From Capillidium heterosporum (lineage: Eukaryota; Entomophthoromycota; Entomophthoromycetes; Entomophthorales; Capillidiaceae): a stretch of DNA of 64,000 nt. A program made the translations under genes and the position numbers. The stretch spans positions 124,001 through 188,000 of the forward strand of contig WBMQ01000001.1 in the NCBI GenBank assembly GCA_016630905.1, in the 5' to 3' direction. The notes under the pieces are model-generated. The model was not told the DNA's origin, did not search any database, and was given only the letters and a program-made list of their open reading frames with translations. This document shows positions 1 to 64,000 of the stretch, piece by piece (position 1 is the first letter of the stretch; every line of letters begins with the position of its first letter).

Positions 1-1487
1 TCGCCGATCTTTTGGTTCTGGAAAGACAGTCTCACTAAAGTAAGCTTTTTAGAATGTAACCATTTTATAGGACCTTGAAGTACATCTCCAGCTTTTACTA
101 TATCAAGTAGGTGGCTGTTACTAAGAGCCTACTTAGTAACGATGGTTGCTACAATCAGGTATCTTTTAATAAATAGGTAAAAAATAAATATATGGTGATG
201 TATAGCGATGTTCCTTGGACTTTATCTTTTGTAATATAACACTTTATTGGAAATATATTTTCAAATTGATACTTGGATTTTCATCTTTAACATATCATCA
301 GATGTTACTGTAGTTATACCCAAGGGCTATAAGTCCTAACAAGTATGTCATCTAAATTTTCATCACAGGTATATGAATGTGTACAATGGAGAATCAGGAA
401 TGCACGAGCCAACATAAAAGAGAGTATACGATAGCATCAGCTAGCATAGAGGGTGTAAATCTATTGGACACCCCTGACTATCGAACTTTTGAACCAAGTA
501 TATTAGTTAGCCAAAAGCTATTTAATTAGATTGGTGTTTATGGTTTTGAATCCTTAGTTACAAAGCTGCCAGATAAATATAAATATAAAAGAAGGTTGCT
601 TGGCTTTCAGGTTGCCATCACTTATCAATGCTTTGGTATTTAGATTCATTAGTTTGTAAAATTAGATATATCATCAGTCAACCTGAGCAATTAAAGGGCT
701 TGATCTAGCTAGCCTGTTTAGTTAACATATTTGATTCGATTTCTGTAGCCGTATATGCATCAATTATAAACTCAAATGTTTTCAACAGGTCCATCTTGTC
801 CATATTCAGCTGATGGACTTGATAGACAGTAACTAAATAAAGAGCAGTACTCAATTCTTGCAAAATATTTAATTTCCGGGCCGTATGTTACTCCTAAGTT
901 GAACCTAAGCCCAGAAACTAAGGTGAAGTTTTCAGTTTAGACAATATAAAGTTAAGCTGACAGTATTAAACTATAAGATATAGGTGGTATACTAAGTTCA
1001 GATAAAGTAACTTTCGCATTGTTGAAATTCGGAATTTTATTAATACCGCTGCAGTAACTATGTAGACCCTTAAAACACTTGATAAGATTGTCGTGACCTG
1101 GAAGCGGAAGCTGGTGGACAAAGTTTTCAACCTCAACAGGAAAAATTAGCTCGAAACGCAGTCTCAGTTGAAATTTTTACTGGAGCTGGTGAAAAGGAAT
1201 CCTACCCTGTTCAGCAAAAATGGATGATTTTAGGCACTTTAATTTGTAAAGTAGTATATATATTCCTGAACAGGATCGTAAGGTTCTTCAAAAATGGCTA
1301 ACCTTTCAATTCTACCGCTCAATTTATTTGATGACAAGGCGGATTAGGGTTATAGTTTCTCCAAGAGTCGCAGTTTTCGGTTCTTAGAACAGTTTCCCCC
1401 AAATACAAAGTGGTTTTACACTCTTGGAGTGAAAGTATATAAGCTTCGACAAAGATTCATTCCCATTTTTTAAGAAAATACGCAACT
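1..1487. other. 5' flank, no recognisable gene
   Basis: About 1.5 kb of AT-rich sequence with stops in all frames. The first 40 bases can be read as an open + strand stretch containing GSGKT, possibly the tail of a truncated P-loop gene, but it is too short to call. I see no other coding signal. Confidence 0.5.
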
Positions 1488-4400
1488 ATGTTAGGAGATA
1501 AGAATTTGAATGGAGGACTCAAGCCCAACCGAGACAGCTCACCAATCAGCACCAGAAGCAACGCCTTCGATTCCTGGGAAGATGCTACTGAACACGCTGG
1601 TAAAGCAGTAGTTTCAATCGTGTACTCCAAACCCCTATACTTCGACACTGATGGTAAGTCTACTTTTAATAAATCTCTATACTCAAATTTGTTTATAGCA
1701 ACTGGGTGCTTCAACGGTACTGGGTTCATAGTCGATATTGAGAATGGAATTATCATTACCAACCGGCATATCATTGGGCCTGGACCTTTTGTTGGTACAG
1801 CTACACTGTCCAATCGTGAAGAGTTCGATGTATATCCTATCTACAGAGATCCTATCCATGACTTTGGGTAACTAAATGCATAGCTACAACTAACTTTAAA
1901 GATTCCTCAAATTCAACCCGGATGATATTAAACATCAGACTTTAACCGAGATTCCACTGCGTCCCGATTTAGTAAAGGTTGGTAGAGAAATTCGAGTAGT
2001 CGGGAACGACGAGGGGGAAAAATTCTCCATCATGTCGGGCATCCTATCACGTATCGACCGTAACTCTCCTTTCTATGGTGACGGTTGCTACAGCGACTTC
2101 AACACCTTCTATCTGTAATACTAAGCCTAATATAGTTTCTAACTAAAAATTTCTAGCCAAGCTTCTTCAAACAATAGCGGAGGTACTTGATCTTTTAATA
2201 GCACCACTAAGCTTTGTAGGCAGTTCTGGTAGTCCAGTTATCGATATCAGTGGAAATGCTCTTGGAATCCAAGCAGGTAATATACACACTATATTTTTAG
2301 TTAATAAAGGTGTAGGTGGTTCGGATGGTGGCGCCACCAACTACTACCTCCCCCTGGATCGGGTGGTTAAAGCTCTAGAATATATAAAGCAGGGCTTACA
2401 TTTCCCTCGTGGGACAATTCAAACTAGATTTTGGTAAGTATACAGCTAGAATTTCTGCTAACCAAAATATTAGGCATACTGAGTTTGACGAAGCTCGTCG
2501 TCTAGGATTGGATAACACAACGGAGACTATGTTCAGAGAGCTGTTTCCAAATGAAACTGGTATGCTGAAGGTAGCAAATGTATTGCCAAAAGGACCGGCT
2601 GACGAAGTGCTCATTACTGGAGATTTGCTCGTTTCTGTCAACGGCAAAAACCTCACCGGCTTCCCTGAACTTGATGAGATACTAGATTCCAATATCGATA
2701 ACGAGTTGGAGTTTGAAGTTCTAAGAGAATGTAAAGTGGTGCTCCTCAAGATAAAGGTTATGGACTTACATTCTATGTAAATGCTTATGATGTAACTGGG
2801 ACTAACCCTTTGATATAGTACTCCGGATCGATTCGTGACATTTAGTGGAGCTACGTTCCATACCCTTTCCTACCACATGGCAACCTACTACAATATCCCC
2901 TGTGAGGGTGTATACATGGGAGAAAGCTCTGGTGCCTTTTCGAGTGATGCAGGCTGTAACTTCATAGTTACAAAGGTGGACTTCAAACCGACTCCCGACC
3001 TCGATTCGTTCATAAAAGTGGTCAGTCAAATCCCAGATAGGAAGAGGGTTAGTTTAGCTCTCTTCTACCTTGGAGAGAAAAACGATATGAGGAGCATCAG
3101 TGTCGACATTGACCTTCATTGGAATGAGTTTAAGCTGTACACTCGGAACGGTAAATATTTAGCTTTTCCCCTCTAACTTAAATTTAGATAAAACCGGACT
3201 GTGGGATATACGTCAACTTCAGAGTTCTTCAAAAGTTTTTTACCCATCTCCAAAAACTGTGAACCTACCAACCTTCAACTATAAAAGTGATGCAGTAAAG
3301 GCAGTTAGCAACTCGATGGTAATGGTTAACTATAAAGTGTTCACTGGTATCGAAGGAAACTACTCTACACAGGTATTGGTCAATTTAAATTACAACTAAA
3401 AGTTTAGTATGAGCTAGGAGGATTCATCGTTGACGCAGATGCCGGTCTAGTAGTAGTTAGTAGAAGTGATGTTGCTTACGATATGGGAGATATATTTTTG
3501 ACCTTTGCCGAGGCTATCAAGATCCCAGCCAAGGTAGCTTACCTCCACCCTACCCATTCCTTTGCATTCCTGAAGTACAACACTAAGCTCCTAGGGAAAA
3601 CTAAAGTTCGAGCGATCTCTTTCAGTACTATCCCTTTGAATGAAGGTATTCTTTTGTTACAGCTCGTAATGTAACCTATTTCTAGGTGATGAAACGGTCT
3701 TCGTTGGGTTTGGCTCTAACCTTCGTCTGGTTATGAGCAAAACACATGTGAAATCTGTAGACTACGCCTGGGTTCCAACTAGCGACCACCTTCGCTACCG
3801 AACTATCAACGTAAGTAAGATAACAGTCGAATCGTCCCTTGCCAAAGATTCTAACAGCGGAGTTTTGACGGATGATGCTGGTAACGTACAGGCACTATGG
3901 CTTACTTTTTACGGTGAAGACACCGACGATGGACGTAGCGAGTACTACTTTGGGGTCGACGTCTCTGTGATTTTGCCAATACTGAACCTACTTAAAGAGG
4001 GGATAAAACCCAAGTTGAGAACTTTAGGCATAGAGTTAGGTTTCATCTCCTTACTTGAGGCTGCCGATATGGGCTTGAGCGAATCTTGGTCTAAAGAGTT
4101 TGAACAGGATGTAGCAACCGAACGTAGCCTCTTCAAGGTCAATCGGATTGAGTATGGAACTCACAGCTCCGAGCAACTGCAGACTTTGGATATAATTTTA
4201 GCTATCGACGGCAAGCCGATGACCAACATCAAGAACCTCGATCTCCAGCTTACAAGTGAAGAGTTAGATTTGGTACTTTTATTTGAAAATTTGTTCTAAC
4301 CTCTATCTTTAGACGATTTTAAGAGATGGTGAGGTTCAAAACGTAGTCGTTAAAACTACTTTGCATGAAAGCAGTTGTACCGAGCGACTAATTATGTGGG

Positions 4401-4861
4401 CTGGTGCTAATATCCACGGTACTTTTGCCCTTTAAATTAATGTTAATCTTCTTAGAACCTCAGTGTGAAGTACTTCTCCGTACAAAACTCTGTCCTTCCA
4501 AAGTGTATGTTAGTAACTTTATGAACGGCTCCCCAGCCCACCGATACTTCCTAGTAACTTTTGTAGTATATGACATTGCCTAATCCAATAGAATAATATT
4601 TCCTGGATTACTGCTGTTAATGATAGTCCTACCCCGGACCTCGACACCTTCTTGAAGGTGGTCAAGGATTTGGAGAACAACACATACTGCCGGGTTTATA
4701 CTACCAACTTTTGGGAGAAGTCCGATGTCATCACTCTGAAGACTGACTATCACTACTGGTGGGTATTTCTAATTACATCTATTAATTCTATTTTTAGGCC
4801 TACCGTCGAGTACGTCAAGGATGAAAGTAGCTCTACTGGTTGGAAGAGAAATGTTATTTGA
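1488..4861 (+). CDS. NMA111: NMA111-type HtrA serine protease, 15 exons
   Basis: Nuclear HtrA-family serine protease; the yeast homologue degrades the anti-apoptotic protein Bir1. Fourteen GT-AG introns can be placed: 1654-1698, 1868-1901, 2115-2156, 2183-2219, 2277-2309, 2434-2473, 2777-2818, 3151-3187, 3373-3407, 3646-3685, 4273-4312, 4419-4455, 4554-4591 and 4759-4797. Removing them leaves an open frame of 944 residues, close to the roughly 1,000 of the yeast protein. The first trypsin-like domain has the triad His79 (TNRHIIG), Asp110 (DPIHDFG) and Ser194 (GSSGSP). PDZ modules follow (one reads [12 protein letters not shown]), then the second, non-catalytic protease-like half and a final PDZ containing [12 protein letters not shown], all in the order known for NMA111. 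The fifth intron could also end at 2300 (24 nt). It lies upstream of the ALKBH8-like gene on the same strand. Confidence is high. Confidence 0.93.
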
Positions 4862-5215
4862 TTTTAAGTGGAAATTTTAATAAATAATGTACTTTTAATA
4901 TCCCTATCCTATTCTATTTTACAACATATTACTTAAATGCCAGCTTTATTAAAACAAGTTGGTTATATCTTATATACTGGAAGCGTATTTAGAATCAGCA
5001 CATCAATATTTTGTCTTATGAGCTAAAAGGCTTTATTCATACAAGTACTGTACAATTGCTTTACTCCCAAGCCTATCTAGGAGCATAAGTATTTTATCAT
5101 GTATTTTACCAAGCTCAAGTTCATTTGTAGTATATATTAAGGAGAATGAAAAACAGATGGCCTAAAGTTATATAAAATGGATGCTAGTTAGGCTAACTAT
5201 TTATTTTCAGTCTCC
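4862..5215. other. intergenic
   Basis: Sequence between NMA111 and a decayed leucine-rich gene. No gene, RNA or repeat recognised. Confidence 0.4.
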
Positions 5216-6260
5216 AGTTTTCTAATCTTTCCAACGAACTCCTGGTAGAGCCCATCTCAAAGTCCAACAGAGGTTCATAGTACAAGCTAGCAAGACAATG
5301 TTACCTTTTAAACAAAAATGCAACCTCTACTTCAAGCAATACAATTTAGAGCTGGAAAAGGTGTATAGCTGATAAGTTTATCAGGAAGTCTAGGAGGATA
5401 TTTTATAAGTCCGGCACTATTGAGTTCACATTACATTCCAATTTTATAGATTATTACAAGACGATCATCAGTCAAGAGTATTTCGACCTACTGTGAGAGC
5501 AGGGCTGAACACCTTTAAGCTGGAATCCTATGCAATGGATATGCGCGATGCTGATATTAGCAGCATTTCTGGTTTAGGGAACTCGCTTGTTCATCTGAAT
5601 AAGTTCAAATTATATTGTTTTGCCATCAGTATATATTAGGATTGGCTGGAGAGCATCTTTATACCCATTTATATACCTTAGAGACTAACTTTAAAAGCAT
5701 TAGTAACGGTAAGGTTCAAGCTCTCCAACGAACTACAATGCATTACCTAAAGATTTTGTCTATCGATGCAATTAAAACACTAATATTTGTTGGTATCCAT
5801 TAGTGACAAATATCCAAACATCAAATATCTGGTCTTCCAAATCTATTCGCTACTTTATCATGCTTTAGAAATCTAACTCAGCTGATATTTGTGATCTATG
5901 GATTTGGAATATATTCGGTAGAGTATATATGTAAGCTTCTAACTAAATAGTGCTTCCCTAAGGTTAAGCATTTCAAACTGGAATACAATAGAGCAGACCA
6001 ATACCTTTCTAGTGAGCAAGGTTTTGCTCACCTTGAGAATCTAGTTTTACAAAAACCTCACCAGTTTTTGCAAGCTCAAGTTACTATTTTATAACTATGC
6101 TGTTGAGTCAGTGGATTTTTAATTACCCAATGCCCAATTCTCTAAGCTGTTGACCTTAAGCCTGTCGTATATATTTGGTGAATCTATAGAGTGATTTATA
6201 AGGAGCGCAATATCGCTCTACAAACTAGAAGATCAGTTTAACGATCATGAAACTAAACCT
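5216..6260 (+). pseudogene. decayed leucine-rich (F-box/LRR-like) gene
   Basis: Short blocks of plausible protein appear in shifting + strand frames and are broken by stops. Examples are NLSNELLVEPIS near the start, a block with SISGLGNSLVHLNKFKLYCF around 5510-5620, and FPKVKHFKLEYN then HLENLVLQKPHQFLQAQ around 5950-6085. The spacing of Leu and Phe in phrases such as HLNKFKLY resembles irregular fungal leucine-rich repeats that usually follow an F-box. No intact frame longer than about 60 residues remains and simple splicing does not join the pieces, so I call it a pseudogene. A second relic of similar style lies at 32401-33620. The family assignment is tentative. Confidence 0.4.
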
Positions 6261-6899
6261 GCTTTTAATAGATCGCATTTCATTTGAACATAGTATGCAG
6301 TACATAGATTAGTTTTCCTTAAGCTTAATATAGTTTCAATCTTTAATTTTATTATACAGTCTTTTAAATCAAATATGTTTATATTATAAGTAGTTAGTCT
6401 ATTATTTGATATACCATTACTTTAGTATATAGCATGAGTTTATCATACTATTATAGATGATGTATCAACGTATATTATTACAGTTAATGTTGAATAAGAA
6501 AACGCTGTAAAACTATATTTCAAGGAGATTATACAGATGAAAGAAAAGATACTAAGTTTTCTTACAAGGTAAAGTATCTACTAACATAAAAAGTTATTCC
6601 TGTTCAATATCGCTTTGTATTTTATAAAGATAACATCGCTTTATTGTAAAGATTACATCCTAGCATATAAATTCGATTTATAACTATTTAAAAGCTTCAA
6701 AGTTACGTAAAATAAAAATCCATGTATAGAAAGGCATTTAATCTTACTGATATATTATTTGTATCTTTGCTTTACCTATATACGCAGCTTTCTCAAATTT
6801 CTCCGTAATAAATTCACCAATGAAAGTTCCCACTAAATGAACTTTTCAAAATTTTCGAAATCTTGGTGTTCATCTTTTTAGCTCAAATTGGGTGTCTCT
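6261..6899. other. intergenic
   Basis: AT-rich spacer before the ALKBH8-like gene. No features recognised. Confidence 0.4.
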
Positions 6900-8065
6900 A
6901 TGGAAAGCTTAACAAAACGGGAACAAAAGTACCATCAGAAACGACTTATCAAGAAGTTAAACAACTACAGAACTCTACTAAAGTGCTACAACTTAACCGA
7001 CCCCAAACAATTCTTCAGTGATGAAGCTACCGACACCGTATGTGTAGTTAATTTAGGATTTACCGGTTTCGGCTCCATCACCTACCCTCAACTGAAAGCT
7101 ATTGCTATGGAGTTTGATGGATTCGAAAATTTAGTAATGAATAACAGTAAGGTAACTAGTTTATTTCAAATTAGGCTTATGTATTTATTTTAATAGCCAT
7201 TTAGCTTCATAAAGTTCAGGGATAAGGCTTCAGCTACCAACTTTTTACTAGCCATCAATGATAAACCTCTAAAGAGCTTCAATGACAAGTACGTCTATGT
7301 AGAATTTATCAATGGTTGTAAGGTACCTGAATTTGCTTACGTACCCAAAAGCGTCCCAGGTTTAACTTATTTTAACAATTTTCTATCGGAAGAAGAGCAT
7401 GATGCTATTGTAAATGAAATTGAGACGTATGCTGATTGGAGCTGTGTCAACTCTAGGTTTGTTGTAAGTTCTTTTGTGATGGTAAATTTATCTAATTATT
7501 TTAGAGACACTTTGGGTTCGAATTCGATTACGAGCAGAACCATGCCGGTACTCAAGTCAACCATCCCATCCCCAGCTTCTGCCAAAAGTTCTTGGATAGA
7601 GTTTACAATCTACCCAGCTTCAAAGACGTACCCAGGTTCGATCAGCTAACTATAAGCAAATACCCACCGGGCACTGGGATTCCACCCCACTGTGATAGCC
7701 ATACCGCCTTTTTGGACACCATCTTAATAGTCTCGATGAAAAGCAAAATTTTAATGGAATTTCGAAAGTTTGATAAAGACGGTGAAGCTGAAACTAGTAA
7801 TGAGGTCAATGAAGATGATTTAGTGAAATTGGTTTTGGAACCTAGAAGTATAGCCGTCTTTCAAGGAGATGTACGATACGCTTGGCAGCATTCTATAAGA
7901 CTTAGAGCTGCCGACTTGCTGCCAACCGGTGAGTTAATCCAAAGGGAGCCCAGGATTTCATTGACCTTTCGTACCATACGTAGGGATTTGGGCTGTACTT
8001 GCACTTGCTACCAACTTTGCGATAGAGATAGGGTTAAGAATGGAAAGCTTATACCTAGAAGATAA
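6900..8065 (+). CDS. RRM-AlkB dioxygenase, ALKBH8-like, 3 exons
   Basis: Predicted Fe(II)/2-oxoglutarate dioxygenase of the ALKBH8 type, which hydroxylates wobble-uridine modifications in tRNA. Exons 6900-7151, 7197-7463 and 7505-8065 join in frame to 359 residues. ATG 6900 is chosen because the frame has no earlier ATG. An RRM-like segment (VCVVNLGFTGFGSITYPQL) comes first, followed by the AlkB core. Visible ligands are the HxD in GIPPHCDSH, the distal His in YAWQHSI, and an Arg in the RISLTFR strand for 2-oxoglutarate. A Cys-rich tail (LGCTCTCYQLC) fits the zinc-binding end seen in ALKBH8. The animal methyltransferase domain is absent: the frame stops soon after the AlkB domain, so methylation would need a separate Trm9-like enzyme. 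The biochemical role is inferred from the family. Confidence 0.85.
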
Positions 8066-9218
8066 ATAAATTTATCAGGTTTATTTTGTGTTTTAGTTTC
8101 GATTATTTAATAGACTAGTATAAGTTTATTGTATGGTCAACCTATGGTCTTTATAAATATTAGATACTGTTTGATAAGGTAGTTTAAATAGACGAGTTCA
8201 TTTTACCGTTGATGTATAAAATTCTTTTAGAACAAACACAATGGCTGATCAGAACTAAGGTTAAGGGTAATGGCTGTACAGGTATGCATCTTAGCTCAGA
8301 TTAGAGTTCTTGGATTTTAGTTTATTTTGAAAGCCAAGGAATGTAACATAAGAGCAGTAGCTATAGTATAAATAAATGGGAGATCTTCTAATAGTAGTTG
8401 TTAATATTTTTGAATTTATATCTAAATAAACTATCGATTATTTTAAAGCAAATGGAAGTTCTATACCATTGATGACCCTGTAAATTTTTGATAATAGTTA
8501 ATTGGAATATACAAAGATATCTAAAATGGGAATATGCTGGTATTTGATGATATAAATTTTGATTTTAGGAATATAGCATTAGCCTACAGTTAGAAATATA
8601 GACAGTCTTTTAAATATATAGCGGCTTATTTCTTACTTTTTTGATAGGTGTGCCTTTACTATATTTATAATTAACGAGCTCTTTATATTTAGTATAGTCT
8701 GAGATTTTCCAAGTATAGCCCTAATCCGATCTCAAATTGGACAAATTTTCTAAAGTATTTAATCATCCAATCGTGGACTAAATCTAAATGGAATATACCT
8801 ATTTAAAGCAAACACATAAACCTGATTAAGAAAGCAATTTCTTTCATCAAATTTAAAGGCACACGAGTTGGAGTTTTCTATAGCTAGCTACTGCTAACAC
8901 AAGATTTAACTGTTGTCGTGAAGCAAGTTTCCAAGCTCATTAATAAGATTTGCTGTTGTCTGGTGTATACTAAGAGGGCTAGCTAAACTAATCTGATGAA
9001 TCATCCGATCAGGAAAAATGTGACCTACATCATCAAACCATTTGACAAAGGAATCGGTTTAAGCGATCAAAAGTCAAAATCACTTCATGTCAAAGGTAAA
9101 CATGATACGAGCAATTGGACATTTATATCCATAACCCGATAACAAGGTTTAAATAATAGTTTCTGAAAAGGTTAGGGTCGGACTACTATCACTATCAGGC
9201 ATAGCCACCGTGCTTTCC
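8066..9218. other. intergenic
   Basis: 1.15 kb of non-coding sequence between the ALKBH8-like gene and the left arm of the subtilase inverted repeat. No gene seen on either strand. Confidence 0.4.
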
Positions 9219-9350
9219 AAACATAAACAAGTTGTATCACTAGCTTGAACCATGGTTTTATTTCATACCAATGATTACACAGCCTAGTTCAAATGAGTTT
9301 ATAAAGAGCTCATTAAGTTTTTATATGAAGGGGTAGAGCATTCAAATAAC

Positions 9351-9358
9351 TATATAAG
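9351..9358 (+). promoter_or_regulatory. TATA box of subtilase copy 1
   Basis: TATATAAG lies 49 bp before the ATG. It is inside the inverted repeat, so both copies carry the same proximal promoter. Confidence 0.55.
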
Positions 9359-9399
9359 TGGTTTGATTCAAGGCTGTAAAAACAAAGCAAAAAACTAAC

Positions 9400-10722
9400 A
9401 TGGCCCTCAAAGAACTTATCCTAACCATCACTTTGCTCCTCGCCGTCCAAGGTGTCAGCTCCAAAGTCAAGTACCAAGATAGGCCCAGCGCTATTAAAGG
9501 ACAGTACATCATCAGTTTAGACAAAGCTCACCGCACTACCCTGGATACCCACATCAACTTTGTCAATGAGCTAATCAGCAAGAACCGTGCCGCAGCCGAC
9601 AAGATTTACCACATCTACAACTCCACTTTGTATGGGTATGCAGCTAAACTCAGTGATGATGTGCTCAAGCAGCTGGTTGACCTGCCAGAGATCATCGATG
9701 TCGAGATGGACGGAATCGTCAAAGGTGATGCAAGTGTAGATGCCGTTGCTTTAGGTGGTAAGGATGGAACCGCCGGTGATGGTAAAGGTGGAAAGGATGG
9801 AACTGCTAGTGGCGGTAACGGTGGTAAAGGCAGCGTAAATGGAATCGTTAAAGGTAGCTCGAGCCAAAGCACCAAAGGTCTAGTGACCCAAACCGATGCA
9901 ACTTGGGGTCTCAACCGGATTTCACAACACCCCAAACTATCGGGAACCAACTACCGCTACACTCACGATCCCGAAGGTGGTAAGGATGTCACTGTCTACA
10001 TAATTGATACCGGTGTCAACATCAACCATAAGGACATCAAGGGACGTGCTGTGTGGGGTAAAACTATCAACCCTAGCTTCCCCAGCTACGACGACCATGG
10101 CCACGGCTCTCATCTAGCTGGCACCATTGCTGGCAAGAAGTATGGGGTAGCCAAGTCAGCCAATATTGTCGCCGTCAAAGCTTTAAACAGCCAGAGCCAG
10201 GGGTCTTGGTCCGACATTATTGCTGGAATTGAATGGGCTGTCAATGACAAGCGCGGTCGCAAAGGGAACGTGATCAACATGTCACTCGGTGGCTCCAAGA
10301 CGACCTCCGTTGACAATGCAGCCACCGCTGCTTACAATGCCGGGTTTGTGGTTGCCGTCGCTGCCATGAACGACAACAAGGATGCTTGCCAAGTCTCCCC
10401 CGCCTCGGCTAGTAACATCCTAGCTGTTGGGGCTGCCGACGTCAACGACAACCGAGCCAGCTTCAGTAATTTTGGTGATTGTGTCAGCATATTTGGCCCT
10501 GGTGTCAATGTCATCTCAATTAGCAATAGCGACAACACTTCGACTCGAACCATGTCCGGTACTTCGATGGCTACCCCACACGTCGCTGGCCTTGCCGCCT
10601 ACTTTATGAGCTTTGAAGCCTTGACTACCAAGCAGGTTACTGATAAGTTGCTCAACTTAGCTACCAAGAACGCCATCAGCGATGCCAAGAGTGCCAACCT
10701 GTTGGCTTACACTGGTTTGTAA
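9400..10722 (+). CDS. secreted proteinase K-like subtilase, copy 1
   Basis: Extracellular serine endopeptidase of family S8 (proteinase K group), 440 residues, no intron. A signal peptide (MALKELILTITLLLAVQGVS) is followed by an inhibitor I9 propeptide from about residue 33 (GQYIISLDKAHRTTLDTHI), a Gly/Lys/Ser-rich linker of roughly 50 residues with GGKDGT repeats, and the catalytic domain. The triad is Asp203 (YIIDTGVNI), His235 (DHGHGSHLAG) and Ser389 (SGTSMATPHVAG). The oxyanion Asn324 is present but is preceded by Met323 where subtilases normally have Gly (AAMND instead of AAGN). The linker is absent from the related gene at 24511-25728. It is identical in protein to the copy at 26221-27543. 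It likely acts in extracellular protein degradation. Confidence 0.95.
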   Translation: MALKELILTITLLLAVQGVSSKVKYQDRPSAIKGQYIISLDKAHRTTLDTHINFVNELISKNRAAADKIYHIYNSTLYGYAAKLSDDVLKQLVDLPEIIDVEMDGIVKGDASVDAVALGGKDGTAGDGKGGKDGTASGGNGGKGSVNGIVKGSSSQSTKGLVTQTDATWGLNRISQHPKLSGTNYRYTHDPEGGKDVTVYIIDTGVNINHKDIKGRAVWGKTINPSFPSYDDHGHGSHLAGTIAGKKYGVAKSANIVAVKALNSQSQGSWSDIIAGIEWAVNDKRGRKGNVINMSLGGSKTTSVDNAATAAYNAGFVVAVAAMNDNKDACQVSPASASNILAVGAADVNDNRASFSNFGDCVSIFGPGVNVISISNSDNTSTRTMSGTSMATPHVAGLAAYFMSFEALTTKQVTDKLLNLATKNAISDAKSANLLAYTGL

Positions 10723-11240
10723 TTGTTGGATTAAAGCTTATTTACGGTGTAGTTGGTTTGTTTAAACACATGCAGCTTTACTATAGTAGTTAGAAAGCTG
10801 CCGTTTAGTAATAAAGTGTTTCACTTGGTTGTCTTTGTAACGATTATCAAGCAGTGGAAGTTCTGATCAACCTCCCTAAAGCATCAGGCTACACTGATTG
10901 CCTATGCAATTATAGGAATTAAAAGTGCTCCATGTCAAAGCTAGGCATGATAAAAGCACTTTAATAAAGCTATAAACAGATCTTAATCTCAAGACCTGAG
11001 AATAGCTTTAGAAGAATATAAGATAAGATTCACAATATCAAATATAGTAGTATGGCTTTTTAAGCATTAGTAGACTGTATCGATAACTTGAGCCATTTTT
11101 TATCGCTCATCATAGAAGGAAGGCATAGTCTAGGTAGGCTTGTAAAAAGACCTTTGGGCTGGTATACAAAATTTTGAATTCGAATTAAAAAACAAAATAA
11201 TAAAAAGCAGCGATATTGCTCTCAAATAAACTATCATAAT
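10723..11240. other. intergenic, partly repeat arm
   Basis: The first 260 bp belong to the inverted repeat. The remainder is AT-rich spacer before a subtilase pseudogene. Confidence 0.4.
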
Positions 11241-12361
11241 ATGCACCTCGTTTCTTGCTGTACAAGGTATATATTCCAAAGCCAGGTATCAGGATAGGTC
11301 TGATTCAATCAAAGGACAGTATATTGTCACTTTGAACAAGGATCAGCGTAATAGCTTGGAGCCCACATCAACTTAAAATTATTGATAAAAGTCGGATTAG
11401 AGTGGATAAAGTCAATCAGATATACAAATATACAGCCAAACTTAGTGATGATGTGATCGATTAGTTGATCAACTTATCAGAAGTTTTTGACTTCGTATTA
11501 GATGGAGTCACTAAAAGTACCAAACTTATCAATAGCAAATCTTTAATAACTCAAGTCGATATAGTCTAGGAATTTAATCAAATTTCTCAACGCCTCAAAT
11601 TGAATGGGGCGAGCTATAGCTATGCATACAGTACTCAAGGTGGTAAGGACATCATAGTATATATAATTGACTTCGAGATCAATCTCAATCATGCAGATCT
11701 GCAGACACGTTATATGAGATAAAGCAATCAATTTCACCTTTTTCGATTTCGAAGACTACGATCACAGCTCCCACATAGCTGATACAGTTGCTGGTACCGG
11801 ATATAAAGTCACCAAATCAGCTGCTGTTGTTGCCGTCAAAGTTTTCGACATTAATGGGCTATGGATCGTGATCCGACGTCTTAATAGGCATAAATTGACC
11901 TATCAAGGATAAGTCTATTGTTGGGTGGGAGGAAGTATAGTATGGCTAATAGAGCTGCTACAATCACTTACAACACCATATTCATCGTGGTAGCTTCTTT
12001 TATGAATGCTAAAGGATATGCCTATCAGGTTTTCAGGACCTTGACCTACAAAATCTTAGCTATAGGAACAACCAACATCTACGATAGGAGAGTCAGCTTC
12101 AACAGTTTTAGAGAGTATGTAGGTCTGCTAGCCTCTGTTGTCGACATTGTCTCGATTAACCACCGCGATAACAGTTTGATGGTAGTTAAGTCAGGTACTT
12201 CAATGGCTGCCCCACACGTCACCGGTCTGATTGCATACTTTCTGAGCTTCGAATCCTTGACCCCCTGGCAAGTGGCTGACAAGTTGGCTGCTAAAAACGC
12301 TATTGCCAGCCCTATGAGTGTCAATCTGTTAGCCTACCTCAATGCAAATGGTAAATATTAA
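11241..12361 (+). pseudogene. subtilase pseudogene
   Basis: A decayed relative of the intact subtilases. Propeptide-like sequence (YQDRSDSIKGQYIVTLNKDQ) starts near 11284. Catalytic-domain blocks follow, including the Asp region with Asp in IIDFEINLNHADL instead of IIDTGVN near 11665. The frame is broken by several stops and shifts between 11370 and 11915. From 11918 to the stop at 12361 the frame is open again and still holds the Ser motif SGTSMAAPHVTG, but the Asn region reads ASFMNAK rather than AAGNNNK. The C terminus (LNANGKY) resembles that of the gene at 24511-25728 (NGVRHKY), suggesting it was a copy of that type. Not expected to give active protease. Confidence 0.85.
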
Positions 12362-12641
12362 AGTTTATCTCTTCTATATGCTTAGCTGCAATGAGTTTTC
12401 AATTTTATACTATACTTTTCAACTTTACAACCAACCATCTATTGTATTAATGTAATCATCAAATCCTTGAAGATTAAAGATTTATGCAAATTTCATTTGA
12501 AGTTCCAAATCGGTCAGTAAACTAATCTTGAAATTGTGCTAAATTTATACCAAGTTTCTTGCTACTAATTTGACAGCCTGAAAATTTTCACTGGAAATCA
12601 AACTCAAGCTCACATTTCAAAATTGCAAACACATCTTAATC

Positions 12642-13970
12642 ATGGAATTCCAAGTGAACAAGTCGACTTTAGACAACTTCAGACTCCAGAAGATACTACG
12701 AGAGAACCACAACAGTACCATCTCGGCAATAGTCAGTGGGCCCAAAAATGATGAAATAGATATATCCAATTTACTACTTACTATCAGTGACAATCAAGTA
12801 TGTTTTTCAATTCTCAACTATCACCAAACTTGATGTTAATTGTAAAAGTAGATAAATATATACGACAACCAACACTTGGGTGATAACTTCGATTTAGTAT
12901 CCCATTTTGATATACCTGACGACTTTTCCAACCAAGTACCTAGACCAAAAGTTTTTATATTAACCTAAACCTATAGAATTTGTTGTGTGGAACATGGAGC
13001 TACTTCAATTCGGATGCCTTTATAATATTTTCAGGAGAGTCTAACACTATCCATGTCATTGCCTTATCCTACTCCCAGGAAATATTGAGACTTACCGGCC
13101 ATACAAGTAGCTTTATTTATCATTCCTGTTCTAAAACATCCGCTTTCAAGATCAAATCTTCTACCTATCGAGTTATGAAAACTTTATAGCATCCGTATCT
13201 ATCGACAACACGATAAAGATTTGGGATATAGTCGATGGAGCTTGTAAACTAACTTTAAATGTAAAAGCTACTAGCTGCGTAAGTATGCACTTTCCTACTT
13301 TATTCTAAAGCTTTGTCTTTTTATCTATTTAGTGCTTTAGTAAGGATGGTCAAGAACTCATCTGTGGCTTGTCGGAAGGCTCGATCTATAGTTTTGATTG
13401 GAAGGAGTTGGCTGAAGGTATGGATAGCGAGGCTAGCATCAAATCGGGATTACGTGTCCTAGCTAGTAGCTACCACAACAGTTCAGTTACCCATATGACT
13501 TTATTAGACGATTCAACAATTGTTTCTAGATCCAGTAACGGTATGGTTACAGTTACCAATATCAAAACCAAGGACTTGAAATTAAAGTTCATGCTCAAAA
13601 GTTCCTCTTCTACCAAGCTCAAATTTGGTATCCTGTAAGTATTCCCAGCTATTTTAACACCCTAACACTTCATTTCATTTAGTACTAAAGAAAACTTACT
13701 ATGTACCGGTACAAACTATGGAACTGTTATGATCTACTCTTTAATTGATGGTAAGATGGTTTATGAGTTGAAACATAAACGTAGTACCAAGCCGATACTC
13801 TCTTGCCAATTCGCCCGAGATGGAAAGTAAGCTTAAAGTTTTACCTGTCGTTGACTTTTTTGATTAGGAGTGTTGTAGGAGCCTCAAATGACGGGTTCCT
13901 ATGGAGGTATGACTACATCTCTGATGAGACTTTGGAGGAGTGGAGGAATTGGAAGCCTCCGACGCTCTAA
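12642..13970 (+). CDS. WD40-repeat protein, 7 exons
   Basis: Predicted beta-propeller scaffold of 348 residues. Exons 12642-12797, 12852-12935, 12977-13106, 13151-13278, 13333-13634, 13683-13826 and 13868-13970 join in one frame. After splicing, clear WD40 blades appear: LTGHTNQIFY then NFIASVSIDNTIKIWD, later ICGLSEGSIYSFDW, LCTGTNYGTVMIY, and a last blade with VVGASNDGFLWRYDYI. The length matches small single-propeller proteins such as eIF3i or Bub3, but the sequence fits none I can recognise, so no symbol is given. It lies between the subtilase pseudogene and ORC2, all on the + strand. WD40 proteins usually act as binding platforms in complexes; the partner is unknown. Confidence 0.8.
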
Positions 13971-14616
13971 ATAAAATATCTACAGCTTTTATTTGAGTGT
14001 TAGAGTCGTAACTTTGCATGTTCTTTTTGGATATTGGTATTTTATTACGAGCTTCCTGGTATTACCATTGCTTCTTTTATATACTAGCTATATTTAGATA
14101 TCTTTAGTTTCTATTTCTTAAACTACAAGCACTAATCTATTTTTGAAGCAGCTACTGAAGCAAGGTTCTCATACATTTTTATATTATACAGAAAAGAATA
14201 TACACTTACTATCGAGAAATCCAGATAACATCACAAGTAGCTATAAAATGTTGAAGTAAAAAACCTTGCAAGAATCTTTCAAGCTTGAGCATATCGATTT
14301 GCACTTAAATTTGATTCCAAATTAACACCTTTACAGCACCCTTTTCGTGTAAGTTTACCTAGCCAATATAAATGATCTATTTAGATTCCTTTTTGTCAGC
14401 GATTTGCCAATTTTTACTATATACAATACAATATAGAGATTGCTGAACAGGGTGGAAATATTCTTGCCAAATATATCCTAAGCAAACAATCTTTATTTGC
14501 CCACTCGAAAATTTTACTCAGATTTATTTACACTTCCATTTCAAAAATTTAATATCTACTTTATCAATAATAAGAGCAAACCTCTATTCAGCCAGCTTTC
14601 CAATTTATAAATAGAG
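13971..14616. other. intergenic
   Basis: 646 bp between the WD40 and ORC2 genes, presumably holding the ORC2 promoter. No further feature recognised. Confidence 0.4.
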
Positions 14617-15780
14617 ATGCCTCGACACAAAAAAGATAAAGTTGATAAAGAAATGGAAATTCAACAATACACCTACAAAAGAGATCCCACAAAATTGTTC
14701 AGTCACGTATCGATACCGGAGAAGCACTTGAGTTTAGACTTACCCCCAGCTATTGTCGATAGTGGGTTAGATAGTTGCCAGTCCTATTTTGAAAAGCAAG
14801 GCTTCAATCCAAAGCTAAAGTTCAAAGAGGTAGAGCAGGAGTTAAACTTCCAATTAGTATCCGACTACAAACTTTTAGAACCTTCTTTGAAAGAAGATTC
14901 AGACCAAGTCAAGACAAGTACCAAACATCTGCAAAAGTTAAACGATCAGCTTCTCCATCAATTTAAAACCGAATTGCGGCTAGGTTTTCATATATTAGCT
15001 TATGGTCTAGGTTCCAAGCTCAAGTTTATTGAAAAGTTGATAAAAACTCAGCTCGCTTATAGTAACTACAAAGTCTTAATTATCAACGGGTACATACCTA
15101 GCATAAACGTAAACTTTGTAATAGTCCAGCTCTTTAACCTCTTCAAATTAAAGTTGAACGCCAACAAAAGTGATTTCAACCAAATAATTTTACAACTTCA
15201 ACACCACCTAATTACTACCGAAAGTATCGAGAGAATAGTAATAGTAGTCAACAGTTTCGACAAGCTAAGTACCAAGAATCCACTCCACAAATTCCTCTTC
15301 AATCTTTTACACCTACCCAAGTTGAGTTTAGTATTGACGTTGGATTCGATAAATTTACCTCCCAGTATCAGCCTCAGCTTACTTTCTAACTATAAATTTA
15401 TATACCGCCAAGTAACTACCTACGAACCTTATATTGAGGAGCTGAAGTACCAGCTCGACGCCAAGAGTTTGAATTTGAACAACAAATCGGAAGTCGACGT
15501 TGATGGTATCAAGTTTGTATTGTCTAGTTTACCTCAGAAGGTGCAAAAGATCTTCAATGTGATAGTCAATTGGAAGGAGGAGGATATCAAGATTTATGAG
15601 GAGGTGCTGTTAAACGAGCTTAAGAAGCAGTTGCTGGTCACTAGTATCGACATCTTGAACAGTTCGCTGGTAGAGTTTTTGGAGCATGATGTCCTGTTAG
15701 TAAAATCCGATTTGAAGGGCAAGCACTACGTGCGAAACTTCAACATCGATCGAGTCAAAAGTTTTTTAAATGGTAATTAA
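14617..15780 (+). CDS. ORC2: origin recognition complex subunit 2
   Basis: Subunit of the six-protein complex that marks replication origins and loads the MCM helicase. Single exon, 387 residues. The core begins at the diagnostic block around residues 115-150 (LGFHILAYGLGSKLKFIEKL), the ORC2 AAA-like region in which GFxxLxYGLGSK replaces a true Walker A. IINGYIPSINVN and IVIVVNSFDKL follow as the next strands. The C terminus (LVEFLEHDVLLVKSD) matches the winged-helix end of ORC2. It is shorter than yeast Orc2 (620) because the disordered N-terminal region is reduced to about 110 residues. It ends 90 bp from the convergent proteasome beta5 gene. Confidence 0.88.
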   Translation: MPRHKKDKVDKEMEIQQYTYKRDPTKLFSHVSIPEKHLSLDLPPAIVDSGLDSCQSYFEKQGFNPKLKFKEVEQELNFQLVSDYKLLEPSLKEDSDQVKTSTKHLQKLNDQLLHQFKTELRLGFHILAYGLGSKLKFIEKLIKTQLAYSNYKVLIINGYIPSINVNFVIVQLFNLFKLKLNANKSDFNQIILQLQHHLITTESIERIVIVVNSFDKLSTKNPLHKFLFNLLHLPKLSLVLTLDSINLPPSISLSLLSNYKFIYRQVTTYEPYIEELKYQLDAKSLNLNNKSEVDVDGIKFVLSSLPQKVQKIFNVIVNWKEEDIKIYEEVLLNELKKQLLVTSIDILNSSLVEFLEHDVLLVKSDLKGKHYVRNFNIDRVKSFLNGN

Positions 15781-15869
15781 ATAAAATAAATATATCTATA
15801 CAATACTACATTTATAGTTTTTAAAATATTATATTTGATAAAAAGTCATTTATTTAAAATTTCCTTCCT

Positions 15870-16913
15870 TTAAATCTCAGTAGCCTGGATATCTTCCTTA
15901 GGGTAGTAGGCGTAGTGGACATCGTGGAAGTTGTGGTTGCCGTGGTAGACCCAACCGTCCTTAGCGACATGGTACACTAAATGAAAAATGCATAAATGGA
16001 ATGTACAGATGCAAAAACTTACGGTTGATCGAGCCACCCGAGAAGGCATCACGGTGAGCAGCATGGTAGATGCTACGTTTGCCCAACTCCAAGGCTTCCT
16101 CCACGGTAAGGTCGTATTTGTACCCCGAATCCAAGACCGAATAAGCAAAGGTTGACCCGGACCCAACTGAGAATCGCTCCCCGTTGACACGAGTGCCATC
16201 ACTGTCGACGTAGTAGATGTGAGGTCCTGTTTTGTCCCAACCAGTGATCATAGTGCCCTATATACCAATCTCTATTACTACTAATAAAGAAGAATAGTTT
16301 ACCATGGATAAACCGGAGCCTTTGTAGGCGTACACGATGTTACTTAAAATTTTAGAGGCAGCAGCTACACTTATACGTTCTCCATTCTGCAGCTCATACA
16401 GTCTATTTTATTACTACTTGTTTTTTATTTTTAAAAGGTACCTGCAGCGACGTCCCAGCTCCCGTTCCCAGAAGGAACAGTCGGCAGCACCACCAGCCAT
16501 AGTACCCAACAAGTAGGGGTTAATCTCGATTACTTTCTTTACGGTAGAACTTGCTAAAAAATAGAAACACTGTCAATACCAATATTCAAAATAGACAAAT
16601 ATTTACCAATGTAGTTTCCAGCTGAAGCCCTACTATCGACAGCAACTATTACACCCCCTTGGAACTTGAAAGCTAAAGTCGTAGTACCGTGGTTCAACTT
16701 TATCTTGGCAGAAGACTTCTCACTAGTTACATCGACTTGCTGGCTTAGAAATTGACTAGGCTTTTTAAGATTTAGTCCCTGCAAAAATTATATAAAAGTT
16801 ACGTTGGATAAATTGGGGAATTGGAAGGTGGGGAAGTCCAAGTTAGCTTGAATAGAAGCTGCATTCTCACTCAAAACCGACGTGCTTTCAAACTTTTCCT
16901 TAAATGTGTTCAT
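15870..16913 (-). CDS. PRE2: 20S proteasome subunit beta5, 6 exons
   Basis: Catalytic beta5 subunit, responsible for chymotrypsin-like activity of the 20S core. Minus-strand exons 16913-16803, 16778-16607, 16553-16442, 16402-16303, 16257-16023 and 15976-15870 give 278 residues. A propeptide of 68 residues ends at the autocleavage site HG/TTTLAF, making Thr69 the N-terminal nucleophile. Other landmarks are [48 protein letters not shown] and YHVAKDGW. The first intron (16802-16779) would be only 24 nt, far below the 39-53 nt of the others; it has GT and AG ends and an in-frame stop, so it must be removed. The start is 255 bp from the beta6 start on the other strand, suggesting a shared promoter region. 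Confidence 0.93.
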
Positions 16914-17168
16914 GTTGAAGTCTTCTTTCTTGTTAAGAGTTGTTGGTGGTCTACAGAATTATGAATTTAAGCTTCCTTGCTAACGTAAGCTCTAAGCAAA
17001 TTTGATCTTTATCCAACTTTAGCACTTTAGCCAATTAGCTGCTGTAAATCCAATAGATTTTAGGAAGCTTTGAAAAAATCTGGTGCTGACGTTTACCTGC
17101 AACTTTTAACTTTGAATCTTAGCTTAGAACCCACTTTTTAAAGAAAGAGTCCAAGTAGTTTTAAATAA
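16914..17168. promoter_or_regulatory. divergent beta5/beta6 promoter region
   Basis: 255 bp separate the start codons of two proteasome subunit genes transcribed away from each other. A CCAAT sequence occurs near 17030 (tagccaatta). I do not see the yeast Rpn4 element GGTGGCAAA. Co-regulation is an inference from geometry. Confidence 0.4.
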
Positions 17169-18021
17169 ATGAGCCAGCCAACTAAACACAATTTCGACCC
17201 CTACAGCCAAACCGGAGGGTACCTTATCGCTATTATCCCACAACTAACACAAAGGTAGAACAACTGTTGCCATAACTGGTAAAGATTTCGCCATTTTAGG
17301 TTCCGACACTCGCTTAAGTGAAGGGTATTTAATTTCAGCTAGACAGGCACCCAAGACTTTTAAGCTGTAACATTCCTTACCCATTCTCATAATTTACCAC
17401 TTTCTATTTAAATAGCACTCCATCAGCCGTATTAAGTTTCTGCGGATTCCACGCCGATGGTATTACTTTGGTAAATGCCATCAAGCAACGTATCAAGGTA
17501 CCCTATTTATAGCTGAAAACAAATTTATTAAAGTTATGAGTAGTGGTACAAATTCAACCACAGCAAAGTCATGTCCATCAAGAGCTTGGCTCAACTTATC
17601 CAAACCATCCTCTACGGCAGAAGGTTCTTCCCCTACTACACCAATGTCACTTTGGCTGGTTTATCAACTGAAGGTATCTCCCCACTTTCCTCAAAAATAA
17701 CCAAATGGTTTAACATATTCTATCTTAGGCACCGGCGTAGTCTACAACTTTGATCCAGTTGGCAACTACGAAGCAGTTTTAGTCGATAGTATAGGTACCG
17801 GTTCTTCTTTGTTGCAACCTCTTTTGGACAACCAGGTAGGTAGGTACCACCAGAAGGGTTTGGAATCCTTCCAGCCCGAGCTAGAGTTGGCTAAACAGCT
17901 TATTTTGGATGGGTTTACCTCGGCTACCGAACGTGATATTTACACTGGTGATTACTTGCAACTTTTCGTCATTGATAGTGAGGGAGTCCACGAGGAATTG
18001 CTCGAGTTGAAGAAGGATTAA
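17169..18021 (+). CDS. PRE7: 20S proteasome subunit beta6, 5 exons
   Basis: Non-catalytic beta subunit of the 20S core. Exons 17169-17218, 17259-17366, 17416-17497, 17544-17673 and 17729-18021 join to 220 residues. It matches the beta6 (PSMB1/PRE7) pattern: [85 protein letters not shown] and [14 protein letters not shown]. The first splice acceptor is set at 17258 rather than 17254 because the earlier site brings a stop into frame. There is almost no propeptide and no active-site Thr after a Gly cut, as expected for beta6. Confidence 0.92.
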
Positions 18022-18422
18022 GATTTATTTTTATAAAGATGATTTTTTATAGTTTTATCGGAGTTTGTTTGCTTTTAGACAGTATAGTTAAAATGCTCTG
18101 TTTAGGCAGTGCATTGAGCTTTGTTTATTTTTTAGACTCCGATAGGAATCATTAATATAAAGGTATATAAATATAATTCAAGTTGTTGAATAAACTACTT
18201 TACTAGTATTAACTATTTATATCAACTTAAAAACTTTGCTCTCAAATTAAACAAGCTCAAATTTAATCTTCAAGATAATTATTCAACAAGCTACTTCCAC
18301 TAGAAAATGCAGTCAAAACTATATACTTCACAAACAGCACCACTCGATTGTATTATAATTTAGGTTCCTATTCAAACTATAGACAATAAAGTAAATCCTA
18401 GACCATATCTATCCATCAACTT
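18022..18422. other. intergenic between convergent genes
   Basis: 400 bp between the 3' ends of the beta6 and alanyl-tRNA synthetase genes. Nothing else seen. Confidence 0.4.
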
Positions 18423-21307
18423 TTATTCCAAGAATATCAATTTCTTCAACATATCTATTTTATCCAACTCCAACTTGGCCCGTACCAAATTTCGACTACC
18501 TCCACCCTTGCCAAACTGATTCCCGTCCATCTGCAACCAAAACTTCAAAAGTAAGTTACAGTCATTTGGTACATCACCATCTTTAGACTTGGTAATCAAA
18601 ACTAGATCCTCAAGCTGAATTAAGTTGATGGTATCCTTGTACTTTGAATTAATCTCATCAACAAAGTCCATCATCCTACTGTATTTTTTCCCATCGTTAC
18701 TGCTTTCTTCCATATCGATAATGCTCTTATCCAATTGAATCCAAGTACCCTTGACGTGGTCATTACTTTTAGCTAAAAATTTACCTTTGGCAGCTTGGTA
18801 GTGTACTTTAGAAGTAGTTCCTAATTCTCTGGCCTTCTTCAAACCAGAATTTTCCTTTTTAAGTTGAGCAACTAGATCTTCAACGCTATCCAATGATTGT
18901 ACTTTGAATTTGGCTAAGAAGGCATCCAGTCGATTCTTGGTCTCAATGAGTTGATCAGTTGCATCTTGACCTGCGATAGCCTCTATCCTTTTGACTCCTT
19001 TGGCTATAGAACTGGAACTTTGAATTCGGATGGGGAAGCATTGGAGGATATCCTTTACGTGGGTACCAGCACACAACTCTTTAGATTGATTGCCCAACGT
19101 GACTACTCGAACTATCTCTGGGTATTTTTCAGTAAAGGTTGCTATAGCCCCCTGGTCAATCGCTTCTTGGTAAGGTAATTCTTGGGTGGTAGTAAATCTT
19201 TGATTGGAGAACTTTAGGCTGGCTATGTAGTTGTTTACCCAGCGCTCTACAGCTGACGTGTCGACAGGGCCGTCATGGTGGAAATCGAATCGCAACCGGT
19301 CGGGGTAGACGGCTGATCCAGCCTGTTTGATTGCAATACCGTAAGTTGAACGTAAGGCTGAGTTTATTATGTGGGTGGCGGAATGATGTACTGTTAACCC
19401 ATCTCTACGCCTGAGATCGACATGACAGTTCACTTCATCGTCCACTTTAATTTGATCTTTGTTGTCTAAGCTCAATTTCAAAGTAACAATCCCATCTAAG
19501 TTCAACACGCTGCCAATATCAGCTCTACCTAAATTAACAAACTCCAAATGTCCAAAGTCAGGTTCCTGACCACCTCCATAGCAGTAATAGGGATTGGATT
19601 CCAATACTATGTACATGTCCGTATCGGTGTACTCTATTGCTTTTACCTTTGATGGAATAGGATCCTTTGGAAGTTGATAACCGACAAAGGTCTGTTTAAA
19701 ATTGCTAGATTTTAGGCTTTGGAACAAATTTAGGGATGATAGATCGGTGCCGTTGACCAAAAACTTGTTGGATTTGGATTGGATTTTCTGCTGATCTAGT
19801 AGATTTTGAAATCCTAAAGTAATATCAGCAATTTAACTCGAGTAGAAATACTATACCATATAGATCGACTTGAAATCCATTGTCGTTAGCTATGGCAACC
19901 GTCAAATCGATGGGAAAGCCATGGCGATCATAAAGCAAGAAGCAAGTGTTGGCATCCACAATGTTGGCATCACCTTTAACTTTACTAAAATACTCTTGTA
20001 GGATGCTGGTGCCTTTTTCCAGAGCGGTAGAAAATCCCAACTCTTCTCGGTTAATTGTATCCCTAACTAACTCTAAACCCCCTTCCAGGCTTTTATAGAA
20101 TTTCATCGTATCAATGACAATAGGTACTAGGTTAGCTAAGGTATTTGGCTTGCAGTTGAGCTGGAAGCATGCCCGCAAAGCACGTCGAATTATCCTTCGT
20201 AAGACGTAATCCCGGCCGTTCGGTCCAGGTCGAACCCCTTCCATTATTAGGAAGGTAATGGTGCGGATGTGATCGGCGATAATCCTTTTGTAACTAACCG
20301 TCGTTGGCGTATCTACTTTGGTAGCTCTATATTGGTCTATCTGGTCTATAATTGTTTTGAATATGTCGATGTCAAAGTTGTTGGTCTTGCCCTATTGTAA
20401 ATAAAAAGGTTACCACTAAAGAATAAAACAATATAAATTACTTGCAGTACAGCTGCCAACCTTTCCAATCCCATACCAGTATCTATACAGCTGTATTCCA
20501 TATCCTCTATCTTACCGTTGCCATCCATGAGATTCTTCATAAACACCAAATTCCATATCTCAACGTACCTATCGTCAAAGTCTATATCTACTTTAGAATT
20601 GGGGAGCAGGTCGTAGAAGATTTCGGTACATGGGCCGCAAGGTAGTTTCAGCTTACTGGAGCTGTCCAAGGTACCCATGGTCCAAAAGTTATCTTTGGAA
20701 CTCCCATACCTTATCTGTTGAGTTTTTAGGCCTAGCTGTTTCCAGAAACCAAAGGTCTTTGAGTCGCCTTCCAGCACCCTAGATGAGAACAAAACAAATA
20801 TAGAAATGTTAATATCCAAGCAAAAAATAATAAAATAGCTTATTACGTGACTACCAATCGCTCCTTATCCAACTTCAACTCCTCAGTTAAAAACCTCCAA
20901 GCTAGAGCCATAGCCTCCTTCTCTTTTAGCTTACCAAATGAAAAGTTACCCAGCATCTCGAATAAAGTTAAATGTCGGTTAGTAAACCCAACGTTATCCA
21001 AGTCGTTATGTTTCCCTCCAGCTCTCAGACACAGCTGTACAGTGGTGATATTGTCATAAGGTGCTGTTTTAGGGCTAAGGAAGTAAGGTTTAAACTGATT
21101 CATACCGGCGTTGGTAAACAATAGGGTGTTTTCGCTAGGTGGTGGTAGTAAAGACGATGTGGATAGGACGTTATGGTCATTGGCTTGAAAGTAGGTTAGA
21201 AATCGGTGACGCAGATCTTGAGTCGATACATTGCGCTTCGTCGCTCGTGTTTTAAGTTGAAGTTGAAGGTTAGCTGGGATAGTCCTCCTAGTCAGAAGTA
21301 GCAACAT
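18423..21307 (-). CDS. alanyl-tRNA synthetase, mitochondrial/bacterial type, 4 exons
   Basis: Charges tRNA-Ala with alanine. Exons 21307-20847, 20778-20442, 20391-19857 and 19813-18423 join in frame to 907 residues. The N terminus is an Arg-rich, Leu-rich stretch without acidic residues ([18 protein letters not shown]), typical of a mitochondrial presequence. The class II core shows [28 protein letters not shown] and [10 protein letters not shown] (closer to bacterial than eukaryotic cytosolic wording), then [10 protein letters not shown] and [14 protein letters not shown]. The editing domain has HHSATH and CAGTH, the HxxxH and CxxxH zinc/editing ligands. A C-Ala-like tail holds [10 protein letters not shown]. 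The next in-frame Met after the presequence lies inside the catalytic core, so a cytosolic form would need a non-AUG start, as in yeast ALA1. Confidence 0.9.
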
Positions 21308-21714
21308 TATCTGAGTTGGGATGCTTCTACGTCTCAAAGGCAGCAAAATTCTTGAAGCTTTTGAAATTTCTAAACGGAAACTTGTTGACCAAAATTATCT
21401 AATTTCGATAGGAAGAGCCTGAATAAATCCAATAAAATGATCTGGTCTAATACTTTGACGTTTTAACATCTATGTTACTTTCAAAGCGATCAACGAAGGT
21501 TGGATTTGGCCAATTTCCTTAGATAGGATAGACCGGCCCAAGCTAAAGTTAGCTCTAAGGTTTATATATAATCTGTCAAAATAAATGAACAGAATCAACT
21601 ATACTATACCAATATAAAAGTACCTTACATAAATAAGGTAAAAATATTTAATATTACCAAGTATTTGGAGATATACAATCTAAAAAACCTCAAGCAACAG
21701 CCACAGCTAGTCCA
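21308..21714. other. intergenic
   Basis: About 400 bp between the synthetase start and the stop of the next minus-strand gene. It presumably carries the synthetase promoter. Confidence 0.4.
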
Positions 21715-23739
21715 CTATCCAGATTCTACCAAAGTACTCAAAGCAGATACGGTAAAATTGGAGCTGGTATCCAGCACATACTCATAGGTAGATTGGACGT
21801 TGAAATTGTCGGTTGGGTCAGGAAATGACGCAAAAAGTTTGAAGAGGGCCAAAATGTAGTTTAACCGGCAACGTAAGGAAGCTTCAACATCGCAAATGAT
21901 CTGTTCATGGCTACTGGAGTCTGTAGTCTCGTCTAAACCAAGCAAGTTGAAATCCAGGTCGTCCATCCTTCGCAAGGTACAGAGTGCATTGAGGTAGACA
22001 AAGTAGCTGAGTATCAGCTCGTTGAATAGAGATATCGTCAAGTTGTAGTAGTTAAAAGCTTTGTTGTGGTTCACTTTGCCGACTGGTTGCGGTTGTGGGT
22101 ACTTATCGATGAAAGTATGGATGGATTGTACGATTGAGGTAGCTGATTCCGATACATCGTCAGCATATTTAGCCAACATATCTTTCAAATGTATACTTGC
22201 CGAATAGAAATACAGTAGGGAGTGGTAATGCGCTGCTTTTAACAACTGTACCAACTCGTGACAGGGAAATATATTGGGGTAGGGCTTGACGATGATACTC
22301 GGATACAGAAGGCTAATAGCTGCGTTATAAGCATAGATGGAGTGGAAGAGAGCGACGTTGCTGAAGTGCCCACAGTCACACCTCAAACTTTCATGGATAA
22401 ACGCATCGGAATCGACGGTCTTATAACCTTTGAGAGCAATATGTACACTGAACTTTAACGGACGCAGTAGAATGGGCAATTGGGAGATTATGTTATCGTA
22501 AATAGCCTTCATCTTGATATGAGGGATCCTGAGAACAGAGTTCAAAATCTTCCCATCCAAACTGGAGTCGTAGTTACGTCGACAGTTGTTGATTACCTCG
22601 GTGCTAGCACCCCAGATCTTGTACTTGTGACTTAACGGTATAACTCTATTAACTTTTGGCTGGCAGTTGGGACGCGGTAGGAAGAAGCAGAGAGAGAAGT
22701 AGGTGGATAGTTGAGGTAGTTCCGGAGTCTCGTCTCTGTAAGTTAGCTTTAGCTTGTTGAGCATATCGCCAGTTCCAAACCAACTGAGGGTATACTCTTC
22801 AAAATTGGCATCGTTCACAAGCTCTAACCTGTCGTTCGTCCTTTTACAGGTCTGCATGCGAACTCCAAGGGCTTTGGCCATATTTATTGCCACGGTTAAG
22901 TACTTGAGTGCTAAATTAAAGTTTCCGAAAAAGAAGGGTAAGCGAATTAGAGTTATAAACCCTTTCAAGGTATCGAGGCTAGGGTTAGCGTAGGCTTTGG
23001 GTAGGAGGTGCTCAATATTCTGCATGGAATTGTAATAGATATCTTTAAAAGTGAAGTTGGGGGTTGGGTCCAAGAATCGACTTAGACAGGCTAGGACGGC
23101 GTAAGAAAGTAAGTCGGGAGTCGTACTTTTACCGTTGAACTTTCTTAGATGATTAGTAGTATCTTTCAGTATGTTGAGGTAGCAGTAGTTGGCATGAGTA
23201 GCCACTTCAAGGAAACGTCCGTAATCCATGGAGCCAATCATGTTAGCGCTTTGGACGTCGAATCTACCTCTAGTAAAGCTTACTGTTTGATCCATGGTTA
23301 CACCGCCCAGACTATCTATCTTGACTATGATTTTATTTAAGCATTGTTCTATTGAAGCGAATCGACCTTCATTCAATCTATTTTTGTTGTAATAGAAAGG
23401 AGCGTTACTGATACTCTTTATCTGGTTGTTCAACCAAACTGCATACTCCCTAACAAATATAATAAGGTCATAGATTTCGTTGTCGGCTTTGTTGCCAAAT
23501 TCAGACTTGGTTACTTTTTGTAAATGTAAGTGCTTTGACTGTAGTGTACTTTCCACCCTGTTGAGGAAAATAATGACCTTGCTTAGTTGATACTCGACTT
23601 CAAATTGTCTCTTCCGTATCCCTTCTTTTTGGCTCTTTCTTGGATCTATTTGTTTAGTCTTGGTTACCCTCTTCTCTGGTTTGTATAACTTGACTTTAAG
23701 CTCAATCATCAAGAAACTTGATAACATCTTTGAAGCCAT
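21715..23739 (-). CDS. fungal transcription-factor-domain protein without zinc cluster
   Basis: A single uninterrupted frame of 674 residues that resembles the middle-homology/regulatory domain of fungal Zn2Cys6 regulators. It has a basic N terminus (KPEKRVTKTKQIDPRKSQK), then a helix-rich body with YAVLACLSRFLDP, LGVRMQTCKRTND and repeated HYHSLLYFYSASIHL-like helices. In the usual architecture the Cys6 cluster sits just before a basic linker and a helix like the one at residues 25-70, but here no CxxC pattern precedes it, either in the frame or in about 200 bp upstream. It may be a truncated or cofactor-like derivative, or a cluster exon lies farther away. Compare the intact cluster at 63675. 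Confidence 0.6.
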   Translation of the reverse strand: MASKMLSSFLMIELKVKLYKPEKRVTKTKQIDPRKSQKEGIRKRQFEVEYQLSKVIIFLNRVESTLQSKHLHLQKVTKSEFGNKADNEIYDLIIFVREYAVWLNNQIKSISNAPFYYNKNRLNEGRFASIEQCLNKIIVKIDSLGGVTMDQTVSFTRGRFDVQSANMIGSMDYGRFLEVATHANYCYLNILKDTTNHLRKFNGKSTTPDLLSYAVLACLSRFLDPTPNFTFKDIYYNSMQNIEHLLPKAYANPSLDTLKGFITLIRLPFFFGNFNLALKYLTVAINMAKALGVRMQTCKRTNDRLELVNDANFEEYTLSWFGTGDMLNKLKLTYRDETPELPQLSTYFSLCFFLPRPNCQPKVNRVIPLSHKYKIWGASTEVINNCRRNYDSSLDGKILNSVLRIPHIKMKAIYDNIISQLPILLRPLKFSVHIALKGYKTVDSDAFIHESLRCDCGHFSNVALFHSIYAYNAAISLLYPSIIVKPYPNIFPCHELVQLLKAAHYHSLLYFYSASIHLKDMLAKYADDVSESATSIVQSIHTFIDKYPQPQPVGKVNHNKAFNYYNLTISLFNELILSYFVYLNALCTLRRMDDLDFNLLGLDETTDSSSHEQIICDVEASLRCRLNYILALFKLFASFPDPTDNFNVQSTYEYVLDTSSNFTVSALSTLVESG

Positions 23740-24510
23740 GCCTTTTTGATAGCTGAAATGCCACGTGATATTCTATTGTTAGAAGGAGACGATATAATAA
23801 TAAATAGGTTTGCTTATAGGCTTTTATTGCAATACTAGTGTACCTCTGAAAGTACAAAACCATCAAATATAGAAAATTCCAACAAGAGTTGCACCATACT
23901 AGCTACAGTGATCTATCTTTGAAGTAATAGTATATTTCCATATACATAAAAGTAGCCCATATAGTATTTAAATTAGTTGACAACTCACTTTGAATTGTAT
24001 ATTTTTTCTATCAATTAGATATGTAAACTGTAATACATACAAGTAACCATCCATCAATGTATCCAATATAAATCAATATCCACATTTTAAACTAAGATAT
24101 ATAATTATTTTATTATAGAATATAAATTACTGTAGCATAAAAATGTAAAACTTTAGAATTTACTTCAAAGTATAATATAGCATTTTAGGCCAAGAAATAA
24201 TAATAGAACGAGGCACCCAAAAGTAGTCAACATATGTAAGGGATGATAATACGTGCAAAAGGCTTGCAACAAGGTGGTAACATTGATGAGTCTCAACCTT
24301 TCTCTAAAATTTTTTGTAGGATTACCGCCCTATATCAATATAATTTCAAATTGTAAGTCGATTTAAAGACCAACTGCCAAATTAGAATGCAAATTTGTAC
24401 AAAAGCTCATATCTCAGGCTCAATAACTACACATAAACAATGTACAATTAAAACATAAAGGCAATATATATATTTAAAAATGATTAAAAAACTATAAATG
24501 GTATAAAGCT
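23740..24510. other. intergenic
   Basis: 770 bp, AT-rich. A CACGTG palindrome lies at 23762-23767, just upstream of the transcription-factor-domain gene. No gene seen. Confidence 0.4.
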
Positions 24511-25728
24511 TTAATACTTGTGCCTTACACCGTTAAAGGCCAACAGGTTAGGACCTTTGGCATCTTTGATAGCATCCCTAGTGGCCAAGTTGAGCAATTT
24601 GTCAGTTACCTGCCTAGGAGTTAAGGATTCAAAGCTTAAAAAATAGGCTGCCAGGCCAGCGACGTGTGGTGCTGCCATTGAAGTACCGGACATCATGGCA
24701 GTTCCATTGTTACTGTCACCTTTTATCGAATTGATACCCATGCCAGGAGCGAACAAAGTGACACAGTTACCAAAATTACTAAAGGAAGCTCTATAATCAT
24801 AGAGTTCGGTAGCTCCGGTACTTAAGACACCGTAAGCTGAGGCAGGAGAAGTTTGGCAAGCATCTTTGTTGTTATTACCAGCCGATGCTACAACTACAAA
24901 TCCGGCGTCGTAGGCAGCAGTGACTACTCTATCGACCGTAGAGTACTTGCCTCCGCCAATTGATATGTTGAGTACATTTCCCCTTTTACCACGCTTGTCC
25001 TTGACGGCCCAATCGATACCAGCGATAATGTCGGACCAGTTTCCTCGGTTATTGCTGTTTAAAACTTTGACAGAGACGATGTCAGCAGACTTAGCCACAC
25101 CGTATCTAGTACCAGCGATGGTGCCTGCTATATGAGAGCCGTGTCCAACTTCGTCGTAGTCGGGTAATTCGGGATTGATGGATTTACCATACACTGCACG
25201 TCCCTTTATGTCATCATGATAGATGTTGACACCAGAATCAATTACGTACACGGTGACGTCTTTACCACCTTGAGGATTATGGGTGTAGTTGTAGCTGTCG
25301 ATTTCGACATCCCCAGGTACTTTTTGACGTTGTGCAATCCGACTCAGTCCCCAGGTCGCATCGGCTTGGGTCACTAGAGCTTTGGTATTGGCTTCTAAAC
25401 TACCTTCCGCAATTCCATCCAATTCAATTTCAGCAACCTCTGACAAGTCAATCAGCTGGTCAACTACACTATCACTGAGTTTGGCAGCGTATCCGTAAAT
25501 CGTCGAGTTGTAGATGTGGTTAATTTTATCCGTCCCAGCGCGACTTTTACTGATCAATCCCTTTACAAAGTTGATGTGAGTGTCCAAGGTGGTACGGCTA
25601 TTCTTGTTTAAGGTGATGATGTACTGTCCCTTGATTGAGTCGGGTCGATCTTGATACTTGATTCTGGGGCTGATACCTTGTACGGCAAGAAGCGAGGTAA
25701 AGATTATGGTGATTCCTTTGATAGTCAT
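24511..25728 (-). CDS. secreted proteinase K-like subtilase, divergent paralogue
   Basis: Extracellular S8 endopeptidase of 405 residues, single exon. It has a signal peptide (MTIKGITIIFTSLLAVQGIS), an I9 propeptide (GQYIITLNKNSRTTLDTHI) and a catalytic domain with Asp in YVIDSGVNIYHDD, His in VGHGSHIAG, Asn in ASAGNNNKD and Ser in SGTSMAAPHVAG. Unlike the two identical copies it has the normal Gly before the oxyanion Asn and lacks the Gly/Lys-rich linker, which explains its shorter length. All catalytic residues are present, so it should be active. It lies immediately inside the right arm of the inverted repeat, on the same strand as copy 2. Confidence 0.94.
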   Translation of the reverse strand: MTIKGITIIFTSLLAVQGISPRIKYQDRPDSIKGQYIITLNKNSRTTLDTHINFVKGLISKSRAGTDKINHIYNSTIYGYAAKLSDSVVDQLIDLSEVAEIELDGIAEGSLEANTKALVTQADATWGLSRIAQRQKVPGDVEIDSYNYTHNPQGGKDVTVYVIDSGVNIYHDDIKGRAVYGKSINPELPDYDEVGHGSHIAGTIAGTRYGVAKSADIVSVKVLNSNNRGNWSDIIAGIDWAVKDKRGKRGNVLNISIGGGKYSTVDRVVTAAYDAGFVVVASAGNNNKDACQTSPASAYGVLSTGATELYDYRASFSNFGNCVTLFAPGMGINSIKGDSNNGTAMMSGTSMAAPHVAGLAAYFLSFESLTPRQVTDKLLNLATRDAIKDAKGPNLLAFNGVRHKY

Positions 25729-25960
25729 ATTCCTAGTTGTACTTTATCATCTACAGCTTCAATTCCTTTCCTTTATATAAAAACATAGCAGCTTTTCTAC
25801 AAGCCCATATGGACAATGGCGTTGGCTCTACAGAAGCGGTAAAGTCATGGCCTAAGCTAATGATGCAATTTATCTATGTTTCAAAAGCTATGCTACTATA
25901 CTTGATACTAATAATTTTCTTATTCTTTTTAAAATACCACCATTTATGCCTTTTTATGGT
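25729..25960. promoter_or_regulatory. upstream region of divergent subtilase
   Basis: About 230 bp between the paralogue start and the repeat arm. TTTATATAA near 25770 is a candidate TATA box at about -45. Confidence 0.35.
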
Positions 25961-27724
25961 GATCTGTTTATAGCTTTATTAAAGTGCTTTTATCATGCCT
26001 AGCTTTGACATGGAGCACTTTTAATTCCTATAATTGCATAGGCAATCAGTGTAGCCTGATGCTTTAGGGAGGTTGATCAGAACTTCCACTGCTTGATAAT
26101 CGTTACAAAGACAACCAAGTGAAACACTTTATTACTAAACGGCAGCTTTCTAACTACTATAGTAAAGTTGCATGTGTTTAAACAAACCAACTACACCGTA
26201 AATAAGCTTTAATCCAACAATTACAAACCAGTGTAAGCCAATAGGTTGGCACTCTTGGCATCGCTGATGGCGTTCTTGGTAGCTAAGTTGAGCAACTTAT
26301 CAGTAACCTGCTTGGTAGTCAAGGCTTCAAAGCTCATAAAGTAGGCGGCAAGGCCAGCGACGTGTGGGGTAGCCATCGAAGTACCGGACATGGTTCGAGT
26401 CGAAGTGTTGTCGCTATTGCTAATTGAGATGACATTGACACCAGGGCCAAATATGCTGACACAATCACCAAAATTACTGAAGCTGGCTCGGTTGTCGTTG
26501 ACGTCGGCAGCCCCAACAGCTAGGATGTTACTAGCCGAGGCGGGGGAGACTTGGCAAGCATCCTTGTTGTCGTTCATGGCAGCGACGGCAACCACAAACC
26601 CGGCATTGTAAGCAGCGGTGGCTGCATTGTCAACGGAGGTCGTCTTGGAGCCACCGAGTGACATGTTGATCACGTTCCCTTTGCGACCGCGCTTGTCATT
26701 GACAGCCCATTCAATTCCAGCAATAATGTCGGACCAAGACCCCTGGCTCTGGCTGTTTAAAGCTTTGACGGCGACAATATTGGCTGACTTGGCTACCCCA
26801 TACTTCTTGCCAGCAATGGTGCCAGCTAGATGAGAGCCGTGGCCATGGTCGTCGTAGCTGGGGAAGCTAGGGTTGATAGTTTTACCCCACACAGCACGTC
26901 CCTTGATGTCCTTATGGTTGATGTTGACACCGGTATCAATTATGTAGACAGTGACATCCTTACCACCTTCGGGATCGTGAGTGTAGCGGTAGTTGGTTCC
27001 CGATAGTTTGGGGTGTTGTGAAATCCGGTTGAGACCCCAAGTTGCATCGGTTTGGGTCACTAGACCTTTGGTGCTTTGGCTCGAGCTACCTTTAACGATT
27101 CCATTTACGCTGCCTTTACCACCGTTACCGCCACTAGCAGTTCCATCCTTTCCACCTTTACCATCACCGGCGGTTCCATCCTTACCACCTAAAGCAACGG
27201 CATCTACACTTGCATCACCTTTGACGATTCCGTCCATCTCGACATCGATGATCTCTGGCAGGTCAACCAGCTGCTTGAGCACATCATCACTGAGTTTAGC
27301 TGCATACCCATACAAAGTGGAGTTGTAGATGTGGTAAATCTTGTCGGCTGCGGCACGGTTCTTGCTGATTAGCTCATTGACAAAGTTGATGTGGGTATCC
27401 AGGGTAGTGCGGTGAGCTTTGTCTAAACTGATGATGTACTGTCCTTTAATAGCGCTGGGCCTATCTTGGTACTTGACTTTGGAGCTGACACCTTGGACGG
27501 CGAGGAGCAAAGTGATGGTTAGGATAAGTTCTTTGAGGGCCATGTTAGTTTTTTGCTTTGTTTTTACAGCCTTGAATCAAACCACTTATATAGTTATTTG
27601 AATGCTCTACCCCTTCATATAAAAACTTAATGAGCTCTTTATAAACTCATTTGAACTAGGCTGTGTAATCATTGGTATGAAATAAAACCATGGTTCAAGC
27701 TAGTGATACAACTTGTTTATGTTT
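25961..27724. repeat. right arm of 1,764-bp inverted repeat
   Basis: Reverse complement of 9219-10982 with the same length and no indel that I can find. The two coding regions translate identically over all 440 residues, and silent sites also match where I compared them. The separation between arms is about 15 kb and contains essential genes. Confidence 0.93.
26221..27543 (-). CDS. secreted proteinase K-like subtilase, copy 2
   Basis: Encodes the same 440-residue preproprotease as the gene at 9400-10722: signal peptide, I9 propeptide, GGKDGT-rich linker and S8 domain with Asp203, His235, Asn324 and Ser389, including the unusual Met before the oxyanion Asn. The proximal promoter and 3' flank are duplicated too, so both copies should be expressed alike. 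Identity at silent sites points to very recent duplication or ongoing gene conversion between the arms. Confidence 0.95.
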   Translation of the reverse strand: MALKELILTITLLLAVQGVSSKVKYQDRPSAIKGQYIISLDKAHRTTLDTHINFVNELISKNRAAADKIYHIYNSTLYGYAAKLSDDVLKQLVDLPEIIDVEMDGIVKGDASVDAVALGGKDGTAGDGKGGKDGTASGGNGGKGSVNGIVKGSSSQSTKGLVTQTDATWGLNRISQHPKLSGTNYRYTHDPEGGKDVTVYIIDTGVNINHKDIKGRAVWGKTINPSFPSYDDHGHGSHLAGTIAGKKYGVAKSANIVAVKALNSQSQGSWSDIIAGIEWAVNDKRGRKGNVINMSLGGSKTTSVDNAATAAYNAGFVVAVAAMNDNKDACQVSPASASNILAVGAADVNDNRASFSNFGDCVSIFGPGVNVISISNSDNTSTRTMSGTSMATPHVAGLAAYFMSFEALTTKQVTDKLLNLATKNAISDAKSANLLAYTGL

Positions 27725-28725
27725 ATATATCTCTATCATTATCTTTTATACTGGTAGCAGCTCTGTTTCAACCTTTGAAAATCATATATTTAAGCCTTGG
27801 TATCTATATATGTATATAAATATATTAACGTGATTGCATCATGGTTAATTTCAACACAAAGCCCATTAGTTTGATAAAGTCGTTTAGACTATCCCTTTAG
27901 TCAAATGCTATAGTGGTGCAAGTCAGATCTTCCCTGCTCGAGTGACCGATCACTTTAATTTAGGCAGCGCTTTTAATCTGTATCAGACGACAGTTAATTT
28001 ATAAATGAATATATAAACCTGCTTCATAATAACTGTCAAATCATATGTCAAAAGTAGCTTGCTACAGGAAATTTTCGATTACTGTGATTTTTCTAATGGA
28101 TAAGCGACACCAACATCCTAATAAGTTGCTATTCAGCTTAATCTTAGTTGGATATATGACAAAATCTTTAATCTGCTCATTGTAAAGGACCCAACAAAGA
28201 TAAGTTGTCACAATCTAGACAATTTCTAGCTACAGTTAGCATATACCATTTGCTATTTTAAGTAAAATACTTATCAAGACTTTAATTCCATGAAGTTTCA
28301 TTATTAACTAAATTATTATATATTAAAATATTACACACGAAAATACTTTTAAGTCACTAGCTTCATAAAAGTATTTTACTAATAGAACCACCAATACCAT
28401 TTGTTTTTGTAACAACTGCCCTAAATCAGAACTTAGAATAATCTCGTTTGCTATATATCAGTTTCATTGCACTTAGACCGCTATGGACTAACAAGGTAAA
28501 GGCAAACTAATCATATAGGATATTCAAGGTAGTTTAGTTGAAAGGATTGATAGATCATATTATAAATGTAATGCATTTGAACTGATTCGATATTTAGGGT
28601 TAAATATACTATATATTGAAATAATATAGGGATACTAAATTAAAGATAGAGCTTACCCAAAGAAAAATGAGTTAGGTAAAGCTACCTTAGACAAAACCAG
28701 AGCTCAGCATAAAAAATTTATCAAC
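27725..28725. other. intergenic
   Basis: 1 kb without recognisable coding sequence, between the repeat arm and the capping protein gene. Confidence 0.4.
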
Positions 28726-29803
28726 CTACCCATCATAACTCTCGACCTCTGTATCCTTGACCTTCATGGCACTGAGAGAGTCGGCTAAACTCTGCTTGAG
28801 CTGGTTCTGTAAACCCACCTGCTCCAAGGCAGTGACGGAACGCAGCTGGTTAACAACTTCCTTTGTCTTGTCAAAGTATACTTCCTGCAATGTGTTGCGA
28901 ATCTTGGCTTCTGCCTCTTCGATCAACTGGCCTAGGTGCACAACGTGGTCCGAGTTACTGGTGATGATGGCTTCATGTTCACACTAAAATTTCAAATTTT
29001 AAAAAACTTTCCATACTAAAATTAAAGTATTACGTTTCTACGGATATTACCAGATAAATTGAGGCTGGTCAAATTGGCATTAGAAGTTAGGGTGTAAAGC
29101 ATAACTGTTGAAGAAAGTTTGTAATGGGCGGCGTTGGTAGTTACAGTTGCTTCGAAAGTATGGATACTGTCCCAAGCTCCACGTACCTTTTTGGAACTGT
29201 CGTTGACTTCTCACATTAAAAACAAACTCTACAAAAACAGATTACCTTTCTTAATTAAAATGGAGCCAGAAAAACCTTTCTTCTGGTCCCATAGGTAGAC
29301 GGAAGAAATACCACCATCATAATACCTAAAAATAAAAGTTAAAAGAGAACAAATGTGGAAATTTACAGTTTACGGTAGATGTCAAAAGACTGGTTAAAAG
29401 CTTCTTCCAATTGACGTAGAGCTGGAGTTGGCATAATCTCACTTTCAATTGGGGGGTCGTACTGGTTACTCCAAGGTGAGCTAAAAACAACCAACCCACA
29501 AAATCAAAACATATTCTTTCCAAATTATAAAGTTACCGGTAAGAATCGCCATCTCTATTGAAGTCGCATAGCAAGTACTCTTTGCCAGTTACCTTGCAAG
29601 TAGCTACTTGCAAAGGTTTTTCAACCGTATCGTAGATGGTGTCGGCGTACTCTGGAGTAATATCACATAGAGCTTCAATGTTGGTCTCCAGCTTTTGTGG
29701 AGGTAAGCGACGCATAAGATCCAATACGCAGGTCACTGGGTTGTACTAGAATAGTAGAGCTTTAACTTAGCTTTGAGTTTTATTAGCTATAAGTTACCTT
29801 CAT
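28726..29803 (-). CDS. CAP2: F-actin capping protein subunit beta, 6 exons
   Basis: Beta subunit of the heterodimer that caps actin filament barbed ends. Exons 29803-29798 (only ATG AAG), 29745-29537, 29480-29367, 29325-29246, 29206-29034 and 28983-28726 join to 279 residues, against 287 in yeast Cap2. Recognisable blocks are [65 protein letters not shown] and KIRNTLQEVYFDKTKEVVNQ. The two-codon first exon is inferred: it is the only way to supply an ATG before the conserved start, and GT-AG borders fit. The alpha subunit is not in this window. Confidence 0.92.
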
Positions 29804-30805
29804 TTTAGTATTGGGTTGTAGAGTTGGCGGTTTAGGAGGTTGGAAGTTGACAAGTTTAGTTGAAAGTGTTCTAAATTTCTAAGATGTCATTGCTTTCGGA
29901 GTTTTTGTTTTGATCAATTCACAATTGCAGGTTAGATTAGGTTTCTAAATGGGGGGTAAAATGAAGATTTTGTAGTATTTAATTGGCTTAAATCGAATTT
30001 GCAGGTAAAAACCAAAAGTGCCTGAGAAATCCTGGGTTACTGGTTCCTATGCTTTTCTCACAACAGACTACATTATATTTCAATAGCAAAAGTATCGTAA
30101 ATACTACTTATAGCGGTACAGTGATATTGCAAGAAACTCTGACTTGGCTTTTTGTTTTGTCAGGTTTAAATTATTTTCATAAGGGATAATTTACTATTGA
30201 AAAATACAGTAAGCTTAAAATTATAGATCAGCTAAATACCAGAATAACGCTTTACATACCTACCCATTTTCAGCTTTCATTTTGTAGGGCTCTTGGATCA
30301 CACTACTTTATACAAAGCAGTTTAAGTTTACCTATACAGTTTGCAACTATAAAATCTAAAGAATCGCACAATTTAATGCTATCAACTAGGTAGCCCTATC
30401 ACAATCAAATTGAAATTACAAGGGACATGCTTGCAACAAATCTTATGGTTTTGGATTCGTCTAAATCGTTACAGCCATTGTCTTTTTACAAGCACCACTA
30501 TCAAAACTTCCGAAAGCTAACATTCAAATTAGCTTTAGGAGGCATCAAGTTAAACTCCCATCAATGACTTTATAAACGATTATAATATAAGCCATCAACA
30601 TCTATATGTTTTGATTTCCATCAGTACCAATTAGACGTAAAAGCGGCAATTATAAGCTAAAGTGATTATGTTGTTGATAAGAATATACAACTTTCATCCC
30701 ATCTATACCTTCTTAACTTAAGCTTAGCAGATATAAAAATGAATGCAGCTAACCTTTGTAAAAAATCAACCAGTTTTATTCCTCTTCAATTATATACTAC
30801 AAACC
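29804..30805. other. intergenic
   Basis: 1 kb, stops in all frames. No gene, repeat or RNA recognised. Confidence 0.4.
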
Positions 30806-32161
30806 TTACTCCATAAACTTCAAGTACTCGATCAATCGTTCGTTAGCCTTATTAATAGAGCCTTCCAACAACTCTACATGCACATTATCACAAGCCTCCA
30901 ACAACCTGGACCGCAAATCCTCATCGACTTCAAACTTTGACCTACGAATTAAAGGCAGAACTAAATTCCAAAAATGATGGTTAGGCACTATAGCAGGATC
31001 GCGCTTTGGCATGACAACAAACCTATACCCTCTTTCTTCAATAAGTGTTTCAATTGCTCTACCTTGATCACCATCCGGTAGGCTATTTAAAACTAGATAA
31101 AACTTCTTCAACCTACGGTTCCGATCCATAACGTTTAAAGTCTGTTCGATGAAATCCTTAAAATTCAAAATCTCCATATCGATCAAATTAGTAGGTTCGA
31201 TACTTGAACTTGGCTTAGCGATAGATGCTAAACGATGCTGCAGTACAATGGAGGTTGGTGCTTTCAACTCAACTTGTAAAACTTCACTAGCTGAGAAAGC
31301 AGCCAATACAGTATGGGAAGCGAGTCTACGTAAGGACGCCACCTTGTTGGCTTCTTTACTACTACTCCTGGCCAAAGACAGTAAATGGACGTTCAAATCG
31401 GATTCCGAAATAAAGACACAATTGGTCATAAAGTTGATATCGGTAGGTGCCAATTGGTTAATGAATCCAACAATCTTCTCGTTCCCATCAATGCCTTCAA
31501 CGTTATCAAGCTGGCATTCTTTTTGGTTGATAGCCATCTTGATATTCTTGGTAAAGAAGGTTTGTACGACTGTCTTCTTGAACTCAACTTCAGGATAAGT
31601 TTCCTTCAATTTGGAAAATAAATCTTCAAAGTTCAAATTAGGGTCGGCGTCAACAAGATTTATAGCTGGTCGTAAATACTTGGCATCAATTTCCGATTTC
31701 GGTCGCCCAATGCTGTCAAAGTTTTTTTGTTGAAAGAGATCAAAATTGGGATTCTTTTGCAACTGCTTGGCCCAGTTGTTACCAGTACCAGGGGCTACGT
31801 TAGCTAGCTTTGCTGCTTTGTTTGCGTTGAACATCTTGACGGTGTAGTAGTAGAGGAACTGGGCTTTGTGTTCTTTAGTGTACTTGCGGTAGGTCTTGTT
31901 GGATCCTTTGCGCTTACTCCCAGTTGTGACGTCTTCATTTTCGCTAACTTGCTCGTCGGAAGATGAGTTGGTTGGGTCTACGGTGTTGTGTTGATCCGCG
32001 GTTGATAAATCTATCGATTCGATGTTGGTTGACTGATCATTATCTAGGCTTTGATTAGTTGCTTGAGCCACATCGACTCCTGATCTTAGGAACAAAGGTA
32101 TCTTCAAACTATTGCTACCAGCCTTGTCGTTCTGGTTGGTCTTACTATTTTCATTGTCCAT
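30806..32161 (-). CDS. transposase-derived protein, DDE catalytic residues lost
   Basis: Intact single-exon gene for 451 residues. The N-terminal 80 residues are acidic and low-complexity. A basic, homeodomain-like helix-turn-helix follows at about 84-135 (KRKGSNKTYRKYTKEHK, then KAAKLANVAPGTGNNWAKQL). A second helical segment (150-210) and an IS630/Tc1-mariner-like DDE fold come next: TNCVFISESDLNVHL (246-260), FYLVLNSLPDG (354-364), then GYRFVVMPKRDP and VPNHHFWNLVLPLIRR (378-407). In active relatives these blocks read roughly FIDEAGFN, LDNA and NPIE. Here the three acidic positions are Ser252, Asn359 and His395, so cleavage should be impossible. The frame is nevertheless open throughout and no terminal repeats flank it. 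This fits a domesticated DNA-binding protein; the function is unknown. Confidence 0.8.
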   Translation of the reverse strand: MDNENSKTNQNDKAGSNSLKIPLFLRSGVDVAQATNQSLDNDQSTNIESIDLSTADQHNTVDPTNSSSDEQVSENEDVTTGSKRKGSNKTYRKYTKEHKAQFLYYYTVKMFNANKAAKLANVAPGTGNNWAKQLQKNPNFDLFQQKNFDSIGRPKSEIDAKYLRPAINLVDADPNLNFEDLFSKLKETYPEVEFKKTVVQTFFTKNIKMAINQKECQLDNVEGIDGNEKIVGFINQLAPTDINFMTNCVFISESDLNVHLLSLARSSSKEANKVASLRRLASHTVLAAFSASEVLQVELKAPTSIVLQHRLASIAKPSSSIEPTNLIDMEILNFKDFIEQTLNVMDRNRRLKKFYLVLNSLPDGDQGRAIETLIEERGYRFVVMPKRDPAIVPNHHFWNLVLPLIRRSKFEVDEDLRSRLLEACDNVHVELLEGSINKANERLIEYLKFME

Positions 32162-32400
32162 TTCCCTAAATTCTTGAAAAATAAATTCAATTCCACCAAC
32201 CTCAAAATTTAGGCGTTCTCAAGTTCAAATTTTACTAATGCAAAATCTAAATTTCTTATTCCACTCTTTCAAACTCAAGCTGATCAACTTTATCAGCAAA
32301 ATGGTGTAGCTTGGAATGAAAATTTTCCGTCAGTCCGATTCTACAAACCTGCATACTAAAATGCGTGCTCAATCTTAGTCCTTCAGTGCTAACTGAAGCT

Positions 32401-33620
32401 ATGGATAAATTTTATAAAAATATCTCTTTACCCTTTATTATAAATATATTTCAAAGAATACTGTGCAACAATGCTGAACCAGAAGCTATGAAGTTCCAAC
32501 TGCTATCCAAATATTTCAGCACTAGTGAAGTGACGTGTATATATCATCAATAGCACTCAAGAGTACAATGTAAATAAAAGCTCCCATGTCAACTATTGGC
32601 ATATGCGCAACTTAACTACCAACAAAAGCCACCTTTACAACGAATATACCATTGAGTCAATCAACGAACTTTTAGGTGACAATCTTTCCAACCTCTTAAG
32701 AATAATCTGCATGTACTTAAACAACAATACTTCTAACAAGTTAATTAACAACAAATTAGTTTAGCTTTCAATTACAAGCAATATATCCATTTGAACTTTG
32801 ACATATTTTTAACAAGGTTGCCAAAATCTATAAAAGCTTTACCTTTTTCAAAGAAATTTATAATCTTTTAAGTTTAACGATGAAATTGGAGTATTCGGCA
32901 TTCAGCGAAATAGACCTAATATCCAAAAGTTTCCCTGATATAGAGCATTTGGCTTTGAATTTTAAGGTAGGTAGCGTCGAACTATACAGAATACCCAAAT
33001 TTCTCAATTTAAGATAACTGAAAGTAAATGCCGATCCATCCTTTGTAAACTTAGTTTTAAGGAGCAAGGAAGCATTTTCAAAATTGAAGCACTTTGCATT
33101 CGATCAAGGTGATGAGGAGGAAGATAAGTATGATTCTTCTTTAGTTAAACATTGATTGCAACTGGAAACTGCCCATTTCTACCAGATATTATTCATTCAT
33201 TTCAAAAACCAGGACTTTCAATATGTCGCTCACCTTGCTTTAATTGCCAACTACTGCTTCCCCTTCGACACCAAAGCTATCTATCACTTCTTTATCAACT
33301 TCACAACGTTAAATTTAACGATTAAAATTTATGGCAATCGATTCAAAAGCCTCTGATCCTTGAAGGTTCATCGTCTATTTAATGTCAACTTCAACTTTGT
33401 TACATAGTTGACAGCCTATTTACCTAAAAGATATAAGAAAACTCATCCAACTATTCCTTAAATTATGCTGTTAAATTTACCCATACTTGCCCAAGTTATC
33501 ATCAACTGTAGCGACAACCCTTTCAATATATGGCTGGAATCTCATTTAGATACCTACGTATACTTTGAAAAACATACTTGCCTTTTTACAATTGTACTTT
33601 GCTTTAAAACTGTTGAAGCT
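32401..33620 (+). pseudogene. F-box-like pseudogene
   Basis: Starts with an ATG and a segment like an F-box (MDKFYKNISLPFIINIFQRI, then EAMKFQLLSKYF). Blocks in different frames follow: YTIESINELLGDNLSNLL, then EYSAFSEIDLISKSFPDIEH at about 32884, then SLVKH and a 66-residue open stretch at 33156-33356 rich in Leu, Phe and His. Stops and shifts separate the blocks, and introns of the local type do not repair them. It is divergent from the transposase-derived gene, which starts 239 bp away. It probably belongs to the same broad F-box/LRR-like class as 5216-6260. Confidence 0.5.
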
Positions 33621-34725
33621 TACGGATAGTAAAGCTTTTATAAACGGTGCAATTATTATATATATTTTGTCATAAATACATACTTTTTTAAATCAGATAT
33701 TCTATTTAGTATATAGAAAATAAACCACAGTAATTTAACTGTAGAGTTTTTAGTAAATGTATGTTGAAGCTTTATTACATCATAAATCTCTGGAATTGAT
33801 ATACACCCAAAATATACTAAAGACTATCCATAGATATAAGAATCTCAAGTCTTTGTAGACTATATTTCAATTTATTTTAGTAAAATAGATTTAGTTTATC
33901 TTGGCAGCATATTATATTTATAAACACATACACATGTAATGGATAATAAGCAATCACTGGTTACCATTAACCGATAGCCTATTTAACATCGTACAATAGA
34001 CTGAGGTTTTAAATGCAACTATTTTCTTTGGATATAAATTGCCGGCTATTGATGCTATACAGGTTTACCAAGCTATATTTCTGGAATTGGAAGGTCTTGC
34101 ATATGCTGACATTTTCCAGATCTGGAGTCTTGTAGTATATTCATTTTACAAAGGAATCTTAGTAGTCAATAACCTTTAAAGAATAAAAACTCATTATGTT
34201 TAATATTATCCAAATTAAGGCTTTTCTAAATAGTATACCAAAGGCGGTAAATTTTCAAGTTGATCTCGAAACTAATATAATTCAACTTGGATGATGCCTT
34301 TACAATTGTCCTACAATTTTGATTTAGAGTTGTTCAAGTTTGAAGATAAAACGTTTATACACTACCACTTCTATTATTAGTTTACTGTGTCACCATGCTA
34401 GCTCTTGATAGTGGCGTGGATATTCATTTAGGTCTTGTAAGTCAAAGTATCCATATGAAGTAAAGAACAATTCAGATGGGAGATTGTCGATCCATCAAAG
34501 CTTTCACTAGAAAAGAATAAATTCCACTAGTATAAGTTGAAAATAGTTTTAAAGCCAGAGGCTATACTATTAATGGTAGGTTTCTCGAAATTACACTACA
34601 GAAAGAGCAAATGCAATATACTACTATATTTTGAACTATATAATCTTACTTGAAAAGTTTTAGACAACCTACAAAAAATCTTGGTAGATGACACCTTTAA
34701 TTCGAAAATGGTAGCATTACATTGG
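33621..34725. other. non-coding flank of the SSP island
   Basis: About 1.1 kb with only short leucine-rich fragments (for example around 34290-34350) that may be further relics of the F-box/LRR class. No intact gene. Confidence 0.35.
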
Positions 34726-34728
34726 AAG

Positions 34729-34770
34729 TTGTGAACACTGATTGAAATCGTACTTTCAGGGGTGAAGCAA
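34729..34770 (+). promoter_or_regulatory. U1 distal element, SSP-A1
   Basis: Contains GAACACTGATTGAAATCG followed by TACTTTCAGGGG. Near-identical blocks lie 470-590 bp before SSP-A1 to A5. Role unknown; it may be a distal control site or simply part of the duplicated unit. Confidence 0.5.
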
Positions 34771-34785
34771 CTCTACATTCTAAGA

Positions 34786-34868
34786 TACTATTCAGTTCAG
34801 CAAAACTGAGTAACCATGCTTAAGTTTAGTTTAAGCGTAACCACTCAGTTTTGCTAAACCGAGTAGTA
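34786..34868. mobile_element. short foldback MITE-like element with TA borders
   Basis: Two arms of about 26 nt, sharing AGCAAAACTGAGT in inverted orientation, enclose a small AT-rich centre with a further inverted TTAA/TTAA core. TA dinucleotides bracket the element, as in Tc1/mariner/pogo insertions. The matching place upstream of SSP-A2 (around 37075-37095) lacks it, giving a natural empty site. It has no coding capacity. A single arm-like sequence (CTCAGTTTTGCTAAACC) occurs alone near 55778. Confidence 0.6.
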
Positions 34869-35107
34869 TGTAGAAAGGATATTTAACATAGCACATTATG
34901 GTTTTTGCATTGGTGCCTCATAGACCTTTTTTTCTATAAACTGATTGGTTATGCCGTACATTGTCAATATATATATATATACTTTTAGCCATAAAGATAT
35001 AGATTAATAGAAACTAAGTTAAAGTTTTAAATCTATAAATAAACAGTTTGTAGGCGGCTTACTATATTTGGCAATAGGACCCGAAGCATCTTATACCTAG
35101 TCCTGCA

Positions 35108-35327
35108 TGTCGACGGCCAAGTATTAGAAAGCCCAAGGTATCGTTTTTATTTAAAAAAGGCTTGAATCTAGGTAGGCTCCTAAATTAGCTTAATATCAAA
35201 ATGGATCTAATGGTAGTATCTATACTAAAAGCCTTGACAACAACTAAGCAAAGTACGGTATATAAAGGCTCGAAAGGATAGCAATATCAAACACAATAAG
35301 CAATAAGATCTATTTGATATAGTAAAA
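35108..35327 (+). promoter_or_regulatory. SSP-A1 promoter: U2 box and TATA
   Basis: GTCGACGGCCAAGTAT is followed by the U2 core GAAAGCCC at 35127-35134, 200 bp before the ATG. TATATAAAGG lies at 35259-35268, 69 bp before the ATG. The same pair with the same spacing precedes SSP-A2. Confidence 0.6.
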
Positions 35328-35801
35328 ATGAAGTTCGCCTCCGTCGTATCCTTAGTTTTGGTAGCTGCTGGTCCAGCTCTGGCTGCCGGCTATTACCCAC
35401 CACCTTGTTACCCAGTTACCAAGACCGTCACCAAAACTGTCCCTACCACCATCACTGCCACTAAGACCGATATCCAGACTCAAACGGTTACCAGTACCGA
35501 GACCCAACAGATTACCAACACCGTTACCCAGCAGATTACCAATGTTGAAACTCAAACGGTTACCAGCACTGTTACCCAGCAGGTTCCCGTTACTGAAACC
35601 CAAACGGTTACCAACACTGTTACCCAGCAGGTTCCCGTTACCGAAACCCAAACGGTTACCAGTACTGCAACTCAGCATGTTACTGACGTCATTACTTCTC
35701 AAATTACCAACACCGTTACCCAAGATGTTACCAAGACCGCTACTGTAACTCACACTGCCCCATGCTCCACCCGCTACCCCCCTCCTCGTCCCTACTACTA
35801 A
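35328..35801 (+). CDS. SSP-A1, secreted Thr/Val octad-repeat protein
   Basis: 157 residues, no intron. The signal peptide MKFASVVSLVLVAAGPALA is followed by an aromatic/Pro segment (YYPPPCYP), a VTKTVTKTVPTT block, then roughly ten imperfect eight-residue units of the form TxTQxVTN (for example TETQTVTS, TVTQQVPV). The tail is CSTRYPPPRPYY, carrying the second of two Cys. Alternating Thr/Val favours extended beta structure, and the many Thr would suit O-glycosylation (inference). No known domain recognised. It is the longest member; units vary in number across the family. It is the first gene of the + strand array. Confidence 0.85.
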   Translation: MKFASVVSLVLVAAGPALAAGYYPPPCYPVTKTVTKTVPTTITATKTDIQTQTVTSTETQQITNTVTQQITNVETQTVTSTVTQQVPVTETQTVTNTVTQQVPVTETQTVTSTATQHVTDVITSQITNTVTQDVTKTATVTHTAPCSTRYPPPRPYY

Positions 35802-35825
35802 TGTAGCGACATTATATTAGCCCTT

Positions 35826-35851
35826 TTAAAATAAAGCCGGCTCTATTTTAA
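35826..35851. terminator. U3 3' hairpin of SSP-A1
   Basis: TTAAAATA and TATTTTAA pair around a GC-rich loop, starting 25 bp after the stop. The sequence includes AATAAA, so it may combine a stem with the poly(A) signal. Confidence 0.6.
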
Positions 35852-37024
35852 GCCATTTCTTTTATTTTCCACAAAGCTTTATGAAATATATATATGGAGC
35901 TTATAAATGTATAACTACATAGAGTAATTTTTACTACTTGGAAAAATTATTTTAATTTTTCAATTTGATATCTATCATTCTCTCTAAACTTAGGAAAGTA
36001 GAATGTAGCAAAAATAATCAACTATGTTTCAAATTGAACATTGTTTAACCATATATATTAGAGCTTAAAATAAACAGCACTTTCAATAATATATAGCAGT
36101 GGCATCTCAGATATAGAAAACTAACTGCAATAAGAAAGCTTTACTCAAATTTAAGAAAGTTTGCTTAGGTTTCTAAAAGTAATCTGCAGCTTACGCTTTA
36201 AATATTCCTAATATAATTTACACATCAAAGCTCTATGTTGCATTTCTCATATAGAATTATTAGCTATTCTGTATATTAAATTAGCTTATTATATTAATTT
36301 TGCAAATATATGGCTACTATTCAATTTCGAAAAGTACTTTTTTGCAATTGAGTTTTCAAGGCCATTTTCTACCTTACTTTTCCATATATCCTTTACAATA
36401 ATTACCTTTCTGTTTTAAAAGGAGTCTATTGTAAAAAAACAAGATAGGAAGTGCCCTAAAAGTCGCTCTATCTGTTCTAACAAACCTATAGTGGAGAAAG
36501 GTAAAATTAATGGAGTTACAAGTGTGGTCTAGAACAGCTGGTGCATCCTTTTTTATTAAACTAATTTGCAAATTTTTATGCGTAGCAGAATTATCCTTTA
36601 GAGAGACGCCTTTGAAAAGCCCTGCAGTTTAGGGAGTTCAAGGTTTGAATAGCAATTTTGAACATCAAATCTCATATTATTAATCACCAGTGTTACCTAT
36701 ACCAATAATTTATAGTAACGTAAAGGTATCTTTTGTAGTTATTAGTTGATTTATCCATTCAAACAGAAGACACCCAATTCATCGAAATCTTCATATGATG
36801 GGATATATTCCAACGTGCTGGGCTAATAAGGCAGTTTCAAAAGCTACTGAGCCAATATTTCAAATAATACGTTTTGTTTGAAAGTACATTAAAACTAAAA
36901 TATTATAAAAATAATATATCATATTTAAAAATAGATGGTCTTGCTTTTGTAGTATTCCAAATAGCCATATAAAAATTTCTGTAGATGTTATCTCTGATTC
37001 AAAACATAACAGCTTCATGTCGGA
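35852..37024. other. spacer between SSP-A1 and SSP-A2
   Basis: AT-rich, no gene recognised. The last part begins the next duplicated upstream unit. Confidence 0.4.
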
Positions 37025-37066
37025 GGTTGTGAACACTGATTGAAATCGTATTTTCAGGGGCGAGGT
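37025..37066 (+). promoter_or_regulatory. U1 distal element, SSP-A2
   Basis: GAACACTGATTGAAATCG followed by TATTTTCAGGGG, 470 bp before the ATG. Confidence 0.5.
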
Positions 37067-37275
37067 AATTCTACCTTCTATGTAGGATATGTAGCAATAG
37101 TACTCCATATAATACAATACATTTTTGCATTGATTCCTCATAACACTACCATTTTATAGGCTGGCTTGTTATACTGTGTGCTATATTAAATATACAAATA
37201 GTTCTAGCCATAAAATTTCTGAAAAGCGATCTACTATAGTTGACAACGAGATCCGAGGCATGCTATACTTAGTTC

Positions 37276-37498
37276 TGCATGTCGACGATCTAGTATTAGA
37301 AAGCCCAAGGTATCGTTTCTATTTAAAATGGCTTAAATCTAGGCAGAGTCCTAAATTAATTAAATATCAAAGTGGACCCGACTATAGCGGCTATACCAAA
37401 AGCCTTGACAACAACTAAGTAAAATACGATATATAAAGGCCCGAAATGATAACAATATCCAACAGAATAAGCAATAAGATCTATTTGATATAGTAAAA
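37276..37498 (+). promoter_or_regulatory. SSP-A2 promoter: U2 box and TATA
   Basis: U2 core GAAAGCCC at 37299-37306 (200 bp upstream) and TATATAAAGG at 37430-37439. Strong similarity to the SSP-A1 promoter over the whole 220 bp. Confidence 0.6.
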
Positions 37499-37969
37499 AT
37501 GAAGTTCACCTCCATCGTATCCTTAGTTTTGGTAGCTGCTGGTCCAGCTCTGGCCGCTGGCTACTACCCACCAGCCTGTCCAACCGTCACCAAAACTATC
37601 ACCAAAGCTGTCCCTACCACCGTCACTGCCACCAAGACCGATATCCAGACTCAAACGGTTACCAGTACCGAGACCCAGCAGGTTACCAACACCGTTACCC
37701 AGCAGATTACCAATATCGAAACTCAAACGGTTACTAATACTGAAACCCAGCAGGTTACCAATATTGAAACCCAAACGGTTACCAACACTGTTACTCAACA
37801 AGTTCCCGTTACCGAAACTCAAACGGTTACTAACACCGAAACCCAACATGTTACTGATGTTGTAACTGCTACTGTTACCAAGACTGAAAACCATGAGGTT
37901 ACTAAGACCGCTACTGTAACTCGTACCGCCGCATGCTCCACTCGCTACCCCCCTCCTCGTCCCTACTAA
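37499..37969 (+). CDS. SSP-A2, secreted Thr/Val octad-repeat protein
   Basis: 156 residues. Signal peptide MKFTSIVSLVLVAAGPALA, YYPPACP segment, TVTKTITKAVPTTVTATKTD, about nine octads (TETQQVTN, IETQTVTN, TVTQQVPV), then ENHEVTKTATVTRTAACSTR and a Pro/Tyr tail. It is the closest paralogue of SSP-A1, but the central units are arranged differently, consistent with slippage or unequal exchange within the 24-nt repeats. No frame damage. Confidence 0.85.
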   Translation: MKFTSIVSLVLVAAGPALAAGYYPPACPTVTKTITKAVPTTVTATKTDIQTQTVTSTETQQVTNTVTQQITNIETQTVTNTETQQVTNIETQTVTNTVTQQVPVTETQTVTNTETQHVTDVVTATVTKTENHEVTKTATVTRTAACSTRYPPPRPY

Positions 37970-37997
37970 TAATGTAGTGACGTTATATCGGCTCTTT

Positions 37998-38023
37998 TTA
38001 AAATAAAGTTAGCCCTATTTTAA
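37998..38023. terminator. U3 3' hairpin of SSP-A2
   Basis: TTAAAATA and TATTTTAA arms with loop AAGTTAGCCC, 29 bp after the stop. Confidence 0.6.
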
Positions 38024-39890
38024 GTGAATTTTAGATTTTCAAGACTTTACATATATCTTTGTACGCAACTTATAGTAACTATACTTGGAAAGTAGGGTAA
38101 TAATTTCAATTTTATTTTGTATAATTTACTCATTTTCTTTATATAAAGCTATACAAAAGTTAAATTGTACTTAAATGCTTACTATTCAAGTTTACATTTA
38201 TATTTCCTATCCAATGTATATAAGTAGTATACATAAACGATATCCAGACAACTCTTCAAATCGAAATATTTTCCTAACAGAAATAAGAATATCAAAATTG
38301 AATTTAAATATACTATTTCTATGGAAACTAATCAAAGTTTTATTCGATTTATCCAAGTATAAATGTTATATCGATGCCCTACAACACAAATTTTTGAAAG
38401 ATAATGGACGATTATATTGTGGGATATATCTAAATCTCCTAACTTTTTAGCATATTAAACTGCTGGTAAATGCTTTACTACCTTTGACGGTACGTATCAG
38501 GTACTCCAATATATAGGAAGCTTGATCAAAATTTGAGGGAGGTCAATACAGTTGTATATTGTAAGCTACTTTAGAATTGAGTTTTATCTAAAAACAGCCT
38601 CACTATTTGCTTTTCATCAAGATAAAGAGGTATAGAAATATATGTAAGCTACCCAAATCTTTATTGATTGATAATCAAATTTCGATTAAGAGTTGAATTA
38701 TACTTATTTTTGACTATAAATTTTATATGATACATTTTAAGCATCCTACTTTAAAAAAAGTAAAAGTCATGGTTAAATGGTTTGTATATTGGTTTATAGA
38801 TATATTCATCATCTGAGCTCCAAACTTCAAACTCCATAAAAAATCCATTGAACTGGGATTTGAATACCACATTTGTATTAAGATTCCAACATTGGAGCTC
38901 TTGTAGTAAATTTCAAATTGAGAGTATTTGTAGCACTGGATTTTTTGTGCTGAAAATAGAGAGGTTGTATTTCAACTATTAGCAGTTTTGTTCTGAATTA
39001 CTTTTAAAAATTGTTCTATTTCGAGTGCCAATGAGAAACTCAGATGTAGTAGATGCGTAAATTTAGCGACACAGGAGCTTTCTGTTACTCTACATAAGGC
39101 TTTTTCTAAATATGTGTCAAAAGCAGTGGTTCATATGTTTAATCCAAAACTAATGGAACTCAACGTAGTATTTTTCTACAAAATATGTATACCAGGAAAG
39201 TACACTATAAATAAAATTTTATTTATAGAAAAATTATACTTTAGACTGGCATCTTTTATGAAAGCCCTACAATTTAAGTTCTAGTTTTGAACACAAACGT
39301 TTTAACACTACTACCTAAATCCCTAATTAACTGTGCTACCATGCTAATTAATTATGGTGACGTGAAGGGCATTTGCAAAGTTATCGGTTGAGGCGTTCAT
39401 TTGAACTGTAAAGAATTATCCAGATAGGAGATGATGGATGTTTTTTATTCCTGCAAGTCAGATTATAGAAAATATAAAGCTATTATTGGGACTAAATGGA
39501 AAATAGTTCAAGCAATAGATTTCATTTTCTGTTTACCCTAAATCCGAAAGGAGTTTGATAGCATCCAATCGATTTACCGAAGCTTTTCTAGTATAAAGAA
39601 TATGTCCTAAGATTGTGAGCTGAGGCTTCAGGTATGATGTTACGAGTAGCTTTGTTTGAAATATATTCATAATAGGGCCAGGTGTGTCGATTTTACCGAT
39701 TTTTAGTGTGCATTTATAATAAATTAATATATCCCAACTTAAATAGATGTACGAGGGCTTTAGTATTATAGATAACACAGCGCACTAATTCGTCTCAAAC
39801 TATAGAATTTCGCCTACACAAATTACAAATATACCTACAAGTATTTTCATAGGTGATTCCTTTGATTTAAAACATATATACATTATTTCA
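38024..39890. other. spacer between SSP-A2 and SSP-A3
   Basis: 1.9 kb. A 91-codon open stretch at 38175-38450 has no signal or family resemblance and is not called. Leu-rich fragments near 38800-38950 may be relics. Nothing else supported. Confidence 0.35.
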
Positions 39891-39920
39891 GAGGTAGTGA
39901 ACACTAATTGAAATCAGAGC
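39891..39920 (+). promoter_or_regulatory. U1 distal element, SSP-A3
   Basis: GAACACTAATTGAAATC, about 515 bp before the ATG; a shorter match than in A1 and A2. Confidence 0.45.
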
Positions 39921-40146
39921 TACCAAAGCCTGCAATAGCTCACTCTTCCATGTGAAGTATGTAGTGGGTGTATTCAATACTATCCAGTATAGTTGCTGAA
40001 CTTTTATCCGATAGTTTTCACTTTCTATAAAGTTCTGGGTTATAGTGTACAACATGTCAGATATTATTAAGCAATTCATCAAAATTGCAAACAAATAGCT
40101 TGCTAGACTTGACAACTATATGTAAGGCAGCTGATGCTTGGTCATG

Positions 40147-40410
40147 CAGGTTGACTGTCAAGTATAAGGAAGCCCACAACATCGGTCTATTTCAAAAGCC
40201 TTAGTTCCAGGCAGGATCTTAGAACCGATGTTGTAACGAGTGGGCTTAGCTATAGCAACTTCATGACAAACCGTACCAACGTCGGCCGCCATTATGTCAT
40301 GGAAAGTTAGACAGCAGTCTACAAGTTCAGTTGTAAATAACGGTATATAAAGGCTCGAAATGATAGCAATATCCAACAGAATAAGCAATAAGATCTATCA
40401 AACAGTAAAA
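40147..40410 (+). promoter_or_regulatory. SSP-A3 promoter: U2 box and TATA
   Basis: Diverged U2 core GGAAGCCC at 40168-40175 and TATATAAAGG at 40344-40353, 67 bp before the ATG. Confidence 0.55.
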
Positions 40411-40650
40411 ATGAAGTTCACCTCCATCGCATCTTTGATTTTAGTAGCCGCTACTCCAGCGCTGGCCGCCGACTACAAACCCCCTTGCTACCCAGTTACC
40501 AAGACCATCACTAAAACCGTCCCCACCACTGTAACTGCTACTGTTACCAAGACCGAAAGCCATGAGGTTACCAAGACTGCTACCGTAACTCATACCGCAA
40601 CGTGCCCCCGTCCCTATCCCCCTCCTCCTCCTTACTCCCGCCCCTACTAA
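40411..40650 (+). CDS. SSP-A3, short secreted Thr-rich protein
   Basis: 79 residues: signal peptide MKFTSIASLILVAATPALA, YKPPCYP, then TKTITKTVPTTVTATVTKTE running directly into SHEVTKTATVTHTATCPRP and a Pro/Tyr tail. It has lost nearly all octads, so it shows the minimal family core: N-terminal Cys block, VTKT block, C-terminal Cys and Pro-rich end. ATG 40411 is chosen because the signal peptide begins here. Downstream it faces SSP-B1 tail-to-tail. Confidence 0.8.
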   Translation: MKFTSIASLILVAATPALAADYKPPCYPVTKTITKTVPTTVTATVTKTESHEVTKTATVTHTATCPRPYPPPPPYSRPY

Positions 40651-40682
40651 TAGATGCATTAGTATTGGCACCTTATCTACTT

Positions 40683-40709
40683 TTAAAATAAAACTGAGTT
40701 TTACTTTAA
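40683..40709. terminator. U3 hairpin between SSP-A3 and SSP-B1
   Basis: TTAAAATAAAA and TTTTACTTTAA arms, 11 nt each with one mismatch, around CTGAG. It lies 32 bp past the SSP-A3 stop and 173 bp past the SSP-B1 stop on the other strand, so it could serve both genes. Confidence 0.6.
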
Positions 40710-40882
40710 CTAGAATTTGGCTTTATTAAACTATAACAAACCATTTGTAGAAAATTGACAAATATATATACATATGCTATTAAATTTATTAAGCTAGTTA
40801 AAAAGAATTCCTATGACTACTGATATATTTAAATTTTTAGAGCTAGTTTGTTGAGGTGTACCTAAGTGAATTGAAGTTCCAG

Positions 40883-41134
40883 TTAGCCACTGGTAAAAGG
40901 GCCTCTTTTCCTTTGGGATTTACTACAGATGGCAGCTAATGCACTGACTCCAGCTGCTAAATCGGAGATAACACCAACAGCATTACCAGCTGTTCTCGGT
41001 ATGAATTTAGCAGCCTGTGTCCTGATAATTCTGGCAATGATAATGCCAGCTATCATTTGGGTGAAACTTGGCCTGGCTGAGATCATTTCAGCTAGACCTG
41101 CTAAGAGTATTAGGTGGATTTGGATAGGTTTCAC
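40883..41134 (-). pseudogene. SSP-B1, glycine-zipper-like peptide, start codon lost
   Basis: 83-codon open frame homologous to SSP-B3. It keeps the signal-like N terminus (IQIHLILLAGLAEMISA), the SFTQ motif, a hydrophobic small-residue core (RTQAAKFIPRTAGNAV, then SDLAAGVSALAAI) and a short basic end. The position of the family ATG reads GTG (41134-41132), and Arg has replaced Gly twice in the core, so it is probably dead or dying. The long Pro/Lys tail of SSP-B3 is missing. Confidence 0.6.
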
Positions 41135-42290
41135 AACTACTAATTTGATCGTTTGAGTTTTTTGGTGATGTTATAATTAAAATTGGAATCTCAACATATA
41201 TATTTGCTCTATTGTGTAGAATGTTATAACTGAAACTGGTAGCGTGTACCTCTTATTAAACTAAATGGTATCTCATAACTAATATACTTATTTATAGACA
41301 CCTTAAATTTAGTATATTTATCTTCTGAAAGGATAATATTAAACTATAAATATATGGATAGCATGTTTATAGATTCAAAATTATAGCCCACTCTAATAGT
41401 TAAGCAGAGTATGTATTCGATAGCCAGTATATTGAAGTCCAAGTCTAGATATATTAGAAAAACAAAAATGTTGATGTTTCGTTAAATTAAATTACAATAT
41501 TTACTTTCACAATGACCTGCTCATATATCTCAAGTCTTTAATTGTAAATGTGATGGCTTATATACTATATTTGTACCCTTGTTAACTATTTAAAATGGAC
41601 GCCATAATATAAAGAATGGCTGATGGAAGACCATCTATACATAATCAATGAGTTCTTCGGGAACATGGAAAGGAAAGATGGTAGATTTGCAATATATATG
41701 TACTCACAAATATAATTTTAAAAAGCCCGAAGATACTGCTTTTGAAATATAAAGCTTCCCAATTTATTGGGAAAATTAGTTGATATTCCAAATGTGACTA
41801 CATAATTGTGATAAAGGGAGCATTCAAAAAAATCAAAGTTGTATTAATAGTATACAAATTAATAGTAAAAATAGCAAATATGTATTATTTTTTTCATATT
41901 TTTGAGCAAGTGCTGAAACTGCCTTCCAGATAATGTAGAATCCAGGTAAGCTCAAACTAAAAATCGAAACCTAAATAACCGTCACTTCAAATGGACAATT
42001 CAGCGGAACGACATTTGATAATACCTTAGTTGAACTTTTTATAAATGAAAGCAGTAGTGTATACTATACATAATGTGTATTCATAGGAATAAGAGTAATA
42101 CTCTTTTCAGCATTACTTTGAAATTTCATTTAAGCTAAACGTGCAAAACATTGCAAAGTAGTATATTCGATGCTGCAACTTTAAATTCATATCTGCATAT
42201 AGGTATATCCAAGACTAGCATGTTTTTGAGCCCAACATATTTTTTATAAAGAAACTCTCAAATTTGAAGTATAGAGGTGTTATTTCGGAA
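41135..42290. other. spacer, 41.1-42.3 kb
   Basis: The first several hundred bases resemble, on the minus strand, the regions upstream of SSP-B2 and SSP-B3 (for instance a GTATGTATTCGATA match near 41410 and 50815). No gene. Confidence 0.4.
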
Positions 42291-42323
42291 ATTGTGGCTA
42301 CTAATTGAAATCGTACTGTCAAA
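42291..42323 (+). promoter_or_regulatory. U1 distal element, SSP-A4
   Basis: CTACTAATTGAAATCGTACTGTC, split over 42298-42320; about 535 bp before the lost start. Confidence 0.4.
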
Positions 42324-42832
42324 ATATGTGCAAGTCCGTTTATATGGCTTAAGTAGCAGATCTGCCTATCACTTTATAATATGTTTATGTTTTTATATTT
42401 TATAGTTATTATTTTCTATATGTATTTGGCTCATATAGACCACTATATTAACATTAAAATTTTAACAGCACTTTAAAGTTGTTAGTAAGTGGCCTTTTAT
42501 ACTTGGAGATTATATATGTGATATCTTATACATGGTTATGCAGGATAATGACCATATTTTAGCGAAGTTGAAGCATCAATCTGCTCAAAAAATTCCTTGA
42601 ATTCAACAGGTTCTCAAAAAAAGCTCTATAACGAACTGGACTTGATGATAGTAGGCTTACATTAAACCGCCACAACATCAGGCCACCACTTGGTCTCAAA
42701 AAGCTGGCTATTTTTCAAGTTCATTTGAAAAAGTCTAAAGCCCATATATACATAGTAAGAACAGTATATAAAAACTCAAAGCCACGTATATGTCTTAAAA
42801 ATACAAACATAATCATATAAAGCTCTATTAAA

Positions 42833-43047
42833 GTGAAATTCATTTGCTTTTTGCCTTTAGTCTTGGTAGCTGCCAATTACAGACCCAACCATATTCCCAT
42901 TTACAAGACTAATCAAAACTAGTAATATCGTCGTTGCTATCAAGACCAAGATAGCAAGTTGCTTGGCTACTAAAACAGCCACAAAGTCAGCTATAATGAC
43001 GGCTACAGTAACTCAAACTACCTCCTGCTTCCCCTTCCTATTACTAG
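42833..43047 (+). pseudogene. SSP-A4 pseudogene, start codon GTG
   Basis: Matches the family at the start (KFICFLPLVLVAA after the changed start codon), then the frame shifts and stops occur in the TKT region. The end again shows ATVTQTTSCFP and the usual TACTAG stop context. ATG to GTG at the first codon plus an internal frame loss make it a pseudogene. TATATAAAAA lies about 70 bp upstream and a U2 region around 42540-42600 is diverged, so control signals decay along with the gene. Confidence 0.7.
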
Positions 43048-43073
43048 ATGTAATAAATTCGACAACTTATATT

Positions 43074-43099
43074 TTAAAATAAAACCGTTTTTAATTTAA
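43074..43099. terminator. U3 hairpin of SSP-A4
   Basis: TTAAAATAAAA paired with TTTTAATTTAA around CCG. Still well formed although the gene is broken. Confidence 0.5.
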
Positions 43100-44308
43100 G
43101 TGGTTTTATCTTTACGTGACTTTACATATTAGTTATATGAAACTAGCAAGTATATTACTCTATACAGTAAAAGTTTGGCTTTTGTAGTTGGTGATGGAGT
43201 ATTACCTAAATAACATTTTCAAACTCTGGAAGCTATGATAAACTAATCCATCAAAGTTCAAGTGCTACAAATTTATTGAATAATTGTTCAAGTCTAGTAG
43301 AGTATAACAAGAAACAAAGTACTTGACAAGATAGTCAGCTATAGAAACATAAAGAGAAGGTAGAAGAACTGGATCTTATTCCTCTCTTTGCTCGATTTAT
43401 ATTTACTTTTAGAGTAGAGTAGCATCGCTGTCTCTAAATTCTATAAAAGTTAGAAAATGTAACAAAAGTAATCTACTATCGCATTTTAGACTGGATGACA
43501 TTACCAGTTAGATGCATATAACTAAACTTGCAGCATTTTTTAGACTAGGGAAGTTGGGTATATTTTGCTTGCATCACCATTAAATGGGGATACAAATACT
43601 ATTATGAATATGTTATTAAGATTAGTTCGATGGTATGTGAGAATCTATATGGCTACTTACAGGTCTATTTTTTCACATATTTAGCAAAAAAAACTCAATC
43701 CATACCTTTATTTAATTAAATTTGTATGCTTGGAATCAAATCGGATTGCAAGTTTGATTTCCTTCTACAGCAACATATATATTTTAGAAATTTAACCGAT
43801 TCGTATCAATTTATTAGCTATATTGGAAATTCTTGAGTATTTATTTATATGCAAGTTTCAGATGAAAACTGTCTATATTCAGATCTCATAAACTGGGAGT
43901 TCTGTATATCTAAAAAATACCATTAGATAGTTTATATTATAAAGTATTTTAATAATATCAATGTATAAACTTTCAATTTTTATTTATTTAGACGAATTTA
44001 TCATTTTGAATCAATGCTATTTGACAAACTTCCACATACTGAAATGGTATGTTTTCTGATAATATAGTTTAAAAGGCTCGGTTTCCAAAAAATTTTTATG
44101 TGAATGTATAACATTTAACATATCTGATACTTCTAGGCTGTATTTGCTATATTTCCTTGTTTAATTATATTTTATATATCTTTTGAGATATATATTTGTG
44201 TTACAACCTCCAACTTCATATCTGCCATAAATTTTGAAAACTTGCAGAATTCTGAGTTTGACTGCAAAGAATTCTTAAAATTTGAATTTAAAACGGTGGC
44301 ATTGCTTT
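43100..44308. other. spacer between SSP-A4 and SSP-A5
   Basis: 1.2 kb, no gene recognised. Confidence 0.4.
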
Positions 44309-44345
44309 GGAGGTGGAGAACACTAATTATACGAAGACTGTCAAA
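44309..44345 (+). promoter_or_regulatory. U1 distal element, SSP-A5
   Basis: GGTGGAGAACACTAATTATACG, 44311-44332, a diverged copy about 520 bp before the ATG. Confidence 0.35.
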
Positions 44346-44832
44346 GTAGGGGGTAATTCATATTTTATTTGTGGAAATACAATAGGTTTTGTCTACATTC
44401 TTCAGTACATTTGTTATATAAGCATATATATACTATTGAAAGTTCTAGATTATAGTGTAAACTGTATCACCATTTATGAACTTATAACCATTTCAAACTT
44501 TACTTGGCAATGATATCTGAGGCATCTTTTAGTCATGCAAGTTGATTATCATGTTTTAGCGAGGTCGAGGTATCGGTCCACTTGAAAAACTTTTCAAGTT
44601 TATACAAGTTCCTAATTCAGCCTTATAGCGAGATCGAGTTGGCGATTAAAGCTTCAGATCAAGCCGTACCAATGTCGGCTACCACTCTCATGAAAGCTAG
44701 ATATCTCTTTACAAATGATTTTATAAAAGATTTTCAACTTATGTGAACTGAACAGTATGAAATATATATAGCCTTAAAATTGTACTAGCATTTAACAAAA
44801 AAAACAAGCAGTACAAACTAGCCATTATTAAA

Positions 44833-45138
44833 ATGAAATTCACCTCCGTTGTAACCTTAGCTCTGGTAGCCGTTACCCCAGCCCAGGCCACCTTCTGGCC
44901 AATTTGCCCGGCCTATCAAAACACGGTTACCAAGACCGAGACCAAAACTGTACCTACCTACAGAACTGCAACCAAGACCGAAATTCGTACCACTACCAGA
45001 ACTATCGTCAACAATATTATCAAGACCAAAGTTAATACCGTCACCAAGACTTTAGTTTCTCAAGTTATCAAACCTACCACTGTAACTGCGATTGAGACTG
45101 CTCCATGCTCTCAACCTTACTCCCAGCCTTACTACTAG
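44833..45138 (+). CDS. SSP-A5, secreted Thr-rich protein
   Basis: 101 residues. Signal peptide MKFTSVVTLALVAVTPAQA, then TFWPICPAYQ, followed by NTVTKTETKTVPTYRTATKT. The octads are replaced by a more basic stretch with Arg, Lys and Asn (TIVNNIIKTKVNTVTKTLVS). It ends VTAIETAPCSQPYSQPYY. It shares the TFWPxCP motif with SSP-A7 to A9 across the transporter gene, linking the two arrays. The frame is intact. Last gene of the + strand array. Confidence 0.8.
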   Translation: MKFTSVVTLALVAVTPAQATFWPICPAYQNTVTKTETKTVPTYRTATKTEIRTTTRTIVNNIIKTKVNTVTKTLVSQVIKPTTVTAIETAPCSQPYSQPYY

Positions 45139-45164
45139 ATGTAGTAATGTTGTATCTTATATTT

Positions 45165-45191
45165 TTAGAATAAAACTGGTTTTTACTTTAA
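45165..45191. terminator. U3 hairpin of SSP-A5
   Basis: TTAGAATAAAA and TTTTACTTTAA arms around CTGGT, 26 bp after the stop. Confidence 0.6.
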
Positions 45192-45504
45192 CTTTTGATA
45201 CTATTTATTTAGATTCAACATCTATTGCAAATATTATTGATAGATGTAAGTTAAAATAGTTTTTTATTATATAGCCATTGATTGCATTTACTTTCTATAA
45301 ATATATGAGGGTGTAAGTTTCAATTAAGCTTTTCAAGTCGCTATTGATCAGCATATAAGTTTAAAAGAGTCCAATTACACTTCACTTTTACTGATAAGGT
45401 ACTACAGTATATCTTTAAATATTATATTTCCAAGATATGAAAAGCAGCAAATTATAAGTTTATATGTAAAAATAAAGTAGAGTTTATTATACTATCCCAG
45501 CATA

Positions 45505-47143
45505 TCACTCCTTCAAAGCGAACTCGGTCTGTTCAGCAGCTTCCTTAGCAGCATCCTCATCCTCCTTGGTCACGTACCAGAATTTAATCAAATATACAAA
45601 CAACAAGAAGGAGGCGGCTGATATGCCAATGAAGATCCACATAGCGTTGTTGTTACTTACTCCAGCAGCATGTAGGCCTTCAGTCAGTCCCAAAACCAAA
45701 TAATTACCAAAGGCAACTGTCAACAAGAAGATGGAGGTGGATGAGGCACGCATCTGCTTGCCAACTTGAGTATAGGCAAAGTGGTTACAGGTGGGGGACA
45801 GCATGGCTTCACCCAAGCTTAAAAGAATCCACTGAGGAAGTTGGATGGTACCATTGACGCACCCATTACAAGAGACGTAGTTCTTTTTGGCGTCAAGGAC
45901 CAAGTTGTGGGCGTAGCTATCTACATAGTACTGCAAACTAGTTGACAGGGTAAAAGCACATAAGACGAAGAAGTAGCCCCAGGCCATACGAGTCAACAAT
46001 GGCATCTTGATACCACGTTTTCCCAAAAAGGGATAAACGATGTAAGATAGGAAGGGTACGAATAGGATTATAAGGATGGAGTTAATATTGGAAGAAGCTT
46101 CAGTAGGAAGAGGGATAAAGTATAAAAAGTTATGGTTCATCTTGTCGTAGTTTTCCTGCCATTCGGTACCGTTTTGATCGTACAACATCCACCAAAATAT
46201 AATAGGGAAGAACATGACAATTACTTTGCCGAACAGCCGAGTCTCCTCAACCATCTCCGAACCGTAAGTATCTTGAGCGAAGTTTAACCAGTGGCCTTTA
46301 GCTTCACGCTCAGCGGGTGTAGCCTTACCAGTAGCGAGTGCGAGCTGATAAAGCTACCTTACAAGCTACGTAGGGCATAAACTTTTTAGTTGGAGGGACG
46401 ATACGGTAGTAGCGATACCCAAAGATGAAGACGGCCAGGGCGATAGCAAAGACTATAGTTGGGATACCATAGGCAAGGAAGTAACAGTTAGCTCCAAAGC
46501 ATTGAACATACTCCTTGAGGTAAGGGGTCAGGTATTGGGCGATCAAGGAACCGACATTGATGGCGATGTAAAAGAGACTGAAGAATTTATCTAACAGTTT
46601 TTCTTGTGACTTTAAGAACTGATCACCACCATGTGAAACCACACAGGGCTTGATACCTCCTGAGCCAATGGCTACCAACAGAGCAGGTACGATGAAGGCC
46701 CAGTAGGGATAGTTGCCGAATTCAGCGGCCAAGTTGTTGATTGAAAATATTGAAAGTAGGGCGTTACCGATGAGGTAGATGATGGAAAAGTAGACGATGG
46801 TATGGTACTTGCCTAAGAAAGAATCGGATATAGAGGCTCCAACCACTGGAAAGAAATAAACTAAACCGTTGAATAGATGTGTCTGTGATTTAGCAAAGTG
46901 CTCTTCATACCCAAATCCAGTGACCATGTACTTGTACAGTAAGTTCTTGATGCCATAATAACAGAACCTTTCGCAGAACTCGTTAGGAATGATGAAGAAG
47001 ATGGCTTTAGGGAACTTGTCGTGGTTGGCCTGTAGTTTGGCATCCAGTTCAGCGTTGATGATACGCTCTTGTTCCATCAACTGGCGTTCCCGTTCAGTCA
47101 GAGCTAGATTAAGATCGTGAATCGGGCTCTTAACGTCGCTCAT
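45505..47143 (-). CDS. POT/PTR2 proton-coupled peptide transporter, 2 exons or one frame break
   Basis: Major-facilitator symporter that imports di- and tripeptides with protons at the plasma membrane. The first part (47143 to about 46358) has the family landmarks FIIPNEFCERFCYYGIKNLL, GSGGIKPCVVSHGGDQF and FYIAINVGSLIAQYLTPYL. The second part continues with membrane segments including PLPTEASSNINSI and a charged C terminus. The two parts lie in different frames. A 34-nt GT-AG intron at 46357-46324 (minus strand) restores one frame of 534 residues and the right length for about 12 membrane spans. However, its 3' end (ggtaag) is atypical and no branch site is evident, so a single-base frameshift is the alternative. 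It sits between the two SSP-A arrays. Confidence 0.82.
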
Positions 47144-49465
47144 AATTGGAATTTTCGATTCGATTTACTTTGAAACTGTAAAAACCTACCCTACTTTATA
47201 TAGTAGTCTTGACAGAATTTTTGGTAGATATATAATAATTAGAATTTGAATCATAATACTGACTTTGCAATTAAAGGTAAACTGGTGTTGAAAGCTTTGT
47301 TCTCTACTTGAAAATTTAAAGGACCTATTCAGTACAAGCATTTTGGATTCAAGTTTGGCTTTATTATAAGGGAGTAAAAATAGCTACTTGGGATATAAAA
47401 ATAAGCACTTTTACAGATGCTAGCTGTATATGATATAAATTCCAATTGAATATCAAATTGAAATTCCAATCATTGCATATTATAGATGTAGTTTCCTTGG
47501 ATAACCATGCAAAACTCCTTATTTGTATCGAGCTAAATGAATTAATGTCTAAATTTGTCGGTAATCTCAAAGTACCAAAGTACTATGACCAAAAAACCAA
47601 TGTTAAGAAGGGATTTGGTTCTGATTTCATAGCTTGAGTATCTGCTGATTGGGATGTAATTTTGACACTAAGATATATCATTCAAAGAATCAGAAAGCTA
47701 AAAGTGTTAAATAATAGTCAACTTATTCATGTTCCTATAGGTTTTTATTCTCAAGTATAATGTAATACCTTTGCAACACTTGTTTTTTAAGGTACTTTGT
47801 TGTAAATATCAAGCTCAGATAGAGCTGCTTTTGTAGACTTATCAAATCCTCTAATTCAGAGCTTCCTAACCTTCACTTGATAAAAAAACTGGGATTAAAT
47901 ATTAGAAATCACTATCAAATAAAGTACAAGGAAATTCCGCTTTACAGTGCATAGATTCTCATGTCCATGTTAAGCTCAGCAGCTAATTCTAATTCAAAGA
48001 TTGGAGTTGTATTTTTAAAGCTAACCATTATATCTCATCCCAGCCTTCATCTAAGGAAACTTCATAACGTAGAAGCACTACTTTATTTAGTAGAATCCAC
48101 CTTAAACTCGTAGACTTAGGAAATACCTCTCCATATCACATCCTTCGTCCAACCTAACCTTCTGATCTTCGACTCCATTACTTTTGTTCTGAACTTTTAC
48201 CTACAAGGTTAGGAAGTGGAAATATTGCCTTATATAGTAAAAACTTTAGTTAAACCAAGCTTCCGTAGCAAAGTGGTTTAATGTGTCATGCTTATAATTC
48301 AAAACTTTAGTTAGGACCAATGGATATTCGATACAGGAAAGCTATTGGGCATGGTTGTAAATTTTCGACTAAAGCTCAATCAAAATAGCCCTAGACTTCC
48401 ACCAACCTAAATTCCGAGTAGAAAAATAATTTAGTAAACTTGGCTTGAGTTTTTGATAAGGTATTTTACAACTCAAATCAGATTCATCAAATTTCATACT
48501 TGTATAAGAGTCTATAATATATTTGAATATCGATACAAGTAATTCAATATAGTATAGTATCATATTTTCATACATTTGCAGAATCGGATCTTTAAGATAC
48601 CTTTAACTTCCATATTTAGAAAATAGGAACTTTGGTTGCTAGATAGAGTTCATTGAAGGATACTTGGGAAATTCCGATTCAAAACTTCGACTTGGAGTTT
48701 GATGGCTATGTTTTTACCTAAAAGTATTTTTAAGTTGTACAAGTAAATAGGACCGATGTTCTTTTAAAAAGTAGGTAATGTGCATAGATGTATTGGACAA
48801 ATACTTTCATTTCCAAAAGCTATTGGTAAGAGTGAACTGCTTCGATATTCTAAATGTAATTTACAAATACTCCTATAAAGTATATAGGCTATACTTAAAT
48901 ACATTTTATACATTAGTTGTTCAAACTTTTATAAATATCAGTAAACTACCAATACAAAGTACTCAATTGAGAAGAATGCTGTATGCTAATTACCCTTAAT
49001 ATACTTTACGATTGGGTACAGACCTTTTACCTTTCGAATGTAACTTTTTTACTGCATTTGATGTTATAAAATTTTCTTATCAAGTACATATGGTACAAGG
49101 AAACTACATTCAGTAAATTTTACTATTAGTGAAACTCTGGATGCTCAAAATGTTTATTTTCTTGTTCAAAATATGGAGCCAACATCTCGATTCTTTGAAT
49201 TGGTAAGATTAGAATATTAATCGAAAACTATGATTTTATGCTTTACTATAGGATACATTTACTGATGAATAGAAATTATTTAGGTAATATATATACTAAA
49301 TACTTCAATAACAGGCTAGGATTTCGTAGTAAGTTGATATTTTAAGCTGCCTATTTCCAAAGTAAGACTTATAATTGCATATACATGTACAGCTTCCATA
49401 TCAATTCTTAACAAAATCAAAAATAGACATAGTATCGTTTAAAGTAATGGCCATCTTTAATTTTT
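47144..49465. other. spacer between transporter and minus-strand array
   Basis: 2.3 kb around the point where the two SSP-A arrays face each other. No gene recognised; only short open stretches without family resemblance. Confidence 0.4.
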
Positions 49466-49711
49466 TTAAATATACAAGCATACCGAGCTTACTATATCTA
49501 GTAGTAAGGATGGGAAGCATGAAGTAGTTTCAGTTACAGTAACCGTCTTGATGATATCATGAGTTTCGGTCTTGGTCTTGGTAGCAGTAGTGGTGGCGGT
49601 ACTAATATCGATTATGATCTTGGTAACGGTAGTACAATTAAGTCGGCAGTAGTTAACCAGGGCTGGGGTAGCGGCTATAAAAACTAAAGATACGACGGAG
49701 GTGAATTTCAT
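49466..49711 (-). CDS. SSP-A6, altered C terminus
   Basis: 81 residues. It has a good signal peptide (MKFTSVVSLVFIAATPAL), CRLNCTTVTK with an extra Cys, a short TATTTATKTKTETHD block and TVTVTETTSCFPS. The normal stop codon after Tyr-Tyr is read in a shifted frame, so translation runs on for about 14 extra residues (LLLDIVSSVCLYI). It therefore looks like a recently frameshifted but still translatable member. CCTTTATATA (49765-49774) gives a TATA box on the minus strand at about -57. The U3 hairpin downstream is badly degraded. Confidence 0.6.
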   Translation of the reverse strand: MKFTSVVSLVFIAATPALVNYCRLNCTTVTKIIIDISTATTTATKTKTETHDIIKTVTVTETTSCFPSLLLDIVSSVCLYI

Positions 49712-51488
49712 TTTAAAACTATATGATTGTTGGAGTTTATGTTGGATATCACTAAATCCTTGGACCTTTATATATCACTTTTTTATAAATATCGTTAGGC
49801 ACGACTTTCGATGTTGGTATTGTTATCAGTTTCAATATAATAAAGATAATTTTATGAACCTATATTGCCTTAAGATATCTTTTAAAATAGACAGATATGA
49901 TAGGCTTTCAAAAAATTTGCAAGTAATCAATGTGATAAAATACTAAATGTCTCAGATAGCTCTGCTAAGTGTAGCAAGTTATTTACTTTCATTTATGTGT
50001 ACTGATAAACCATTAAATTGTGATACATTTTAAGATGTAGTAAATCCATATATACTAGAATTATAAATCATCAATGCTACAATTATATTGGGAGTTATCA
50101 AATACGATTACTGTATAATTTGCATGAAAATTGGGATTCCCTTACATTTCGGTAAAGTTTTCCGATTTCAAATGGCATTCTAAACCAAAGGAATATTAAT
50201 ACTAATTTTAAATTAGATGGATCATCTATGAGATTTTCACTGTTATTTACTACAAAAATCATTCAAGAAAAAGCTATTTAATCTAAAAGAGAGTGTTTAT
50301 TAGCTTTGAACTATTTCTTTTGCATACTGCTCTGATCAATAGCTATAGCAACTATGCCTTATTTTTTCTTTAGGAATTTGATGAGATTGTTTCCGACTTG
50401 TGTATTTGTTTTTTAAATCTTTAGTTGAAGCGGCCTAAATTTCTCTCTGAGAGCTGAAATTTCTATTGAACAAGGACTATAAGGCAAGAGGTAGTTAGCT
50501 AGTGAAGAAATGGATGTAATCTAAAGGAGGCTACATTCCTTCATACTTGCTCTCAAGCGTATTAGGATAGAACTGCCATAATTTGACAATAGTTTGGAGG
50601 CTGTGTCTATTAGGAGAAAGTGAATAGATCATTAGGTTGCAAGTGTACACTTTGATAGTAGATAAAAGAAATACCATATTCGGTAACAATCAACTTTTCG
50701 TGAGCTATAATATTACTACTAATATAGAGATATCTCCTGAAGTATATCTCTGGAAAAATGAAAACTCAGTACATCAAAGTCGTCAAGTGTCTACAGATGT
50801 AGAGAACAACAGTATGTATTCGATATACCACTACCTGTTTGTATAGCATTGATACGATCTCTAACTGCTATTTAAGTGTTTCCTCTATTCAATGCTGCAG
50901 TTATACTTGAAATACTAAACTAATCTGATGAATAAGCTAGGAAACCATTAATTACATTGCCAAATCAGGAAATTTCACTTTCCAAAAGCAATATTTCGGA
51001 CTTTTATAGCTATATACATGTAATAGATATATATTGAAAAGCTAATATCCCTTGTTTCAATACCTATACAACCGAGAATTCGCAAAGTATGTACCACTAT
51101 CCTTTTATAGACCATTTTCTAGTTTACGCTATATATTTCAAGTGTTTCTTGAAAGAATATAGAGGTGGACGTAGTATTTAGTCGATCACGCTTATAGCTA
51201 AAGATGAGAAGGATAAGGAAAGATCATCGCCAAAGTAAGTACCACCTTTCTATTCAACAAAGCAAACATACTTTGGTTCCTACAATATATTCAAACTTGA
51301 ATTTCAATAGATTAGCTATTCAACATATATTAGTTAAAATAGCTATTTGATTTAGTGCAAAGTAAAGGCAACTAGTTATAACGACAACCTACTACAACAT
51401 AGTTCAAAAGCATATATATTGGCTTTTAAACCTCTACTTACGTTTCCATTCAACACTTTAAACCCATACCGACAAAAATTAATCAACT
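49712..51488. other. spacer upstream of SSP-A6 and SSP-B2
   Basis: Contains the SSP-A6 promoter at the left. The right half (about 50,700-51,480) is similar to 57,240-58,080 upstream of SSP-B3; shared marks include ATATTTCGGAC near 50990 and 57522. A 69-codon open stretch at 50637 is not convincing. Confidence 0.45.
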
Positions 51489-51828
51489 ATGAAGTTCGTC
51501 AATCTCTATCTGACGCTACTAGCAAGTTTAACTGAAATCAGTATTAGCCAAACCCAACTTTGCCCAAGTAGCAGCCGGTATAACGATTGCTGGTACTATA
51601 GGAACACAAGCCAGCAAATTTCTACCAGGGACAACTGGTGCTATAGTAGGTGCTGTCTCTGGTCTATGTGCTGGGGCTGGTGCACTGGCTACCATACATA
51701 CCGAGTCCAAGAAGAAGGAAGAGGCCAAACCATCAAAGTCGAAGAAGAAAAGTTCAAAAGGCAGCAGCTCCAAGGGTCCAACAAAATCTAAAGCCAAAAA
51801 AGGCAAAAACAAGAAAGCAAAAAAATAA
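51489..51828 (+). pseudogene. SSP-B2, +1 frameshift after the signal peptide
   Basis: The start (MKFVNLYLTLLASLTEIS) is in one frame, but the rest of the homology to SSP-B3 lies in the next frame from about 51548: NFAQVAAGITIAGTIGTQ, then GTTGAIVGAVSGL and a tail of over 40 residues dominated by Lys and Ser. One extra base relative to SSP-B3 lies within 51540-51550. I see no intron able to absorb it. The mature region is otherwise open to its stop at 51828, so the loss seems recent. Tail-to-tail with SSP-A7. Confidence 0.65.
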
Positions 51829-51939
51829 AGTAGGTTGGGAGTTAAAAGGTGTTTTTAGAGTTTAATTTAGTTGGTTTCAAATAAATTTACTAACCATCCC
51901 ATTATTTTTATTAAGCTTATAAACCATTTTGTAATTATA

Positions 51940-51966
51940 TTAAAGTAAAAGCCAGTTTTATTTTAA
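51940..51966. terminator. U3 hairpin between SSP-B2 and SSP-A7
   Basis: TTAAAGTAAAA and TTTTATTTTAA arms around GCCAG, 11 nt each with one mismatch. It lies 27 bp after the SSP-A7 stop and 111 bp after the SSP-B2 stop. Confidence 0.6.
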
Positions 51967-51993
51967 AAATATAAAATATCAACGCCACTACAT

Positions 51994-52368
51994 CTAGTAG
52001 TAAGGACGAGAAGAGGGAGGAGGAGGAGGAGGAGGAACGTAGGGAGGAGAATAAGGAGGAGGGGAGGGAGGAGAGTAAGGAGTGGAGCACGCCGCAGTAG
52101 CAGTTAAGGTGGAAAACTTGGTAATGTCATAAGTAACTGTATTGGTAACTTGGGAAATTTTTGTCTTGGTCACCTGGTAAGTTTCGGTACGAGTAACATG
52201 TTTAGTTTTGGTCTTGGTTGAAGTGACTGTGGTAGGGCTAGCTTTGGTGACCGTATCGGTAGCGGTTTTAGTTACTGTGACAGGAAAGTATGCACATATG
52301 GGCCAGATATTGGCGATAACTGAGCTAGTAGCTACCAGAGCTACAGATACGATTGCAGTGAACTTCAT
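51994..52368 (-). CDS. SSP-A7, Pro-rich C-terminal tail
   Basis: 124 residues from ATG 52368. Signal peptide MKFTAIVSVALVATSSVIA, NIWPICAYFP, then TVTKTATDTVTKASPTTVTS and a TKTKTKHVTRTETYQVTKTK block. The C-terminal Cys is followed by an expanded proline tail of about 30 residues (PPSPPPYSPPYVPPPPPPP) ending SSRPYY. Expansion of the tail rather than of the octads sets it apart, suggesting different cell-wall or polymer contacts (inference). The frame is intact. Confidence 0.8.
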   Translation of the reverse strand: MKFTAIVSVALVATSSVIANIWPICAYFPVTVTKTATDTVTKASPTTVTSTKTKTKHVTRTETYQVTKTKISQVTNTVTYDITKFSTLTATAACSTPYSPPSPPPYSPPYVPPPPPPPSSRPYY

Positions 52369-53487
52369 TTTTGATACCAATCGATGGCGATGATTTGTAT
52401 TTTGATGGATGCTGTTTGTATTTTTAGCATATATATACTATTTTTATGTGGGCGGTGCTAATATGGCTTGAAATGATATTGACTGTTGGGACCACTTTGA
52501 TATCCAGTAAACTGTAAGGAGACGCATCTCCATTCGGTAAAACTAGGCAATTTTTTATAGTTGAGCTTGTAATAGTTATCCAGCTTTTCTGAACAAAGTA
52601 GGATCTGACCCTAAGGCTTTTCAAATAAAACATATACCTGGGCTTTCCAATGTTTTAGCGAGACAAGTAAAATGCTGTACTAGTATAAGCTGCTCCACAT
52701 GTATCTTTCGAGGTTAGCGAGCTACAAACCAGTAGCTTCGATGGCTTACTTATTTATTAGATCCTGATTTACAACATCGGCTTGAAAGCTGGATCATTTT
52801 CTAATTGAACTTGAAAAGCAATCCCTATTTTGGTTACACATATAAAGGCTTTACTATAGTATTCTAGATTCAAAAGAAATATACAAAAGCTTACATATAT
52901 ATATGAATCATATCATATAAAAATACCTTGGGCTTTCTTATACTTGTCGGCTAACACGCATAACCAAATGTTGGATACTGTAGATCTCACTGCCAAGCCT
53001 TACGAGCTATTCCCTAGTAGTTTAGATGGGTCCTGACACCGTATATGATCCATTTATAAAATGTAAGTATTGCAGAGCTTTTATATAACAATTAAATGAA
53101 GGATGTTGAGTATACTTGCTTCACACTATTCATAGGAAATTTGGCAAAATAACCTCACATTTTGGCAAAGCTCTTCAATGTAATTATATTCACAACTCAA
53201 TAGCACTTTAAAGATTGAATAAATTTGACTTTTTTACGAATTTTTACTATTTATATGATATGGAAAATTAAAATCTGACTAACATAAGCTGTATATGAGA
53301 CTAATTTTAGTCTAATTTATGACTTTCATAAGTCCTTATAGAAAATGATGGTAGCTTTCTAGGTCGACTATCAGAAAGCCTAGATAGTTTATACAAAATT
53401 AACTTTATCCTAAAAACACATTACCCTTCTATAGAGTGGTACCTCTTTAAACTCAATAAAAATCATTATAGAATAATATAAATGCTT
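52369..53487 (-). promoter_or_regulatory. SSP-A7 upstream region with two U2 boxes
   Basis: On the minus strand the U2 core GAAAGCCC occurs at 52647-52640 (about 270 bp before the ATG) and again at 52937-52930, 290 bp farther. A TATA-like run lies near 52430. Much of this 1.1 kb is similar to 53,870-54,900 upstream of SSP-A8. A U1-like block is recognisable around 53,150. Confidence 0.5.
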
Positions 53488-53514
53488 TTAAAGTAAAAGC
53501 CAGCTTTATTTTAA
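53488..53514. terminator. U3 hairpin of SSP-A8
   Basis: TTAAAGTAAAA and CTTTATTTTAA arms around GCCAG, 31 bp past the ancestral stop. Confidence 0.55.
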
Positions 53515-53544
53515 AAATAGGCAAATATACTCTCGCTACTACAT

Positions 53545-53866
53545 CTAGTAGTAAGGATTGTAGCTGGGAGGAGGGGGGTACGGACGAGAGCATGTTGCAG
53601 ACACAGTTACCGTAGAAAAGTTGATAACCTCATGAGTAACAGTATCAGGTAACCTGGGAAATCTGAGTTTTAGTAATCTCTTGAGTTTCAGTAGTGATAG
53701 TAGTTTGAGTTTCAACCTGGGTCTTGGTTGCAGTAAGTGTAGTAGGAGTAGTTTTGGTAATGGTCTTGGTGACGGACTTGGTAACTGTAGGACATAGAAG
53801 CCAGAAGGTGGCGAGGACTGGGCTAGTAGCTGCCAGAGCTACATATACGACTGCAGTAAACTTCAT
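53545..53866 (-). pseudogene. SSP-A8, one-base insertion near the end
   Basis: From ATG 53866 the frame gives a normal signal peptide (KFTAVVYVALAATSPVLA), TFWLLCPTVTKSVTK and a VETQTTITTETQEITKTQ block, then stops at 53645 after QVT. The remaining family sequence, including the second Cys, continues in another frame to the usual TACTAG stop at 53545. Comparison with SSP-A9 (QVTDTVTQQVTN) places a single extra T around 53644. The protein made would lack the C-terminal Cys and Pro/Tyr end. Confidence 0.7.
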
Positions 53867-55077
53867 CTTTGATATCAATCAATGGCAATTGCTTGTGTTT
53901 TTGGATGTTATCAAGACTTTTTGAGTTTATATACAGCTTTACGTAGGTGGTGCTGGTGAGGCTTTCGATGGAGCTATACTACCAAGACCACTTGTTATTG
54001 AATTTTGGAATATATTATTTAGTTCAACAAAATCAGGTAACTTTATGTAATTACATTTGTAAAAAAACACCTAATTTTCTGAACAGAGGGTTTCTGGCTA
54101 AGGCTTTTCAAATGTGTATCTGGGCTTTCTAAGGTTTTTTACGAGACAAAGCAATGTACGGCTAGTATCAGATGCCCCGTATGTCTCTTTCAAGAATATC
54201 GAGTTTCTTACAAATAGCTTCGATGGCTTGTCAAGCTAGTGAATGCCCATGTATCATTTGGTCTTGGAAATAGGATCATTTTCAAAATTTATTTGTAAAA
54301 GCTTAATACGTTTTACACTTAAAGTTCTCAATAAGCTATTCTATATTTAAAAGAAGCTAGTGATGATTTATTCATTTATCTAAACTAAATATAAACCAGT
54401 ACCTTGGACTTTCTTAAATTTTAACAAGAAAACTAATATGGATAGCTAAGTATCAGATATTGTAGATGTTGCTGTTAAGCTTAGCGAGCTACTACCTAGC
54501 AGATTCGACGAGTTTTTAATTGTTGCGTACTGGTGTCATATACAGTAAAGCTGATTTATATGTGAGAGATGGATATTTTAGGAAATTTATACAAGTATTG
54601 TATTGGAAGATATCAAATACCCTTGCTATGTTTTTTCAGAGAGAATGAGACGAAATATACTCACATTTCGACAAAACTCTTTGATTTCAATTAGCATTTG
54701 TAAGGATAGAAATAGTACTCTAGAGCCCAAATAAAGTTTGTTTTCATGTAATTTACCATAAGCCTACTATATTAGTTATATAAATAAGGCTTGTTAATAT
54801 AAACCTTTGCATCTTTACTTTGGGACTAGTTTTTTATTTCATAATCACTTTAAATGGATATGATGAGAGCTTCCAAGTTTAGATTAAAAAGCTTAGATAA
54901 CTCCATACAAAGTTAATTGTAAAGCCCTATTTTTATTATAGATTACTACTATTTCTAACTTCAAACTAGCTTTTATATAAATATATAAAATATTACAGCT
55001 GATCTGTAGTAGCTACATATTTTCAAAATATAATATTGTATATAAATTGTAAAGTATCAAAAAAATGTAATACCATC
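53867..55077 (-). promoter_or_regulatory. SSP-A8 upstream region with two U2 boxes
   Basis: U2 cores on the minus strand at 54129-54122 (GAAAGCCC) and 54413-54406 (GAAAGTCC), 284 bp apart. A U1-like block (TGCTAATTGAAATC, minus strand) lies near 54,690. No gene in the interval. Confidence 0.5.
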
Positions 55078-55103
55078 TAAAGTAAAAACCAGTTTTATTT
55101 TAA
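55078..55103. terminator. U3 hairpin of SSP-A9
   Basis: TAAAGTAAAA and TTTTATTTTA arms, 30 bp after the stop. Confidence 0.6.
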
Positions 55104-55132
55104 AATTTCATAAAGTACCAGCCCTACTATAT

Positions 55133-55426
55133 CTAATAGTAAGGACGGGAACATGGTGCAGTTTTGGTTACCGTAGAAAAGTTGGTAACCTGCTGAGTAA
55201 CAGTATCGGTAACCTGAGAAACTTGGGTTTGGGTTATGTTTTGGGTTTCGGTACTAGTGGTAGTTTGAGTTTCAACCTGGGTCTGAGTTGCAGTAATGGT
55301 GGTGAGAGTAGCTTGAGTGACTGTCTTAGTAACGGTCTTGGTGATTATAGGACAGAAAGGCCAGAAGGTAGCGAGGACTGGAGTAGTAGCTACCAGAGCT
55401 ACATATACGATTGCAGTGAGCTTCAT
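55133..55426 (-). CDS. SSP-A9, secreted Thr-rich protein
   Basis: 97 residues. Signal peptide MKLTAIVYVALVATTPVLA, TFWPFCPIITK, then TVTKTVTQATLTTITATQTQ, a VETQTTTSTETQNITQTQVS octad region, QQVTNFSTVTKTAPCSRPYY. Intact frame and complete set of family landmarks. The intact reference for the damaged SSP-A8. Confidence 0.82.
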   Translation of the reverse strand: MKLTAIVYVALVATTPVLATFWPFCPIITKTVTKTVTQATLTTITATQTQVETQTTTSTETQNITQTQVSQVTDTVTQQVTNFSTVTKTAPCSRPYY

Positions 55427-56033
55427 CTTCGGTACCGTTGGATAGGGTGCTAATTTTTTGTCTTTGGATGTTACAAAGCCTGTGGGCTTTTATATGCAAT
55501 TTTTATGTAAGTGGCTGTAGTGAGGCTTTTGATGACATCAAACCGGCAAGACCACTTGGCAGTAATTCTTAAGGATATACCACTTTGTTCGGAAAATTGT
55601 GCCAATTTCTACAAACTCAGTTGTGAAAAATTACACAGCTTTACTGGGCGGAAGAGATCTGATTTTAAGACTTTAATTAAAACACGTATCTGGGCTTTTC
55701 AATGTTCTTGCAAAATAAAGTAATTTAGGATTAGTGTCCGATATTTTGCATATCGTTATCAGGAATAGCAAGCTACTACTCAGTTTTGCTAAACCAATGT
55801 CTACTAATAGTTTCGATGAATCGCTATGTTATTGAATGCTGATATAGTGTACAATGGAACTTATCCGTTTATATAAGATGCGTATTGTGGGTCATATATA
55901 TAGTAATTATATGTGAATATTAGTATTCAAATAAGTTCTGCAATTCAATTTTGAACTTGTATGAAATTGCACCTCTTTTCTGTAAAAAGTGGCATGAATA
56001 CTTAGTGATATCTTGCAAGAATCCGATATCACG
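55427..56033 (-). promoter_or_regulatory. SSP-A9 upstream region
   Basis: U2-like core AAAAGCCC on the minus strand at 55699-55692, 266 bp before the ATG. TTTTATATGC near 55490 may act as TATA. A lone sequence resembling one arm of the 34.8-kb MITE is at about 55775-55796. Confidence 0.45.
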
Positions 56034-56058
56034 TAAAGTAACCCCAGTGTTATTTTAA
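56034..56058. terminator. U3 hairpin of SSP-A10
   Basis: TAAAGTAAC and GTTATTTTA arms, weakened pairing, 31 bp past the ancestral stop. Confidence 0.5.
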
Positions 56059-56088
56059 AAATATGCAGGCATACCGAATTTACTACAT

Positions 56089-56295
56089 CTAGTAGTAAGT
56101 GCATAGGCAAGAGTTTTTAATTGTGGTAGCCATCTCAGTAACCTCATGAGTTTCGGTCTTGGTCTTCATAGCAGTGATGGTGGTGGTACTGATGTGGGTG
56201 ACAATTCAAGTGAAGGTAGCACAGCTGAGTCGGTAACAGTTGTGCAGGGCTAGGATGATGGTTACCAAGACTGAGGATAAAGCAAAGAACTTTAT
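56089..56295 (-). pseudogene. SSP-A10 pseudogene, start codon ATA
   Basis: The family start context is kept but the first codon is ATA. The signal region (KFFALSSVLVTIILALH) is followed by a stop within 40 codons in the Cys region. Later blocks (TKTETHEVTEMATT) sit in a shifted frame up to the conserved TACTAG end. Closest in wording to SSP-A6, which also has TKTETHD. Confidence 0.65.
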
Positions 56296-58086
56296 TTTAT
56301 GATTTTATGATTTTTGCAGTTATTTATGTTGGAGATTATCAAATTTTTGTACCTTTATATATCGTTTTTGATGGATGCTGCTGATATGGCCTTCGATATA
56401 GCTGCTACCGCCAAAGAGAGCTATAGAATAGGTTTAGGAATATTTTCGATTGTAAAGTTTTTAAAATAGACGAGTGTCTTGAGCCTTTTAAAACTCCTGG
56501 CAAGCAGCCTACATGCTGAAGTAGTGGGTACTTACTGCTAAACATAGCAAGCTATTTATCTGCATTATTATACGTTGGAAATGCATTAAATACCACTATA
56601 GTATAATATAGGTAGCTTATTTATGAAATATGAGCGTTATGGATATAAATAAAGCAATTATACATTATTAGTTTACACTTGGAATACATTTCGCAAAGTG
56701 AAGTGTCCTCCAATTTCGGTAAGATTTCTTAATTTCGATTAGCATTCACAGCCGGAATTTGGTTTTAGGTTCCAAATTAGATGAACTGTCTATATAATAT
56801 TTCTTTACGTTTTACTATAGGAAATATATAGACAAGAGCAATATAGTTCATAATTTAATAGTGTAACTTTATTTAAAATCAAAAATATATACTATATAAT
56901 CTACAATTTAAGATGCTATATAGCAGTATATCGAATATTGCTTTTCCAAAACCACATTGGTTAAAAAACTATGTATAGCTATAAAAATATGCATATATGT
57001 ATAATGAAACTATTTTTATAGAATAATTCCATGCTTTTATTAATAAAAAGGCTTTAAATTGAGCTGAGTAGTGCTATAGCCTTAAGTAGAATACATTTTG
57101 CACAGCTTTAGAGTGCCTATGTTACTTCTTTCAAGCTGTTGGACCTACCTTCCTTCCATCTACTTTGTAAAGCACACCCCCTAATTAATGGAAATGTTTT
57201 CTAGATAGATGTAGAGCCAACTTATAGTGAATTAGAATGCTGGCACTACTTAGGAGTATCTTCTAAAGTATATCAGAACAAACCAAGCAAAGATCCAGAT
57301 TCTAAATTTACGAAAGGTTTATATGATGTAAAGAGCAGCAGTATACCTTTAATATATTAATTCTCTTTCAGGTGCTATTAATACGATTTTCAACATTTGT
57401 ACAAATGTTCCCTTTATTACAGCTCTGCAGTCACAATCGGAACACCAAACTAATTCTCCCAATAAATTAGGAAGCCCTTCATTTTATTTCCATATTAAGT
57501 TATTCAAGAATCCGAAAGTAATATTTCGGACATTTTATATCTATATATATGTCAGCATATATTTATTAAGCAGTTAGAATCCCTTATTTTCAGTGCACAT
57601 GTGCCCAAAGAACTCGCGAAATATGTACAAATATCCTTATAGTAGACATTTGCTATTTTGCAACATCCACTATTAATATATTTAAAAGAAACAAGAACAA
57701 AGGTCGAGTATGCAGGCTGTCACGTTTATGGTTGGAGATTTGAAGGAGCGGAGTGCATTATCGTGGAGGTAAGTACTACCGTTTAATTTAATAAAACCCC
57801 TACCTTTTGATTCTTAAAATATTTTTAGATTCAGATTCCAATATATTATATATTTAATGTATACTAAAAATAACCAGGAAACTAGGCTAAATCTTTCTAT
57901 CGCTAGATAGCCAAATGCATGAGATACGAGACATTATTTAATTTAATAAGAGGCACATGCTTCCAGTTTCAGCGACGACCTCCACCAACCTAGTTCAAAA
58001 AGTATATATACCAGGCTCTAATTCCCTATACACGACATCACCCAACAAACTGGAAAACCCAAGCAATCAAACTTTAAAAAATTACT
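56296..58086. other. spacer upstream of SSP-A10 and SSP-B3
   Basis: 1.8 kb. A U1-like block for SSP-A10 lies near 56,720-56,760 (minus strand). From about 57,240 the sequence is the counterpart of 50,700-51,480. TATATATACC near 58005 is a likely TATA box for SSP-B3. Confidence 0.45.
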
Positions 58087-58470
58087 ATGAAGTTCGTCCA
58101 TATCTACCTAACGATCCTTTTAAGTCTAACCGAGATGATTTCAGCCAAACCCAACTTCACCCAGGTGGCAGCTGGTGCAACCATCGCTGGGACAATCGGT
58201 ACGCAGGTTGCTAAATTTATACCAGGGACGGCTGGCACTGTAGTTAGTGCCGTCTCCGGTCTAGCTGCTGGCGCTGGTGCCTTAGCCACCATCCGTAACG
58301 AGTCCAAGAAGAAGAAGGAAGCTTTGTTGCCTCTACCTAATCAGAACCCTAACCCACCCAGTCGTACCTCAACCGTCCAATCTCAGAGGCCTAACTCTCC
58401 TCCAGCTAATATCCCTCCGCCTCCAAAAGCTAAAACCAAAGCTACTGGTGGCCGCAGGAATTCAGTCTAG
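58087..58470 (+). CDS. SSP-B3, secreted glycine-zipper-like peptide
   Basis: 127 residues, single exon, the only intact SSP-B member. Predicted signal peptide MKFVHIYLTILLSLTEMISA, then KPNFTQ. A roughly 45-residue hydrophobic core of small residues follows, with GxxxG-like spacing (AAGATIAGTIGTQ, GTAGTVVSAVSGLAAGAGA). A basic cluster (NESKKKKEA) and a Pro/Asn/Ser/Lys-rich tail ending ATGGRRNSV close it. Glycine-zipper cores of this type insert in membranes or assemble in many unrelated small proteins. No specific family recognised; a membrane-active or wall-linked role is inference only. It ends 135 bp from the convergent SSP-A11 relic. Confidence 0.78.
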   Translation: MKFVHIYLTILLSLTEMISAKPNFTQVAAGATIAGTIGTQVAKFIPGTAGTVVSAVSGLAAGAGALATIRNESKKKKEALLPLPNQNPNPPSRTSTVQSQRPNSPPANIPPPPKAKTKATGGRRNSV

Positions 58471-58539
58471 TTTACTTAATAAAATTACTAACCATTTCAC
58501 ACGACTTCTTGCCTATATGAATGTTTTGTTGAGTATTGT

Positions 58540-58576
58540 TTAAAGTACAAAATAAGTTAAACAAGTTTTATTTTAA
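58540..58576. terminator. U3-derived hairpin between SSP-B3 and SSP-A11
   Basis: TTTAAAGTA ... and GTTTTATTTTAA are kept, but the middle is expanded to about 15 nt. Located 30 bp past the SSP-A11 end and 70 bp past the SSP-B3 stop. Confidence 0.5.
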
Positions 58577-58605
58577 AAATAGATAGAACACCGACATTAC
58601 TACAT

Positions 58606-58791
58606 CTAGTAATGCGGACGGGAGCATGGAGCAGTTTCAGTGAAATTGATGATCTTGGTTTCGGTGGTGATGACAGTGTAAGCACTAGTCTTGGTGATGG
58701 TAACAGTAGAAGTATACTTGGATCGATACTATTTGCCAAGAGTTGAAATTGCAGCAATCAAGACTAAGGATACAAAGGAAGTAAATTGAAA
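58606..58791 (-). pseudogene. SSP-A11 pseudogene
   Basis: The family start reads TTT instead of ATG. A signal-like region (QFTSFVSLVLIAAISTLGK) runs into a TAG stop at the mature start. Beyond it the frame is still family-like (YTSTVTITKTSAYTVITTET, then FTETAPCSRPHY). Loss of the start and one nonsense change are the visible defects. A U2 core (GAAAGCCC, minus strand 58990-58983) survives about 190 bp upstream. Confidence 0.7.
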
Positions 58792-59566
58792 CTTTTACAG
58801 TTTACAGCTGATACTATTTTTTATGTTTGTTAAAAACTGCTATAATTATGAATCCTTATATATCATTCTTTTAGTTTATAGATGTTGTTATAGCTTTTGA
58901 GATAGCTACTACCGTCAAGTAGAGTTGCAAAAATAAATTTTAAAAATCATGGCTCAAGGCTTTTCAAAAATAGATGGACACTGGGCTTTCCCAAACTTTT
59001 GACAAGCGCCTGCAGAGCCAAGTACCGTTTTTTAACAAAACTGTAAACTAGTTTCCAACTGAGCTTGTAAAAAACTATATAGTTTTACTAAATGGACTTT
59101 ATCAGATGCTCAAGGCATCGCTGCCAGACGTAGTAGGTCACTTATTGACATTTTTTAAATACTAGTAAGCATTAAATGGAAATATAGTTTATAATGAAGC
59201 TCATTACTAAATAAAATAAGAATTATAAACATCAATGTAGCAGTTATGTTAGGAGATTCTAAATACATTAGAAATTGGCAAGGTCTTCCGATTTAAGTTG
59301 GTATGTTTAATTGAAAAGGCCATTTATACAAAACTTTTATAGCTTTACCTACAAAGCCCATTTAATTTCAAATAGTGTAATACAATAGCATACCACAGTT
59401 TTACTTTACATAATTTTGGCAGAGGTAGGGAACACCACTCGGTTCCAAAAACCTGAAAATCTTTATACAAGACCTATCATCGTCAAATCATAAACTTTTC
59501 TATGTATAGTAAAATTTTCAGCTCCATACAAATGCTTCATAAAACTATGTAAAGAATAAGCATAAT
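58792..59566. other. upstream region of the SSP-A11 relic
   Basis: Contains the surviving U2 box and a U1-like block near 59,265-59,300. No gene. Confidence 0.45.
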
Positions 59567-59592
59567 TTAAAGTAAAAGCCAGTTTATTTTAA
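59567..59592. terminator. U3 hairpin of SSP-A12
   Basis: TTAAAGTAAA and TTTATTTTAA arms around AGCCAG, 31 bp after the stop. Confidence 0.6.
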
Positions 59593-59623
59593 AAATATGG
59601 TAGGGATGCTGATGGTATTACAT

Positions 59624-59836
59624 CTAATAGTAAGGACGGGAGCATGGGGCAGTCTTAGTTACAGTAGCAGTGTTGGTAACCTGCTGAGTCTCAGTCTCAG
59701 TCTTGGTGGCAGTGACGGTGGCGGTGCGAGTTTTATTGATGGTCTTGGTAATGGTCTTACAAATGGGATGGTAGTTGGCAGCGAGGGCTGGGCCAGCGAC
59801 TACGAGGATCAAGGATACGACGGAGGTGAATTTCAT
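59624..59836 (-). CDS. SSP-A12, minimal secreted Thr-rich protein
   Basis: 70 residues. Signal peptide MKFTSVVSLILVVAGPALA, NYHPICKTITKTINK, then TATVTATKTETETQQVTNTA and TVTKTAPCSRPYY. Only about two octads remain. It differs from SSP-A13 at a modest number of residues, and the surrounding kilobase is duplicated with it. Frame intact. Confidence 0.82.
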   Translation of the reverse strand: MKFTSVVSLILVVAGPALAANYHPICKTITKTINKTRTATVTATKTETETQQVTNTATVTKTAPCSRPYY

Positions 59837-61447
59837 TTTAATAGTTTTTGCTTGGTACTATTGCTTGTTTTATTAGAGACTCCCAGGATTTTGGGACTTT
59901 ATATATCTTTTATGTAATATCCTACTCAGATAAACTATGTGCTATTTTACAATTAGCTTTATCAAAGATTACCCAGTTTTCAAGACAAAGTAGTAGCCGA
60001 TATTGTTACGGCTTGCGATGAAGTTGCTATCATCAAGATTGCCTTGTTGTAAGACTGGTTTTAGAGACCACCCGTATAAAGGCTTTTAAATAGACCTATA
60101 CCATGGGCTTTCTTATACTCGACAGTCGGCATACATGCCTAAGTATAAACTACTTCAGGTCTCGTTGACAAGCCTAGCAAGCTATTTACTAACATTATTG
60201 CGAATTGATAAGTTCGAAAATATTGACACATCGTATCCATATAGCCAATCAATGTATAAAAATTAACATTAAAGGACATCAATGCAATAATTATGTTGAA
60301 TACACATGCTACATATCTTGCCTAAAAATGGAACTGCTTCGTACTTTTCCGGTCTACAATTCAAGCAATATTCATAACCCCTGAAATAGTAGAGGTATTA
60401 CAAATTAGAGAAACCATTTATTAAAGTATCCTTATATTGCCACTTTTAAAATCGAGCAAGAAAATTCACCTAATTTATAATAAAGTATATATTAAGTTTA
60501 CATCTTATTAGTCTTTGTGGCTTTCGGAACTATCTCCCCAGCTCATCACGTTGAAATATACCCATTATATTTATGTTTCAATGGATATATTGTTCCCTAC
60601 TTGGATTATTTATCAACTCCAATGAATCCATCAACAAAAAACTATCAAATATACCTTCACGTAACCATAAATGACTGGCATGGTGACACGGTTGATTAGG
60701 AATAAAAGTGTTAGTATCCAAACCTTGAACATCCTAAATCGTAGGGCTTTTCGAAGGTATTAGTCTAAAGTATATTTCTACTATGCATAATAGTTTTACA
60801 AAGCTCAGCAAAGTTGGATGTTGACTCTTTTCTAAACTACACCTATTGCTTTATCAAAATATACTTTTGTAGTTGTAAGTGTAAATGAAACAAAAGAAGC
60901 AATTTTTACCAATTCAATTGTAAAAACACATCTTTACTGTACTTAAAAGTCATACATCGATAGTTTGGATGGATTTATAGAGTGCTAAATGGAAATAAAA
61001 TGTAGGTATATCTCAGCTTTATAGAAGAAGAGTGCTGTAGAAATCGTTGCAAAACTTGAAAAATCAAATATTTACATTTATATTTCATATTAAAAATTAG
61101 ACAAATTGCTCTGAAGGTTGGCAATATCTTTTAATTTCTATTGGCATTTTCATGTCAAGAAATAGCGCTGCTAAGTTTTGTATTAAAAGAAAAGTAAAAT
61201 GAAAGTTTTTTATAGTTGTTTATATTTTTGCACAAATAAGATCCATACTGTTTGAAATGTAGCATATGAATTTTGCTGTAACTTTTCATTTTCATAATAT
61301 CATTATTTGAAAGGTGATAGATGCCGCTCATTGGAGTAAGCTCAAATAATTTTTACAGAGCCAAAAGAAAGCTTACATATTTATACATAATAAATACATA
61401 CTTTAGCTCCATACAAATATTTAATAAAGCCTTGTAAAATAAATAAT
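59837..61447 (-). promoter_or_regulatory. SSP-A12 upstream region and spacer
   Basis: Minus-strand TATATAAAG near 59905 (about -65) and U2 core GAAAGCCC at 60112-60105 (about 270 bp before the ATG). The block 60,000-60,720 is duplicated at about 61,880-62,390; both contain ATAAATGACTGGCATGGTGA. The rest, to 61.4 kb, shows no gene. Confidence 0.5.
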
Positions 61448-61473
61448 TTAAAGTAAAAGCCAGTTTATTTTAA
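61448..61473. terminator. U3 hairpin of SSP-A13
   Basis: Same arms as the SSP-A12 copy, 30 bp after the stop. Confidence 0.6.
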
Positions 61474-61503
61474 AAAATGATGGGGGGTACTACGTTACTA
61501 CAT

Positions 61504-61716
61504 CTAATAGTAAGGACGGGAGCATGGAACAGTCTTGGTTACAGTAGCAGTGTTGGTAACCTGCTGAGTCTCAGTCTGAGTCTTGGTGGCGGTAACGGTG
61601 GCAGAATGAATCTTGGTGACGGACTTGGTAAGGGTAACACAGACTGGATGATAGCCACCAGCCAAGACTGGGGTAGCAGCTACGAGGACCAAGGGTACTA
61701 CGGAAGTGAACTTCAT
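61504..61716 (-). CDS. SSP-A13, minimal secreted Thr-rich protein
   Basis: 70 residues. Signal peptide MKFTSVVPLVLVAATPVLA, GGYHPVCVTLTKSVTK, then SATVTATKTQTETQQVTNTA and TVTKTVPCSRPYY. The C-terminal half is almost identical to SSP-A12, so the two come from a recent tandem duplication of a roughly 1.9-kb unit. It is the outermost member of the minus-strand array. Confidence 0.82.
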   Translation of the reverse strand: MKFTSVVPLVLVAATPVLAGGYHPVCVTLTKSVTKIHSATVTATKTQTETQQVTNTATVTKTVPCSRPYY

Positions 61717-62400
61717 TTCAATGGGTTTCTGATTGATTTTATTGCTTGTTTTATTAGATATAGAAATTTTCGAGCCTTTATATATCTTTTTACGTGCTAT
61801 TATGTTAACATAAACTATGTGCTATTTTATAATTTAAATTATAAGGTATTATCTTTTTCAAGGCATGGTGGTATCCGATGCTGGTACGGCTTACCATGAA
61901 CCTGCTACATTCAAAACCAACTCGTTGTAAGGCTGGTTTGAGGGACTTGTTTGGATCTAAGACTTTTCAAATAGACCGATACTATGGGCTTTCTTATACT
62001 CAACGGTCGGTATGCATGCCCAAGTACAAACTACCTTAGACTGCATTGCAAACTACTTGCTAGCAGCTTTGATATGCTAAATTGCAAAGTGCTGATATAT
62101 TTCACGATATATTCAATCAATCTGTAAAAAACCAACATTTAGGATATCAATGCGATAGCTATTTTGGGAAGTATTGACTCGTGATTTTCGGAGCTTCCTC
62201 CTCAGATCATCTTTTCGGAATATATCCTTTACAATATGAAGCTTTGATAATTAGATTCTCTCCTATTTGGATTGTTCTTTATCTTTACAATAAACATAAA
62301 AACCAACAACTATCTAAATGTACTTTTCCACGTCACCATAAATGACTGGCATGGTGATACGTTTAATGAAGGATAGAGTGTATGTATCCAAATATCGATG
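61717..62400 (-). promoter_or_regulatory. SSP-A13 upstream region
   Basis: Minus-strand TATATAAAGG at 61784-61775 and U2 core GAAAGCCC at 61993-61986, 270 bp before the ATG, the same spacing as SSP-A12. Confidence 0.55.
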
Positions 62401-63674
62401 TGTCAATCTTGGCACATTAAATTATAGGGCTTTTGTAAATTATCACCTAAGTTGAATCCTATTAGTTTCGAATTGAATTTCGAAATTCATCGCTTTTGAC
62501 TGCTTATTTAGATAAAAGCCTTTCATAGACTAGCACTAAACTTGGCTCTATATTTGGAAACTATACACCCATATCTGTAAAAGGGACTTTGAGTTATGGG
62601 TAAGCAATTCCTGTAGTTTAATACACTTTGAATGGATCTGTCTACTGTATGCACTTTCAACTTGAAGTTTACTACATTAACTTCAAAGTTGGAATTTGTT
62701 GATGCTATACAATCTTCAGACTCCAACTCTATATACTTTTGATGGAGTTTAAGATTCGAAATTCTGATGACGAATACATCTAAAAACCAGTATATCAGCC
62801 ATTTGTCTTTACATGTTTACTCATTTTACTATAGCTTTTACTTTTTAAATGTACAATTCAGCACATTATTGAAAATAAATATAACTATTGATAAAGACTT
62901 GAAAACCATATATAAATCCTATGTCTCTGGATTTCGATAGAAAGCAGATGAATAGATTAGTGATCGGATAGAAATCGTCGATAAAACATACATTTACTAA
63001 TAGTTTTTGTAAATAGGGCTTGCACCAGTTTAGCTATTTACGGCCTAGTTCTTTGGTATTCATCTGGTACCTTCTTGAGCTACACTCCCCAGTAAAGACT
63101 TGTCTAAGAGATCCTATAGGTCTGGTTTTTTGAATCCACACTATTTTATTCAGCTTGACTAGAAGCGAACTGACCAAGAATTACTCACCCGCTAGTTCAT
63201 TCTAGATGTGGTTTTGATACCAACCCTTACATCCTGCCATTTCTCTTCTCTTTGTTCTAAGTATTGTGTATTAAATGAATACATCTAGGTCCAAGGAGCT
63301 GCAGATTCCCCGCCCAATACCAGAAATATGTAAATGGTGTTTTCTAGATTCCCTAACTAGGAAAGTATAGGGTTTTTATAACAATTTTGGACAAGACAAA
63401 GTTTGTCAAATGAAGAGGATAACGTAGGCCTGATCACGTTGTATCTAAATTTGAAATGCAAACAAATTTTGGTAAATCAAAACCGCTTCCGCATAGCCAA
63501 TTGCATAATTAATCACTAGTTACCAAGTTTGTCAAATCTGCTAAACTTAGCTCGAAAGTCCAAGTAGGAAATTCTTATCAAGTCAAGAACACCAACTACC
63601 TCGTACATAAAGGCCAGCCCAAGTAGTTTTTTAGTGTATAGGTGCAGTATCGACTACTAGACAACTTAGTTCAA
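62401..63674. other. flank beyond the SSP island
   Basis: 1.3 kb without recognised coding sequence. A 67-codon minus-strand open stretch at 62523-62726 has no family resemblance. Confidence 0.4.
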
Positions 63675-64000
63675 ATGGAAAATACCCAACTAGTCCTACA
63701 GAAAGAAGCCTGCCAAATTAAAAGAGACCCTAGCACCTATGTTGCAAGTTTATCTCTGTATACATGCGACAGCTGCACGAAGCTCAAATTGAAATGCGAC
63801 AAAAAACTACCGACATGTGGTCACTGTAGCCATAGGGAACGAGTATGCACGCTGTCCCGACCTATCAAGAACAAGAAGCGTTCCAATAAGAAGGTTGATC
63901 AACATCAAACAAAATTCAAAGTGACTAAATGCGAGAGTTTCAAATTCGTACTTCAGGATTTTACATCTAGTTCAGGCAGCCCCATCTCAATCAACATGGA
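63675..64000 (+). CDS. Zn2Cys6 transcription factor, cut by window end
   Basis: Partial gene: 108 codons are open from ATG 63675 to the window edge. A canonical Gal4-type zinc cluster lies at about residues 35-62: CDSC, LKLKC, LPTC, GHC and ERVC, spaced C-x2-C-x6-C-x6-C-x2-C-x6-C. A basic linker (RPIKNKKRSNKKVDQHQ) follows. Such proteins bind DNA with CGG half-sites and regulate metabolic or secretory genes. It is a nuclear regulator; targets are unknown. It is adjacent to the SSP island, but a regulatory link is speculation. Confidence 0.85.
   Translation, partial: MENTQLVLQKEACQIKRDPSTYVASLSLYTCDSCTKLKLKCDKKLPTCGHCSHRERVCTLSRPIKNKKRSNKKVDQHQTKFKVTKCESFKFVLQDFTSSSGSPISINM

Follow-up and report, generated by a model that had tools for sequence, protein, structure and literature searches.

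Arrays of small genes for putatively secreted threonine-repeat proteins in Capillidium heterosporum and a possible beta-strand ladder in their products

Described repeat proteins and the A family

Hydrophobins carry eight spaced Cys, and the KEX2-processed repeat proteins, repellents included, are small secreted fungal repeat proteins. The family described here, which we term A and which is represented by thirteen homologues in the 64,000-nucleotide stretch of the C. heterosporum genome that was analysed (the window), shares the small size and the repeats of the latter and is putatively secreted like them, but has no dibasic pair in any of nine open proteins; it differs from hydrophobins in having, beyond residue 19, two Cys in each of the eight intact window copies and four in the altered copy A6. 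Als/Flo-type adhesins, which are secreted as A probably is, resemble it in being Thr-rich and tandemly repeated, with a beta-prone Val/Ile/Thr sequence, but are 600–2500 aa long according to PMC6023273, compared with 70–157 aa for A. No ligand-binding domain was found in A (no Pfam domain above cut-off) and, reading by eye, no hydrophobic GPI-type C-terminal end, and A is further set apart by its single-residue alternation and two flanking Cys.

Repeats and variable length, along with secretion, which is putative for A, are also features of repetitive effectors such as Ustilago Rsp3, although Rsp3 is distinguished by its much greater length and Cys-rich region (PMC5923269). The AGL proteins of Glomeromycotina are likewise lineage-restricted, repeat-bearing proteins of the surface, for which an elastic or amyloid nature has been proposed, but they are described as disordered, with an abundance of Gly, Pro and Ala, whereas A is built of Thr and Val (PMC8786786). 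Finally, ice nucleation and TxT antifreeze proteins have Thr-x-Thr arrays and a 16-residue period, but A lacks the 16-residue Gly/Tyr beta-solenoid coil consensus given in PMC10727499.

The initial annotation recognized no known family in these genes, and this held within the databases searched. No match above cut-off was found in Pfam or NCBIfam, and none in a PDB profile search or two protein searches; one of these searches scored only the 7993 candidates with the most shared words. Fungi may be sparse in all of these collections, and none is known for good coverage of early-diverging fungi. None of the Pfam, NCBIfam or PDB profiles placed A in a described adhesin or hydrophobin family. Matches that stayed below cut-off (GRDB, Bflower_2, DUF7507, HpsJ_like_C and others) were weak and were attributed to chance. 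Among the open-licence papers retrieved, none has a title or abstract opening that describes such a family.

Gene arrays, selection and upstream elements

The A genes form two arrays, five on the + strand and eight on the − strand, facing each other across a PTR2 transporter gene (Table 1) whose two apparent exons matched PF00854 with E values of 4.7e-41 and 3e-29 in a Pfam search. This layout agrees with the initial annotation, every copy of which could be located, as does its tally of eight intact and five broken or altered genes: on re-count, A4, A8, A10 and A11 are broken and A6 is altered in its tail. The thirteen-copy cluster had been called an island, but the family is not confined to it. 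On C23, A copies occur at 474.3, 476.0–476.3 and 478.2 kb, with a partial copy near 482.2 kb, and C6 carries three more distant copies at 236.9–240.3 kb, one of them with stops. The family has thus both expanded and decayed. An origin of the two arrays by a single inversion is no more than a possibility: on the tree, + and − copies need 2 and 3 changes, and support is good for 5 of the 13 inner branches. Subtilisin genes also lie within the window; Rfam families and tRNAs were not found there.

Table 1. Coordinates of A genes, B genes, upstream boxes and the intervening transporter gene in the window.
Feature	Position	Strand	Description
A1	35328..35801	+	157 aa, 11 octads
A2	37499..37969	+	156 aa; dN/dS to A1 0.31
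A3	40411..40650	+	79 aa; repeat part short
A4	~42835..43061	+	relic; expected start without ATG; altered tail resembling that of A6
A5	44833..45138	+	101 aa
PTR2 (POT) transporter gene	45505..47143	-	Pfam PF00854; between arrays; apparently two exons
A6	49466..49711	-	81 aa; extra Cys; tail in different frame
A7	51994..52368	-	124 aa; long Pro-rich tail
A8	53548..53866	-	frameshift near 53648
A9	55133..55426	-	97 aa
A10	56060..56295	-	relic
A11	58609..58788	-	relic
A12	59624..59836	-	70 aa
A13	61504..61716	-	70 aa
B copy	40904..41134	-	degraded; tail-to-tail with A3
B copy	51489..51822	+	frame changes past signal-peptide-like start; tail-to-tail with A7
B2	58087..58470	+	intact, 127 aa; tail-to-tail with relic A11
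AGAAAGCCCA box of A1	35126..35135	+	at -202
AGAAAGCCCA box of A2	37298..37307	+	at -201
AGAAAGCCCA box of A12	60104..60113	-	at -277
AGAAAGCCCA box of A13	61985..61994	-	at -278

Purifying selection was evident in all 28 pairs of intact copies (dN/dS 0.13–0.60, p < 0.05). Of the 66 pairs formed by 12 copies, 56 had a dN/dS between 0.20 and 0.50 and 63 reached p < 0.05; the ratio was below 1 in every one of the 65 computable pairs, with no sign of overall diversifying selection.

Upstream sequence is also shared: a TATA-type box stands 63–71 bp 5′ of the start in 13/13 copies, and the 9-mer GAAAGCCCA occurs eight times in the window, each time upstream of an A gene and on its coding strand. The AGAAAGCCCA box is identical or one base off before A1, A2, A7, A8, A11, A12 and A13, and a shorter match precedes A3 and A9. 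High expression was considered from codon bias and rejected, since Thr ACC+ACT usage of 0.81–1.00 in nine A genes is similar to that of seven control stretches (0.77–0.94) and the bias is therefore mostly genome-wide, giving no evidence of high expression. The promoter box, the copies outside the island, a shared 3′ block, the second family B and the Thr parity with its even spacing (below) are new relative to the initial annotation.

Repeat structure, threonine parity and a candidate fold

The A proteins begin with a hydrophobic, signal-peptide-like MKF... start (simple hydropathy rule), and all eight intact copies end, by eye, in ...RPYY, ...RPY or ...QPYY. Tandem Ser/Thr-rich repeats of variable number are present in A1 and A2, and the short copies hold about two units. 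The eight-residue unit described previously does give a peak of self-identity, but the strongest period among lags 1–24 is 16, i.e., an octad pair: at lags of 8, 16 and 24 residues, z was 6.9, 10.0 and 7.8 in the repeat part of A1 and 8.4, 11.3 and 9.9 in that of A2 (vs. residue shuffles). These peaks and the low dN/dS show that the family is not a chance pattern. The earlier range of about 10 octads (A1) to 2 (A12) became 11 for A1 when counted in the TQ register, and stayed at about 2 by eye for A12.

Between the two Cys, Thr falls almost exclusively on alternate positions. In 10 sequences, 224 of 235 Thr shared one parity, so that Thr occupied 224 of the 309 sites in phase and 11 of the 309 out of phase, and the Cys-to-Cys spacing was even in every sequence; pairwise gaps, which are mutually non-independent, were even in 80/82. 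Median Thr parity ranged from 0.82 to 1.00 in the eight intact window copies (weakest in A9, 0.82, and A5, 0.83); the range for seven Thr-rich but unrelated open frames on 171 kb was 0.55–0.70. Two distant, octad-free C6 copies kept the parity for 17/17 and 41/45 Thr when their ends were chosen by the analyst; parity was weaker toward the 3′ end of one C6 copy (0.75) and in the broken copy (0.70). Identity was higher in phase than off phase in 9/9 pairs listed of the 45 aligned, individually significantly so in three. The relics A4, A10 and A11 also remain mostly in phase (8/9, 11/14 and 10/11 Thr), so retained phase is no proof of selection and inheritance from a founding repeat explains part of the parity.

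Thr on every second position between two Cys suggests a long, flat beta-strand. The initial annotation had offered beta-sheet stacking or heavy O-glycosylation. One-parity Thr with even spacing is a requirement for a beta strand but not for a mucin and, with the reservation about inheritance just made, favors the former. A candidate fold comes from a low-confidence AlphaFold model of A1, in which two long strands were drawn at residues 30–55 and 119–144, adjoining the two Cys (mean pLDDT 46, pTM 0.24). We tentatively propose, from the sequences, that A may be a self-assembling beta-strand protein of the wall or matrix, a possibility that we rate somewhat below an even chance. The mature protein would be a single alternating Thr-x-Thr-x ladder between two Cys, followed by the Pro/Tyr tail. 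Such a ladder would form extended beta strands, their length set by octad number, with Thr on one face and Val/Ile, Lys, Gln, Glu and Ala on the other. Strands might pair within a molecule, as a hairpin, or between molecules, and if the genes are expressed the paired strands could build a layer, amyloid-like or cross-linked, at the cell surface or within the matrix, with an adhesive or coating role. The two long AlphaFold strands count in favor of this proposal, as do the purifying selection, the lack of a hydrophobic GPI-type end and the case of Als5, whose Thr-rich domain carries a segment crucial to amyloid formation (PMC9306254). Against it stand the low confidence of the model, the phase kept by the relics and the weaker parity of A5, A9 and parts of the C6 copies. 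The same paper reports cross-beta structure to be incompatible with heavy glycosylation, which is likely on a Thr-rich secreted protein and so also counts against the proposal.

The main alternative, which we consider rather unlikely, builds on that glycosylation and takes A as a mini-mucin: the Thr face would be densely O-mannosylated in the secretory pathway, forming an extended glycan brush in wall or slime, joined by the two Cys, with the alternation merely spacing the glycans. From residue 20, 12 A sequences contain 24–41% Thr and 1–12% Ser, with four N-glycosylation sequons in total, and a long Ser/Thr-rich, mucin-like gene adjoins the C6 copies (L029:2399-4123). Ser/Thr-rich repeats of fungal adhesins are known to carry glycans (PMC6023273, PMC9306254). 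However, a glycan brush does not need the parity, the mucin-like neighbor has a median Thr parity of 0.64, and beta-formers abound among the 309 off-phase residues (V 78, I 16).

We consider it improbable that the A proteins are host- or prey-facing surface effectors that coat hyphae, either protecting them or attaching to molecules of the host, and whose copy and octad numbers change under an arms race. Gene birth and death (4/13 broken, 1 altered), the range of 2–11 octads and the subtilisin genes in the same window are in line with such a role, as is the likeness to Ustilago Rsp3, which covers hyphae and varies in length (PMC5923269), but the dN/dS values below 1 argue against it.

Family B and its pairing with A

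Of the 13 loci of a second orphan and putatively secreted family, B, 5 stand tail-to-tail with an A gene, namely all three B copies of the window and two on C23. A protein search with B gave no match and Pfam only weak sub-cut-off names; AlphaFold drew two helices past the start (pLDDT 56). This arrangement raises the prospect, in our view very remote, that A and B act together from an ancestral tail-to-tail pair, B as a membrane-active secreted peptide, for which the two-helix model could be read, and A as its sequestering partner or wall anchor. Four pairs are 138–254 bp apart and the fifth 353 bp, the A3, A11 and C23 spacers align at 70–71% over 163–192 bp, and a word of 16 bases close to the end of B recurs in four of five spacers and is found only there within the window. 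Against this, 8/13 B loci have no A gene on the surrounding stretches (two weak low-complexity matches only), 10/13 window A copies have no B, and the GAAAGCCCA box was not found upstream of B genes. Nor does any of the five pairs consist of two intact genes: next to A3, A7 and each of the two C23 copies, B is degraded or frame-broken, and the intact B2 faces the relic A11.

An ice-binding or ice-nucleating protein whose Thr-x-Thr arrays order water is the least credible reading, for although ice nucleation proteins organize water via TxT arrays in 16-residue repeats (PMC10727499) and 16 is also the strongest A period, the octads have neither the Gly nor the Tyr of that coil consensus, Gly is absent after the first Cys, and the low-confidence A1 model shows no solenoid.

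Returning to the beta-strand proposal, it is a long shot that A represents a new structural kind of secreted fungal protein, in which a register-locked Thr-x ladder between two Cys would assemble into a one-sided Thr sheet of tunable length, and that its gene initially spread as one unit with that of a Gly-rich, membrane-active partner lying tail-to-tail. Adhesion molecules beyond the best-studied yeasts are sparsely described (PMC6023273). The A family is compact and follows a simple rule, one-parity Thr and even spacing, and it has natural length variants of 30 to 118 residues between the two Cys, so that the relation of repeat number to beta assembly and surface properties could be tested with proteins down to 60–70 residues in size.

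Layout of the A island and its relatives

The genome around the window (C1:124001-188000) comprises 29.5 Mb in 44 contigs. Here, 13 small, secreted-type, Thr-rich protein genes, A1-A13, form two arrays, five genes on the + strand and eight on the − strand, facing each other with a PTR2 gene, apparently of two exons, in between. Eight of the 13 copies are intact; A6 is altered, its shifted tail being similar to that of relic A4, A8 is broken by a frameshift, and A4, A10 and A11 are relics. Intact proteins run from a signal-peptide-like start of the MKFTSVVSLVLVAA type through a Cys, a VTKT-like block, the repeat part and another Cys to a Pro/Tyr tail.

Long Gly/Asn/Leu-rich open frames lie antisense over A1 and A2, probably as a mechanical result of Thr/Val codons. 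Upstream of A1 is a near-palindromic element of ∼84 bp, possibly a miniature mobile element, with both-strand matches at no fewer than about 25 dispersed places. The window also contains an 1800-bp inverted repeat (arms 99% complementary), both arms of which carry the same subtilisin frame (S8 plus I9 propeptide).

Outside the island, contig C23 holds two mutually inverted A copies with the same protein sequence, one copy of 60 aa and one partial copy; contig C6 holds three more distant copies, one of them with stops. A frameshifted C23 gene on the − strand, built of several TxT modules between Cys residues (PNTVTQTETVTSTGTIT...CPSPCY) and ending in RRPYY, is an apparent multi-module cousin of A. 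Near the distant C6 copies lies a long mucin-like frame, rich in Ser and Thr and carrying many STSTRPY units, whose RPY motif is similar to the A tail.

Coordinates of the A island and associated features
Feature	Location	Strand
A1-A13	window 35.3-61.7 kb	+ and −
Antisense open frame over A1	window 35352-35816	−
Antisense open frame over A2	window 37523-38008	−
Near-palindromic element	window 34784-34868	
Inverted repeat, two arms	window 9183-10982 and 25961-27760	
Further subtilisin	window 24511-25743	
Partial subtilisin	window 11894-12361	
B2, second orphan family	window 58087-58470	
Apparent multi-module cousin of A	L026:6252-6953 (C23)	
Mucin-like frame	L029:2399-4123 (C6)	−
Four B-like genes	C42:222997-229734 (L043, L044)	one strand

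Common flanking sequences and selection

A TATA-type box lies 63-71 bp ahead of the start, or its equivalent, in all 13 A copies, reading TATATAAA or TATATAAG in 10, with variants in A5, A7 and A9. A AGAAAGCCCA-like box is recognisable 200-280 bp upstream of nine copies and at −98 in A4, and is absent upstream of A5, A6 and A10. By raw count over both strands of the window, GAAAGCCCA occurs eight times, each time upstream of an A gene on the coding strand; two occurrences precede A7, one of them at 561 bp. A gapless alignment of 13 stretches gave 1.5 bits per base at this motif, partly by construction because the alignment was anchored there, and 0.21-0.95 elsewhere; its only independent signal is an ATTTnAAAA block near the motif (0.85 bits). 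Across the genome, the combination of box and TATA at 105-135 bp was found at six places (reversed-pattern control, two) and at 180-210 bp in 12 rows representing 10 distinct places (control, one); four places in each set are A copies, counting relic A11 and broken A8 as such. The arrangement is typical of the A family, not exclusive to it. Directly past the stop, many copies have in common a block with AAAATAAAACTGGCTTTTACTTTAA-like sequence. Common descent may lie behind part of this sharing.

Pairwise dN/dS was computed for 12 copies (nine from the window, A8 over its open part, plus two C23 copies). Of 66 pairs, 56 fell between 0.20 and 0.50, four below and five above, and one was not computable; p was <0.05 in 63, the three non-significant pairs including A6 (two) or broken A8 (one). 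Among the eight intact window copies, dN/dS was 0.13-0.60, with p < 0.05 in all 28 pairs. Taken with the upstream boxes and the block past the stop, this pattern makes the A copies look like real genes.

Threonine parity

Thr falls almost always on every second position counted from the first Cys. In ten related, hence not independent, sequences (the eight intact window copies and two from C23, leaving out altered A6 and broken A8), 224 of 235 Thr between the two Cys are in phase, with Thr at 224/309 in-phase and 11/309 off-phase sites. All ten have an even Cys-to-Cys length (30, 38, 66, 68 or 118 residues), and 80 of 82 pairwise gaps are even. Shuffles of the same make-up averaged 0.55-0.59. 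Off-phase sites carry mostly Val (78), Lys (49), Ala (32), Gln (32), Glu (27), Asn (17) and Ile (16). A6 and A8 (open part) both have a parity of 0.81. Two C6 copies that lack the octad (the TxTQxVTN-type repeat unit) have 17/17 and 41/45 Thr in phase between analyst-chosen end points.

In a scan of 38-residue windows holding 10 or more Thr (171 kb, 28 open frames), medians were 0.82-1.00 for the eight intact copies and 0.55-0.70 for eight frames outside the family, several not known to be genes and one antisense to a C6 copy, leaving seven unrelated. Lower values also occurred among relatives: A4 (0.80), A8 (0.76), one C6 copy in its 3′ part (0.75) and the broken C6 copy (0.70). In-phase identity exceeded off-phase identity in all nine pairs shown among 45 aligned, significantly so in three individually. 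Relic Thr are mostly in phase as well (A4 8/9, A10 11/14, A11 10/11), so descent from a founding repeat accounts for part of the parity.

Tail-to-tail A/B pairs and the structural reading of A

B2 (127 aa), the intact window member of a second family, has a signal-like start, a Gly-rich hydrophobic part, a basic stretch, a Pro-rich tail and an RRNS-like end. It had no match in the protein-database search; both families are orphans within the databases searched, of which the protein database may hold few fungal proteomes. An AlphaFold model from three sequences has helices at 24-44 and 49-79 (mean pLDDT 56, pTM 0.24). On C42, four B-like genes are directly followed by GDSL-lipase-like genes (by eye), and no A gene was found in that stretch.

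At five of 13 B loci (14 listed rows, read as 13), B lies tail to tail with A: beside A3, A7, A11 and two C23 copies, across spacers of 254, 171, 138, 149 and 353 bp, respectively. In the stretches examined around the other eight, a search for A returned only two weak low-complexity matches. Spacer alignments among A3, A11 and C23 span 163-192 bp at 70-71%; the A7 spacer matches only across the block common to A copies. The word GGTTAGTAAnTTTATT occurs in the spacers of A7, A11 and both C23 copies, and the window has no further instance of it. These spacer similarities suggest that A and B were probably copied together as one unit. Each of the five pairs includes at least one damaged gene: next to A3, A7 and the two C23 copies, B has decayed or has a broken frame, and intact B2 has relic A11 as its neighbor. 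This damage counts against a functional A-B pair, which we regard as highly improbable, and against a new structural kind, itself very unlikely, in which a register-locked Thr-x ladder between two Cys would form a one-sided Thr sheet of tunable length, first spread in a tail-to-tail unit with a Gly-rich, membrane-active partner.

An alternating sequence with many beta-branched residues and no Gly has the look of a long beta strand whose two faces differ. The AlphaFold model of A1 places strands at 30-55 and 119-144, and with a mean pLDDT of 46 and pTM of 0.24 it is no fold determination. We favor A as a small wall or matrix protein assembling through beta strands. The main rival is a mannosylated mini-mucin, and the two readings could both be partly true.
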